Position numbers and translations under genes: made by a program
NCBI RefSeq assembly: GCF_026210795.1
Contig: NC_089440.1
Location: 248,001-312,000, forward strand
Reading direction: 5' to 3'
Length of the DNA stretch: 64,000 bases
From: Rhizophagus irregularis
Taxonomy: Eukaryota > Glomeromycota > Glomeromycetes > Glomerales > Glomeraceae
Notes under the pieces: model-generated
The model's database searches: none
The model's input: only the letters and a program-made list of their open reading frames with translations
What the model was told of the DNA's origin: nothing
Shown here: in pieces, positions 1 to 64,000 of the stretch
Numbering within the stretch: the stretch's first letter is position 1
Layout: every line of letters starts with the position of its first letter

Positions 1-1
1 A

Positions 2-145
2 AAGATAGCACAAACTTATGTTGGTGAGTGGATATGGAACTATAAGAAATGAAAAATTGGCTTTAAATATTATGGGGGTGGTTAATAAAGATTTGCAAAT
101 GGACAATTAGAAATTGGTTACTTATATTATAATGGAATAGGTGAG
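2..145 (+). pseudogene. Sel1-repeat gene relic
   Basis: Frame 2 reads an AQTYVGE start and then a clear Sel1-type half-repeat, FANGQLEIGYLYYNGIG (about 97-145). The linking residues (GYGTIRNEKLA, then FKYY) are only recovered by changing frame, and in-frame stops are present. Sel1 repeats are 36-40 residue helical scaffolds, and an intact example is in the kinase-Sel1 gene at 48-50 kb. I infer the decayed 3' part of such a gene, cut by the window edge. No function is expected. Confidence 0.55.
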
Positions 146-149
146 AGAG

Positions 150-640
150 GCCATCACTTGCCTAGAAAGGTGGTGCTAGATATAATAGAAATGTTAATAT
201 TTTGTAAATTCGTGTAAACTTACATAAGTTGTGATTGGAGAGCTATGGCAAATTTATTGTTAATGGTTCAATAAATAAAACAGACTAGAGTGTCAATTTT
301 TTGCTTGCAAATTACTTTTTTTCGCACAGTGTGGTATAATTGGATTAATATTTATTGCGCCACAGATTACTGCGCCTGTGACATGCATAATATCGAAAAA
401 AATTTCATATATCATACTGTATATGTATATAAAGTTTCGCCCAATTTGGGTTATAATAAATCTTAAGGCTGTTATACTACTGTTTACTGTGCAGAAGAGT
501 TAAATAAATTATTTCACGTGACATACTATACTTTTTTGACTTTTTTAGTTGACCCGAAAATATACGCGAAACATGCCGAAACATTACGAGTAATATCACA
601 TGACCTAAAATTGGTATTATTTAATTTTCAGATGGATGAC
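150..640. other. Intergenic, no gene seen
   Basis: AT-rich spacer between the Sel1 relic and the first BTB relic. I see no ORF, repeat array or RNA gene that I can support. Confidence 0.5.
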
Positions 641-644
641 TGCC

Positions 645-909
645 CCTGATCGTTATGAATTGTTGCAAGAAAACCCTACCGAAATCCTTGAAGCAACTTG
701 TCATCATTGAACCTTCAGTTTCCCTAGGAAAATTTTGTGAAAAACCCGAAATGTTAGTATTTAATTCAGATAAAATTTTCAGTTTAAAAGCACCTTTATT
801 AAAGTTACTTTGGAGAAGTGATGACTTATCATTGGATGGAAATTGTTACCTGGGACAATTGACGTTTAGTATAAATAATTTCTGGTCTATTCTATGTTCT
901 TATATTTGA
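645..909 (+). pseudogene. BACK-domain relic of a BTB-TLDc gene
   Basis: The open stretch carries KPEMLVFNSDKIFSLKAPL and WRSDDLSLDG, matching the BACK region of the intact gene at 2184-3687 (KICDNPEILFNSDKF, LLFKRDDLSLDE). The preceding bases encode a QENPTEILEAT-like segment in another frame, so at least one frameshift is present. No BTB start or TLDc end is attached. This is a fragment of a third or older family copy about 1.3 kb upstream of the intact gene, not a functional 84-residue protein. Confidence 0.75.
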
Positions 910-1014
910 TCGGTAATAATAATTATTTTTTTAGTTCCCGGCAACATTTTTAAGTTAATAAATTTTTTTTAGTAAGAATTTTTTATAACAATAGTTTTTT
1001 TTAATAGATAATTT

Positions 1015-1645
1015 TATTAAAAAAAGAGAGATTTTTTTTGATAGAGAATTTCATTAAAGAATTTTGAATTTTCTTTAATAAGGAGTTTCTTTTTTTGATA
1101 AATTTTGCTGAGATTTTTTTTCTTTTTGATAGAAATTTTATTGTAGAATTTTTTTTTAAATGGAAAAAATTTCTTTGATAGGAGATTTATTTTTTTTGAT
1201 AGAGAACTTCGTTAAAGATTTTTTTTTTAATTGAAAGGAAGTTTTTTTTGATATAGAAATTCTTTTGAGAATTTTTTTTAATAGGCGAGAAACTTGAATT
1301 TTTTTTTTAATAGGGACAATGTGTTTTTGATAAAAGATTTCGTAGAAAATATTTTCTTTAATAGGGGATATTTCTTTTGATTGAGAATTTCATTAGAGAA
1401 TTTTTATTTAATAGAGGAGATTTTTTTTTGACAATTTTGTTGGTTGAATTGAGAGGCTTTTTTATAGGTGAGTCTTTTTTGATGGAGAATTACATTTAGA
1501 AGTCTTTTGATAGAAAATTATATTGAAAATAATTTATTTTAATGAGAATATTGGGAATTTTGGCTTGAAATTTTTTTTTTTTTAATAAAGAAATTTGTCA
1601 GAAATCTTTTTTTTATAAAAAATTTATTGGAAAGTTTTAAATTTA
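1015..1645 (+). repeat. AT-rich degenerate tandem array (GATAGAGAATTTC family)
   Basis: Imperfect units alternate T-runs with TTGATAGAGAATTTC, then AGAATTTTTTTT, then AATAGGGGAGA. The unit is roughly 50-60 bp and degenerate. The same family appears at 22560-22822 in this orientation and at 23700-23910 and 36535-37420 in the opposite orientation. It is non-coding. Confidence 0.7.
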
Positions 1646-2183
1646 TAAGTTAATTTATTCTTAATATATTTATGTTGTAAATATATTTATATCATTCTAA
1701 TATAGTTATGATTCTAATATAATCATATTTTAAAAAACTCCATTATAAAATTATAACAATTATATATACATTATTTAATTAGATTGATTTGAGTGCAAAG
1801 CAACGAGCTAGTACTGCTAATTTAATTTAAATTAATTAATTACAAGCTTGAAAAAAATTCTTGTTAAATTATACATGAATAAGACCCGGAAACTGAAACC
1901 GTGGAGCAAATAAAGGATAAACTAAAATTTGCGATTTCAATGGTTAAAGATCACGTTATATTGGGAGTTCGGACTTCGGACAAAAATAATTTTGTGATAC
2001 TACAAAGTTGTCAGATGATCACCCGGCAAAATTTGTGCCGAACTGCCGATCTTAAACAATTTAGTTATGTATTTGGTGTACTTACATCAGTTACATGTGA
2101 TATTGTGATAATGTTATTGCAATGTGTAACAATGTTTAAATTTAAACAGTCGTAACAATATTACTGCAATGTATCCTTAAAAA
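1646..2183. other. Upstream region of the first BTB gene
   Basis: AT-rich region before the ATG at 2184. It contains an 84-codon ORF (1901-2155) that shows no domain and was not accepted as a gene. No clear TATA box is visible. Confidence 0.4.
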
Positions 2184-3687
2184 ATGCCTTTTGAATGTCC
2201 TCAAGAAGTTATTGACGACTTTGAAAAATTATTTGAAAATGAGGAAGAATATGATGTTATTATTTACGCTGGTGAAAATGAAAATGTAAAAGAAATTCAC
2301 GCACATTCACTTATATTACGTACAAGGTCTCAATATTTCTATGCGGCCTTTTCTAAGAAATGGTCTGAGAAAAAGAATGGAAAATTTATTTTTAGGAAAC
2401 CAAATATTTCTCCTCAAATTTTTAAATTGATTTTAAGGTAATGTAAAATTTTTATGAAATTCATACGGGTAATCGTATGTTTTTAAAACCCATAATATAT
2501 TTTTCTGTTATAATTTCAGATTTATTTATTGTGGAAAGATTGATTTAGAAAAATTACAAGGACCCGATATTTTAAAACTTTTGAATGCAGTTGATGAGAT
2601 TAATATTGAAACCTTAACCAAATACATTCAAGAATACTTGACTGAACATCAAGATGAATTTTTGCAACAAAACCCTATTGAAATTTTTGAAGCGGTTTAT
2701 CAAAATGAATCATTCCCAATTTTATGGGATCTTTACCTAGAAAAAATTTGTGATAACCCTGAAATATTATTTAATTCAGATAAGTTCATCACTTTAAAAG
2801 CACCTTTATTGGAGTTACTTTTTAAAAGGGATGATTTATCATTGGATGAAATTGTTATCTGGGACAATTCGATTAAATGGTGTTTTGCTCAACATTCTAA
2901 TGTTTCACAAGATCCCGAACAATGGAATAAGGATGAAATCACAATAATGGAGAGAACTATTCAAAGGTTTATTCCGTTAATAAGATTTAATCATATCTCC
3001 TCAGAAGACTTTATCATTAAAGTATATCCTTTTAAAGAAATAATACCAAAGGAACTGGTTAAAAACACACTTACATATCACATGGCTCCAAATAAGCAAT
3101 TAAATGTGAATTTACAACCTCCCAGACAACGAAAATATATTAACGATTCTATTTTACTTAGGTCTCAACATTTTGCTATTTTTTCTAGTTGGATTGAGAA
3201 GAAAAATGATTTTCATTATAACGTAAGGAATATTCCTTATAATTTTAATTTACTTTATCGTGCTAGCAGGGACGGTAATTTAGCTGAAAATTTTCACTCT
3301 ATATGTGATAATAAAGGGGCTTCTATAGTTATAGTAAAAATTTCAAATTCGGAACAAATTGTCGGAGGATATAATCCACTTTATTGGCATTCGGGTAACA
3401 CATTTATGACTACTTATGATAGTTTCATATTCTCATTTGCAAATAATAATAACTTCCAAAACGCGAAGGTAGGTTACAGTAATGGTGCAAATTCTGTGTG
3501 TGGTTTTGCAAGTAATGGTCCAGCATTCGGTGGTAATAGTGGTTGTCATTTAGCTACTGCTGGAAGATCAGGCTATATTTGGTCCAGCGATGCTAGTATA
3601 AATAACACAGCTTTTCCTGAAATTGGTATACCAAAAAATGATTTTGATGTTGATGATTATGAAGTTTTTCAAGTTGTTAAAAAATAG
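2184..3687 (+). CDS. BTB-BACK-TLDc protein, 473 aa, two exons
   Basis: join(2184..2437, 2520..3687), 1422 nt; the 82-bp GT...AG intron interrupts an Arg codon in phase 2. The BTB domain is about residues 23-118 (YDVIIYAGEN, IHAHSLILRTRSQYF, then FIYCGKIDL across the junction). A BACK-like helical region follows to about 235 (FNSDKFITLKAPLLELL, IVIWDNSIKWC). The TLDc domain is about 295-471 (IPYNFNLLYRASRDG, CDNKGA, IVGGYNPLYW, YDSFIFSF) and ends VFQVVKK. In known families BTB proteins are Cul3 ubiquitin-ligase adaptors or self-associating scaffolds, and TLDc domains are linked to oxidative-stress responses and V-ATPase regulation; which applies here is unknown. The start was chosen because the same MPFEC-type start and exon structure recur in the copies at 11127 and 54833. 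No breaks are seen. Confidence 0.93.
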
Positions 3688-5250
3688 TCAGATTAACATA
3701 TTGCTTTAATTTTATTAAATTATTTGGTAAAGATAATTATTTATAAATTAGTTAAGTTCATCAAAGGATAAAACTCAATCACAATTTTACAGTATATGAA
3801 TGAAGTACATATCATATGCTTTTGTTATTTTATCTATATAATTATCAAGTTTAAAATCACATGAAATAATAAATGAAAATTAAAAGCTCTCTATATTATA
3901 AATCATATCTTAATTACCTTAAGTGCAGAATTTTTACTTCCTTGTATAACAAGAACTGATATTTTCAATATATTCAGCTCACTATTTCAATTAAATTTTG
4001 ATGAATTACTTCCATCGCATTAATTTCCATAATTCTATAAACAAAAAGAATGCAGCCAAAAATTTTGGTCACACAATATAAAGGGACATAATATATGTTA
4101 ATAAATTATAAATTTCAAGTCGTTCTTCAGTTACTAAATTTGAAAATATAATCATTTTATTGTGCATATATCTTTCATTAAATTTAGTCTATTTTAAAAA
4201 GTCCACCTCCTTATAGTACAACAATTGGACAATTTGACATTTTGAGGACCCGAGCTATTGCATAAAAAGATAGAGGTATGAGATTACGTAGAATTAATCA
4301 AAATAATCACGTAGTTCTTTCCTTTTATAGTCCTAGTATAAAAAATAGAATGTCCGTAAATTGTCATCGAAAATGATAGGAAGGTTGTCCAGAAAGTGGA
4401 GTATAATAAATTATTACAGTACGTACGGTAATACAAAATTTTCCGTACTCAGCTGTATATGTCTTTTAAAGTTATTTTTCTATTACTCTACATCCACAGT
4501 TCAACTATTTTTGCTTTTCTTTCCTTTTGTGCAGTAATTATTTTTCTGTTGTCACTACTTTTAATTTTGATCGGTTCTGTAGATCGGCCCGTATGTGTAC
4601 GAAAATACGAAATAAAAAAAATAAAATAATTTTTCTTTAGATCTTGTAAACGTACGCACAAAATGTAATGGCGTATCCGAACTTGCATCAATGTACAGTG
4701 GTACTACTTTACTTATTACCCTTATTACCTATGAAAGTGTGACATTCTTTTTTATAGGATAGATAATTCCAGTCAGAATTTATTGCTTTCTAGATATGTC
4801 GCCACTATATAATTCCGGCCCTGAAAAAATGTGCAGAATATTTTTCTTTACACATATACTGTGTATAGTTCGGTTCCTACATTCTGGCTATTTCTTATTT
4901 ATAAAATAAAATCTTGCCAGCCGGTTTAACAATTTATAATCGGTTAAACTTACTAACTGGATCCATGCTCTAATCATTTGTGAGCAAAAAACATATAACT
5001 TATAATGAATACTATAATTATTAATAATTTATTACTTTTTCCACATTCAATGCTTGATACTAATTCTTATTGAATTTAATCTATTCATTTGAAAATAGTG
5101 TATGTGTCATTAGATGCATCATGAATTCTTAGATACAATAGGATACTACCAATATTTGGAAAACAGGCGATTAGTATACTATTTATTAGAAATTTGTATC
5201 AATATTTAGTTTTATCTCTTCATATTAATTATAATTGAAATCGTAGTAAA
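3688..5250. other. Intergenic, no gene seen
   Basis: AT-rich spacer. A 67-codon reverse frame (4488-4691) lacks any recognisable motif. I see no repeat structure that I can support. Confidence 0.4.
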
Positions 5251-5252
5251 GG

Positions 5253-5610
5253 TAGATATGGAATCGGTACAAAATGAGTCGACTCGAGTCGATTCTAGAA
5301 CCGATCCTAAATTTAAAAGATTCTGGATCTCCTGGGTTTAAAACTACTTTTAACTATAAAAACAGTTCTGAGCCGAAACCGACTTTGAACCGATTTCAAA
5401 AACCGACTCGAGTCATCAGTAAAGATCACATATCAACTATCGTTTGAAGGCCAATCAAAATTTTTCTAATTGATCATTATTACGTGCTCTACCTATTTCC
5501 TAAATTTGACACACGTAGCTCATAACTTTATTTATTGGAGCAGAATTGAAGCCGATATGGAACCAAATTAGAACCGACGAACCGATTTCCATCACGTGTA
5601 GGTCGTGTTG
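5253..5610. repeat. Probable MITE rich in GGAATCGGT / GAACCGA motifs
   Basis: The left end has ATGGAATCGGTAC and a GTCGACTCGAGTCGA palindrome. The right end, read in reverse, gives GATGGAAATCGGTTCG. Internal GAACCGA and AACCGACT motifs recur. It lies where the TLDc half of the neighbouring BTB pseudogene would be expected, so it probably inserted there. The boundaries are approximate and I found no clear target-site duplication. Confidence 0.4.
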
Positions 5611-5689
5611 AGGTTGGAACCACTAAAAAAACTTTAACCAATTGAAAACTGACTACAAAGGGCCTTAACTTATTAAATCTTTTGATATT

Positions 5690-6390
5690 CTTTCTGAAGA
5701 AGTATTATAAATTTTATTAATGCGATAAATTAATGTGATAAATTTATGAATTACTCTTTCCATAATTGTGATTTCTACATTATTCCATTGTATAGGTTCT
5801 TGCGAAATATTAGAATGCTAATCCAACACCATTTAACCAATTTGTATCAGATATCAATTTCATCTAACATATCATCCCTTTCAAAGATAATTCTAATAAA
5901 GGTGGTTCCAAACTAGTAAATTTATCAGAAAAAATAATGTTTCTAGTTAGTTGCAAATGGTTTTAAGAGAATAATTCAACATATCTGTGAAAGTTTCATG
6001 TTGGTTAACTATTTCAAGAATTACTACAGGATTTTGTTATAAAAATTCCCGTAGATTTTTAACGAAAACGTTTAACTAATGTTTGAATTCCAAGTTCATT
6101 CACCACAAAAGCCTTAAATGTCAAGTCCTTTTTATTTTTTTAAATCAATCCTTTTGCAATGAATAAGTCTGACTGAATATAAAAAATATTAATTGCCGTA
6201 TTCAACTTAATTTAACGTGTAAGGAATTATAAAGTATTTGAAGTGAAATATTAGGTTTTCTAGAATAAATTTACCATCCATCTTTACGTATCATTCCTTA
6301 GAGAATACCACACGAAAATATCGTGTCCTAATACGTAAAATACATGAATTTGCATGCATTTCATTCGCATTTTCGTTTTCATCGACGTAA
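5690..6390 (-). pseudogene. BTB-BACK-TLDc pseudogene without long ORFs
   Basis: Nucleotide comparison with the intact minus-strand gene at 11127-12617 shows homology. The segment at 6235-6390 matches its first exon (TATTAGGTTTTCTA, CCTAATACGTAAAATAC and the region encoding the BTB core). The segment 5740-6180 matches the BACK part of exon 2 (CATTATTCCATTGT, AGAATGCTAAT, TTCATCTAAC). Intron-like sequence lies between them. Multiple stops and indels break every frame. The TLDc part is absent, replaced by the repeat at 5253-5610. Confidence 0.75.
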
Positions 6391-8490
6391 AGCAAACTCA
6401 TTTAAAACGTCTGAGAAAAATGATGAATGATATTGATGTTACGCAGAGGAGATTAAAATAGACCAATCAATGTTGTAACAAATGCAATTAATGACCCAAT
6501 AGATTTAGCTAATTTATTTTGACAATTTTGATTTTGAATGTTAGACATATAAAGATTCAAATCTATACACAATGAGAATAGAAAGGTTTTGATATATACA
6601 ATGAGCTAAACATAAACAATAAAAAAGGAATAGAAGCTTAAAGGAAATAAATACTAAGATAATCCCATAAAAATTAACAAAAGTTTTTGTGTCACAATGA
6701 ACTAGTTTTTTTTTAATAAATCTGCGCCGCGGATGAATTTGGGAGTCACTGTACGAGTTGCGTTTCAATATTTACTAATTATTGAACAGTATTTATTATT
6801 TGTTCACGATTCAAGAGTGGCGTAGCAAATTTTAAAATCAATACATACGAAATTTGACAAATTTCATATGCGAATTGTATGTCAGAGGTTGTGCTCGATA
6901 GTTGAATATTAAATACAGCTCAGGATTTTAACTAAATTTTTTTCTTATCCGTAAATATTGTTTTATTTTATTAATTTTGTTTCCTGGCAAAAGTGCTAAA
7001 TTTAAAGAACGATATTTATAATATAAATAAATTAATTATTAGTATTATGTATTTCATGGAGAGTTGAAATAATAGGGTTTCCCTTCCCAGCAGGAAACAA
7101 ATGGGTAATCCACAGGAGCGTGTCACTCATTAAATTTAACATGTGATTAAATTTTAAACTAAAATTAGAAATTTCCCAATTTTCAAATATTAGTATGAAG
7201 GTAGGAATTTGTTAAGAATAGTCGTTATAGTGATACAGTATTACAATATTACATGGTACGAAACTTAAAGCGGGCCGGGTATAGAAAGTTTTATAAGTTT
7301 TATAATAAAGTTAATGTGGGTCAAAATTATAAAAGATCACATGACATAATTTCCAGTGGGTAAATCTTGCTGAATAATCGAACTTTCATTTGTACACTGC
7401 TCAAAAAGCGAAGAAAAAGGAAATAAATGATTTAGAATGTTATGATATAATGATCGAAATGAAATGATTTTATGTATCGGCCATTATCGTAAAAATATCA
7501 TTCACTTTTTATGTTAATTGTAATTGTACGTAATAAATTATATTCTTTAAACACTTGTGTTAGGTATCACGTTTGACGTGCATGTTATACCAACAGGTAA
7601 GTATTAGCAACACTGATGAATTAATGATATCTCAGCATTTGGTTTAAACTTTAAAGTATTGGTTTATGAGTTTGCAAATGGTGGTGCATTTTTATTTGCA
7701 ATAACAAGATGCATCTACGCTTTTCTTTTCTCGACCTTTTCTAAAGTATTGCGAAAAATGTCATATAGCGACACAACAGATAAGAGACAGCATATTACAC
7801 ATGTGATAATCATACGTCCGTCGTACAAATGATACAACCTAAACCTTTTTTCTCTACTCTAAACATTTTAGTGATAGTACCATTCTGTCAAAAAGATTTT
7901 TGATTTCAACCACAATAACACGAAATTAACCAAATTTGTAATGGCTAGAACGTCAAGTTAATGGAGTGGACCACAAATATTTTGATAGAATTTTCATTCA
8001 AAAAATTCCTTTGTTCATTTAAATTCATTTAAAGATCGATAGAATACTAATAATCTTTTTTCAAATAATAATAAATCATAAATCAACAACCTAAAAAGAA
8101 GTTCTCAATATCATCTTTTGTCGTACGTTTAGATAAAGATTTAAAATCCATTATGTCGGGAAATCGGCCGATTATTTATCATTGTTGTTAATCACAATAA
8201 AATGATTGCTTTTGACCAATATAATTCAAATTCATTATGATACGTCTAAAAAAATATATTCAGAATAAAAAATGATCAAATATTTTTTAGTTAGTCCAAT
8301 AATAATAACGTAGCTAATATAATGCGTCCATTCGTTAATAAGGATATTTACAGTATGGTAAGACAATTCGTTTTAAATTATTGACTTTAATTTAAATCAT
8401 ACGACTCAAACGTATTACTTTCTATCCTTAACCAGTTTGGGCCTGTCGAAAGACCCGGATAGGAGTGAATCTTACAGATGGTCTTATTTT
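6391..8490. other. Intergenic, no gene seen
   Basis: About 2 kb of AT-rich DNA. The only reverse frame over 70 codons (6541-6768) has no domain-like pattern. I see nothing else that I can support. Confidence 0.4.
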
Positions 8491-8496
8491 ACGATT

Positions 8497-8507
8497 TATA
8501 TATAAAT
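8497..8507 (+). promoter_or_regulatory. TATA-like box before the small ORF at 8582
   Basis: TATATATAAAT lies about 75-85 bp before the ATG. It is followed by a pyrimidine-rich leader (CTTCTCTCTATTTTTTG), a layout that fits a fungal core promoter. Because the region is so AT-rich, TATA strings alone are weak evidence. Confidence 0.35.
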
Positions 8508-8581
8508 ACTCTCACAGCCCAAATAATTTAATTTTCTTCTCTCTATTTTTTGAACAATTTCTTGATTGTACGTAAAAAAAA

Positions 8582-8818
8582 ATGTCGTTAAATAACATTA
8601 ATTGTGTTCATATTTCTTTTATATATTTAAATCGTCATCAAAGAAGAATTAATAGAAGAAATCGACGACAAATTCGACGTATGATCTTCAACAGAACATA
8701 TGGAAGACGTGCTTCGAATAATAACAATGATACATTAGATCTAATCGCACGATTACCTTTACAAATTACGAATGATCCATTTGCAAGTCAAATACTTAAT
8801 GGTTCTTCTTTCTATTGA
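8582..8818 (+). CDS. Possible small Arg/Asn-rich protein, 78 aa
   Basis: A single-exon ORF from ATG 8582 (context AAAAAAAATGTCG) to TGA 8818. Residues 19-45 are strongly basic (RHQRRINRRNRRQIRR, then FNRTYGRR). An Asn run and a neutral tail follow. There is no signal peptide, membrane helix or known fold that I recognise. A TATA-like box and pyrimidine-rich leader precede it. The basic patch could bind nucleic acid, but that is inference. It could also be a chance ORF, though its composition is unusual for this AT-rich DNA. Confidence 0.4.
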   Translation: MSLNNINCVHISFIYLNRHQRRINRRNRRQIRRMIFNRTYGRRASNNNNDTLDLIARLPLQITNDPFASQILNGSSFY

Positions 8819-8819
8819 A

Positions 8820-9720
8820 TTCATACTCATTTGGTATGATTTCTTTGTTACTATGTATCTACGTTTTTATTGCTAAATTTTGATTAACATGACCCATTTT
8901 TCATAGGATTTAAAATTTTTCAGTCCAATGAGATACAGTATATTTCCTGTTTATAGATGAAAATATTTTGCTTGGTATATTAAAGTTGCTTGTGTACATT
9001 TATTATAGTGAAATTTAAAGTTCTATAAACATATTGTTACTATTTATAAATTATAATTATCGTTACATAAAAAACATGTCCCTTTTCATAGATTAAATTC
9101 AACCATAATTATTTAGAAAAATAAAGTTTGAAGATTTTCTTTAAAATTAAATTCTTTAATAAATATAATGCCTTTGCAGATAATGAAAAGCAATAAAAAT
9201 AATACAAATTGAAGTAATTTTTTATCGCGTTTAAAATGTATTATTTTTGATAATTAAATAATAGTTGTTACCAAATTTACTAATTTTCCATTTAAACTCC
9301 TAATGAGTTTCAGATTCATTATATTCGATGTGTTTTAGATGCGTCGATGTGCTCGATTACAGTGTTTAAATTGTTACTGAAAACGTAATAAAGTTATTTA
9401 CATTTACTTGGGCTCACTTTTTTGAGATAATATAATAGATACAGTAACTCTTGATATTTTCTAAAAGATAAGACCAGTTAGTTTTAATAAATTTTTAACA
9501 TAACACTTCTGTTTTTATTTATCTTTCCACCAAAATAATTTACAAATGGATAATAACCTCAACCCTACTGGCAACGGGTTTAATCAATTACCACAATACT
9601 CCAAAATATTATAGAAGCATTGCCCTCAATATTTCTTTATTGAAATATACATTTAAAGGTCAAAAGTCTACTCCCCGAATAGCTCGTTAGTATCGGAAAA
9701 AAACACTATTTTCGAATTAG
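8820..9720. other. Intergenic, no gene seen
   Basis: AT-rich spacer. A 23-codon ORF starting at 9546 is too short to support as a gene. Confidence 0.4.
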
Positions 9721-10060
9721 TTATTTCTTCTTTTTTACTTATTTTTAATTACAAAAAATAAGTAAATCTTTTTACTTCTTCAAGTTTTGTCCTCTCTTTT
9801 TTTCGTCTTACTTTTTTTTTCTTTCAAGTTTCGTCTCTCTTTTTTTCGTCTTACTTTTTTTTTCTTTCAAGTTTCGTCTCTCTTTTTTTAAGTCTACTTT
9901 TTTTTCAATTTTCTCTTTTTCTAGTTTTTTTTTCGGTTTCTTTTTTTTATCTTTTTTTTCGGGTTTCGTTTTTTTTCTTTCAAGCTTTTCAGAACCCATA
10001 TTTTTCTTAGGAGCGTTCGGGTGAGGCCTGACCAACTTATTTTGTTTCGCTCCAGATTTA
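9720..10060. repeat. Pyrimidine-rich tract with ~47-bp tandem units
   Basis: About three consecutive units of the pattern TTTCAAGTTTCGTCTCTC, a T-run, CGTCTTAC, a T-run lie at 9775-9910, followed by a more degenerate CT tract. The reverse strand therefore reads as a Lys/Glu-rich pseudo-protein (9808-10035), which I treat as a by-product of the repeat. It is flanked by a slightly GC-richer patch (GGGGGACGGCCCTGCC) near 10073. Confidence 0.6.
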
Positions 10061-10725
10061 TTTTTTTTTTAGGGGGACGGCCCTGCCACAAGGGACTTCC
10101 TAAGAAGCGTAATACTTATACTTTCTCATTAGACAATTAATGATTGAGATTTCCAAATGTGATAAAATTAAAAAAAATTGCAAAATTAATTATAATATTT
10201 TCTCTTTTTTCTTTTTTAGCAAAATTCTTTTCACACTATTTTTTTAATTAAGTTAAAATTTTACTTTATTAATTTGGATAAAATAAAGTGTATATTATGT
10301 TGAACAAATACAAATTTCCTTGCCCAGTAATAATTTTAGTTTATTTATTAATACTATTTTTACTAAAATTATATGTTTGTTTCATTGTTATTAATTTGCA
10401 TTTTAAGCATTAACACATTACATCACTAAATAAATATGTGCATGTTAGTTCCTAAAATATATTACTAATTTTTATATTTTACTTAAAATACTTGAAATCC
10501 TTTTTAATGGAATAAAATTTGCTAAATAAGTATTTTATTTACATAAAGAAAATACATATGCAAATATAGGCTAATAGTATAATAAAAAAAAAAGCAGTAT
10601 AAATTACAGACTACATATGTATGTACATTAATTCCAACATTTTTTTTAATCATTTTAAAATTAAATAAAGTAATGACCAAACTCATATACCTCACTTCTT
10701 TCTCTTCAGCAGATTATTTTCTTTC
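10061..10725. other. Intergenic, no gene seen
   Basis: AT-rich spacer downstream of the pyrimidine tract. Nothing else is supported. Confidence 0.4.
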
Positions 10726-10825
10726 CAACATTTTGATTTTTCATTTATAATTATTATTGTTAACTCTTCTGTTTTAAGTAATTTTTCAAAATCATTAGCT
10801 CCTTTCGAAAGCATCATTTTTATAA
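10700..10825 (-). pseudogene. Short BTB exon-1 relic
   Basis: A 41-codon reverse frame begins MMLSKGANDFEKLLKTEE. It matches the segment just before the BTB core in the intact gene at 56364 (VANDFEKLLVNDED). After about 20 residues the similarity is lost into low-complexity sequence. It lies just downstream of the intact BTB gene at 11127-12617, on the same strand, so it is a remnant of a tandem copy. Confidence 0.55.
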
Positions 10826-11126
10826 CAATAAATACCTCTAAAAATTCTGTTTAAAGAGTTTTAGACATTTAAGGCTTAAATTTGAATTTCGGGGATGGTC
10901 GATATAAGCATCAGGACTGTCTTATCTAAATTTATGTTCAATTCGCATAACAAACACTCTAGCATATTATATATACATATAGTAAAGCATTTTTATACCT
11001 TTAATGTTCAAAAGTAAAGTCAAATAAACAATTCATCCAAAAAATTGCTACTGTAGTAGCAAAAATTTAATACGTACGCGAATGAGAATTATTCTAAGCT
11101 AAAAAAGTTAAACTATATTACTCTAA

Positions 11127-12617
11127 TTATTTTTTAACAACTTGAAAAACTTCATAATCATCAGCTCTAAAACTACCTGTAGGTATATCAATTTTAGGAT
11201 AAGAGCTATAATTATCTATATTACTATACCAAGTATCTTTATGAAATTTTAAATCATTACCACCACCAAATACTGGACCATTATTGCCCGAATAATAACA
11301 TAAAGAATATTGATTACCATTGCTATAACTCACTTTTGCACTTTGGGGATCATTAAATGAGAATATAAAGCTATCATAAGTAGATTTATGCTTCTCTCTT
11401 GAATTCAAATCCCAATAAAACGGATTATATCCTCCAACTATTTGCTTTGAATCAGTGACTTTAACTACAACAATGGTAGCTCCTTTGTTATCACATTTTT
11501 CATGAAATGCTGCAGGTGTATTACCATCTCTGCTGGCTCTATATAAAAGATGAAAATTATAAGGAATATATTCAGGAAATTTTTCTTTTCTATAAATCCA
11601 TTTTGCGAAGGTTTCAATATGACTTTGATTAATTATAACAGAATCAATATTACATTTTGATTGTCTAGGAGGTCTTTTATCCTCATTTAACTTATTTTGA
11701 GCATAAAATAGAAGAATGGTATTAATTAAATCTTTCGGAAATATTTCTTTAAACGGATATATTTTAGTAACAAAATTTTCCGTAGAAATATAACAAAACC
11801 TTATTAATGAAATAAATTTATGAATAGTTCTCTCCATAATGGTGATTTCTTCATTATTCCATTGTGTAGGATCTTGTGAAATATTAGAATGTTGAGCCAG
11901 ACACCATTTAATCAAATTATCCCAGATAACAATTTCATCTAACAATAAATCATCTCTTTTCAAAAGTAATTCTAATAAAGGTGATTTCAAATTAATAAAT
12001 TTATCAGAATTAAATAATAATTCTGGTTCTTCACAAATTTTCTTTATAAAATAATTGAATAAATCTTTGAAAGTTTCATAATGATAAATTATTTCAAGAA
12101 TTTCTAGAGGATTTTGTTGCAAAAATTCGTTTTGATATTTAATTAAATATTCTTGAATATGATTGATTAAGGTTTGAATATTAAGTTCATCTACTGCTAT
12201 CAAAAGTTTTAGAATATCAGGTCCTTGTAATTTCTTCAAATCAATCTTCCCACAATAAATAAATCTGAATATAAAAATAAGTTTTAATTATAATATTTAA
12301 ATTTAATTTAAAATATTTCATTATCATCTTAAATTTTAATTAATATAGAAACTTTAAGATTACCTTAAAATCATATCAAATAATTGAGGTGAAACATTAG
12401 GTTTTCTAAAGATGAATTTTCCATCTTTCTTTTCATGCCATTCCTTAGAGAATGCAGCACGAAAATATTGGGACCTAATACGTAAAATACTTGAATGTGC
12501 ATGTATTTCCTTTAAGTTTTCATTTTCACCAACGTAAATAATAACATTATAATCTTCATCAGTTTCAAGTAATTTTTCGTAATCATCGGCCACTTCTTGA
12601 GAGCATTCGAAAGTCAT
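11127..12617 (-). CDS. BTB-BACK-TLDc protein, 463 aa, two exons
   Basis: complement(join(11127..12264, 12364..12617)), 1392 nt, with a 99-bp intron at the same phase-2 Arg position as the other family copies. The BTB domain is near residues 22-118 (YNVIIYVGEN, IHAHSSILRIRSQYF). The BACK-like region has FNSDKFINLKSPLLELL and EIVIWDNLIKWCLAQHSN. The TLDc domain has IPYNFHLLYRASRDG, FHEKCDNKGATIVVV, IVGGYNPFYW, YDSFIFSF and ends VFQVVKK. It is uninterrupted. The region 5' of the ATG has a similar but decayed copy at 15808-15985. The likely role is as for the copy at 2184: a Cul3-adaptor or scaffold type protein with a TLDc domain, with the specific partner unknown. Confidence 0.93.
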
Positions 12618-13455
12618 TTTTTTTTTAATAGGTAAAAAGCGTAAAGTTGAAATGTTGAGAGAAATTCTATTTCAAATGTAACATACATATATATTAACTG
12701 TAATTGGAAATAACATGCAAATCATTTCATGGGAACTTATCACAAACGTACCACAGCCGCATTTCAGTACCACGAGCGAATCGAGCGATACATTAGATAA
12801 ATTCTACCAATTTTCTTACGAATTCGTTATATAGTACGGTACTAAAGTAATTTCACCAGAGTGGGTAATAACATCATCATATCCTTTATTTGTTTCAGGT
12901 AGTTTCTGCTTCTCTGTAAAGAGAACTTTCAATACTTGAAAATTTAAGAGAGTTGATCGAATTTATTAAAAACATTTTGTTTAATGATTTAAATCCTTAA
13001 AATTCTAAACATTTATTATTAACTAAAGGAAAGAATTATAAGCTTAATACAATCTACTTAAAATGCGACCTCATATATGTGCAAATTATTTCATTCCTGG
13101 TTCTTTATGATAATATTTTACGAAGCGAACAGGTGAATAATTTGATAGTACTATTTAAATTAAAGTTTCTCTACCAATAACAGTTTTTTTTTTGGTTTTT
13201 TCTAACACTCCTATAATTTTTAGTACCTCTATCACCTTGCGTTCTTTCTCAAAAGATTTCTTATGTCAATAAATTTGCCTTATTTACGTCTTTCGTTATG
13301 TGACTATAATATTGCAACGTGGTTTATTATCAAGAAAAGCAAATATTCCTGAATCATATTTTGGAAGAAAAGTTGACGTTTTAAATAAAATCTTATTAAT
13401 ATCATATTATTCGCATATTTTTTTCCCCAGAAATTCAATACAAGATTGACAAAAC
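12618..13455. other. Upstream region of the BTB gene and spacer
   Basis: Contains the promoter-side sequence of the minus-strand BTB gene; the first ~170 bp are also found in decayed form at 15808-15985. A short stretch near 12866-12915 weakly resembles the BTB exon-1 coding sequence, but I do not call it. There is no other gene. Confidence 0.45.
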
Positions 13456-14287
13456 TTAAATAGCTAAAACATCATTAAGCGCTTGAATTAACGAATTTTG
13501 AATGTAAATGGATAACGGAGTTGAAGCTCTAGTGGTACCAAAATCTATAATATTAAACGCAGGAGTCAAATTCCTAATATTTAATGATCATTATAATTAG
13601 TTATAGTACGATACGTACTAATATGGATAAAAAAAAACACTCACACTCTTCGTGAACTTGTGGGGACTGGATTCTTAGTTTCCCGAACCAGGACATGCCA
13701 TTCGCCGTTCCTATAATATAAATATGTAAAAATAAGAATTTCTTTGTTTTAAAAAAAAAATAAAATAAAAATTATTATACTTACAAATTAGTGTGACTAT
13801 TAGCCTTTCTAAAAAGAAAAATACTCCATAAATTACGAATATCTTGTAAAATAAGTGACTTATTGTTGAGCAATAATTGTGAATTATATATTTTATTATA
13901 AATAAAATATGTTATTCCGATAAATGGATAAACATCTTCGAGATATACTATATTAGAATTTCTTAAAAGGTAAGTTATCCCAAGAACAAATTTCATAAAT
14001 GTTACGAGTGAAGTAAAATTATTAAGAAAAATTTGTTGATATATTTGGGCATTATCAGTTAATATGATTTTTGTAGGATCGATATTCTGATTGGTTACTG
14101 CATCAACAAATCTTTGAAAGTTACGATCTCTTGGATTTAAAACGTTCGTTGTATTATTATTAATAATATTTCCATGTCGACACCAATTCACAATATGAGG
14201 ATCCATATATGTATTAAATAAATTTGATAATATTTCAGAAACGTTATCAATGTTATCATGATAAATAGACGAACGATAAGAATACAT
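13456..14287 (-). CDS. Unrecognised protein, 228 aa, three exons
   Basis: complement(join(13456..13573, 13645..13710, 13785..14287)), 687 nt. The first exon alone ends in a TAA that overlaps a strong GTAAGT donor. Splicing to 13710 and then through a GTGAGT donor to 13573 keeps one frame to a TAA at 13456, and each acceptor is a good TAG. An ACTAAT branch-like site precedes the last one. The two introns are 74 and 71 bp. The protein is Asn/Ile/Leu-rich. It has a hydrophobic stretch (LVTFMKFVLGITYLL, about residues 93-107), a second one around residues 120-130, and a conserved-looking C-terminal block (NGEWHVLVRETKNPVP, then IIDFGTTRASTPLS). I do not recognise the family. A divergent all-helical fold is conceivable but unsupported. 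Confidence 0.7.
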
Positions 14288-15800
14288 TTTAGTATATAAG
14301 TAAATGTACGACTAAATTAACAAGAGAAATATGATAACGGATATCACATATTTTATTTTTAAAAGTCAAATCTCGTGTTAAAGGAAGGAGCAGCCTTTTA
14401 TATTCGTTTATTCAAATATCAGTTACACTGAAATTAACATAAAATATAGACGGTATACTATATTAAAAAAGTCATAGTACTTTTATACAACAAATTGCAA
14501 GTGACCTTTTAAAGTCGGGAAGTTAAAAGTACTACATATAATCATTCAATCATTTCTTTGCATATTCTTAATATACACAAGGCTGTTCTTCAAGGTTCCA
14601 CTACCAAAAATAATCAGAATGAGCTCAACAAATCAAACGAATATTATTGCTTGTTTTTTTCTTTCCCTGTTTAGTCCTCTTTTGTCGCCTTAACGTTAAA
14701 AACGTGCTACAATTATGGTGTGACGGAATTTTAAATCCGTTAACTACTTAACTGTAATTTTTTGCTGATCTCACCATTCAGCATTCATCTGAATACTATT
14801 ATGGTTAGTATGATTAGTACATTGCATATTTGCAAAGGTATATCGGATGAACATTTCCATTATTAACTATCGGAGTCAGATGTAAAATTTTATTATAAAA
14901 TGACTTTTAAATAAAATAAATGATAATGATTACAAATTCAAAATTCAAAGCATATGGAATACGTCCTAATACTGCAATAACTAATAATATTTATAACGTA
15001 ATAATAATTAAATATAAGTTACTTTATTATAAGTAAAATTATAAAATGGAACGTTAACTTACTAATTACATATTACATACTATAATGACTTTTTTAAAAT
15101 TTTTAGACAATTCTACAAAGGGATTTGGATTTTAGAAATCTTTCCTCTTTTTTTTCCCATTCTTCCATGTATGTATTAATCAAAAATAATTACATTTTCA
15201 ATATTTTCACCTGCCGTTCAAATATTTTCTCTTTTTTTGCCATTTTTCCATTTTTGTTATCACCTTTGTTTTACTTTTCTTTCTGATAGTCGAGCATAAA
15301 ACTGGTGAAGTTTCAAATGAATTAGATGAATTAATTGGATAATGTAAATATAACAAGAGATTTATTTATCAATTTCTTTAATGAAAATAAGTAAGGATTT
15401 TAACTTATATTTGAATTTATATTATAATCATCTAAGCGACCATACGCCTTAACTAATTATAAATGGTTATAATTCAAAACAATATTTTATATTAAATTTT
15501 TTATATATCACTTCTAAGTAAATACTAAAAAGAAATTAGAACTATTAGTTAATAACTAATAATTACAATTATTTGAATATTTTTAAATTAATAATTTCAT
15601 TATTTAGATCTCGAAGAAATGAAATTTACCATCTTAAGCTTCAAGAAAATTTTGAAATTCTTAGAAATTATTCTATATGATACTCCTTTCTAGTTAATAA
15701 AAATCAATTTAATAATTCTAAGAGTTGCCTGAACGCTCTTCCTAGTTATGAATTTTAATTCTTCTAGCATAACCTTTTTTCTCTATATTTTATTATACTG
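14288..15800. other. Intergenic, no gene seen
   Basis: AT-rich spacer between the three-exon gene and the BTB 5' relic. Nothing is supported. Confidence 0.4.
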
Positions 15801-15990
15801 GTCACTTCTTGAGGGAATTCGAATTTCGAAAGTCATTTTTTTTCTAACAAATAAAAAAATAAATTGAAACGTTGATCAAAAGTGCAATGCATGTATATAT
15901 TTAGTTGGAAACAAGATAAAAATTATTTTGTGTGAGAACTTATCACATGAAAGTTGTTTTTAAAAAACATGCCGCAGTCAGATTTTTGGT
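15800..15990 (-). pseudogene. Relic of a BTB-gene 5' end and promoter
   Basis: This matches the 5' end of the intact gene at 12617. It has CACTTCTTGAG, then TTCGAAAGTCATTTTTTTT at the start codon, and similarity continues upstream through ATGCATGTATATAT, TTGGAAA and GAACTTATCACA to AACATGCCGCAG. Only about a dozen codons of coding sequence remain before homology ends. Promoter and start codon were therefore duplicated while the coding body was lost. Confidence 0.65.
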
Positions 15991-16397
15991 CTTTTATTTT
16001 AGAGCGAAACAAATGTTGGTTTGGTAATTTATTTATTGAAAAAGTTATAATATTTAAATTACAAACTAAAAACTTGTAAAATATTTACTACTCTAGTCTT
16101 AGTGTTTAAATAATTCAAAAAGAGAATATAAAAATTTAATACTTGGATAAACTATATAAAAAAGGAATTATTTAAATTACAAACTAAGAAATTTTACTAG
16201 TGTTACTAGTGTTTAAATAAATCTAAAAGAATAAAATAAAAAACAATTTCTGTTAAATACATCATGTGATCATGTCAAATGTCACTTTAAAAAATAAACT
16301 ATAATTAAGTTATTTCATCTGAATAATTAAATAAATACATTTAATTTTACATAATAAATTTTCAAGATCAATTTTCTTTATATACTATATTACATAC
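15991..16397. other. Spacer, no gene seen
   Basis: AT-rich. Part of it (AAATTACAAACTAA, then GTGTTTAAATAAT) recurs within the stretch and again near 18950-19020, suggesting a short dispersed repeat or duplicated 3' flank of the neighbouring kinase genes. Confidence 0.4.
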
Positions 16398-17463
16398 CTA
16401 ATTATTTATATCTTTAATTATACAATCATTCAAATCTTCAGTTATACCAGTAGAAGAATCTTGTGAATCTTCACTTTCAAGAATTTCATTCAATTCTTTA
16501 CTAGTAAAATCAAGTAAGCGACTTCTATAACATGCTTGTGGATGAGTTTCAGTAGCAAGATTGTTATGCTCAATTGGTGCATTTATAAATTCCACAATTT
16601 TGCATTTTAATTCTTTATTGATCTCTTCAATTTTCTTTTTATAAGGGAAAAAAATCCATTTTTCAATAATATCAAAAACTTCTTTAAAAGATGATCTTTT
16701 CAAAGGATCTTCATTCCAACATTAATCTACATAGCATTGGGAAGTATTTTCAATAATTTCAAGACGTTCACCCTTACAAATACTTAAACTAAGATGAAGA
16801 TCATGTGCTCTATTATTAAATGGTGGTATTCCAAATGTAAATTCCCACATAATAATAGGAAAACTATATATATCACTAGCTGGAGTATAAGATTTGCCTC
16901 TTAAAACTTCAGGCGCCATAAATGGTATAACACCATAAATATCATATTTTTTCAAAAATGATTTTACAGGTTGACATAATCCTAAATCACAAATATAAAT
17001 TTTACTCTCATCATGATTTAAAATATTGCCATCATGAAAATCACAATTAATAAGATTTTGCTCATATATATCTTTAAGTCCAGAAATAATTCTATACAGC
17101 ATATATAATTTTTGATTCCAATTACTTTCAATTATTCTTGTTAAGATTCCTCTTAAATTACCTTTATTTGCATAATCCATCACTGCCATATATTTCAAAG
17201 TATCTGGATTTTTTGTAAATCCATAAAAATAAATAATACTTTCATGCCATTTCCACTGTAAAAAAATAATATATATTAGTATAAATAAATATATAATTTG
17301 AATTAAAAAAAATAAATAAATAATATACTATCATACTTCATTTACGTCATTTAAAAATTCATTTAAATTTACATTTAAATCATTATGACATTTAAGAATT
17401 ACTTCTTTACTTCTATCATTTAAAAATGCTGGATGCTGATTAAAGTCTTCGCCATCTTTATAT
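16398..17463 (-). pseudogene. Truncated, broken TKL kinase
   Basis: Exon pieces: 17337-17463 (a block like the β3 strand with EVILKCHNDL, no glycine loop before it), then 16398-17255 joined across an 81-bp intron. The C-lobe has PFMAPEVLRGKSYTPASDIYS and, further on, CWNEDPLKR. An in-frame TAA at about 16720 sits between CYVD and CWNED, where homologues have an LMKK-like tetrapeptide, so a small deletion made the stop. The catalytic loop reads INCDFHDGNIL, with the HRD His and Arg replaced by Asn and Cys. The tail keeps the family HPQACYRSRLLDF motif. The glycine-rich loop and zinc module are absent at the 5' end. I infer a dead copy of the family represented intact at 26195-27794. Confidence 0.85.
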
Positions 17464-17970
17464 TAAAGTTAACTAAATATTATGTAAATTTCAATTTATG
17501 TTACATAAAATTTTCACATAGATTTATATTGTAATAGGTTTAAAAATACTTGTCTATTTTATTTAATTTTTAAATAAAAACTATACTAATATATTTTATA
17601 TTAAAACACAAACTAATATTTCAATCTAAATCTAAGTCTAAGTTAGCACAAAATATGTATGTATAGCTTGCAATCACATGACATAACCATCCTTTTCTTA
17701 AACTTTTTAAATTATTTATAATAATAGGTATTTAAAAGGTCATGATTTAAATATAAAGAAATAAATAATAAATAAAATAAATGAACATTTTGTGGCTTAA
17801 ATGATTATTATTCTACAGCCAAATAGGATCATGCTTCTTTCATCATGCTGATATTTTTTTTATTAAGCTATAAATAAACTACCATTGCATAATTATTATT
17901 GATATTTTTGACGTTGTTTAATCAATAGTTTATTGTATTTATAAGATGATCATTGGCGGCTGCAGAATAA
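17464..17970. other. Spacer, no gene seen
   Basis: AT-rich stretch where the missing 5' half of the truncated kinase would have been. No coding similarity is recognised. Confidence 0.4.
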
Positions 17971-17973
17971 CAC

Positions 17974-18043
17974 AGTTATTTGATATTGGTCATCCGAACT
18001 GCTTCGCAGTTCGGTGATATTCTAACCCCCCTATCAAATAACT
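17974..18043. mobile_element. 70-bp inverted-repeat MITE with inner hairpin
   Basis: The ends AGTTATTTGATA and TATCAAATAACT are a perfect 12-bp inverted repeat. Inside, CCGAACTGC-TTC-GCAGTTCGG forms a perfect 9-bp stem with a 3-base loop (17994-18014). It is a compact non-coding palindromic element. No target-site duplication is obvious. Confidence 0.55.
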
Positions 18044-19095
18044 AATATATATTTTGCATGATCGGCATTAATTGAAAAATCAAAAGTGCTAAAAGTCCCT
18101 AAAGATAAGATACAAGAATGAAAAACAAAAAATCAACAAGATGATAATAATCCAAAAAAAAACAAAAATCAATTAGTTTTACAACTTCATTGATAATTTT
18201 ATGTGATTACCAATGTGATTTGTATTTCATTTAAAACAGTTTAATTATAAATTATTTGTATAAATACATTTTCTGAATTTACAATTTATAATATTAAATA
18301 ATACTTATTTAAAACTATATGAAATATGTTTGAATTTTAAATAAAAAATCTACAGACATATTTTACTCATTTACATAAAATCCGTGTTGGGTCCTTAGAA
18401 TATAAAATAGTGTATGTAAATTTTATATAGAACTTTTCATCTCCTTTCACTGCTGCACAAAAAATAACAATTCTGAAGGTATGATAAAATTAAGATACTA
18501 AAAAATTTGCATACTAATTATCTCAATTATGGTTAAAAAATATTAGAAATGAACAAGTTCAAAATAATTCACATTTCATATATTTTACATTTTATAGTCC
18601 TAACTCCCCTTTAAACTTGAACTCTTATTCATAATAAATATCCGTATTTGATTCAATTTATAAAATCTTAAAATACGAAATAAAAGAAAACCTAAAAAAA
18701 TGCTTTGAGCGTAAATATCAAACAAAGACAAAAATTATTATCTTCAATTGAGAGAAACCCATGAGTGAAATGTTTTTGATCGGCCATTTTTTTATATATA
18801 AGCCGTTAGTATTGTTGAGATAAAGATGATAAAGATATCATAAAATAGATAAATAAGAATAGATGACGACAAAAATAAATTGTTATTATAAATTTTTTAT
18901 TGATAATTTATACATTTAAAAAATATGAATAACTTTATTATATAATTTATTTAAATTACAAACTAAGAATCTTGTAAAACATTTTTTCTACTGCTCTAGT
19001 CTTAGTGTTTAAATAATTCAAAATAAAGTATAAATAAATGATAAAATTTGGAATATAATATAATATTTGTTATTTTAATTTTATAAAAAGTCAAT
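18044..19095. other. Spacer, no gene seen
   Basis: AT-rich spacer. It contains a second copy of the TTTAAATTACAAACTAAGAA-like motif near 18950, also seen near 16170. No gene is supported. Confidence 0.4.
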
Positions 19096-19820
19096 TTAAA
19101 ATCCATCTAGAGAACAAATTAGTAAATTAATTAGTTTGCTTTAAAAAGAAATCTTATTTATTTAAAAGCTTACCATCAGGAATTTCTAGTTCATCTTGTT
19201 CTTTTGAATGAAAATTTAAATTATTATATATTTCGTCATCATCTATAAAAAAATAAATATAATTAAAATAGCGTAAGAATTATTTATTATTATATAAAAT
19301 TTTCACCTACCGTCGGTATTAATATTTTGCCTTTTTATTTGTTAAGTTATTTCTAATAAAAGTCACGTTTAATAAATGAAATTGATATAAAATGAATTTT
19401 ATTTGTTAGTAATTTACTTACCATTTGAATTTATCTGCAATTTTTTAAATTCTTTGGGTAATTTTTCATTATAATCTAGATTAAGAATAAAGATATTTAT
19501 TATTATAGAAATATTGTTATTTCGATTATAAAATTTAAATATATTACCCTCAAAAGTATTAATTATTTTCGATGGTTTATTACTATTCTGCTCATTTGAT
19601 TTATTAAAGTCGTTAACTAAAATAAAAATTAATTATTAAACATTATTATATGAACACTGTAATGTTAATAGATACTTAACATTGTTAGGAATGTTAAAAT
19701 CATACAATTTACTATGAAACGCTATTAGTAGTAAATAAAGTATTTTAAAAATTAAATTCTTATAGTAACCAAAAATGGTAATAATTATTATTTATATGGT
19801 TAGTATACCTTCTTGTTCTT
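19096..19820 (-). other. Orphaned kinase tail exons (five mini-exons)
   Basis: Five exon-like blocks with good AG acceptors (the last ends at a stop, the others at GT donors), all readable in phase 1: 19809-19820 (12 nt, EEQE), 19548-19616 (69 nt, NDFNKSNEQNSNKPSK...), 19422-19475 (54 nt, DYNEKLPKEFKKLQIN), 19174-19242 (69 nt, DDDEIYNNLNFHSKEQ...) and 19096-19106 (11 nt, ending DGF-stop). Their internal lengths are multiples of three. They follow the kinase at 20017-21375 but are cut off from it by an in-frame TAA and by the lack of a clean donor near 19890. I infer that they once encoded its C-terminal tail. Confidence 0.6.
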
Positions 19821-20016
19821 CTATTATAATAAAAAGATAACATTAATAATGTAATTTAAAATAGATATATTTATTAATAAAATATTATACATTTATAACT
19901 TCTGTTGCATTTCTTGGTTCAGGTAGATTTTCAAAGTTATGAATTTTACTTGTAATTAATTTGCTACTCGTATAATTTTCTCCTATATTATTCATATCTA
20001 AATTATCCATTACTGA

Positions 20017-21375
20017 TTAAAATAATTCATCTGGCGTATTTTGATAATCTAAATAAATTTCATTTATTTTTCTCCAAAGTGCATTAGCATCAGGTCTTTT
20101 TAATGGATCAGCATCCCAACATTCTTTCATTAAATTTTTATATTCTAATGGAGTTCCTGGCACAATTTTTGGTCTTAAACCATTAATAACATTCATTACA
20201 ATATCATTTTCATGTTCATAATTTATAAATGGTGGTTGTCCAGATGAAATTTCCCACATAAGAATTGCAATACTATAAATATCAGATGCAAAAGTATATT
20301 CTCTTTCAACAATAACTTCGGGTGCTATGTAAGGAAGATTTCCATATATACTTGTTGAAGATTTATCAGCAGGTCCACAAAATCCAAGATCACTAATATA
20401 CCAACGATCATTAAATTGCGAAAATAATATATTTCCAGAATGCAAATCTCTATGAATTGCCTTCTCATCATGAATATAACTAAGTGCAAGGATTATTTCA
20501 TAAGTAATTTTAATTCTATCTTTCCATGTAAGTTGATTATGATTTTGTTGTAAATATTTTCTTAAATCTATATCCATTTTTTTCATTACAAGCATATAAT
20601 TTTTATTTGGTGGATTTTGTGTTAAACCAAAACACCGGACAACATTTGTCCATTTATTATTTATAGTTAAATGCGATTTAGCCTAAAAGACAATAATTTG
20701 TGAAATACTAGTGTTACTACAAAAATTGACTAATTTTATAAAATATAATAAAATTATACAAACCTCTTCAAACCAACTTTGATTTGCACTTTCAACGTTT
20801 TCTAACGTTTTAAGTACTACTTTTGCCACTATATTTTGTATTCCAGGTCTTTCATCCCTTTTTAATTGGTTTTTTTCAGAATCCCATTCTTCATATTCTC
20901 CATTAATCCAGTCTGCTGTATAAATTTCTGAAAATCCACCTTTTGTCAAATAATTAATATTTTTCAAATTGCTATACGGGATCCATTCAACTATATTCCG
21001 TGGTTCAAGTGATTTCATTTGACATTTCTGTATTAAATTATCAATATCATCATTTCCAGATGTCCAATTTGAAAAATTTTCTTTTAAATAATTGCGAACA
21101 CAATATTCACAATATAATGTAGCTAAACATTCTTGGTTACAATTTTCACAAATTCTTTTTGTTCCTGAATCAAAAATAACTTTATTTCGATCATAATTTT
21201 TAGTTAATAACCTTATTGCCTCGGATTTTTCTTCATTTGTAAGAATTTTATCAGCAAGAACTGTTAGTTGTAGGAACTCAAATTGTTTATGTATATCATT
21301 ATGAATTTTAGTATCAGTTAACATTGCTGCTCTTTTATTTGTTGCATAAATTAATTCATATCGAAGAGTGGACAT
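20017..21375 (-). CDS. TKL protein kinase, 425 aa, tail truncated by a stop
   Basis: complement(join(20017..20682, 20764..21375)) with an 81-bp phase-0 intron. The N-terminus has a CxxC pair module (CENCNQECLATLYCEYC, about 76-92) and the family linker NWTSGNDDIDNLIQK. The kinase domain starts near 145 (YLTKGGFSEIYTADW), with VVLK lysine, IHRDLHSGNIL catalytic loop, SDLGF replacing DFG, and APEV. The end of the C-lobe is intact (CWDADPLKRPDA). Translation stops at TAA 20017 after PDELF. The same frame stays open after that stop and encodes the family tail motif NLPEPRNATE near 19905-19930, so the TAA (probably from CAA) is a tail-truncating change. The catalytic residues look functional. The likely product is a Ser/Thr or dual-specificity kinase; the substrate is unknown. 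Confidence 0.85.
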
Positions 21376-22555
21376 AATGTAATTAATAAATTAAAAAGGG
21401 AAAGAAAGAATTACTGTATGTTTCAAGTTCGTTACTCAGATAAATTAGTAAATGCAAATTGTTGATCAAAACTTGTACCACCATAATCCCCACATGAATA
21501 GATCATAAGGCGCAGTATCAACGTTCGTATTTTAGAAATACAATTTGTGTGACAAACTTTATTATTTGATTCCGTATTGATTAATATTTAATTTGACGAA
21601 ATAAAAAATCTAACTTTCAAAGTTGATTGAGACTAAATTAATTAAATTCAATATAAATATGGTTGGTAAAAAAGGCCATCTTTTTAAAATCTATTTAAAT
21701 AAACAACATATCGAGTAACGGATATTAGTAACCATTCAATTTATTATTTTTCTTTAAAGAAATCATAAGTTAGAGAAGAAATTTTGTAGAATTATCATTT
21801 CTTCATTGAAATATGGATTACGTTACGAATAAATAGTTGAATTAAATATATAGTATAAATTGATAAAGCACTTTAAAAACTGGATAAATAAAGAAACCAT
21901 TATATTGAATTAAGTATATGTAATAATTTCAATTTAACATTACAAATAAATTATTCTTTATTATAATATTCATTTAATGATTTTAGTAAAAACAAACGAA
22001 CATCAAATGTAAGTTTAACCTGCATTAAAGTAGACTTATAAAATATTACAAATTTAGAAAATATAGATTAAATAAGTGCTAGGCCTCAAAAAGATATATA
22101 GTTAGTTGCTCTTTGTGACAAACCATTCGCATTTTAACATTATATTCAATTATGCATAATTTTAAAATTTTTGCGTTTTGTCATTAAAAATAAAAATATT
22201 TGCAACGTTTATCATAATATTAACGGATAAAAATTTTTGTTATGTGCAAATGATAATTAGTTTTTTGATGCCTTTATTATAATATGATTTTAGTTAAAAT
22301 ATTTATTGATTTTCCATTATAAAATTTAAATTACAATTTTTATAATTTTATAATTTAAACTTATAATATTAAATAGTGTTGTAACAATACGCAACGAATG
22401 TAACTTTGAAATCTCATAGAATTTCTTCACTTTTTTTTTATAAAAATTCAGCTTTAAAATCTTGTGTCCAAATTATTAAAAACAAGAGTCGAATATTTTT
22501 AAAAACATCATACTTTTAATAAAATCATATCTTATTAATTTTTTAAATTAAAACC
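21376..22555. other. Spacer, no gene seen
   Basis: AT-rich DNA upstream of the minus-strand kinase. No ORF, repeat or RNA gene is supported. Confidence 0.4.
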
Positions 22556-22559
22556 TTGT

Positions 22560-22822
22560 TTTTTTTATAAAGGCTTTTTTGATAGAATTTCTTTGGGAAT
22601 TTTTTTTAATAAAAAGATTTTTTTTTGATGAAAAATTCGTTAGAGAATTTTCTTCATTGATAGGGATGGATAATTTCGTTTAAAAATTTTATTTTATTTA
22701 ATAGAAATTTCATTGGAAAATTTTTTTTTAATAAGATTTTTTTTTTTTTGACATATACCTAATTTGTTGTAACAATTTTTTTTAACAGGAGAGATTTTTT
22801 TTTGATAGAGAATTTATTATAT
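22560..22822 (+). repeat. AT-rich degenerate array, plus orientation
   Basis: Units of TTTTTTGATAGAGAATTT and AGAATTTTTTTTAATAGGAGAGA type, the same family and orientation as 1015-1645. It runs directly into the MITE at 22841 and then the pyrimidine tract at 22963. That is the same order as in the long-TIR element at 35795-37795 when read in reverse. Confidence 0.65.
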
Positions 22823-22840
22823 CATATTCCTGATTCTGGT

Positions 22841-22934
22841 GGTATCGGAACATTTCGCAGAGCTGAAAAATAATCTTTATTCATAATGCCCCTATTTTTC
22901 GGCAGAACGTCCTTTCGGCGAATGTCTTGTAACT
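22841..22934. mobile_element. 94-bp MITE, degenerate relative of the one at 31506
   Basis: The ends GGTATCGGAACATTT and, in reverse, GTTACAAGACATTCGCCG resemble the terminal repeats of the element at 31506-31648. The interior shares CCCTATTTTTCGGC and CGTCCTTTCGGCGAA. Flanks GATTCTGGT (22832-22840) and ATTTCTGGT (22935-22943) match at 7 of 9 positions, consistent with an old 9-bp target-site duplication as made by Mutator-like transposases. Confidence 0.6.
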
Positions 22935-22962
22935 ATTTCTGGTTGAAGTAAATTGGCGTTAC

Positions 22963-23290
22963 TTGCGTACTTCTCTTCATCTTCCCATCACTCCTTTTCG
23001 TCTCCCATCACTCCCTTTTATCTCTCACCTCTTCGTCTCCCATCACTCCTTTACATCTCTCATCATGTCCTATTTCTCCTTTTTGTTTCCTATCACTTTT
23101 CATTCTCTTTTTTTCCCTTTCATCTTCTATTACTTTCTATTACTCCATTGTTATTTCATTTTTTTATTAGCATCTTTCGTTTCTTTTATTTGTATCACTT
23201 CAATAAAAATAAATATGGTGATTTTTTTCTTTAAAATCGTAAATGTGTGACTTAAATTTTAATTTTTGCAAATAAAATTTCATTAAATAA
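22963..23290 (+). repeat. Pyrimidine-rich dispersed repeat, copy 1
   Basis: CTTCTCTTCATCTTCCCATC is followed by repeated CACTCC..TTCGTCTCCCATCAC units. It then passes into TTATTAGCATCTTTC and TAAATATGGTGATTTTTTTC and ends with AAATAAAATTTCATTAAATAA. The reverse complement of 36110-36490 matches it over its whole length. Overlapping ORFs of 93 and 95 codons arise from the bias and are not genes. Confidence 0.75.
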
Positions 23291-23699
23291 GATTACTTTG
23301 AATAAATATGCTTGCAAAAAAAAATTGTTTTAAAAATTTTTGGAATAAAATTTTAAGTTTAACTGATCAAAAATTAGATATGGCATATTTGAAAAAAACC
23401 CGGGCGATGATCACCCAGGCGACGTTTAGCAATCCCTAATTTTTATTTATTTATATATATTAAAAGTATTTAAAATAGTAAATTTTCAAATAATGTTTTT
23501 ATGCCAATTATTTAATATTACTAATGAAAAAAAGAGAGACACTTCAAACAAATTTCTGCTATATACTTTTTTAATTATTTTAAAAACTTTTTAATTTATG
23601 TTATGAATATTATATGATTATATAATAAGAAATTTGTAAAAAATTTCTATGAAATTAAAAAAATATTAAAATTAAAAAAAAAATGCTAAAAATTAAAGT
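23291..23699. other. Spacer, no gene seen
   Basis: AT-rich stretch between the pyrimidine repeat and the next array. Nothing is supported. Confidence 0.4.
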
Positions 23700-23910
23700 T
23701 ATTCTTCACTGAAATTCTCTATCAAAAAAAAAAAACTTCCCTGTTAAAAAAATTTACTAACGAAATGATCTATCAAAAAAATCTTACCTATTAAAAAAAA
23801 AATTCAAATTCTCAGCGAAAAAATTATTTATCTTCCTATTAAAGAAAAATTCTTTAATAAAATCCTCTATCAAAAACATCCCCCTATTAAAAAAAAATTC
23901 TCAAAGAAAC
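23700..23910 (-). repeat. AT-rich degenerate array, minus orientation
   Basis: Units of GAAATTCTCTATCAAAAAAA, then CCTGTTAAAAAAATT or CCTATTAAAAAAAAATTC. They are the reverse complement of the arrays at 1015 and 22560. With 22560-22822 it forms an inverted pair around about 0.9 kb. Confidence 0.65.
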
Positions 23911-23960
23911 TAATTTTTGGCAAGATAAAATTATCAAGTATAGTTGGATTAAATTAAATA

Positions 23961-24194
23961 CAGTTGGACAAAAACATCAAGTACAGATAGACACGGACAG
24001 ATAAAAATACCAGGCACGAACAGATAAAAACATCAAGCATCATGTACAGATAAAACATCAAGCATGTACATCTCAAGCATGGGACAGATGAAAATCAAGC
24101 ATAAACAGGTAAAATGTCAGATACGGAATGACATTTTGTCTAGCCATGCTTGATTTTTTGCTGCACAATGTCTGATAATTTTGTCCAACTCGAC
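23961..24194. repeat. Short tandem units bounded by an inverted repeat
   Basis: About five variants of ACAGATAAAAACATCAAGCA lie in tandem from 23961 to about 24110. The left edge AGTTGGACAAAAACATCA and the right edge, read in reverse, AGTTGGACAAAATTATCA form an inverted repeat. A MITE-like origin is likely; no target duplication was found. Confidence 0.5.
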
Positions 24195-25055
24195 TTACCA
24201 TATTATATAATTAAAAGGTTGTGGATTTTAAACTAGGCTAAATTTTTACGAAATATAATGTTTTCTTTAAATTTTATGAATTATTTTCAACCATCAAAAT
24301 TAAATTTAATAAACAAAAATTATTAACCATTATAAATAGTATGATTTACTGAAGAATATAAAGTTATAAACACTCTAGTAATACCGGTATATCATGGTTG
24401 GTGATAATTATATAATTTGAAATATTTTCAACTGGTAATTTTTTCAAATCTATTATATTCAATCCATTATAAAAGGTAACCAAGAGGGAATTTGGAAATT
24501 TTGGATAGTTTTGATTTTAAAGTAAATAAGTAATATATAATGGTAAATATGATAAATGCAATTCCCCTTTTTTCAATCTTTTTGCTAAATTTAATTCAGA
24601 TATTAATTTTATATAATGTTGTCATATGAATTATATATAATAATTTAGCTTATTTTGATATGTTTTTACTAAATTCGTAAATAATTATTAATTAACCTGA
24701 CTTTTTTTGCATTTCTTAAACATGATAACATCAACAGTATTAACGTTAATAATTTTTTTTTATTTTTTCAAAGATTAATATTGAAGGTTAAGTTTTTTTG
24801 AACAATACATTAGTCATTTAAATTCTCTTAATTTTCCATATAAATAAACGGAGAACAGATTTTATTTTAACCTTTTAAAACTTCATACTTATTAATTTCT
24901 TTATACAGTGATTAAAATAAATATTAATCACATGACTCAGTAATGCAATATTACAAATTAAATTGTGTCTTTCTCATCTCATTTCATTATTTTTTTTTAC
25001 TTTTTTTATTTTATCCATAATCTCTGTATAATGTATTTTTTATTTATTATTTATT
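24195..25055. other. Spacer, no gene seen
   Basis: AT-rich DNA. Its end lies just before the short kinase N-terminal relic. Nothing else is supported. Confidence 0.4.
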
Positions 25056-25172
25056 ATGGAAGAAATTAAACTCAGTGATGATGAGTTTAAAGATTTCATT
25101 ACTAGTCACATAGAGACTAATTTTATTTATACTGGAAAAAGTAAATTTACTCTAATTTGCCGTAATGATTGA
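25056..25172 (+). pseudogene. N-terminal relic of a TKL kinase
   Basis: A 38-residue reading frame starts MEEIKLSDDEFKDFI. It matches the first residues of the intact kinase on the other strand at 27794 (MDEIKLSDDVIEQIKDFI). It ends at TGA 25172 with no zinc module or kinase domain following. The first coding bases and start codon were copied, in inverted orientation, about 2.7 kb away. A functional micro-protein is possible but not supported. Confidence 0.55.
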
Positions 25173-26194
25173 AAATGCTGGATCTTTCCAGTTTTGCCAT
25201 TTTTATACCTGTTTAACAGTATGATTTATTTCATTTCAAATTGGAATTACTATTAAAAAGTATAAATTTTGTTTACCACTGATTTATATGTTAATAAGTT
25301 TAATCATTTATGGATGTCTTGTTTTATAAATTGGTGAACAATTGTTAAAAATAATTTTTTTCTTTGACTGATCATCAAAAAAAAAGAGAAAATTTGAATG
25401 ATTTTTTTATCTGAATTGCAATCTAGGTAATTCAGATTAGATCTTTTGTATAACTAACATTCAGATCTGATTTCATCGTGTCAATTGTAATACAAGAAAT
25501 ACATTTTCTCTCTTTTTTAACTATGAATACCAGCTTTGCTAATTTATTGCCTGTAATGTTTAATCTAACAACGTAAAGGTAATATTAAACACAAAAATTG
25601 TACTACAAATTAATCAATAATTCAAACTTATAATATGTTTAATTTGATTTACTAATACACGAGAATTAGCATTGGGATTTAAGATACTTCTGAATCAAGC
25701 CAAACTTTTCTTTTGACATCCTAAGTGCGCTAGAGGACCTTTTTATTTCCTGATACCTTAAATTTGTCCTTTTAATCAAATGTTATTTCATGTTTAAATT
25801 TCATCACATGGTATATGTGGTTATTTAGATAATTTTATTTTATTAAAAAATAAGATATATTTGTTAATTAAAAAAAAACTTCAATAAATAATCAAATGAT
25901 ATTTTAATAAGAAATTATGTGTAATTTTTTCTTTAATCCACTACGACGATAAAAAATAGAGAAATCATTCCTTTTTCTCTTAAATTTTTAATAGAGGATT
26001 CTAGAAAAGTAAGTTAATGTATTTTCTTTAATGTATAATAAATATATAAATATATATAAATATAATTTTTTAAACATATAAATCTTATAAACTTAAAACA
26101 AGTATAAAATACAGTTATAAGGTTAAATTTGATGAAAAATAAAATTTTGCTTTTACATTATTTTAATATTCTATTAACTATGTAAACAAAAAAT
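25173..26194. other. Spacer, no gene seen
   Basis: AT-rich spacer between the kinase relic and the 3' end of the next kinase. No gene or repeat is supported. Confidence 0.4.
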
Positions 26195-27794
26195 TTAATT
26201 GCAATCTTCGGAATTAATATTGAGTTTGGTAAAATCAACTTTTATTGATTCTAATGTATATAAAAAAGCCAAAAATAAATATTGTATCAAAAATACGATT
26301 TAATAAAACAAATTAAATTCGATATAATTTACCTGAATATTCTATTCCAAGTAAATCATCATTACTATCGGCATTTTTTGGTTCTGGAAGATTTTTAAAA
26401 TCTAAAATTCTACTTGTATAAACTGCTTGAGGATGTGTCATATATGGGAGTGTACTTGTAGAAGATAATGGTGATTGAGCTGTTGAAAATGATGAGGACG
26501 ACTTTTTATTAATTTCATCTGCTTCTTTTTTTTGCTCATTGAGCACAGAATCTAAATAACTCTTAACATATAAATCACCAAATAACTTTTGTAATTCATA
26601 TGAATTAGGTCGTTTTAAAGGGTCTGCATCCCAACATTGATTAATAATGTCAAAAATTAATTGAGGAATTTTATAATTAGACTTTGGCCTCAACCCATTA
26701 CAAATTTTTATTGCTAAGAAATCATCATGAGCTATATCATAATAAGGAGGGAAACCTGTACAAATTTCATATGCAATAATTCCAAGTCCATAAATATCAC
26801 TTTCTTCAGTATATTCTTTTCCTCTTAAAACTTCTGGAGCTACATAAGGTAATACACCATATATTTTTTTATTACTATTTTGAGTATTTTGAGAGGATTG
26901 TACATTTGCTGGTTGACATAATCCCAAGTCAGTAATATAAGCTTCATCGTCAAAATTACTTAATATATTTCCACAATGAAAATCTTGATGAATTAATCCT
27001 TTATTATGAATATCATTAAGACCAAGTGCAATAAGATATAAACTTTGTAACTTTTGATTCCAATCCAGTGAAATAAAGTTATTGTTCAAATGTTGTCTTA
27101 AGCTACCACTTTTTAAATCCATCACCATTATAAAATTATTTGTTTTTGGATCTTTGGTAATACCAAAACAACGAACTATCCAATTAGTATAACGTGCTAA
27201 AATATGTGTTTCAACCTTAAAAGAAAATTACAGTTAGTTTAACATTTATAAAGGCTAATAATACTAAAATCAGTAAAAATATCTTACTTCTTTTAAAAAA
27301 TCTGCTGTAATATCTTGGGAATTATGTAAGCACTTTAAAGCGACTTTTGTTTCACCTTTCCTTTCCAATTGATTATTGTTATATTTAATTTGCCAAGGAC
27401 CATCTTTCCAAACTGCTTTAAAAGTAGTTCCAAACCCCCCTTTTGCTAAATATTCAACATCTTCAAATTTATCATATTCAATCCACTCTATGATATGGTC
27501 TGTATCCTCAACTTTTAATTGTGCTTTTTGAATAAATTCATCAACGTCATGATTTCCACTTGTCCAATTTTTGAAATTTTGTTTAAAATATTGTGATTTA
27601 CATGACCGACAATAATAAAAACTAGATTTAGGCTGCTTACAATTTTTACATAAACCATAGTTTTTATAACGTTCTTTTAATTCTTCGTCTGTTATTAGTT
27701 TATCAATTAACGATTCTTGTTCTTTAGTTAATTCACGATAGATGAAGTCTTTTATTTGTTCAATAACATCATCACTTAATTTAATTTCATCCAT
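26195..27794 (-). CDS. TKL protein kinase, 481 aa, three exons
   Basis: complement(join(26195..26250, 26333..27215, 27288..27794)), 1446 nt; introns of 82 and 72 bp. The N-terminal zinc module CKNCKQPKSSFYYCRSC is at about 49-65, followed by the NWTSGNHDVDEFIQKAQL linker. The kinase domain starts near 118 (YLAKGGFGTTFKAVW), with VALK lysine, LIHQDFHCGNIL catalytic loop, TDLGL and VAPEVLRGKEYTEESDIYG. The C-lobe ends CWDADPLKRPNS. The HRD Arg is Gln; the catalytic Asp and Asn are kept, so activity is plausible. The tail has the family motif HPQAVYTSRILDFKNLPEP. The last exon (phase 1, 56 nt) encodes ESIKVDFTKLNIN and the stop; without it translation would run into the intron. The role is cytosolic signalling, with an unknown substrate. 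Confidence 0.9.
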
Positions 27795-28194
27795 TTTAAT
27801 AAATAATTTTTAAACAAAAAATATGTTAATAATTCATGTGTAAAAATTACTAAAAAGTAATAAAGAAAAAAAAAATGAAAAAAAAAGTGGTGAAACGTTA
27901 TTCTATATTGAAATGATTTCAAGATCGGCAACAAAATTGTAAAACAAGACTAGTTAAAATACACAAAGGAACACAATAATCTGATCGGCAATTAAATTTA
28001 TCCAATTTTGGCAAATAAGGGTTTTTATTTAAATTTTCTATAATAGGTAAGATCAATTGACGAAATAAATAAATAAAATAAAATATAGAGTATTATGTAA
28101 TTAAAAAGTTGTGTATTGCAACGAAATGAATTTTTTTCATAAGTAAAACTAAAATTTATGATAAAATAATTTATATATTGAGAAAAAGGTAAAG
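27795..28194. other. Spacer, no gene seen
   Basis: AT-rich upstream region of the kinase at 26195-27794. Nothing else is supported. Confidence 0.4.
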
Positions 28195-28326
28195 AATGTA
28201 TATATTCGTTATTTTGAATATGATAAATTTATTCAAATAGTTGAAATTGGTAAAGGAGCTTTTGGTAAAGTGAGTAAATCAAGTTTTGTTAGTACAGGAT
28301 TAGTCGCACTATTGTTAATCGTATAA
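28195..28326 (+). pseudogene. Kinase N-lobe relic (glycine loop)
   Basis: An open stretch reads RYFEYDKFIQIVEIGKGAFG and then KVSKSSFVSTGLVAL. GKGAFGKV is a canonical GxGxxG nucleotide-binding loop. The frame then hits TAA (about 28324) where the VAIK lysine should be, and the sequence passes into a palindromic AT repeat. It belongs to a different kinase subgroup from its neighbours (FEY...VEIGKG type). Only about 40 residues survive. Confidence 0.6.
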
Positions 28327-28344
28327 TCATGTGACCGGCGATCA

Positions 28345-28490
28345 TGTTACGAATGTTGCAAATGTTACGAATGTTTAATATGTTTAACATGTTAAACATA
28401 TGCAACATATTTAATATATAACACATATTTAACATATTACATTTGTTAAATATGTAGCATTTATTTAATATTTTAAACATGATTAGCATA
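28345..28490. repeat. AACATATTT / AAATATGTT simple palindromic repeat
   Basis: Repeated short words (ATGTTACGAATGTT, TTTAACATGTTAAAC, CATATTTAACATATT) form a low-complexity, partly self-complementary block. The reverse-strand ORF rich in Met, Asn and Leu here is a by-product. Confidence 0.5.
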
Positions 28491-30271
28491 GATATTTTTG
28501 TTATAAATATATGTGTTCCAAGTCAATGTAAAAGATAGATAATCCTGTTATATTTTAATAAAGCATTTATTAAATAAATTATCTCATTGTGTATTTAGAG
28601 TTTTATTACATTTGTGAGTCAACATTTGCGTCTGAGTGTATATGCCCGTGTGTGCAATACCGTATTCGCATTTGACTGAAATTTCATTTGTTTTATTGTG
28701 TAACCTTCGTAAATCGATCGACAGTGATACATTTACTAATATTTTCATATAGTTTATTTCACTTCGCGTTCATTAACATTATTTAACATTTATTTTTATT
28801 ATTATACCTTCTGCTTACTATACACCCCTACGCTTATTTTTATAAGCATACAAGAACTGGCTTAACACTATCAAGTATGAGCTTAAATGAGCGAAGGTAG
28901 GAATCAACTTTTTATGTTGTACACTAGGGTGAAATCAAGAATCAAAGTTGGGCACATTAATTAACAAATTTTTTGGTAAATGTATACATTTTAAAAAAAA
29001 CGGCAAATTATATAACAATTTTTTTTCGATCCTAATTAATCAATGATTTTATATTCCTGAATAATGAAACATTGTTATTTAGTTCATTATCATTAATTCA
29101 GGATTTAAAAAGTTTCATACAGATTATATAGATTATATAGATTTTATAGATTTTACTTTATGTAGGAATTCTTTAACTATCTGCCCAAATACCATGTATC
29201 AATTTCATTTCTTTGATAAACATGTGATATTATTTTTTTACAAGAAATTTTACTATAATGTTTACCGCAATACTTGTAACTGAAAATTTTACGTTCAGAA
29301 TGCAATTACTAAAATCTTAATAATATTTGGGGAGCGGTAAAACAAACTTATTCACATGGATACAAATTAATTTGTTAATGTTTTGTAACAACAGTGTTTT
29401 AGATAGATCAGGTGATTTATTTTACATGTTGATCACGTAAAATTTATTACTTCTTTTGGATATGAACAAGTAAAAAAAGGAAATAAAAAGAAAAGTATTT
29501 CAATAGCACGTGACTGTAATTACAATATCTCTTAATCGTTGTGTTTTAAAAAATATGAAACTAAAATTTTTGCATTGTTACTACAGGAATTTATTACGTT
29601 TTAAACAGCAATCATATAGAATATTTATTATACTGTATTGTTAAAACATTGCTAGTGTTTTATATGATATCATATCTTAATTAAATTACAAGCCATAAAA
29701 GAACATTAATACAATTACTGAATTATCAAGCATGTGAAAAAAAATAAAAATTTAAAAATAAAAATAACATTTTATAAATAAATATTCCAAATGGTATGAT
29801 GGACAGCCGGACAGGAACTGTTGAAACTTCCCAAATCTCAAATTGAGATCATTTGACATATCGACATGCAAAGTAGTTCGGAAACCATGGATAGAAGGAA
29901 TCGTGGAGTTGAATTAGGGAAAGATTGGTTAATATACTTGTAAAATGTTTTCTTTTTGAGCATAATTATTATTTTACTTCTTTTAAAAAAATTCCCTGAT
30001 TATTTTAAAAAAAAATACAGTATCTTGTTAAGAAATCAGTTTAATCAATATAATCGTTATTTTGCAAAAAAATCTTTGATTCATTGATCTCAATTACATC
30101 ATTAATTATACCTTTAGTAAAGCCATTGAAGCGCCAATGCCAAAAAATCTTTTAAAATATTTTTACTCTTATTATCCAATTATAAATTGATTAAGTATTG
30201 ATTTATTGAATACATTCCACAGCTGTGGGTTTGAACTTTGAATATTAACATATATAATAAAAAAAAATTGA
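28491..30271. other. Spacer, no gene seen
   Basis: AT-rich; no ORF or repeat that I can support. Confidence 0.4.
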
Positions 30272-30419
30272 TTAACTTAAATAAATAAATAAATAATATA
30301 AAATAAGTAAATAAAATAAGATAAAATAGTTTACCACAAGAAAAAAAAATAAGATTAAATAAATAAAACAAAACAAAATAATAAAATTCAATAAAGTAAA
30401 ATAAAATATTTTTTCTATA

Positions 30420-30838
30420 AATATGAATAACTGAAGGTAACGAGTTTTATTAAGCTTTATTAATTTGATCAAAATTTTTCGGCGATATTCAGAGTGTGAT
30501 TCTTCCCCACGTGATCTGCTAGGCGTTACACTCTTCGCGTTTCTCATTTTCATAAGTATTCTGGAACTTTGGTTTTTACAAGGTGTGAAATCATACTTGT
30601 TACTCTCGTTTAATTTCCTAACGCAATAATGCCGGCCAAAAGTCACATGTATACAATTTCCTTTTTCACATTTTAACAAGCTATGGCAAAGAGATTCCAT
30701 AAGTTCTAAACTTTTAAAAGGATTACGCAAAATGTAAAGAACAATAGGATTATCGAATGCATAATTAAATGACAATTTTTTCAGGTAATGAAATTCTATA
30801 AAAGGAATTACAATTTTTGTAACAAATAAAAGAATCAT
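30420..30838 (-). CDS. Hypothetical ORF, uncertain
   Basis: A reverse frame from ATG 30838 reads at least 120 residues of mixed, coding-like composition (NPFKSLELMESLCHSLLKCE, CIHVTFGRHYCVRKLN, SVTPSRSRGEES) before entering AT-rich sequence that only gives Phe/Leu/Ile. It has five Cys residues and a basic Ser/Arg patch but no family that I recognise. The true 3' end is unknown; an intron or decay after about 30440 is likely, since the open frame continues to 30272 only as low complexity. Confidence 0.3.
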
Positions 30839-30934
30839 GAGAATTTTAAAATCTTATGCAAACAGATTTATTTAATTTTAGCAGGTTCCAAATGATAAAT
30901 TATAAAGTCATAAAAGAAAATAAAATTTAGATAT

Positions 30935-31268
30935 ATCAGAGATAAGTTTAACTTGGATGTTAGCGATATTATAAACAAGATAGATTTGTTTATTAAAAGA
31001 TAAGAATATAAAGAAAATTCAGAGAGATTGGAATTTTAGCTAAAATTAATAGCAAGAGAAAGTTTAAAGCTGCCGATTCAATAGAATATATTTTACATAG
31101 TAGTAATCTTAATGAAGTTGTTGATGAAGAATTTTTAAATGAATGGTTTCCTGCTGAATCTAGGATGAGATTCATTGAAGGAAATAATTATGACGTTTAT
31201 GGAGTATCGTTCTTGGACTTATTGGTGGAATTCTGTGGGTCATATTTATATCAATTACTTTTGTTTTA
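30935..31268 (+). pseudogene. Unidentified coding relic or exon
   Basis: Frame open from 31011 to TAA 31268. It encodes about 85 residues of normal composition, including KINSKRKFKAADSIEYILH, VVDEEFLNEWFPAESRMRF and DVYGVSFLDLLVEFCG. It has no early Met. The bases just upstream (30945-30998) read FNLDVSDIINKIDLFIK in a different frame. I infer a frameshifted gene fragment or an exon whose partners I cannot find. The family is not recognised. Confidence 0.35.
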
Positions 31269-31505
31269 AAGAATGAATAATTTATAAAATCTTAAAATGC
31301 TAAGATTTTTTTACACGTTAGTACACATAATATATATATATTTTTTTTTTATAGAAAAATTTGTCATTTCTTTATTTCTAATAAATAAGATTATTAAATA
31401 AAAACAAATAAAAACATTAAATACTTATAAAATTAACCCACTTGAATCTGAAATATATATTATTTTGATTATTGTCATTTTCAAAATAGTAGCGTTCAAT
31501 AATTT

Positions 31506-31648
31506 GGTTACGGTACATTTTGCCGAAAGCCATTTCGCCGAAAGGACGTTTCGCCGAAAAATAGGGCCAACATTATGCAGAATTATAAATAACTCAGGCC
31601 AGAGATTATTTTTCGGCGAAATGGCTTTCGGCAAAATGTCCTGATACC
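31506..31648. mobile_element. 143-bp MULE-type MITE with perfect 9-bp TSD
   Basis: The left end GGTTACGGTACATTTTGCCG and the right end read in reverse, GGTATCAGGACATTTTGCCG, form terminal inverted repeats that continue through AAAGCC and TTTCGCCGAAA motifs. The element is flanked by CAATAATTT on both sides (31497-31505 and 31649-31657), a perfect 9-bp target-site duplication typical of Mutator-like transposition. There is no coding capacity. A decayed relative is at 22841-22934. Confidence 0.88.
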
Positions 31649-31888
31649 CAATAATTTAACTTTAGTACGTATCACATGTTGATCTTAATTGATCAATGAA
31701 ATACACCCCAAAATTTTAGGGACTCGCTCAATTAGCCAATACGTAATAAATACAACATGGAAATAAATCGAAAATTTTGCAACGCGGCATTAACTTTTAA
31801 CATACAATTTAATATTTATGATAAATTTAATAATGCAGCGATACATTTTTTTTAGAGAGTTTTTTTATATTTATTTTTTTTTTTGTGA

Positions 31889-32130
31889 TTATAACGCTTC
31901 GGACGCTCTAACAGTTCCCGTTCCTAAAGTATTATCTCTGTTATCTGTAATGCCAATGATTGAAAGTTCGTGGTGATAAATATGTTTCACGAAATTACTT
32001 GCGATCAACTTTCTGAGGCGTATGTCTGTCTTATCTGTCCCCACTCCCCTACCTACTTTGCGTTGAAATTTTAAACGTTTTATTATTATTATTATTTTTT
32101 TAACATAATTTTTTTTATCTTGTAACTGAT
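31889..32130 (-). CDS. Hypothetical ORF with higher GC 3' part, uncertain
   Basis: The reverse frame ending at 31889 contains about 57 residues with composition unlike the flanks (VGRGVGTDKTDIRLRKLIAS, HHELSIIGITDNRDNTLGTG, then VRASEAL-stop). The upstream part of the 102-codon ORF is A/T low complexity, so the ATG at 32197 is doubtful and this may be a last exon or a relic. No family is recognised. Confidence 0.3.
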
Positions 32131-32197
32131 TAATGAAATATAGCATGTTATATAATGGAATTCTGTTTAGTGTTACACTTAAAAAGATTTTAATCAC

Positions 32198-33182
32198 GAA
32201 AATAAATAAAATGAAAAAAAAACTAAATATTAATAAATCAATTGATAAAGTAATTTTGAACAGGCGGCCGGTTAAAAATTTGATTATTTTAGCTTAGAGG
32301 CTTGGATTTGTGCTTGTGTAACTCAAGTCTCGAGTTGGCTCGACTTGAGTCCAAGATCTAATTTGGCTATTTTAATAAATTTGAAATTTGGAAAACTATC
32401 CCTTGAAGTATACCTTAGAAAATATTACTTCAAACAAGAATATATTTTTTAATTTTTGATCTATGAATAATTTTCTCAAAAAACTTTTAATAGAATGGAT
32501 GATAATCAATAAATTACAAATATATGTGAAAATATTTAATCTATATAATTTTTTTTATTAAACTTACTAATAATTAAATTTTATATTTGTAGCTGTAGAA
32601 AGAGGGAAAAAAAAATCAAGTAAAGGAAGAAAATTTTTAATAAATTATTATAAAGTTTGTTTATTAATATTATGTGGACTTTTTTATGAAATTTATCTTA
32701 CACTTTTTTTAAGATCTTGGACGCTATTTAACTAAAATTTAGTATATAAGAACTTACGCTTGGGTGAAAAATATAATTAAATTTTAAATTATTTGAATCT
32801 TTTATCAACTTGTTTCATTTCTGCTTTTATACACTCATGATAATTTTTTTAAAAAAAATAATAAAAATCTTATATATAAAAATAATCAATATCGATTTTT
32901 CAACCAATATTTTGAAATTTAATGACTAAGGATAAAGGAATTATTATTACGAGAGTTGTTACACAAACAGTAAATACTTGCTTTTAATGGAAAAAAAACG
33001 GAGTCACGATATTATAGTAACCTGTATCACGCGACAATTTACAATTAAGTTGATCACTGCATCTGTAGAATTCTTTTATTCTTTCATGGAATTCTAATCG
33101 GAGTTCATTCAAAATCTTTCCATAATGAACTTCTAGATTAATTGTTTACTATAATTCTTTAGGATTTTGAACTCCTTACTTT
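32198..33182. other. Spacer, no gene seen
   Basis: AT-rich. Near 32310-32350 there is a small palindromic motif (ACTCAAGTCTCGAGTTGGCT, then CGACTTGAGT) that could be a MITE scrap. No gene. Confidence 0.35.
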
Positions 33183-33193
33183 AAATATATATA
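33183..33193 (+). promoter_or_regulatory. TATA-like box of the kinase at 33271
   Basis: AAATATATATA about 80-90 bp before the ATG of the six-exon kinase. The spacing fits a core promoter, but AT-richness lowers specificity. Confidence 0.35.
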
Positions 33194-33270
33194 CTAGAAG
33201 GTTTTCTTGAACGCTACAAATAAATTATATATCTTTTGAAATAACAAAACAATTAATATAAATATCGTTT

Positions 33271-35094
33271 ATGATGTCTGACAATATTTCCTTAAGTTGG
33301 CTAAGTATATTTAAAAAATGTAAAAATTGTGAGAATCATGAAACTTGTAAATTATGTTATGAAATATTCAAATCTAATTTAAGTGGGAACAAAGTCATCG
33401 ATGACATTATCAGAAATACACGAGTTAATTATGTTAAAGGTAAAATTTGTAGGATATTGGAATTTGTTCCCTATGATCAATTCAAAAATATAGAATTTAT
33501 TGCCGAAGGAGGATTTAGTAAAATTTACAAAGCTATTTGGGTTGATGGTCCAATTCATAATTACTACTACTCTACTGTTCGTAAAAATAATTATACAGTT
33601 GTTCTCAAAAAACTTAATAATTCTAAAAACATTACATCCAAGGAACTGAACGAGGTACAGTCCATACAATATTTCTAATTTTCAACATGATGATGATAAA
33701 TTAATATTTTTCTATTTATTTAGTTTAAGGTATATTATCAGATTTTATCAAATAGATATACATTTAATGGCATTAGTATATGTTTTGGAATTACTCAAGA
33801 TCCTATTACTAAAGATATGATGATTATCATGCCATATTATAGTTCAGGTGATTTGATACATTATTTAAGTAATAACTTTTATAATATTAATTGGCGGATA
33901 AAACTGCGTAGATTATTTTATATAATATATGGACTTCTAGAAATGCACAGGGTAGAAATTATCCACAGGGATTTACATAGTGGAAATATCTTTTCTGATG
34001 AATTTGAGTCGTACATAGGTGATCTGGGAATAAGTAGATCTGCAATTGAATCAAATAATGATAATGAGAAATATGGTATTATTCCTTACATGGCACCAGA
34101 GATTTTTCAAGGACAAAAATATACTGAAGCTTCAGATATATATAGTTTTGGAATGATTATGTGGGAATTTATGACAGGTAGAAGACCTTTCTGGGATGAA
34201 ATTCATGATATAGAACTTATAATCAAAATATGTGATGGTTTACGACCACCAATTGTTACAAATGCACCCAAAGGATATGTTGAATTAATGAAAGAATGTT
34301 GGGATTTTAATCCGGATAATAGACCAACAGCTAATGATATATTCAGTAGAATTGATAAAATACATAGGGAGGAAAGTATCTTTAATCCAACTAAAATTAT
34401 AGAATCATCAGATATTGGACCTGTAATAACTAATCACTTAGGCGCCATTTATAAGAGTAGACCATTAAGTCACTTGATTCAATCTGCAATGTCTTTAAGG
34501 AGTTCAAGGAGTCAATCTATCGGTAACAAATTTTATTAATTACAACGCATTTTTATTATAAGAAAAATTTTAATTATTTATTTTAGATCCATTTTATTAT
34601 TATCAGTAATTATTCAGTTTTTGTTTAATGGTTTTTTTATGTTCTTACTTATAATTAATATTGTTTTAAAGGTAAAAGAAAGTTTGAAGATGATTCAGTT
34701 GAAGATAGTAATGACAATGGTATGGTAATTAATTTAATAAATTATTATTTTTAATATATTTTCTACTATTTAATTCACATTCATAATTATTTAGAACAAA
34801 GTATTAAAAAAAGAAAATTTCTTGAAAATGAAAATAATGGTAAATAAAATTACATATTAACAAACAACATATTTCATTTCATAATTTAATTGATTTTTAT
34901 GATTTTATAGATTACTTTACAAAAGAAATTGAATTAGATATTAATATGCGCTCTAACCAACCTCGTGATAAAGGTAAGCAAATATACATTTATAAAATAT
35001 TAGTCAACATTATAAAATTTTTATCTAATTTTTGTTTTCAATATACGGATACGTCACCAAAGAAATTGAACTTGATATCAATCATATTCTTTAA
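33271..35094 (+). CDS. TKL protein kinase, 456 aa, six exons
   Basis: join(33271..33654, 33724..34522, 34672..34719, 34795..34839, 34911..34973, 35063..35094), 1371 nt. The N-terminal CxxC module is CKNCENHETCKLC (17-29). The kinase domain starts near 78 (FIAEGGFSKIYKAIW), with VVLKKL lysine, IHRDLHSGNIF, GDLGI replacing DFG, YMAPEIFQGQKYTEASDIYS and CWDFNPDNRP. All key residues are present, so it is probably active. The C-terminal motif GAIYKSRPLSHLI is the family tail. Four small phase-1 exons follow: KRKFEDDSVEDSND, QSIKKRKFLENENN, DYFTKEIELDIN and a final EIELDIN repeat. If exon 2 were read through, it would end after 240 codons. The last acceptor (CCAAAG) is the least certain; the expected upstream site reads ACG instead of AG. 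Confidence 0.88.
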
Positions 35095-35794
35095 ATTATA
35101 ATGTTTAAACCCAAATTTTTTACTTATTATGCAGATCTATAAATATTTAACATACAAATATATTTATATTAAACCATAGATGGATTAATTTTATATGAAC
35201 TTTAATCGTTGAATAATGGCTAATGGCTTAACCTAATTTTTTATTACTTATTCATTTTCATGCATGATAGCAAATGAAAGTTAAAAAATTGGGTCTCATC
35301 AAAATTTGTAGTTAGTATATTAAATAAATGAATTATATAGTTTAGAATTTCTGGAATATGAAAATTGAAAATTATATTTTGTATCGTCTAACTAAAAAGC
35401 TTTAATTGCGAAAAGTTTAACGATTAAAAATGGTATTTTATTATCTACATAAAAAACTGTAATTTTATTAATTATTAACCACGTAAAAGAATCGTCACTT
35501 TTTCTTTTGAAACGCGTTCGAGTTAACCAAAAATCAAAAAAAAGTGGAACAAATGATATGAAAGTTATATATATGATGATATACAATAATTTTGTAAATA
35601 AACATGTTACGTAAGACAAATAGGATTTAAATCAGATTTTTTAATAAAGTGTTTCATAAGCGCTTGATTATAAATTCAAGAATATTCCAATGTATACCAT
35701 CAAATTTTTTTTTTTTTTTTTTTTTTTTGTCATTTTAAAGAAAAATTACAAAAAAAGGAATGATCTACATTATATAACATTTAGTAAAGAACAT
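35095..35794. other. Spacer, no gene seen
   Basis: AT-rich, with a 22-base poly-T run at about 35707. It ends at the left terminus of the long-TIR element. Confidence 0.4.
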
Positions 35795-36109
35795 ATGGAA
35801 AGCCGCCATGGTCAAAAGTGCGTAGCAAAACATAGCGTGTATACGCTATGTTTTGTAACGCGTATACGTTATATTTCACGGTGGGTTACCCCTGTTCTGT
35901 CTGTTTCAGGGGTAACCTGTTGCGTTTAATACGCTATATTTCATAGCGTTATATACGTTATATGTTATGACGGGTACCCGTTATAAGAAATGGCGGGTAC
36001 CTGTTATAAGGAATGGCGGGTACCCGTTATAAGAAACGGCAGGTACCCGTTATAAGAACTGGCAGTCAGCATATTAACTTTTGATAAACATCAATAATGA
36101 TAATTATTT

Positions 36110-36490
36110 ATTTAATGAAATTTTATTTGACAAATATTAAAATTTAAGTCACACATTTACGATTTTAAAGAAAAAAATCACCATATTTTTTTTATTGAAG
36201 TGTACAAATAAAATTAACAATAACAATAAATAAAAAAGATAAGTAAATTACAATGATCAAGGATCAAGGAGAAAGATGCTAATAAAAAAATGAAATAACA
36301 GTGGAGTAATGGAAAGTAATAGAAGATGAAAGGGAGTAAAAAAGAGTAATGAGAAGTGATAAGAAACAAAAAGGAGAAATAGGACATAATGAGAGATGAA
36401 AAGGAGTGATGGTAGACGAAGAGGAATGATGGGAGACGAAAAGGAGCAATGGGAGATGAAAGGAAGTGATGGGAAGATGAAGAGAAGTAA
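36110..36490 (-). repeat. Pyrimidine-rich dispersed repeat, copy 2
   Basis: The reverse complement of the repeat at 22963-23290, including the GATTTTAAAGAAAAAAATCA edge and repeated GAAAAGGAGTGATGGGAGAC units. Here it is inside the long-TIR element. The 106-codon reverse ORF over it is a composition artefact. Confidence 0.75.
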
Positions 36491-36534
36491 AAATTTATAA
36501 AAATTGTAAATTTAATAAAAAATTTTCCAATCAA

Positions 36535-37420
36535 TTTTTTATAAAAAAAAAGATCTCTAATGAAATTCTTTATTAAAAAAAATTTTCAAGCCAAAATTCT
36601 CGATACACTTATTAAAAAAAAACTATTTTCAATAAAATTTTCTATTAAGATTTCTAAACAAAATTCTCCATCAAAAAAATAAAAAAATTTTTCAACAAAC
36701 AATTCTCTAATGAATTCTCAATCAAAAAAAATATCCCGATTAAAGAAAAATTCAAAGATTCTTACCACCTATTAAAAAAAATTCTCAAAAGAATTTCTAT
36801 ACCAAAAAAAAAACTCCTCTCCTATTAAAATAAAAAATCTTTACCGAAATTCTCTATCAAAAAAAATCTCCCTGTTAAAAAAATTTACACTAACAAAATT
36901 ATCTATCAAAAAAAAATTCTATGATGAAATTTCTATCAAAAAAAAAATATTCTCAGCGAAATCTATTTAAGAAAATTCTTTAATGAAATTCTCTATCAAA
37001 AACAATCCCCCTATTAAAAAAAAATTCTCTAATAAAATTCTTCATCAAAAAATACTTTCACCTATTAAAAAAATTCCCAAAAGAAATTCTTTATTAAGGA
37101 AAACTCCTTCAATTAAAAAAAAATTTGTAACAAAATTCTCTATCAAAAAAAATTTCACTTGTTAAAAAATTTTCTAACGAAATTATCTATCAAAAAAAAA
37201 TCTTCTCTATTAAAAAAATTCTTCAAATAATTTTCTACAAAAAAAAAAAAATCTCAAATAATTCTCTATCAAAAAAATCTCTCCTGTTAAAAAAAATTGC
37301 TCCAACAAATCATGTATACGTCAAAAAAAAAAAAATCTTATTAAAAAAAAATTCTCCAATGAAATTTCTATCAAATAAAAGTTTTTAACGAAATTATCCA
37401 TCAAAAAAAAAAAAAAAAAA
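36535..37420 (-). repeat. AT-rich degenerate array inside the long-TIR element
   Basis: Units alternate ATTCTCTATCAAAAAAA with CTCCTATTAAAAAAAATTC, the reverse complement of the array at 1015-1645. It is the longest copy in the window (about 0.9 kb) and ends in a poly-A/poly-T patch near 37400-37440. Confidence 0.7.
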
Positions 37421-37971
37421 ATTTTTTTTAAAAAAAAAATTAAATGGCGGGTACCCGATATGTGAAATAGCGTTTACCCGATATGTGAAGCGGCGGGTAC
37501 CCGATTTGTGAAGCAGCGGGTACCTGATATATGTGAAGCGGCGGGTATTCAATCCCTTGAAAATTTTAAAATTTGGTCCAAAATAAATTAATAAACCGTT
37601 ATAATATAAAGCGTATACACGTTAAATTATGTAGCGTATACACGCTGTTTTTTATGGCGGGTTACCCCTGAAATTGACAGGTTAATCCAACAGAACAGGG
37701 GTAACCCACCGTAAAAGATAACGTGTATACGCTATGTTTTGTAGCGTGTACACGCTATGTTTTGCTACGCACTTTTGACCACTACCGCTTGCCATAAAAA
37801 CACGATCGAACTATACTATAATATTATTAGGGACTTAAGATTTTACGTTCAAAAGAACTATCTACCATCCCGCACATCCAAATAGATTACCCGCATAACT
37901 ACTACCATTCATATGAACTTCGGTAATGTTGTATAAGAACCCACCACAACACCTTTTACTACTACTATAAC

Positions 37972-38806
37972 TAGGGATTGGAACCGTCAAAAAAAAGCTT
38001 AATTGGTTAATAACCGGTTAATTAGAGCGTCTAATCAGTTAATAGTCGGTTAATTAATCGGTTAATTAACCGGTTAATTTGTAATGAGGCTAACCGGTTA
38101 ATAACCGGTTAATATATAAATTTTATATTTTAACATGTGTTTAGAGGCCTATTTTTTGTATTTTAACACGCGTTTAAAGATAAATTTTTGTGTTTTTAAC
38201 TAAATAGTATTATTTAAGAGTAATTTCTGGTAAATATTTATATTAAAATGTATACATTAGTAAAAAATTACATACAATATATTGTAATTACTTACTACCC
38301 AGTCATGCAGTAGTCACCGGTATCAGCACTAAGTTGAAAAGTTTTTTAATTATATTTTTAGTTCTATCCGAAATTCCATTCCAATTCTGATGGCCACTGT
38401 AGTATTCAAATTTTTGCATTTTTTCTTATTTAAAATACTATACCTGATCATATGCTGATTTCTGCATAAATCAAGGTTATAACTTTAGAATATTTTAACA
38501 TAAATAATGTTAAATTATAAATATCATATGCAATATATTATATTAAAATATAAGATTGCAGGTTTATCATCGAATCTATTAGGGTGGGCAAAATTAAAGT
38601 TAATGCTAGTAAAGTTAAAGTTAGAAGTTGGCTAGGAATTACTAATTTAGGATGATCTGTATTTTAACCGGTTAAGTTAGCCGGTTAATTAGTCGGTTAA
38701 TTTAACTGGTTAAATTAACCGGTTAACCGTTTTTTGAGAGGTCTTAACCAGTTAACCGCCTTAACCGGTTAATTAACCGGTTAACCTTAACCGGTTTTAA
38801 TCCCTA
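37972..38806. mobile_element. 835-bp non-autonomous hAT-like transposon
   Basis: Termini TAGGGATTGGAACCG and, in reverse, TAGGGATTAAAACCGG form short inverted repeats. Flanks ACTATAAC (37964-37971) and ACTATAAT (38807-38814) match at 7 of 8 positions, fitting the 8-bp target-site duplication of hAT elements. Both subterminal zones are packed with AACCGGTTAA/TTAACCGGTTAA palindromes (37990-38110 and 38665-38800), the kind of repeated site that binds a transposase. No coding region is present, so it would need a transposase supplied in trans. Confidence 0.85.
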
Positions 38807-38814
38807 ACTATAAT

Positions 38815-39660
38815 TACAAAAAATAATAATAAAAATAAAACTACGAAACACTACTGTAATCTACTGTGTTACCTCAAAATAAATATGATTTTGAAATCGA
38901 AGTATTTTCTTAGTTTTTGATATTCGCGTTTTATCAATAAACCGTTCTTTACCAAAATGTTGTTTTTTAACATTTTTATCTATTCCCAACCCTCTATCAA
39001 TTTCGTTAAGTTTATTACACCGTATTTTCTAAAAAACCATAGACTTATCTAAATGTATACCATTAAAATGTTACGTTATTCGTTATTTATGAAGTAAAAA
39101 ATTAATTGGTCCATCATTTCCTATTTCATAAAAAACGTGACATGGTCTAGAATAATATTTAATACCATAAACTTGATTCTGTACTACAATATATCGAGAA
39201 GTAAGTCTGCAAGAAATTTTTACACGTGCACCTCATTTAAGATTTCATCAAATGTTTCATCACTAAAGAAAAAGAAGAAAGGAGATCAAAAAAATTTCTT
39301 ATACAATATTATTAATATTAATTAGAGTAATTTGGGCATAGGTGAGCTGAGTTAAATATGCATATTTGAGTAAATAATAAAAGAAATTGTACCATGTATC
39401 AGTATCAGTTTTACTTACAATCCGATATTTGATAGTAATTAAAAAGCAAGATTTTTGTAATTATAAGTAAATAAGTATATTTTAATTTGGCTCATTTATA
39501 TAAATTCCTCCTAAAATTAAAGTATTGAAAATATAAAAAAAATTTGTGATTTATTTAGTATGTGATTCATTTTGTTCATATGATCTGCTGTGTCTTAAGA
39601 TCTTGAGACTTGAGTTAAGACCCGCTTGATATCGGCAAGTCATGTTGTACATCTAACCCA
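38815..39660. other. Spacer, no gene seen
   Basis: AT-rich; nothing supported apart from short ORFs without motifs. Confidence 0.4.
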
Positions 39661-39669
39661 ATTCCAGTT

Positions 39670-40255
39670 ACAAATGGTTCTTTCTTTTTTTAAAAAAAAT
39701 CCTCTTTTCTCTTTCGAAACACCTTCTTTTCCTTTTTTTTCTTTTTTATAAAATTTTTCTTTTGTTCTTTTTATTCTTTTTCCATTTAGATTTGGTTTTT
39801 TTTCCAAAACTGAAAATTATTATTATTTTTTTTTTATTAAATAATCTTAAGACTTATATTATTTTTCAGTCTTTTTTTTGACCATATTATTAATTTTTTT
39901 TTGAATTTTTTTTCAGTCTTTTTGGACCGAATTATTGTCCTTTTTTTCAAAATTTTTTTTTGGTGCTTATTTTTTTTAAAAAAAACCGATTTCTTTCTTT
40001 ATCCTTTTCTTTTCCCCCCAATTTTTTTTTCTTTTTCTTTCAAATTTTTTTTATTTTTTCTTTCTTTTTCCTTTTCGGTTTCTTTTTTTAACCCAATTTT
40101 TCTCTTTGTTCCTTACCACAAATTTTTTTCATTTTTATTTTTTTGGATTTTTTTATTTTTTTTGTTTTTTTCCGGTTCCCCTTTTCTTTTTTCTGTTTGA
40201 CTTTTTTCTTCCAAACTGAATTTTTTTTTCCCAAATACATTCTTTCACCATTTAG
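39670..40255. repeat. Pyrimidine-rich low-complexity tract
   Basis: Long T-runs are interrupted by CTTTTTC, CCAATTTTT and CGGTTTC words on the plus strand. Overlapping frames on both strands (Phe-rich forward, Lys-rich reverse) result from the composition. It resembles the tract at 9720-10060 and may share an origin; both have a GC-richer edge. Confidence 0.5.
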
Positions 40256-42160
40256 GTTTGGATCAGTGATCAGATCGATGTTGCGGTGCCACCTTTTTTC
40301 CCGATTCTTATTATTAATAATAATACTTTTTTGTATCAAACTAAATAATAGACTAACATTATTACTTATTTATTCATTTTTTGTAACAATAGATCATTAT
40401 AATTAATTTTTCTGGAAATTTATTTTTTCATATTAATAATTAGTGAGATATTTTTTTTTAGAGGGTGTAATTTTTTTTAATGCTACAATGGAATTTTTTA
40501 AGATAAAAAAAAAAGATTTTTTTTTGTAACAATGTAACAATAAACTACTTATAAAAAATTGTTTTTGTAATGAATTTGTAAATTTCACAGTACTGCAACA
40601 TTTGTTTCGTGTGATAAATAAAATTCACATTTAATAATAATATTTCATATACTATATGACACTTGTACACAATTCATTTTTATTTGTATAATCATATAAA
40701 TTGTGTAATTTATTATATTTATTTTCTACTAATCCCATCATAATAATAGTAAAAAACTAGACCTATTCACACTGCATGGCAAATAAAATATAATTGTGTT
40801 ATTATTACTCTCTTACTTAATGGCCAAGTATCATCCTCGGCGCAACGCGACGGGTTACGCCTAGTTTTTTTTTAAAAAAATGAATCTTTACTCTGGAGTG
40901 CAAGAATAATTAATAAAAAAAATCCACTTCTTAAAAAAAAATATTTTTTAAATAATATAAGAAGTTTCTTTATTAAGTTTAAAAAGTTTTTTAAAAATTC
41001 TTTTTTTTAAAAAAAAGTTTTTTTAAATTGATTTAAAATGAAAAAAAATCAAAAAAATCTCTAATGTTGTAAATTCATGCATCTTGCATTTTTTTCTTCA
41101 ATTAAAACCCGATTATCACTCGTCTATTAAAAATTTATATATAAACTAGCAGTTGCACCCGGGAGTAGTAGTATTACTATATAATATTAAATTTTTAGTC
41201 ACAATTAGAAGCTCACTTTGATTAATAATTAGATTATGAGAGTAATAAAATATAAATTAATTTAAATAAAATAATATGCAGGTGAATATTGTTATGTATC
41301 TATATAATTAAAAACAATCTTATCAAAAAAAATATTTTTATGTGAATTTATTAGTCAAAAAATAAAAACAAACTAACTAAAAAAAAATTTGTTGATACTA
41401 AAAAAATTTTTACACGAATTTATTAGTCAGAAACAATATCATTGACTAAAAAAATCTCATCAAACATCAAAAAATTTGTAGGACATAGTTCTAATTTGAT
41501 TATAGTTTTGATCCGATCTAAACTAAAAAAGAATAATAATATTCTTTTGGGTTAACCAAAAACTTTGATAAATTCCGATCCAATAAAAATATAATAAAAA
41601 AAGAATAAGAAAAAATTTTGGTTAAAGGGATAAAAAAATTATTAAAAAAGGTAGTTTCAGTTTTTACGGTAAAATCCGAAAATAAAAAAAAATTATTATT
41701 GTCTATCTAATAGAAATGGTTAGTTGTGGTTAACTAAGAGAGTGGTAATAACTGACAATTAATATACTTTTTTTTGTTAGTATTAATTTATTAGAATAAA
41801 AAAAAATCCAGTTAAAATTTTAATTAACCGGAAATGTATCAGTTAAAAGATTTTCTTAATTATGATATGATAAATACGAAATAGATCGGGCGCAAGAATA
41901 TCACACTTTTCAATGTTACACAATTCAAATTATTTATATGGGTAATCTAAATATGACAATTTTTTTTTAAATTCTGATTTTCTCTTCTTAGAATAAAAAA
42001 AAATAAAAAAGTATATTTATTTTTCAATTATACAGTATTATTTCTAATACCAGAAAAGTTGAATATGATATGCTACATTTATGTTTCAATCTAAAAGTTG
42101 ATTGCATAAAAGAAATAACTGAAATAACTGGAATATTGAAGAAGACCCAATCAAAACCAT
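40256..42160. other. Spacer with two short GC-richer motifs
   Basis: Mostly AT-rich. At 40838-40864 a GC-rich patch (TCGGCGCAACGCGACGGGTT) and at 41148-41172 the motif CTAGCAGTTGCACCCGGGAG stand out. Motifs like the second flank some repeat families in other eukaryotes, but I cannot assign an element. No gene is supported. Confidence 0.4.
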
Positions 42161-44711
42161 TTATCTAAAAATCGAAACTTTTATTCCATTAAATAATTCA
42201 GATACTATAAATCATTTAAAGCGAAAATTGATTTCTTAAAAATAAAAATAATACATAAAAAATCAATGAATATTTAAAAATATAATTTATGATATATATG
42301 GATGGATATTGATAAATAATTATAGAAATACGGCATTCAATATACTATATATCTTGCGTGCGTATTCCAACTACTGGATGTCATTTAAAAGTTTAACACG
42401 TTTTCCTATTTTTAAATATTTTAAAATTGATTAAAATAATATTAAAAGAAAATATAAATAAATATCATTAAAGCAAATGAATAAATATTTACCACCACTA
42501 TTACTATTGTCTTGGGTTTCAGAATTTAATTCTTCATTGTTTCTCTTTTTTAAAGAGGTTGAAGAATTTTGAATTGTTATATCTTGTGATGATAAACTAA
42601 ATTACAATTAAAAATCAATTAATTAGTACATAATATAATAAATTCAAAATATAATTACAAATACCTTTCAACGTCTATGTCAAGCTCTTTTTCTTTCGAA
42701 ATATAATTATAATTATAATCTAAGAAAATAATATTCATTTAAAGATTACTGTATATAATAATTTTCAATTGCAATTAACTCTTTTAGCAATACCTTGTTT
42801 ATCGCAAAATGAAATTGCTGAGGATGAATTAATGGATGAACATTTAGAAATTATATCACTTAATGGTCTACTTGTATAAATGGCTTCCGGGTGACATTTT
42901 TCAGCAAATTCAGGACCAATCATCTTTGATTCTATCAATCTGTTTCTTTTTACTTCAGCTTGTTCAAATTCTGCTACGTATTTATAAGACCACTTACGTA
43001 AATTTGAATAAATTTCTTTTATAGAAGGCCTTTTTTTTGGATTAGGGTCCCAACAACTTTTCATTAAAGTGGCATAACATTCTGGTGTATCTTCTGTAAT
43101 TTTTGGTCGTTCTCCATCAAGAATTTTATAAATGAGATTATGGTCATGTTCAACATTAGCAAAAGGTTTACAACCTGTTGTAAGTTCCCACATAACCATG
43201 CCAAAACTATAAATATCAGTTTCTTTAGAAAATGCAGACCCTTTAAATATTTCTGGTGCAATATAGGGTATAACTCCGTATATTTCATTATTTGATGATT
43301 CGCCATTTGTAGATTGTGATAATCCTAGATCCCCAATTTTCCATTGAATTATATCAAGTAATATATTTCCGCTATGGAAATCTCGATGTACAAATGTATT
43401 TTTATGAATATATTCAAGTCTAAATGAAAAAAAGAAGTTAAAATTTAAATTTCAATAATATAAAAAATTATATTTAAATATAATTACCCTTCTGTAATTT
43501 GCAATAAAATAAATAGTTTTTGATTATTCCATGTAATATTTGTAAAATTCTTTTGTAGATACTTATGTAAATCTCCTTCTGGCGCATACTTCATAATTAA
43601 TGTATAATCTTCTAATTCAGGATCTCTTGTAAAACCATAAGTTTTAATTATATAATTATCAAATTTATTAAAACACTGTTGATTTGATCTTAACTATAAA
43701 ATTTTAAGATTTAATAGCCAAAGATTAAGGACTAAATTAATTAATAAAAAAATTAATCACAAAAATATTAAAAATATTCACCTCATTTAAGAAATATTTA
43801 TTATTAATTTTAGAATTTTCAAATCTTTTTAAAATGACAGTTTTATTATTATTTAACCAAGTTGCTTTATATATAATACCATATCCTCCTTTTGTTATTT
43901 CTTTTACATCTTTAAATTCAGAATATGGTATCGACCTAACTGGGATTGCAATCTTTATTTTTTTAAAAATAGAATATAATAGAGTTAATGGTTCAAAAAC
44001 CCTATCAATGCTTTTTATAATATTTGCAATCTCTAAATTTAAGTTATCAATGTTGCCATATGAAATATCATCAAGAAAGAAATCATCAAATACATTCCTG
44101 TCTATAATAAGTGATATTCTTTTACATTTTTTGCATGTGGTTTGACCTGTAAGTCCAAAAATTATGTTTGTTGTTAAGCAATATCTGCATCCGGTATAAA
44201 ACATAGGACAATTCCCACAATACTTTTGACAATCTGATGTAAATGTTAACTCAGAATGACATAAATCACAATTAGAATTGTCATGCCACCATGGTAAGTA
44301 AAGAATTAGAATTTGCTTTTTAAACAAGGTTGATTCTATCCATTCAAATGAAATTAGATAACAATTTGAGCATAATACAAAATTATCCTTTGTTTGAAAT
44401 GGCTTAATACATAAATTACAATAATGGGAATATTTCCTATGCATAAAATTTAAAGTTTTCACGCAATTCCCACAAGTTCCTTGCGACGACTTTTTACAAT
44501 GTACACACATCATAATATTTGTACTATCATAATGCGATACGTAACATTTTTTACAATATTTTTTCCAAGGACAAAAAAGCTTCCTACTATATTCTTCTTC
44601 ACAATAAACACAATTTTCATCAGCCGTATTAAAAGAAAAAAATTTAATTGGTATAAGACTAGATTTTAATTTTGGTGTTGGATCAAAAGAATCATCGTTT
44701 ACAAGGTTCAT
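42161..44711 (-). CDS. TKL kinase with long Cys-rich N-terminus, 654 aa, six exons
   Basis: complement(join(42161..42204, 42493..42596, 42665..42719, 42794..43419, 43488..43693, 43782..44711)), 1965 nt. Residues 34-196 hold about ten CxxC pairs (for example 34/37, 53/56, 69/72, 98/101, 114/117, 148/151, 165/168, 175/178, 193/196), a probable multi-zinc array. It includes the block LYLPWWHDNSNCDLC and GCRYCLTTNIIFGLTGQ. The kinase domain starts near 272 (ITKGGYGIIYKATW), with Lys295 in VILK, FVHRDFHSGNILLD, GDLGL, IAPEIFKGSAFSKETDIYS and CWDPNPKKRP. The tail has CHPEAIYTSRPLSDII, then mini-exons encoding DYNYNYISKEKELDIDVE and SLKKRNNEELNSETQD. The last exon (VSELFNGIKVSIFR-stop) is the least certain. 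All catalytic residues are present. Confidence 0.85.
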
Positions 44712-45105
44712 TATATTATTTTAATTGTTGTGTTATAGATGATATTAAATAATAAAATCGGAAAAAACGTTATTTATATTTATTTATAATTGAATGATAA
44801 GGTTTAAAAAGGATAAAATTCTCCGTTGATTATATGGATTTTCTCCGCGGAAAAGTCAGTTTTAAATTTAGAAAATACTTTATCGAAGAGCAAATGCCAT
44901 AGCGATGTGCAATTGATGCATCGGCATTATTTTTTACTTATTTAGTTAGTTGATCAACTAGGGGAAGTATTTTTTAAGTATTTGACGTAATTATTATTTC
45001 ATCATAGAAGATAACGGAAACACAAATTAAATTTGTTTAACAATTAAATAATGCACAAATAATTGGGCATGTAAAATTCATAATAAAACAAGCTTCGTTA
45101 AATTA
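44712..45105. other. Spacer between two minus-strand loci
   Basis: Upstream region of the Cys-rich kinase. Nothing else is supported. Confidence 0.4.
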
Positions 45106-45850
<745 letters not shown>

Positions 45851-46470
45851 CAAGTTGTATTTATTATTCCGGATAGTGGTGCAAAGCGCATATTATATAT
45901 AAATGGCATTTGCGCAAACTTTAAAATCATGTGCGCATTTTCCGCTTAAACAAAATTTGAAAGATAAACGCAAAAAAAATTTTTTTATATACGCTTTATA
46001 TATGAAATTAAAATTATAATATGCACGCACGAAAAAAAAATTATTTATTACTAAAATGTTAAATGTCATTATATTTACATGTCCTACACTAAAAATGCTT
46101 ATTTACAATTTATTAACGAAAATTAAAAATTCATTCTTGAGAATTTGGTGCGAGAAGATTCTTTCCACTGTTGCATTTGATAATAGAACGATTAATGCAA
46201 TTTCTACTAGTAAGCAAAGATTTTTTTGATCAAATTAGGAAAAGCGTTATGCAAAAAAATTTTGTTCAATTTTATATACATATTTATATTTATATGCAAT
46301 GAAAACGGTGGGGTAAAAAATTTTTTTTTTTTAAAAAAAAGTAGAAAAAGAAAATTTTTTAAAGGTTTCGACCGTACAGGTCGAAGGTTTTTGATATCCG
46401 TCAAACTATCTGGCCAAAAATGAATGTTTCTTTTTATTTTTTTAATAATAAAAAGATTTTTTAAATGTGG
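45851..46470. other. Spacer, probable repeat scraps
   Basis: AT-rich with a GC-richer start (CCGGATAGTGGTGCAAAGCG) exactly where the pseudogene homology ends. That suggests an insertion breakpoint. ORFs at 46207-46423 lie over each other on both strands and are not accepted. Confidence 0.4.
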
Positions 46471-46479
46471 TTCATTACT

Positions 46480-47310
46480 ACTGTAGCACCAGCATCAAAC
46501 TAGTCAGATCTAATCCTAAAAGATGAATATAAAATTAGAACAAAAGGCAAAAATCAAATCGGAAAGGAAATGCCTCATTGATCCGATCTAAAACCTAAAA
46601 ATAAAGACTAAAAAATTTTTTTATGAAAAGTAAAAATAATGTCGTAGCTTCAAGCTGATCGTCAAACCTGAAAATAAATGGCTAAAAATTTTTTTATGAA
46701 AAGTAGAAAAGTAAAACTAATAAATACACCGTAGCTTCAACCTGATCGTCAAACCTGAAAAATAAATGGCTAAAAAATTTTTTTACGAAAAAAAAAACAC
46801 CTAGGGTTGGATTAGTCCGGTCCGGTCCCAAAAAGACTGGTCTTTTCAATCTGGACTGGACTGATTTAAATTTAAGAATTTGTCCCCATGATTTTAAGAA
46901 CTCTAAACTGCGCAACGTTTTTGTTAAAACAGTTAAAGAACGTTGCGAAACGGTTTTTAACATAATCTAATAAATAAAAAAACGTCGCGACTCTACCTGT
47001 TGTTGATTAAATTTTTACGATTGACTGATGAATGATATTGTTGATGAAACTCGATAAAGTTAAAATAAAAATCGGCACTTACAATAGCACTGCAGCTTCA
47101 ATCCAATCATCAAATCTGATTTAAACCTAAAAAATGAAAGTGCAGAAAAAATTTAAAAATAATGTAAAAAAACAAAATTAAAATTGGTATTTACAGTGAC
47201 ACTGCAGCTTTGAAAAAAACTTTGTAAAAAAAAAATTCAATAATAAAAATAATAATCATGCTTTAGTGTAGCACTGCAGCATCAATCTGATAGCCTAATT
47301 CCGATTCTAA
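46480..47310. repeat. Degenerate tandem repeat of ~90-100 bp units
   Basis: Units share TAGCTTCAANCTGATCGTCA, then AACCTGAAAATAAATGGCTA, then A/T-runs and GAAAAGTA. The clearest are at 46645 and 46730; weaker ones lie at about 46483, 46575, 47085, 47205 and 47272 (CACTGCAGCTTCAATCC and similar). Between them, 46800-46860 has a GC-richer TAGTCCGGTCCGGTCCCAAA block. Non-coding. Confidence 0.6.
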
Positions 47311-47674
47311 TAAAAAATTATTATAAACAACTTATATCAATACTTATCGTAAAAGAACATACTTGATGAAAAAATTTTTTTTTGGTTTTTTTTATAAATA
47401 GATAAATAATATAAATCTAAAAATTACAAAAAAATTAACTATGGGTAGTAAGCAAAAAATTAGTTATCTATATCAAAAATATGGTTCCAAATTTCCACAA
47501 AATAATTATAGCCCCTTTCCGAAAATAGAATTCCATTCTTTCAATAGCTTTTCTTTGTCGATAAAGAATTCCATTCTTATAATAGCTTTTTTTGTCATTA
47601 AAATAAGCTGTACCATTACACAGGCCCAATTTTTACATCATTGTGCTGTAGGCTATAGCATAAAATAAACAATT

Positions 47675-47740
47675 ATTTTATTATGGTTAACCGGTTAAAT
47701 TATCCGGTTAAATTAATTAGTTAAATTAACCGGTTAAAAT
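47675..47740. repeat. AACCGGTTAA repeat cluster
   Basis: Four or so variants of TTAACCGGTTAAATTA in tandem, the same words that fill the subterminal regions of the hAT-like element at 37972-38806. It could be a solo end or decayed copy. No inverted termini were found. Confidence 0.5.
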
Positions 47741-47963
47741 GCTGAAAATATTTGTAATTCTGGCCAAATTTACAGTGCTGGCCAGAATTATAAATCACGG
47801 GACTTCGGATAAAGTTTAGCCACCAGGTTATTCAACGGACGGTGCCGATGATCACTACGTAAAATGCCACGTAATGAATGAGATGGGATGTTGTTTTGAA
47901 TGTTCTTTGTAAAGTATCCTTCTCTGTCATTTGGCTAGTTGTAACGATTGTATCTGAATTCAT

Positions 47964-47970
47964 TTATAAA
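47964..47970 (+). promoter_or_regulatory. TATA-like box of the kinase-Sel1 gene
   Basis: TTATAAA lies about 75 bp before the first ATG (48043) and 130 bp before the second in-frame ATG (48100). A pyrimidine-rich CTTTCCTTTCTGC leader follows. Confidence 0.4.
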
Positions 47971-48042
47971 TGGTAGAAAGAGCAAAATAAAAAACAAACC
48001 AAAAAATCATTTCTTTCCTTTCTGCTTAATTTTAGCTATAAA

Positions 48043-50351
48043 ATGAACTATTTGTACAAAAGATATTCTTTGTTATCTACCATACTCCCATACTCTACAA
48101 TGTCTAATAATAGTGAAATACAAGACACCGAACATAAAAATGAATGGGATAATTGGACTTATGAATGCAAGGATTTTCATAATATTCAAGAAATTGGTTC
48201 CAGTTCATCCGGAAAAGTTTATCGTGCGAATCGGAAAGATTCAGAACAATACATAGCATTGAAATATTTTTTTAATCTTAATGACGTCGTTGTCAAAGAA
48301 ATAGTTCATGAAGTAAGATAATTTCACTTCAATAATTTTTTATATATACTTATTATTAAATTTATATTTATTATATTTAGCTTAAGCTTCAAAGAGAAGG
48401 AGAAATACAATTTCATGATAATATTATTAAGTTTCATGGAATTGCAAAATTTGATTCAGGTATAATATAAATATCCAACGATAATATTCATAATACGCTG
48501 TTCGATCAATTCTTAACGTAATAATAATAAATTAATTATTTCTTTAATTTGGTAGATAATCAAGATAATCAAGATGAATTATTAAAAGGACATTTACTAG
48601 TTATGGAATATGCCGATTCTGGCACTCTTAAAGATTATTTAAAGAAAAATTTCAATAACCTTACCTGGGACGATAAATACAACATGGCGTACCAATTATC
48701 TTGTGCCGTGTCGTGCTTACATGATGAAGGGATCGTACACCGTGATTTGGTAATTACATTAATTTCAAATAGCCAATTATATTTTTTAAATTTATTATTA
48801 ATTTTAAATATTTATATAATTAATAGCATCCTGGTAATATATTGGTTCATAAAAACACAATAAAGTTGGCCGATTGTGGGTTATCAAAAAGAATTGGATT
48901 AGCGTCCAAACAATTAATATTATCTGGAATAATTCCTTACGTCGATCCAAAAAATATTAAAAATTCAACACAATTATTCTCATATAATGAAAAGAGCGAC
49001 ATTTACAGTATTGGTGTATTGTTATGGGAGATATCTAGCGGTAAATCTCCCTTTTCTACTGAAGAATATAATATTGATTTGGCTATAGATATTTTACAAG
49101 GTCTTAGAGAAAGTCCTATTCCTGATACACCTGAGAATTATATAAAACTTTATATCGGTAAATAATGTTCTTAATTTTATTCAATATATTATAATTTATT
49201 TCTTACTAAATTATATATACCTTTTAGATTGTTGGGATGGTGAGCCGAATAATCGACCAACCATAGGCCAGGTAGTAAAAAGTTTAAAAGCAATAATGAC
49301 TGCTACAAAACCTATTAGTATAACAGGAAATCATCATATTAAATCAGGCTTTCAATTATCGGATAAACTAGAAATTAATCCAATTAATAATATTACTTCT
49401 TCAAATGCTTCGAGTGTCAGTAATTCATACAATGGAATGGAAAAAGATATATTCATCTCTATAACAACAAATGAAAAAATAGTTGATGAAAGTATTTCAT
49501 CAAAAGAGAATTTAAAGATAGTAATTAAAAAAATAGTAGAATATATCTTTAAATTAGTTAATTTAGGAAAAGAAGTAACCTATTATATTATTGATTATAT
49601 TAATAATGATCATAGTGTAAAATCGCAAGAAATTTATAATTGGTTGTTAAATAATCAAAATGATTTGGATTCAATTTTCTTACTTGGATATTTTAATTAC
49701 GTAGGAATTGAAACTAGTGGAAATCTAAATCAAGCGTTTGACCTATTTATTAAAGCATCAGAGCAAGATCATACATTGGCTCAGTTTTATGTTGGATTAT
49801 GTTACGAATTTGGTTATGGAAGCGAAAAAAATGAAAAGCTAGCTTTTAAATTTTATGAAAAAGTAGCCAATAAGAATTATCCGACAGGAATAAATTATCT
49901 TGGTTATTTTTACGAAAGAGGCATGGGGATTGAAAAAGACTTAAAGAAAGCTGTCTCTTTATATGAAAAAGCAGCAAATTTAGGAAATATTTTAGCACAA
50001 TATAACCTTGCTATAATGTATATGAATGGATATGGTGTTGATAAAGATGATAACAAGGCATTTGAATTATCTATACAATCAGCTGAAGGAGAATTTATCG
50101 ATGGAATAAGAGCATTAGGATATTGTTATAGTTGCGGAATTGGAACTAGTGTTAATAAACAAAAAGCATTTGAATTATATCAACAGGCAGCAGATTTAGG
50201 AGATACGGATGCTCAATATAATCTTGGTGATATGTATGAAATAGGGGATGGAATTTGTAAAGATATAAATAAAGCAATTTACTGGTTTGAACAATCTGCT
50301 AAACAAGGAGATCAAGAAGCTCAGAATAGATTGAAAAACTTAAAAAAGTAA
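48043..50351 (+). CDS. Protein kinase with C-terminal Sel1 repeats, 665 aa, five exons
   Basis: join(48043..48312, 48381..48459, 48556..48749, 48827..49157, 49228..50351), 1998 nt. Kinase domain about 46-310: IGSSSSGKVYRA loop, IALKYF lysine, VHRDL-HPGNIL catalytic loop split by an intron, and ADCGLSKRIG, where the DFG Phe is Cys. The APE region is replaced by YVDPKN, as is usual in this family. The C-lobe ends CWDGEPNNRPT. Residues about 425-665 form around six Sel1 repeats (AQFYVGLCYEFGYG, AQYNLAIMYMNGYGV, GIRALGYCYSCGIGT, AQYNLGDMYEIGDGI). Sel1 repeats are helical protein-binding scaffolds, so the product may tether a kinase to partners. The in-frame ATG at 48100 (MSNNSEIQ) is an equally likely start and would give 646 aa. 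No breaks are seen. Confidence 0.9.
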
Positions 50352-50444
50352 TTCATATAAGATTAATTTAATTTATTGCATTTATAATATTTTTAGTTAA
50401 AATTAATTAAGTTAGATTTATTTGAAATAATAATTTACGCAGTT

Positions 50445-50640
50445 ATGTTTTTTATAGAGTTTATGTAATGCAATATAGATTTTTTATATAATGTTTTTAT
50501 AGAATTATGTAATGCAATATAGATTTTTTATATAATGTTTTTTATAGAGTTTATATAATGCAATATAGATTTTTTATATAATGTTTTTAGAGTTATGTAA
50601 TGCAAAATAGATTTTTTATATAAATTTTTATGTCTATAGT
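50445..50640 (+). repeat. Four-copy minisatellite, ~47-bp units
   Basis: Consecutive near-identical units of GTTTTTTATAGAGTTTATGT, AATGCAATATAGATTTTTTA and TATAAT occur four times just downstream of the kinase-Sel1 stop codon. They are probably within or near its 3' UTR. Low divergence suggests recent expansion. Confidence 0.8.
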
Positions 50641-50949
50641 AATATATGTATATTTTTATTTAATTTTAAATATAGAAATATTATAATAATTATCTTTATA
50701 TAATTTGTATTAATATATTTTATATAACAAGAAAAAAAAAAATTTTTTTTATATCGCAACAAATAATCAGTAGTTTTTTAATCTTTAATGTTAAATGGAT
50801 GGAGATCAAACCTTTTTTTTTTGCGTCCACCAGTTTATATCACGCTTCGTTACATTTCTTAAATAATATCAGATGTCGTAAATCGGAAAAGAAAAAATCT
50901 AACTTGTTATAAGAGTTGCCAGTATTTCGAAATTTCCAGCGTTAAAAAA

Positions 50950-51072
50950 AATTCACCAAATAGACGTACCACTTACTATCTTAGGTAATAACATTTCATG
51001 CGATATTTGCGATGGTGATCAAAATACTTTTGATTGCAAAAAATGTTTCAAAAATGTTACATCAATGTTATA
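50950..51072 (+). pseudogene. Possible CxxC zinc-module relic
   Basis: A plus frame of about 35 codons reads NNISCDICDGDQNTFDCKKC and then FKNVTSML-stop. Two CxxC pairs 12 residues apart resemble the N-terminal zinc module of the kinases in this window. No kinase domain follows. Low confidence. Confidence 0.3.
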
Positions 51073-52109
51073 ATATTTCAATAATTTTTTCGAAATCTAG
51101 GAATCATTTATTAAATTAATTATAAAATTGATATTGTATTTGAGAAATTGAAACAAAAGATCTTAAATAACTTCATCAATTTCTCCTAATTTTTCGTTAT
51201 GACAAATAACTTCTTGAAAAGTATTGTTTCTGATAGTATATGCAAAATCATGAAGTAGCTATTGGTTTTTAATTGTACCCTTAAACTTTGCAGAAACTTG
51301 TGATATCACCACCAATAACATGTGACAATGTGGAAAGTTTTGAATCGAAACTTTCTTTTGGGATCCGATTTCCAACTTTGGAACCGATTCTCTACAATAA
51401 AATAAAAAAAAAATTTTTAACGTTTTTTAATATTTTTTAATAGTTTTAAACAAACGTCTTCTTATTACTCTTTGGATCCAAAATAAACTTATTACAGTAT
51501 ATGGTCATGTTTAACCCTGAGAAATAGTTTAAATTTATACGCACCTCAACGCATCCCCATATTATATTATATGTCAAAGTCAAAATTAGTATTCTAAACC
51601 TTTACACAGGTAAAACGCTGGCCAATCAGGTACCTACCCGATTGGAAGCTGATAGAGCAAGAAAACTTATTTTATTGCAGTATTTAAACTTTGTATTATA
51701 ATTTCATTACCTAAATAATTTGGGCAAAATATTGAGTATTTTAAAATAAATTCTATCATTTTCTTTACAAATTCATCACATAGAACTATTGGTTCCTAAT
51801 ACTTTTACATATCTTTTTATTGGTTGAGTAATAACATAATATTCTCAGAATTTTCGAATAAAGTCATGCAATATGTTTAGTATATAAGATCAAAAGAACT
51901 TTTTCACTTTAATATTTCCATCTACAAAATATCAGAAAATTTAAGAATCCTTCAAATTAATTAAACTCTAACCTACCTCTCTAATACATATTTGTAAAAT
52001 CTAGGGAAACCTAAGCCAGACACTACAAAATAGCGAAAAAAAATTAAAGAACTATGATATTTTTTCAAAACGAAAACAAAAATAACATTCAAGATAATAA
52101 ATTGGTTAT
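51073..52109. other. Spacer, no gene seen
   Basis: AT-rich. Near 51340-51395 a GGGATCCGATTTCC...GGAACCGATTC pair of motifs resembles the repeat at 5253-5610. No gene is supported. Confidence 0.4.
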
Positions 52110-52267
52110 GGGTCTAAATCGCGACGGGTCAAAATCCCGAATGGGTCAAAATCCCGACAGTTGGCCCGCGTTATGCAGAGTTATGCGGAATTATGCGGAA
52201 TCGCGTGATATTTTCGACCAGCACTAGAATTCGAGATTTTGACCCGTCGCGATTTTGACCGGATCCC
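52110..52267. mobile_element. 158-bp MITE with TIRs around GGTCAAAATC
   Basis: The left end GGGTCTAAATCGCGACGGGT and the right end read in reverse, GGGATCCGGTCAAAATCGCG, share inverted AAATCGCGACGGGTCAAAAT. Internal repeats of ATGGGTCAAAATCCCGA and TTATGCGGAA occur. There is no coding region. The target duplication is unclear (AT on both sides only). Confidence 0.7.
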
Positions 52268-53040
52268 ATATTTTTTTGTTAGTAATACCCATTACTTTAT
52301 TAAATTATCTTGTAAAAAATTTATAAAGCAAATTATAACTAAAGAAATACATAACAGTATAAAATAGACAACTATCTACTATTGTGCTAACCACAATAGA
52401 TGCGCCGCTAATTGGCACTTTAACGGACAATCCTATACTAATCTTGTATATCTATAACGTCTATATATATAACCCTTATATTCTTTACTATTCGTTCTTG
52501 CCTATTAGCATTCTTCATTTACTTTATTGTACAGTAATTCTTCAATTCATCACTTAAAATCTTTTATTCCCTGTTTTAATCGCCGGTGGACGCGAAACAA
52601 CATAAATCTACAGAGGCCTCTTCCAAACAGTATGATCCTTCGTGACTGACAAGGTATTCCTACCATCCTGACGTTGGAGAATATTCTTGTTTCTTCGTTG
52701 CATCTTTATTTTCACGAAATACTTCTATAATATCCGTAGCTTCTTGTGATTGGTCATATACACGTGACTTTGACCGGCATTATTGGTATTCAAGAAATTA
52801 AACGCGTGACAAATAATGGGTGACAAATATGATTTTACGCACTGTAAAAAAGTCACCAGAATTCTTATGAAGAAGGGAAAGTCAGACAAGTGTGATACGG
52901 GCTGACATTTTACTAATTACCATGATCACGTGGGATAGAAATTTGGTGGTAATTCTGGTGAAGATCTGTCGTTATAGAGTCAATTTTGCTCAGCTCCCAT
53001 TTTTGTATGACTCCCGTCATTGTCTAAATTTTTAAAATAA
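52268..53040. other. Spacer, no gene seen
   Basis: Moderately AT-rich; slightly higher GC around 52560-52930 may mark decayed coding or repeat sequence. Nothing definite. Confidence 0.35.
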
Positions 53041-53049
53041 AAATAAATA

Positions 53050-53475
53050 AAAATAAATTATAGTCAATTTTTAGTGTTTCTTCGAACAAGACATCTTGTC
53101 TATATTTATTTACCGTATCGACAACTTCCTAATTTGTTTGGAATTTTTGCACTTGTCCCATTGGAATATTATTTTGTGCTGTCTCCATTGAAATAAAATT
53201 ATTAAAATTCTTTTTCTTTGATGGAATGATCCAAGCTTCTCCAGTGTCATAACTCTATTGCTTTCCCTAAACCTTCTTCATCCTTAAGATAAGCATAAAC
53301 ATACTTTTTATCTTTGACTTTCAACATCTTTATGGCCTTGATCTTGTTGACGCAAAATTGAATTCGCACTAGTTGCCAATACTTCATTAATGGCGCGAAA
53401 ACTCGTTCTGTTTAATGCTAAGAATGCTCCACAGGGAGATGATACAGAGCTAAACGGGATAAAATCTAATCATTG
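53050..53475 (-). pseudogene. Unidentified coding-like relic
   Basis: Reverse frames give three collinear blocks of normal amino-acid composition: PCGAFLALNRTSFRAINEVL and LATSANSILRQQDQGHKD (53320-53470), KKYVYAYLKDEEGLGKAIE (53255-53310), and SYDTGEAWIIPSKKKNFNNF then METAQNNIPMGQVQKFQTN (53120-53250). The last block is followed by an in-frame stop and EVVDTVNKYRQDVLFEETLK. Frame changes and stops separate the blocks. I do not recognise the family. It is decayed or wrongly joined, not a working gene as it stands. Confidence 0.4.
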
Positions 53476-53649
53476 ATATCTCGTATGGAAATAATTTTTA
53501 AATCATCATAATAATTATAATCAAATATATTGATTATTTTGATTTGGGCTTCGAAGAATAATGATCATCTTTTCAGCCAGAATTACGATAATGTTGGTCA
53601 ATATTTATGAAACTCTTACGCGCACTACTTAAAAAAGGAATGATCTACA

Positions 53650-53775
53650 TAAATATTTTTTCTCTTTAAAACTTCTGGTGCGACAAATGGTAAGACACCT
53701 AATGTTTTATCTGCATGGCTTTGATTCGCAAGACAACACATACCAAAATCAGAAATCACTGATCTGATAAAGTCT
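53650..53775 (-). pseudogene. Kinase activation-loop scrap
   Basis: The reverse frame reads SVISDFGMCCLANQSHADKT and then LGVLPFVAPEVLKRKNIY. That is a DFG motif to APE motif segment of the TKL family (compare GVLPYVAPEVLRGKEYT in the kinase at 26195). It is about 40 codons long with nothing of the rest of the domain, and it directly abuts a BTB relic, so the join is a rearrangement. Confidence 0.7.
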
Positions 53776-53779
53776 TGAT

Positions 53780-54175
53780 GGTGATTAGTCAAATACTCTT
53801 GAATATGGATGACTAAGGTTTGAATTCAAAGTTATAAAAGCTTCAAGTTATCAAGTTCTTGCAACTTCTCTGAGTCAATCCTTCTGCAATAAATAAATAT
53901 GAATATTAAAAATAATATTAGCTGTAATATTTAATTTATTATTCTATACAAGTATTTATAATATTACTATAAAATAATTTCAATAAATTTTCCATCCTTC
54001 TTATTCATGGAGAATGCTGTACGAAAATATTGAGACCTAATACGTAAAATACATGAATGTGTTTGTATTTCCTTCTCATTTTTATTTTCGCCTACGTAAA
54101 TAATAACATTACAATCTTCATCATTTTCAAGTAATTTCATAATCGCCAACAACATGAAGATTTTTGAAAAGCCAT
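53780..54175 (-). pseudogene. BTB-BACK relic of a BTB-TLDc gene
   Basis: The first exon (53967-54175) starts ATGGCTTTTC but frameshifts after about ten codons. It then reads LLENDEDCNVIIYVGENKNE and THSCILRIRSQYFRTAFS. The second-exon remnant (53790-53890) reads FIYCRRIDSEKLQELDNLKL, a stop, then IQTLVIHIQEYLT. The intron position matches the intact copies. TLDc is absent, and a kinase scrap sits where BACK should continue. Confidence 0.85.
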
Positions 54176-54329
54176 TTTTTTTTTAAAAAAAAAAAGTTGG
54201 ATGAAATTCTATTTCATTCGCGTAACTTCATTTATGTACATATTATGGCTCTCTTATTAGACAATAAACCACTTTAAAAATATTAACTTTGTATGATTAA
54301 TAACTCAGGCACTCAATTATCTAAAAATG

Positions 54330-54560
54330 ATATCCGATCAAAATCTCGACAGTCACTTTGCACGACTAACACAAGATCGACACAACAAAATCTCGACAAT
54401 CCAAAATTCTGACAAGTCATTATATCGACAAATTTGTTGATGTGTTCTAATAAAATAATTTATTGCAATATATGTAATATTTACAAGATATTGGATTGTC
54501 GAGATTTTGTTGTCGATCTTGTGTCAGTCGCTCAAATGATTTTCGAGATTTCGTACCAAA
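54330..54560. mobile_element. ~230-bp MITE with long inverted ends
   Basis: Left CCGATCAAAATCTCGACAGT ... AACACAAGATCGACACAACA, then AAATCTCGACAATCC. The right end in reverse gives GGTACGAAATCTCGAAAATC ... GACACAAGATCGACAACAAA, then ATCTCGACAATCC. The arms are about 70 bp with a short AT-rich centre, so the element could fold back on itself. It lies between a BTB relic and an intact BTB gene. Confidence 0.75.
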
Positions 54561-54832
54561 AACCCTAAAAATATATTTTATCCTATAAAATATAACGTAA
54601 AGTCAAGAATCAAAAACTTGTAAATTTGTAAATTTGTCAAAAATTTTATCATAATATACATATAACATATGATTTATTTTTGTAAAAAAAAATGTTTTTT
54701 CCGTTATATTCATATATATTTTTTAGTTGGTAAGTTATTTTTTAAATAATAAAATATAAAATGTACTATACAAATTTTACTATATACTATACGAGAAATC
54801 TACTAAGCTGAAAAAAATTTGTTTAAACTAAA

Positions 54833-56364
54833 TCATTTTTTAACAACTTGAAAAACCTCATAATCTTCTGGTTTAAAACTACCAGGTATATCAATTTTAA
54901 GATAAGAACTATTATGACCATTTATAAAACTATACCAAGTACCTTTATAAAAACATAAATCACAACCACCACCAAATATTGGACCATTAATTGCACGACA
55001 ACCTATAGATTTTGCATTACCATTACTATAACTAACTTTTGCACTTTTAAAATCATATTTATTTAAAAATGAGAATATAAAGCTATCATAAGTAGATTTC
55101 CAACCCGAAGTATCCCAAGTAAGTGGATTATAACCTCCAATTATTTGCTCTGAATTTGTGATTTTAACTACAACTATAGTAGCACCTTTGTTATCACATT
55201 TTTCATGAAATGCTGTAGCTGTATTACCATCTCTACTAGCACGATAAAGTAAATTGAAATTATAAGGAATATATCCAGAGATTTTTTCTTTTCTATAAAT
55301 CCAATTTGCAAAAATTCCCATATGATTTTGATTAATTATAACGGAATCAATAATATTACACCTTGATTGTCTAAGAGGTCTTTTATCCTCATTTAATTTC
55401 TTATTTTGAGCATAAAACAAAAGCATATTATTAATTAAATCTTTTGATATTATTTCTTTGAAAGGATATATTCTAGTAACAAAATTTTCTAATGAAATAT
55501 GATTAAATCTTATAAGCGGAATAAATTTATTAATTTCTTTTTCCATAATTTTGATTTCTTCATTATTCCATTGTGTAGGATCTTGTGAAATATTAGGATG
55601 TTGAGCCAAACACCATTTAATCAAATTATCCCAAATAACTATTTCATCAGATAATAAATCATCTCTTTTCAAAAGTAATTCTAATAAAGCTGGTTTTAAA
55701 TTAATAAATTCTTCAGAATTAAATAACATTTCCGGTTCTTCACAAATTTTTTTAAAAGAAAGATTTAATAAATCTGTAAAAATTTCATTTTGATAAACTG
55801 CTTCAATTATTTCAATAGGATCTTGTTGTAAAAATTCATATTGATGTTCAACTAAATATTCTTGAATATGGTCGATTAATGTTTGAATTCTAAGTTCGTC
55901 CACTGCTACCAAAAGTTTTAAGATTTCAGGTCCTTGTAATTGTTCCAAATCAATTCTACCACAATAAATAAATCTAAATATTAAAAAAAAAAAAACATTA
56001 CTTTATTTTTCGAATATTTTCTTTGTAAATTTTTGTAAATAAAATTTTTAATATAAAAAATTATTTCCTTATTATTATTAAATAAAATATTAATATAAAT
56101 TTAACATTACCTTATAATCATATCAAATAAGTGAGGTAAAATATTAGGTTTTCTAAAAATAAATTTACCATCCTTCTTTTCAGACCATTTCTTAGAGAGT
56201 GCTGTATGAAAATATTGGGACCTAATACGTAAAATACATGAATGTGCATGTATTTCCTTCATATTTTCATTTTCACCTACGTAAATTATTACATTACAAT
56301 CTTCATCATTTACAAGTAATTTTTCAAAATCATTAGCAACTTCTTGAAGGCTTTCAAAAGGCAT
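54833..56364 (-). CDS. BTB-BACK-TLDc protein, 464 aa, two exons
   Basis: complement(join(54833..55973, 56111..56364)), 1395 nt; a 137-bp intron at the conserved phase-2 Arg codon. BTB about 22-118 (CNVIIYVGENENMKEIHAHS, CILRIRSQYFHTALS). BACK-like region with FNSEEFINLKPALLELLLKR and EIVIWDNLIKWCLAQHPN. TLDc about 285-462 (IPYNFNLLYRASRDG, FHEKCDNKGATIVVV, IIGGYNPLTW, YDSFIFSF), ending VFQVVKK. Uninterrupted. It is more similar to the copy at 11127 than to that at 2184 (shared LLFYAQNK and GGGxDLxF blocks). Likely an adaptor or scaffold with a TLDc domain; the target is unknown. Confidence 0.93.
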
Positions 56365-56895
56365 GACGGCAAACTTTTTTTTTAGAATTTTTTTTAAGGG
56401 TTAGGCTTAAATATTATATTCTGTACGACTATCTGCAATCACACAATCACACGGTGACACAATGACGCAATTGACGCACCCATTAAGATGATCCATGAGC
56501 GAACATAATTTAGGCTGGTAAGTATGGTAATATCCAACTTCGAACACCGCAAATTTTAATGACAAGTTGATAATTATTTATTTGAATTTCACCTTTTTTC
56601 TCCCACAAAAGTATAATCAAAACTATAATAAATATTCATAAAATAACGAAAATATTATTAAATATAATTACTTGATAATTTATCATTCACATTGGGGAGG
56701 AAAATTCCATGGTAGATCTCACCATATTTCTGCTAAAGATTAATCCTCAAACCCTTGAATTTGTTATATTAAATTATACTATGATATTTAAAATATATTA
56801 AAGAAGGCTGAATTGTCGAACAATAATTAATAATCAGATGCAATGTTACAATTTCCTTCTTTGAGCGGCACAAATTAAATTGGAAAAGATTTATA
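56365..56895. other. Upstream region of the third BTB gene
   Basis: AT-rich with a CAATCACACAATCACACGGT short repeat near 56432. Nothing else is supported. Confidence 0.4.
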
Positions 56896-56899
56896 ATCG

Positions 56900-57110
56900 A
56901 ATTTTAATCGGTTTGGGTTTTAACCGGTTTTGTGGTTCGATTAACCGATTATATTTTAAACCGATTGACCCGGTTATTATTTAAACCGGTTTACACAAAA
57001 CGACTAACCGGCTATATTTAAACCGGTTTAAGCCGACTAACCGGTTACGTCAAAATCGACCAACCGGCTAATATTTAAACCGATCTGATTTAGCCGATTA
57101 TAAAATCAAT
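56900..57110. repeat. AACCGGTT tandem repeat block
   Basis: About ten copies of AACCGGTT, AACCGATT or AACCGGCTA spaced by ATATTTAAA words (for example TATTTAAACCGGTTTA, CGACTAACCGGCTATA). They give a rough 40-45 bp period. Palindromic core sites are as in the hAT-like element, but the spacing differs. Non-coding. Confidence 0.6.
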
Positions 57111-58130
57111 TTAAACAAATGGAATTTTAGTTATGCAAAAATTTTATTAAAAAGATCAAACGCATTTTTTTGTATTATAAATGCTTTTCTAACGAAAAAA
57201 AGAAAGAAAATTGACTTTTATTTTTGTATATTATGATTTTTTTTTTAAAAGGATCTGCGACGGATCGCCTAATGGTAAATGGCCGATCTTTTTTTTGTAA
57301 TTTCTTTTTTACGGTATTAACTATCAGACAATTCCGGAAATAAATTTGAGAAAGATCTATGAAACATGCGTGTATCATTTTTCATATTCATGAAGATCAG
57401 GAATCCACTTTCGCTCGAGTCTTTTAATTTCGTGTGCACCTTGAAGAAAATGACTATTGAAACGTTATCAGGAAATATTCCTATATCTGATCTCTTAGGT
57501 CATTATCTTATATTGTTTATTCTACTTATCCATTCGAAAAAAATTTACTACAAGAACTGCCATTGTGTTTACCATGTATGGGATATCCGTCGAAATGGTA
57601 ACTCGGTCGATCATATAAAATAAGTATTTATCTTTAACAGTTCTTTAAAAAAAAAAAAATTTTTATATTATAACGTTACGGTAAATTTTCTTTTTAGACG
57701 GAAAAATATTTGAGTATCCAAACTTCGTTTAAATGCTTGAAAGATAAAACTCTTAAATGGATAGAAGAAAAATCCACAAGTATTGGCATATAAAAATCGC
57801 GTTAAATAAGCAAGAATTATATTCGTATTCTTCATTTTCTGCAGCACTATAAACTCATATTAGAACATACAATAGCTAAAATTTATGTGCTTTAGAAAAA
57901 TTATTTGTAATAAAAAATTATTTCTATATTGATTAACAAACATATTTAAACGAATATTATGAAAGATTACTCAAATTTTTGGGACAATTTCATATGGATA
58001 AGAATTATCCAAATTGAAGATATGCAAGGTCCAAAACCTGATGGATATAAGGATACAATTTGTCAGCCAGGATGTTCTCGATATTGAATCTCCTTTTTCA
58101 TTTTATTTTATTGACCAAATTGATAATGTT
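57111..58130. other. Spacer with weak coding signals
   Basis: Short plus-strand frames (57366-57623 and, after a possible intron, 57698-57800 reading TEKYLSIQTSFKCLKDKTLK) look somewhat coding-like, but no consistent exon set or family emerges. I do not call a gene. Confidence 0.3.
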
Positions 58131-58139
58131 AAAATATTA

Positions 58140-58334
58140 TGAAGAAGAAATAGCAATTAAATGAAGATAGAAATGATAGTGAAACCAACGGACTTTATGA
58201 TTATGTGATTGAAGATCAATTAAAAGATTTCAAAAATAATCTTCATATCGTCAATTCCTTTCAGTCAAGAAATGGTGAAACAATTTTAGTATCAATCTTA
58301 AAGTTGCTTATTGACGCTGATAAAGTGCATTAAC
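58140..58334 (+). pseudogene. Unidentified coding-like fragment
   Basis: An open frame of about 55 codons, DRNDSETNGLYDYVIEDQLK then DFKNNLHIVNSFQSRNGETI, runs to TAA at 58332-58334. It has no Met start; a splice acceptor upstream is possible. Composition is more protein-like than the flanks. The family is not recognised. Confidence 0.3.
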
Positions 58335-59340
58335 CAATTTTCCTTCACGCTTAAATTTTCCTTAGCTATTTCTTCGGTAGTTGCTTATTTAGAAACTTAC
58401 TAATTCTGAAACAATCAAGACGTTAACAATTTGGTACTAATAATTTTATCAAGGAGCTTTTTAACAAAAGTCCTTATCGTATAAATATTTTCCGTTGAAA
58501 TTATCAACCTGAAATACTATTCCATCATACAATTCAAAACGCGCGTATACATTAAAGTATATTGTTTTTGGTTCATTTAAATGTATATATTTATTTATCG
58601 TACAATTTACCGATTTATGACGATGACATTTTATGATGTTAAATAGTATTTTTATGAATTTCTCCTTATATCTTTTATATCTTGAAACATTTGATTTTTT
58701 TTCAAATTGGCCCCTTTAAAGAAGCTAATCATTATTCCTAATAATCACGTGATTTGTGCGATTCGAATGCAAATCTATTATTGTAAACAAAACTAAACTA
58801 AAAGAAGTTTAATATATGGTACATAAAGTATACTATATAAGTATACAAATCAATAACGCACATCATTTTTTTTTTTGGATTTGCCGCCGCTTAGTTATTA
58901 CGACACATTTTTATGGAAAGATTGGATTAGGGGGTATCTTATATTTATCGTTTCACGAATAATTTTATTATCCAAAATTAAAAATCTGGGGAACGAAAAC
59001 CATACATAAAATCCGGATAGAATAAATAAATTGTCATACATCTCAAATCACGAAAAATATTTTTTTTATATTGTAATAAATTAAGATTCCGACTTTGAAA
59101 AAAAAAATAACTATCTGACAATTAATCACCTGTAAAATTCTCGAATGAAATATCGTTGTTTTTTTCTTAACTTTTATAAATTATACCATTTATTATTCGG
59201 AAGTATTACAATAAATTTATAGAAAAGCAACAAACAAGGTGTTTCTATCCATATAACGTTTATTGAACGCAAAAATATGGTTACTATTTTGATAATTAAA
59301 AAAAACTACATATATTGCGTACTATGGTAATTAAATATAA
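58335..59340. other. Spacer, no gene seen
   Basis: AT-rich; nothing supported. Confidence 0.4.
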
Positions 59341-59343
59341 TTT

Positions 59344-59464
59344 TTATTTTTTAATTGTAGCTTTAGTAAATTCCTTTCCTTTATGTTTAACAATAAATTC
59401 ACCACCAACAAGTTTATTAACAAAATAAACACTAGGGTAGTAACCAGGAAGGACAATTTTTGAA
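59344..59464 (-). pseudogene. C-terminal coding fragment, unknown family
   Basis: The reverse frame reads SSKIVLPGYYPSVYFVNKLV and then GGEFIVKHKGKEFTKATIKK-stop, a well-formed protein C-terminus. An in-frame TAA lies immediately upstream, and beyond that the plus strand reads as a different gene. It is therefore either a last exon whose acceptor I cannot see or a truncated copy. The family is not recognised. Confidence 0.4.
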
Positions 59465-59479
59465 GAAATTTAATTTGTG

Positions 59480-59707
59480 ATTAATAATTCGGTTAGGGAA
59501 GTAAAGCAAAATTGTCGCCTTCAATGTGTAAAAGGTATGTACAAGTATTGTGTATTTTAATTTTACAAAAAATTTATTAAATTAAAAAATTAATTTATTC
59601 TTGCAGATAAAAATATTTCTCTAATTAACGATAATCACCTCTCCAAAGTTTCAAGCCCTCCTCTTCAAGAATCTACAACATTACAACAAATGATTTTAAC
59701 AAATTAA
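59480..59707 (+). pseudogene. Two-exon coding fragment, unknown family
   Basis: 59480-59535 reads VINNSVREVKQNCRLQCVK and ends at a GTATGT donor. After a GCAG acceptor at about 59606, 59607-59707 continues DKNISLINDNHLSKVSSPPL and QESTTLQQMILTN-stop in phase 1. An in-frame TAA precedes the first block, so the 5' end is missing. It is directly abutted by the opposite-strand fragment at 59344-59464, suggesting a rearrangement or insertion join near 59465. Confidence 0.4.
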
Positions 59708-59709
59708 AT

Positions 59710-60337
59710 GAAGCTTTTAAAAATGGTAATTTTACATTTAATAACTGCACTTTTAATTTTCCACATTTGATTAGCTTATAGAATTGATAATGTATATAAA
59801 TATAATTTTATTGCGTGTATAAATAATAATGAAATAAATTTCATATTTGATATTGCATATAAAATACTATCGGATAACTATAAAATTTTGCTTTACATGA
59901 TCCTTTGGAATATCGGATATAATGTGATAGATAATTTTTGTGTTATAAGTTTTAATTAAAAAATGACGATTTTGTATTTTAATATAAAAAACGTCAAGTT
60001 CGACATTTTTAATCAAAAAATCACATTTTATTTATTTTTTTTTTTGGTTAAAAAAGTCAAGTCTGACATTGTGATTAAAATTTTATTTTTATAATCAGGA
60101 AAATATAAAAAAATATTTACTGATTTATAACAAGGTATTCAGCGAAGAATCATATTCAATAATGGCCATGGTGTATATAGACGATAGACACGATACGTTG
60201 TTTACCACTGTTAAATTTAATAAAGCAAACATATATAAAAAGTGCGTTTTTGTGTAAGTAACACATTTTTGATATAACTTTTTCCCAAAAATCCATAATA
60301 ATAAAAGTTTCGAGAATTATCGTTGATATTTTACTAT
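59710..60337. other. Spacer, no gene seen
   Basis: AT-rich DNA up to the target-site duplication of the Mutator-like element. Short direct repeats of GTCAAGTTCGACATT / GTCAAGTCTGACATT type lie near 59992 and 60056. Confidence 0.4.
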
Positions 60338-60346
60338 ATAGGAATA

Positions 60347-63300
60347 GGCAATTTCTATTCGTACACGGGTGTCTCAAACACGGCATCACGTGATTAATAA
60401 AAAATTGATTTTTTCAGGCGTTTAAACATGTATCACGTGATAATATTTTCATTGTGCGCAAAATTTTTTTTTATTATTTTTATTATAAAATTTAAATGCA
60501 CATACATGCATATACATACTATTAAAAGTGCGCATACATGCTATAATCTAACAACTATTTTGACATGTCTTCGCATAATGTCCATATTGCTTGCACTTTC
60601 CACATTTTCGCCCTTTTGTATTATTTGTTTCCTCTTCTACTATAACGTTGTCTGTTATCATATTAACCTTTGTACTATCCTTTAAAACCCGTTTTCCCAA
60701 AGTTTCTACACTAGATTTAAACCTTTTTGGAGGTTGTCCTTTATGTTTAGTAATAGCAGGATTATTAATATCAGTAAAGGTTTCTTGAGTTTCTTGAATT
60801 TCAACATTCTTATTATGTGTATCATAGATAAAAGACTTGAGTAAATTCATCAACTCATGTTGCATATTGGCTTTAAGTGCACAATCAATAGCTTTCTTTG
60901 ATAACCCAAACAATTCTGCATAAATAGCTTTAGTTGATTTTATAGCCAAATTGGAAACATGTGAATCAACCCGAAATGAAAAAAAGTGTTGAAAGGTAAT
61001 ACTTTTTTCCATTCCTACTCTATCTTCTGTTTGTGTACCACATACCGAAATAGGAGAAAGATTATCTAACTGAATATTGATATCTAGGTACCATCGGCTT
61101 GGAATAATATTCATGTGAAATGCCGCATGTTGAGAATAAGTACCAACTCGAAAAAAATGCCGGCATATTAATCCTTTATTGATCAAGAGAAGGCAAGTGC
61201 ATAAATGTGTTCCTTCATCAAGCAGAACCACATAATGACCAATTCCTTGAGTTCCAGTTGCTCGGACAAACCATACTTCTAGGATTGCTTCTGGTGGTAT
61301 ATTCTTAATCAAGGATTTGAAAAGAATTTGCCGAACATCTTGTTCTTGTTCCCTGATTCCATTGCTTATCTCTTCATTATCAATCTCCACCTATAAGGTA
61401 ATTGTTAGTTTAAGATTATTATAATCAACACTAATAGAACCACTTACATCTATTAAGTTTTGCCATTCTGTAATTCGATTAATATCATAACATACAGACT
61501 GATTCATTTGTGATCTTTGTTTTTCAAGCATTATAGGCGTTAAAAAGGCCTTCATGACATTATCTACAGAACCAAAAAATCTTGTATTTAGCATTGGCAT
61601 ACCAATTGTAGGTATGGCATTTCGTTCGAGTTCAAAATATTCAAAATGTTCTTCATTTCTAACGTGATCTTTGATACTAAGTAGTAAATCATATAATGAA
61701 GTGGCTCGATCAACTTTATCATGTATATGTCTGTTGATTGACTCAATTCTCTGTGTGCTTTGTGCTCCAGTAGTAAATCTTTTATGAATCCAAGGTATTG
61801 CCCAAGACTCTTTATTAATATAAAGTGTATCAGACAAATACTTTGCTGCTGCTGGATATTGATCAATCAATTGATTCCATCGAAGTTCAAATAGGTCTTC
61901 ACAAAGAGAATTCCTGCATATATAGAACTTATGGCGAAATTCTTCAAACTTATTTCCTAATTTTCCCTTGAGTTTTTTTCGAAGATTCAAATCAATATGA
62001 AAAATGCACAATAGATGCTTGGTATTCACATAAATTTCTTTAATTGATTGAATCATAGAAGGATCTGAATCAGTAAAAATAACTCCAGGAGAAATACCTG
62101 TTTCAGTAAGAATAGTATCAAATAACCATCGGTATGTATTTAGTGTTTCATCATCAATTATAGCAGTTGCAACAATTCGTGACTTGTAGTTGTTATCAAC
62201 TACAGCTATGATGCAAAGCATCATTTGAAATCTGTTTGTATTGTAGGTGGTATCAATAATAGTAACATCATTGTATTTGTTATATAGTTCCTTTTGTGTA
62301 GGTGACATCCACAAGAGAGATTTTAGTTTTCTTGAGACAGGATCTAGCTGAAGTTTCACAATCCATAGTGGATTGGAATCCTTCCATTGCATTAATAGTT
62401 CAAGCATCTGGGAAGCATCTGTATCTCCAGGGTTATTTTTTTGACGAAATTGATAGACCGCGTTATACAAATCCTTTTTATATATAGGTTGATCTGGATA
62501 GTCATGCTTAAGTAAAGGATAAATAGATGCTGAGTCCATTTGACCTTGAATCACATACTTTTCAATATCCACCAGCATTTCAGGCATTAATTTTCGAAAT
62601 CGCGGTGCTATTTCATGAACTATTGAAGTAAGTGAGTGATTATGTTCATTATTAAAAGAATTGATCTTTATAACACCACTTGTTTTTGGATAGGTAACAT
62701 TAAGTTTCCAAGGGCATGATGTTTTTGAAGAGCTGGCATTGCGTCTTTTAGTTGGATCAGAAGTTACTTGAGAAGTATTTGAACCTGATTTGATACATTC
62801 ATAGGCTACCCTTCGTATCACGCCTTCAATCTTCTCACTTGATCTGATTTTATAACTAAAACCTTCTTTTAAAGCAAATCTATTAATCCAACTCTTAAAT
62901 TCGTCCCAGCTGTTGAAGGTTAATCCAGCAATCAATTCCAAAGAATCTGTAAGTTCAACCAATTCATCTTCATTATCACTTGTTTCATAATCCTATTAAC
63001 AAACATTAGAAACAAAATAATTAGATTGCTTATTAGAAGACGAAATTAATGATAAAAGAAAAAAAAATTTATTACTTGATTAGATTGATTTTCATTACAA
63101 TCAGATAGGTTTTCATTTAGATTTTCGTGGGGGACATCATAATCTAGGATAACATCGTGAGAAAAATTTTCGCGTGTATCGTAAGGTAGATAGGTATCAT
63201 AAGATAGATTTTCAAGGGTGTCATAGGGTAAACTGACGTCATAAGATAGATTTTCATAGTAGGTATTATTATCATAAGTGGGTGGTAGACTTTCGTGAGT

Positions 63301-63654
63301 GTTGTCATAAAGAAAATTTTCATAGGCGTCATAAAATAGGGTATTATTGTTAGGAATATTATCACGGATGTTATTATAGTCATGGGTGTTATCATAAGAA
63401 ATACTTTCTTGATTATCATGGGTGTTATCATAAGGATGGGTATTATTGTTATTACTAAACATCTTATATTCTTATAATGAAAAGAAGAGAAAAGAACAAA
63501 ATGATCGATACAGCCACAAAAATGTAACGCAAAAATAAACAGTACGTGACTTGTAATAATACGGGTTTAAACCCTTGTGTAAATTTTAAAAATTTATTAT
63601 ATCACGTGATTGATAATACGGGTTTCAAACACCCGTGTACAATTTGAAATTCTC
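60347..63654 (-). mobile_element. Complete autonomous Mutator-like element, 3.3 kb
   Basis: Flanked by a perfect 9-bp target-site duplication ATAGGAATA (60338-60346 and 63655-63663). Terminal inverted repeats: left GGCAATTTCTATTCGTACAC then GGGTGTCTCAAAC; right in reverse GAGAATTTCAAATTGTACAC then GGGTGTTTGAAAC. Both continue to an ATCACGTGAT palindrome. A second GTTTAAAC...CACGT block lies just inside each end. The interior carries one uninterrupted three-exon transposase gene on the minus strand. The intact TSD and ORF suggest a fairly recent insertion that may still be mobile. Confidence 0.93.
60548..63462 (-). CDS. FAR1/MULE-type transposase, 924 aa, three exons
   Basis: complement(join(60548..61390, 61448..62992, 63076..63462)), 2775 nt; introns of 57 bp (GTAAGT, CTAAC branch, TAG) and 83 bp. 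Residues 1-129 are a low-complexity Asn/Asp/Tyr region (THDN, LSYD, LPYD repeats). About 155-250 is a FAR1-type zinc DNA-binding domain (Cys195, Cys222, His246, His248 in NEHNHSL). About 365-550 is the MULE DDE core: IIDTTYNTN (Asp376), VIFTDSDPSMI (Asp437 or 439) and QRIESINRH (Glu546), with the CIFHIDLNL block between them. The SWIM finger is CxC...CxH (about 708, 710, 720, 722). The C-terminus is a CCHC knuckle (CGKCKQYGHYAKTC). It cuts and pastes the element by acting on the terminal repeats. All key residues are kept. Confidence 0.93.
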
Positions 63655-63663
63655 ATAGGAATA

Positions 63664-64000
63664 AATCATCTGATTGTTTATAATAAATTAGGTTATAATC
63701 AAAGAATTTAAATAAACCTCAATTCATTTTATTTTACGTTATTTTATCAGGCGAATCACATTACTTGTAACGTTATGTCATACAGTCGTGAAAAAGTAAA
63801 GCATTAATTATTCAAATTTTTTGGCGCAGTAAATTATTGATGATCAAGTTTGTTATACAATGCTGTTCTCGTCTCTTTTAATGCCAAAAACGGAAAGAAT
63901 GGTTTTTTTTTTGAAATAAATATTCAGGTTTGATACTTCTTCCTGTACATAATTATTTATTATTTATCGTTTGTTAAATAAAATTTGTAAAGTTGATTAA
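63664..64000. other. Right-hand flank, no gene seen
   Basis: AT-rich sequence beyond the Mutator-like element to the window end. Nothing is supported. Confidence 0.4.

Follow-up and report, generated by a model that had tools for sequence, protein, structure and literature searches.

Many kinases of the PF07714 family in Rhizophagus irregularis probably end in tails that are predicted to be encoded by series of mini-exons, mostly in phase 1, which duplicate or decay exon by exon, stay within their subfamily and likely supply docking or localisation motifs. Short introns, mostly in phase 1, would divide the tails into very small exons, while the intron of the kinase body, in the samples studied, is in phase 0. 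Because most of these exons are symmetric (1-1), exon-intron units could be gained or lost neutrally with respect to the frame: a unit could be duplicated in place, and an exon could be dropped in frame through loss of a splice site or fusion with its neighbour. The sequences show that this has occurred repeatedly: a 45-nt exon has given rise to tandem arrays in numerous genes of one subfamily, a single gene of a second has multiplied its short exons in the same way, duplication has produced an exon pair in a third, and cassettes have decayed in two of the four genes considered below. To judge by five classes in one sample, each subfamily owns a set of cassettes, inherited and not traded. The exons are predicted to encode short acidic or hydrophobic peptides, to which the g3/g4 subfamily adds basic ones resembling nuclear localisation signals (NLS). 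Most likely, these peptides are short linear docking or localisation motifs, differing in number and kind from paralog to paralog.

Four kinase loci

The window, i.e. the whole stretch of 64,000 nucleotides analysed, contains four kinase loci, g1 to g4 (Table 1). The C-lobe open reading frames of all four match PF07714 with 111-126 bits (cut-off 23.1), and the translations display HRD-type motifs, presumably catalytic, g2 having the variant HQD. By this profile the four loci are members of the TKL / PK_Tyr_Ser-Thr (PF07714) family, in agreement with a preliminary description. The architecture that it assigned to all four is only partly shared: predicted exons of 11-104 nt do follow a large kinase exon, but g2 has a single tail exon. 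By tail class, g3 and g4 belong together, g2 forms a second class and g1 a third. The hand splice models are predicted to be in frame for g2 and g4; the predictor missed or changed hand-modelled exons in g1, g2 and g4.

Table 1. Predicted exons and remnants at the four loci (positions within the window; pairs such as 1-1 give the phases at the two ends of an exon).
Locus	Feature	Position	Strand	Remark
g1	Kinase exon 1 (N-lobe)	20764..21375	-	ORF and donor; phase 0 at end
g1	Kinase exon 2	20017..20682	-	ended by in-frame TAA (20019-20017) upstream of SR motif
g1	Kinase-exon frame beyond stop (YTSSKLITSK...NATE)	19899..20016	-	phase-1 donor at end in 8 paralogs, lost here
g1	Tail exon EEQE, 12 nt, 1-1	19809..19820	-	
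g1	Tail exon AFHSKLYDFNIPNN	19680..19721	-	donor lost in g1
g1	Tail exon VNDFNKSNEQ..., 69 nt, 1-1	19548..19616	-	hand model; not picked by predictor
g1	Tail exon DYNEKLPKEFKKLQINSN, 54 nt, 1-1	19422..19475	-	
g1	Tail exon DDDEIYNNLNFHSKEQDELEIPD, 69 nt, 1-1	19174..19242	-	
g1	Terminal exon DGF-stop, 11 nt	19096..19106	-	
g2	Kinase exon 1	27288..27794	-	phase 0 at end
g2	Kinase exon 2	26333..27215	-	phase 1 end after YTSRILDFKNLPEPKNA...EYS; PF07714 match
g2	Sole tail exon E-SIKVDFTKLNINSEDCN-stop, 56 nt	26195..26250	-	hand model; predictor took different terminal exon
g3	Kinase exon 1	33271..33654	+	phase 0 at end
g3	Kinase exon 2	33724..34522	+	phase 1 end at SRSQSI; PF07714 match
g3	DPFYYYQKN cassette remnant	34587..34606	+	cassette and donor both disrupted
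g3	Basic cassette 1 GKRKFEDDSVEDSNDN, 48 nt, 1-1	34672..34719	+	
g3	Basic cassette 2 EQSIKKRKFLENENN, 45 nt, 1-1	34795..34839	+	
g3	YxTKExxLDI cassette DYFTKEIELDINMRSNQPRDK, 63 nt, 1-1	34911..34973	+	
g3	Second YxTKExxLDI exon (GYVTKEIELDINHIL-stop), 47 nt	35048..35094	+	without AG acceptor
g4	N-terminal exon, Cys-rich region and N-lobe	43782..44711	-	phase 0 at end
g4	Kinase exon 2	43488..43693	-	phase 2 at end
g4	Kinase exon 3	42794..43419	-	phase 1 end after YTSRPLSDII; PF07714 match
g4	Tail exon DYNYNYISKEKELDIDVE, 55 nt, phase 1-2	42665..42719	-	same phases in L008
g4	Tail exon with basic patch SLKKRNN, 104 nt, phase 2-1	42493..42596	-	
g4	Terminal exon GKRVKLLNDIQ-stop, 35 nt	42371..42405	-	hand model; predictor took different terminal exon

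In the hand model of g3 a single open frame crosses three tail exons (48, 45 and 63 nt, all of them 1-1), and the 47-nt terminal exon would keep this frame if joined. The acceptor of this last exon is absent from g3 and present in most of nine aligned relatives (L089 being rearranged at that point); in the closest relatives, L083-L086 and L097, the predictor did not use a terminal exon of the g3 type. In g4 the internal tail exons have phases 1-2 and 2-1, so that skipping just one of them would break the frame. Locus L008 shares this arrangement, and it ends with KKHVKISNETEE and a stop. As for g1, it is probably a decayed kinase copy, because an in-frame TAA closes its kinase frame ahead of the SR motif and because it has lost two splice donors, which are kept in 8/8 aligned paralogs (8 of 20 fetched); the g1 tail sits downstream of that stop.

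Motifs recurring across the four loci had been proposed. Cassettes do recur in the genome, but a single motif common to the four loci found no support in column-shuffle profile tests. The proposed D-Y-x-x-K-E-x-x-L-D-I is recognised, as YxxKExxLDI, in g3 and g4, and is confined to these two among the four. In g1, DYNEKLPKEFKKLQIN corresponds, for example, to SDSEKLPEEFIKLQINSN in L110 and to NNKKLSKLFKKLQINSI in L112, a variation which means that its resemblance to the motif of g3 has not been preserved; the g1 class (D4), with three sequences only, was left out of the profile tests. In g2, DFTKLNIN resembles the SLQIDIS class (A vs B, p=0.023, uncorrected over 21 tests); the profile test did not relate it to YxTKExxLDI (A vs C4, p=0.15). 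The pattern of the g2 tail exon is found at 11 genomic sites, g2 itself included, vs 0 for the control. An unsupervised search for recurring peptides was contaminated by shifted kinase-exon frames and served as a lead only.

Phase bias and splice signals

The genome sample comprised 122 kinase loci, explored with a phase-neutral predictor, and all junctions are predicted; the loci are paralogs, hence the counts that follow are not independent. As in class 1-1 modules of metazoans, phase-1 introns lie on both sides of most predicted internal tail exons (209/285), vs 55/288 in shuffled and 5/30 in reverse-complement sequences. In this sample, the examination that had been called for across the genome yielded both recurrent tail classes and the phase-1 excess, and the prevalence of 1-1 exons noted at the outset is borne out. 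Predicted introns amount to 3.30 per tail vs 1.23 in shuffled tails, with a score gain above 8 at 86/122 loci vs 33/610 shuffles. Phase 1 accounts for 343/403 predicted tail donors, and the predicted tail introns have a median length of 78 nt. In loci picked irrespective of their tails the first tail intron is in phase 1 in 53/58 cases; the kinase-body intron is in phase 0 in 16/17 assigned genes (20 examined), so that the phase-1 bias belongs to the tail. TACTAA[CT] is present in 73/430 tail introns, at a median of 30 nt from the acceptor, vs 20.0 expected from single-base shuffles. Besides g4 and L008, exceptions to the 1-1 rule are found in L064-L066, where exons are 1-2 and 2-1 though the repeated unit is symmetric. 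Processed (intronless) copies, which would attest splicing, were sought with joined-tail protein queries, and no clean one was seen among the few candidate matches opened; at L127, an open frame merely continues across what looks like an intron as far as the last long cassette.

Symmetry of this kind might sustain a combinatorial code, alternative inclusion of cassettes making tails of one and the same gene that differ in localisation or partners. Skipping of most internal tail exons would keep the frame, as had been claimed for any of them, and in many of 60 loci (uncounted) a stop comes soon after the kinase exon, so that intron retention would produce a tail-less end. However, the claim fails for the non-symmetric exons of g4/L008 and of the L064 type, predicted cassettes mostly come in the same order within a subfamily (by eye), and the sequence itself gives no sign of skipping. 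Such a code is conceivable, yet unlikely.

Tandem duplication of exon-intron units

In the "EPKNSDDYYE" subfamily, the mini-exon E-SLQIDISQLNIN and its intron form tandem duplicates, with at most five copies about 120 nt apart, and we consider this duplication, deduced from sequence comparison, as new here. A strict pattern (AG followed by E-SLQIDISQL and close variants) had 71 matches, vs 0 for the reversed-pattern control, spread over 57 loci, of which 14 have two copies within 600 nt. At one of these 14, L061, there is no spliceable intron between the copies, and the cassettes are joined by 9 coding nt. Within genes, the identity of SLQIDIS copies reaches 0.81 for the exon and 0.71 for the intron (32 pairs), vs 0.53 +/- 0.04 for random 70-mers. 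The duplicated unit therefore takes in intron sequence, as it does in L131, where 223/224 positions are identical and Tandem Repeats Finder (TRF) gives a period of 224 (2.0 copies, 100%); in L063 TRF gives a period of 121, with 4.6 copies. Between genes the values are nearly as high (exon 0.77, intron 0.66, 464 pairs), so that many of these duplications must be old. Adjacent exons are likewise homologous in the C4-C5 pair (p=0.001, the lowest value that this test allows) and in the DISKELPD exon array of L009.

Constraint and decay

Indels are multiples of three in 89/141 cases in tail exons, 124/159 in the kinase exon and 294/1404 in introns, an excess that makes the tail exons look coding. 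In seven of nine scored peptide classes pN/pS is 0.27-0.45, values biased low since members were selected by peptide likeness, C4 and C5 moreover overlapping in members; C3 (0.80) and D5 (1.05, 5 pairs) show little or no constraint. With the wrong frame vs the right one, pN/pS is 0.40 vs 0.44 in C2, 0.40 vs 0.80 in C3 and 0.64 vs 1.05 in D5. Divergence of clade C tail exons by codon position (0.090/0.081/0.100 vs 0.114 in introns) indicates weak constraint in recent paralogs.

This weak constraint, the uneven wrong-frame controls, the splice sites lost in g1 and g3, and four loci where a tail was not predicted (L029, L057, L099, L106) would all fit tails that are mostly unconstrained ends in neutral decay, their arrays being ordinary local repeats without function. 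The multiple-of-three indels in tail exons argue against this view, as do peptide classes that are recognisable and similarly ordered across divergent paralogs, and we hold it to be unlikely too. If tails of subfamily-bound mini-exons are preferred, as proposed above, one may go further and imagine that the tandem arrays of phase-1 mini-exons make the copy number of one docking peptide tunable in each gene, splicing picking how many are included. This is rather improbable; were it true, there would be a duplication- and splicing-driven code of valency and localisation over hundreds of kinases in a plant-symbiotic fungus.

Inheritance of the cassettes

On a tree of 64 kinases, five tail classes require 4 changes, as few as five classes allow (23.8 on average after shuffling), with labels assigned by hand from the tail peptides, 18/64 rows unlabelled and a support of only 87 for the C class. 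In this one sample, the cassettes of these five classes are inherited with the kinase lineage, not swapped between lineages: the same module was not found in different kinase subfamilies, and the tree speaks against exchange between them. The idea of exchangeable cassettes finds no support at that level. Exon shuffling, the exchange of cassettes among kinase genes or subfamilies by recombination in phase-1 introns, needs the 1-1 symmetry that the tails possess (PMC8001218), but in view of so few changes it is very improbable; within a class, closely related paralogs may exchange cassettes. That AT-rich DNA, splice signals being short, would by chance yield exon-like AG...GT pairs is practically untenable, even if shuffled tails still give 1.23 predicted introns each: in shuffled and reverse-complement controls, a locus has many fewer internal tail exons and the 1-1 excess has no equal, and the exact motif pattern has 71 matches vs 0.

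Basic patches resembling NLS had also been pointed out. With K[KR]x[KR] as the classical NLS pattern, 33/49 tails of clade C (the g3/g4 subfamily) have a match vs 4.5 expected; elsewhere the numbers (expected in brackets) are 0/8 (0.1) in A, 2/23 (1.1) in B, 1/20 (2.3) in D and 2/14 (0.3) in unclassed tails. The g3/g4 subfamily shows a clear enrichment in basic NLS-like motifs, with a putative nuclear role.

Relation to known systems

Tandem exon duplication of the Dscam type, with its mutually exclusive exons, is alike in that adjacent homologous exons are copied along with intron sequence and the frame is kept. By contrast, the fungal kinase tails are made mostly of 24-45 nt exons for short linear C-terminal peptides, and 1-1 symmetry does not enforce mutual exclusivity. 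The metazoan class 1-1 shuffling modules are also symmetric units, whereas the tail units are short peptides, not folded domains, and were not seen to move between kinase subfamilies. In its treatment of the subject, a review restricts exon shuffling to Metazoa and discusses 1-1 modules as an animal speciality (PMC8001218); here they are duplicated in a fungus, in one of the most expanded families of its genome. That genome offers many natural replicates of the duplication of a 1-1 unit, from near-identical (224 nt) to old, diverged and decaying, which lend themselves to tests of how exons neutral to the frame propagate and disappear, and of whether kinase paralogs diverge mainly via their tails.

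The kinases have the same domain and the same type of expansion as the expanded PF07714 family of R. irregularis and other arbuscular mycorrhizal fungi. Of the motifs in annotated genes that are expanded and species-specific, PF07714 is named as the commonest (PMC6123716), and the passages on the family deal with copy number, transposon neighbourhood and methylation, not with tail exons. In the mostly open-access literature listed, for several queries the best 10-12 of hundreds of records, no study of the family's tail exons was conspicuous. To our knowledge the PF07714 family has no established function in symbiosis, and tail-defined subclasses provide a concrete handle on it. Finally, the C-terminal tails of AGC kinases contain a hydrophobic/acidic motif outside the kinase domain, and the fungal mini-exon tails are alike in this respect, as compared by motif character alone.

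Predicted phase-1 exons in the kinase tails

A profile search matches PF07714 in all four kinase loci of the window (g1 to g4), which is part of contig 12 in a genome of 146.7 Mb and 32 contigs. To place them among their paralogs, the genome was searched with PF07714, giving at least 147 matches (145 of 4199 candidates scored). Of these, 142 were taken; removing eight longer than 680 nt left 134, and the first 60 were fetched as a tail-blind set, its selection ignoring the tails but biased towards high-scoring kinases. Hand-picked additions were 40 g3 relatives, from 126 matches that include g3 itself, 20 g1 relatives, from 150 matches listed, six loci selected for their exon arrays, which stay outside the 122 loci of the phase counts, and 25 further stretches; L015 and L053, each a single long open frame, were excluded from counts. 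The end of the g1 kinase exon has at least 150 matches, g1 counted (150 of 386 candidates scored), and most of those listed extend to the query end at NATE. A Viterbi predictor was run on the 122 loci with codon usage and with splice matrices built from the intron side alone, and it is therefore neutral to phase.

The preliminary description had proposed an excess of tail exons that begin and end in phase 1 (1-1 exons), and for predicted exons this holds: 209 of 285 internal tail exons are 1-1, against 55/288 in dinucleotide-shuffled downstream sequence (five shuffles per locus) and 5/30 in reverse-complemented sequence. The proportion is 51/70 in the tail-blind set, 85/113 in g3 relatives, 68/94 in g1 relatives and 5/8 in the window. 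Predicted tails carry 3.30 introns on average (1.23 in shuffles), and 343 of their 403 donors are in phase 1, compared with 473/750 in shuffles, which retain the first donor. Among 58 tail-blind loci, the first tail intron is predicted in phase 1 in 53, while 1-1 exons number one or more in 31 and two or more in nine. As the loci are paralogs, the nominal p-value of this excess is given no weight. The intron separating N- and C-lobe is in phase 0 in 16 of the 17 cases assigned, from 20 genes (the exception, L006, has a lower-scoring phase-0 alternative), so the phase-1 bias is peculiar to the tail. Predicted tail introns have a median length of 78 nt, and TACTAA[CT] occurs in 73 of 430 (20.0 expected from single-base shuffles), at a median of 30 nt before the acceptor.

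In the window, the predictor departs from the hand models for g1, g2 and g4. The g2 tail is, in the hand model, one exon only, E-SIKVDFTKLNINSEDCN and stop. In g3 the three exons encode GKRKFEDDSVEDSNDN (48 nt), EQSIKKRKFLENENN (45 nt) and DYFTKEIELDINMRSNQPRDK (63 nt), each 1-1; a 47-nt terminal exon is frame-compatible, but its AG acceptor is missing, and the terminal exon of this type also goes unused by the predictor in the closest relatives (L083-L086, L097). Alignment with relatives shows their DPFYYYQKN cassette disrupted in g3. The internal tail exons of g4 are 1-2 (55 nt) and 2-1 (104 nt), with identical phases in its paralog L008. The tail exons of g1 are probably remnants, given its in-frame stop and the loss of two donors, both kept in all eight aligned paralogs (of 20 fetched).

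Features of the window and of selected loci elsewhere in the genome
Feature	Position	Strand	Description
g1	21375-19096	-	kinase frame interrupted by in-frame stop before SR motif
g2	27794-26195	-	three exons: 507, 883, 56 nt (hand model)
g3	33271-35094	+	two kinase exons, then three 1-1 tail exons (predicted)
g4	44711-42371	-	exons 930, 206, 626 nt, then tail exons 55, 104, 35 nt (hand model)
g4 N-terminal region	44711-43782		long, Cys-rich (many CxxC pairs), before kinase; longer than g2/g3 counterpart
Sel1 frame	49146-50351		kinase C-lobe-like end near frame start (CWDGEPNNRPT, by eye), then Sel1 repeats, same exon
MULE transposase	61391-62992	-	with FAR1 DNA-binding domain
TLDc-domain gene	2473-3687		
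TLDc-domain gene	11127-12287		
Third open frame	54833-56002		resembles the TLDc genes
L061	contig 26, 2886387-2886470		two SLQIDIS cassettes at a distance of 54 nt, with a 9-nt in-frame link
SLQIDIS gene cluster	contig 2, about 4.5-5.9 Mb		40 of 71 SLQIDIS pattern matches
L129	contig 1, 648000-650400		tandem satellite, period about 1016 bp (self-match 0.82 when shifted by one period)

Coding character and peptide classes

Tails were grouped by peptide into A (g2-type, SIEAIDFT), B (SLQIDIS, of the EPKNSDDYYE subfamily), C (g3 and g4) and D (g1-type). The stronger evidence that they are coding comes from indels: in 125 DNA-aligned paralog pairs (70-98% identity), multiples of three make up 89/141 in tail exons, 124/159 in the kinase exon and 294/1404 in introns. 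Codon-position constraint is only mild, divergence being 0.067/0.061/0.098 in clade D (introns 0.113), 0.090/0.081/0.100 in C (0.114) and 0.087/0.104/0.143 in B (0.111). Among more distant members, seven of the nine peptide classes have a pN/pS of 0.27-0.45, while C3 has 0.80 and D5 1.05 (5 pairs), values lowered by the choice of members on peptide likeness. Both wrong frames give ratios near or above 1 in B (0.96, 1.05) and D2 (5.40, 1.11); one wrong frame of C2 gives 0.40, as low as the right one, and in C3 and D5 a wrong frame scores below the right one. This unevenness slightly reduces our confidence.

A single motif common to the four loci, as had been suggested, finds no support in profile comparison (column shuffling, 21 pairs, uncorrected p-values), since A and B show no relation there to C4 or C5, the two YxTKExxLDI exons (p 0.14-0.23). 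B is weakly related to A (p=0.023), as are C2 and C3, both basic, to each other (p=0.02). Of the 49 clade C tails, 33 contain the NLS-like K[KR]x[KR] (4.5 expected); the corresponding counts are 0/8 in A, 2/23 in B (1.1), 1/20 in D (2.3) and 2/14 in unclassed tails (0.3).

Inheritance and tandem duplication

The cassettes had also been thought exchangeable between kinases. On a quick-method tree of 64 kinase C-lobes (SH-aLRT support), the five tail classes, assigned by hand from peptides with 18 unclassed rows (g1 among them) uncounted, require four changes, the minimum possible (shuffled mean 23.8). At the level of these classes, cassettes are inherited along the kinase lineage. Class C (support 87) unites g3-like and g4-like tails despite different cassette order.

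Many genes of the EPKNSDDYYE subfamily carry tandem copies of the exon E-SLQIDISQLNIN and its intron; there are four in each of L028 (spacing 125, 115, 115 nt), L022 and L056, and five in L063 (period 121, 4.6 copies by TRF). Within genes, copies are identical at 0.81 in exons and 0.71 in introns (32 pairs; random 70-mers, 0.53); between genes the values, 0.77 and 0.66 (464 pairs), are close to these, so many copies are old. The L022 and L028 arrays are alike position by position. A strict AG + SLQIDIS pattern has 71 genome matches (reversed control, 0). These fall into 57 loci, and in 14 of them a second copy lies within 600 nt of the first. The cluster on contig 2 may favour unequal exchange. 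One double locus, L061, lacks a spliceable intron between copies; there, an intron too short for splicing appears to have turned coding.

Exons are repeated in other ways as well. In L131, a 224-nt duplication of kinase-exon end, intron and mini-exon is fused in frame, with 223 of 224 positions identical (100% by TRF), making it a recent event. L064-L066 repeat a two-exon unit that is 1-1 as a whole (components 1-2 and 2-1). Outside the EPKNSDDYYE subfamily, DISKELPD exons form an array in a single gene, L009, and many g3 relatives have the YxTKExxLDI exon twice (C4-C5 likeness, p=0.001).

By sequence, the kinase tails consist of serial, mostly symmetric predicted mini-exons, which are added by local duplication and lost through splice-site decay or fusion (in several clade C genes the KRKF segment lies inside the kinase exon) and whose inheritance is bound to the kinase lineage. 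Their peptides are putative short motifs for docking or localisation. R. irregularis is already known to have an expanded set of PF07714 kinases (PMC6123716, PMC8647823); tandem exon duplication and 1-1 modules are likewise known, chiefly from animals (PMC9013439, PMC8001218). The fungal arrays are of the same kind but differ in their 24-45-nt exons and repeated tail peptides; no such fungal kinase array is among the literature matches listed, which leave most subscription journals outside coverage.

The Sel1 continuation in the window is a different tail solution within the same superfamily. Kinase genes adjoining Mutator-like elements are described in this fungus (PMC8647823). In the L129 satellite, each of four listed units contains a clade D tail exon copy (EQDELEIPD type) with an internal stop.
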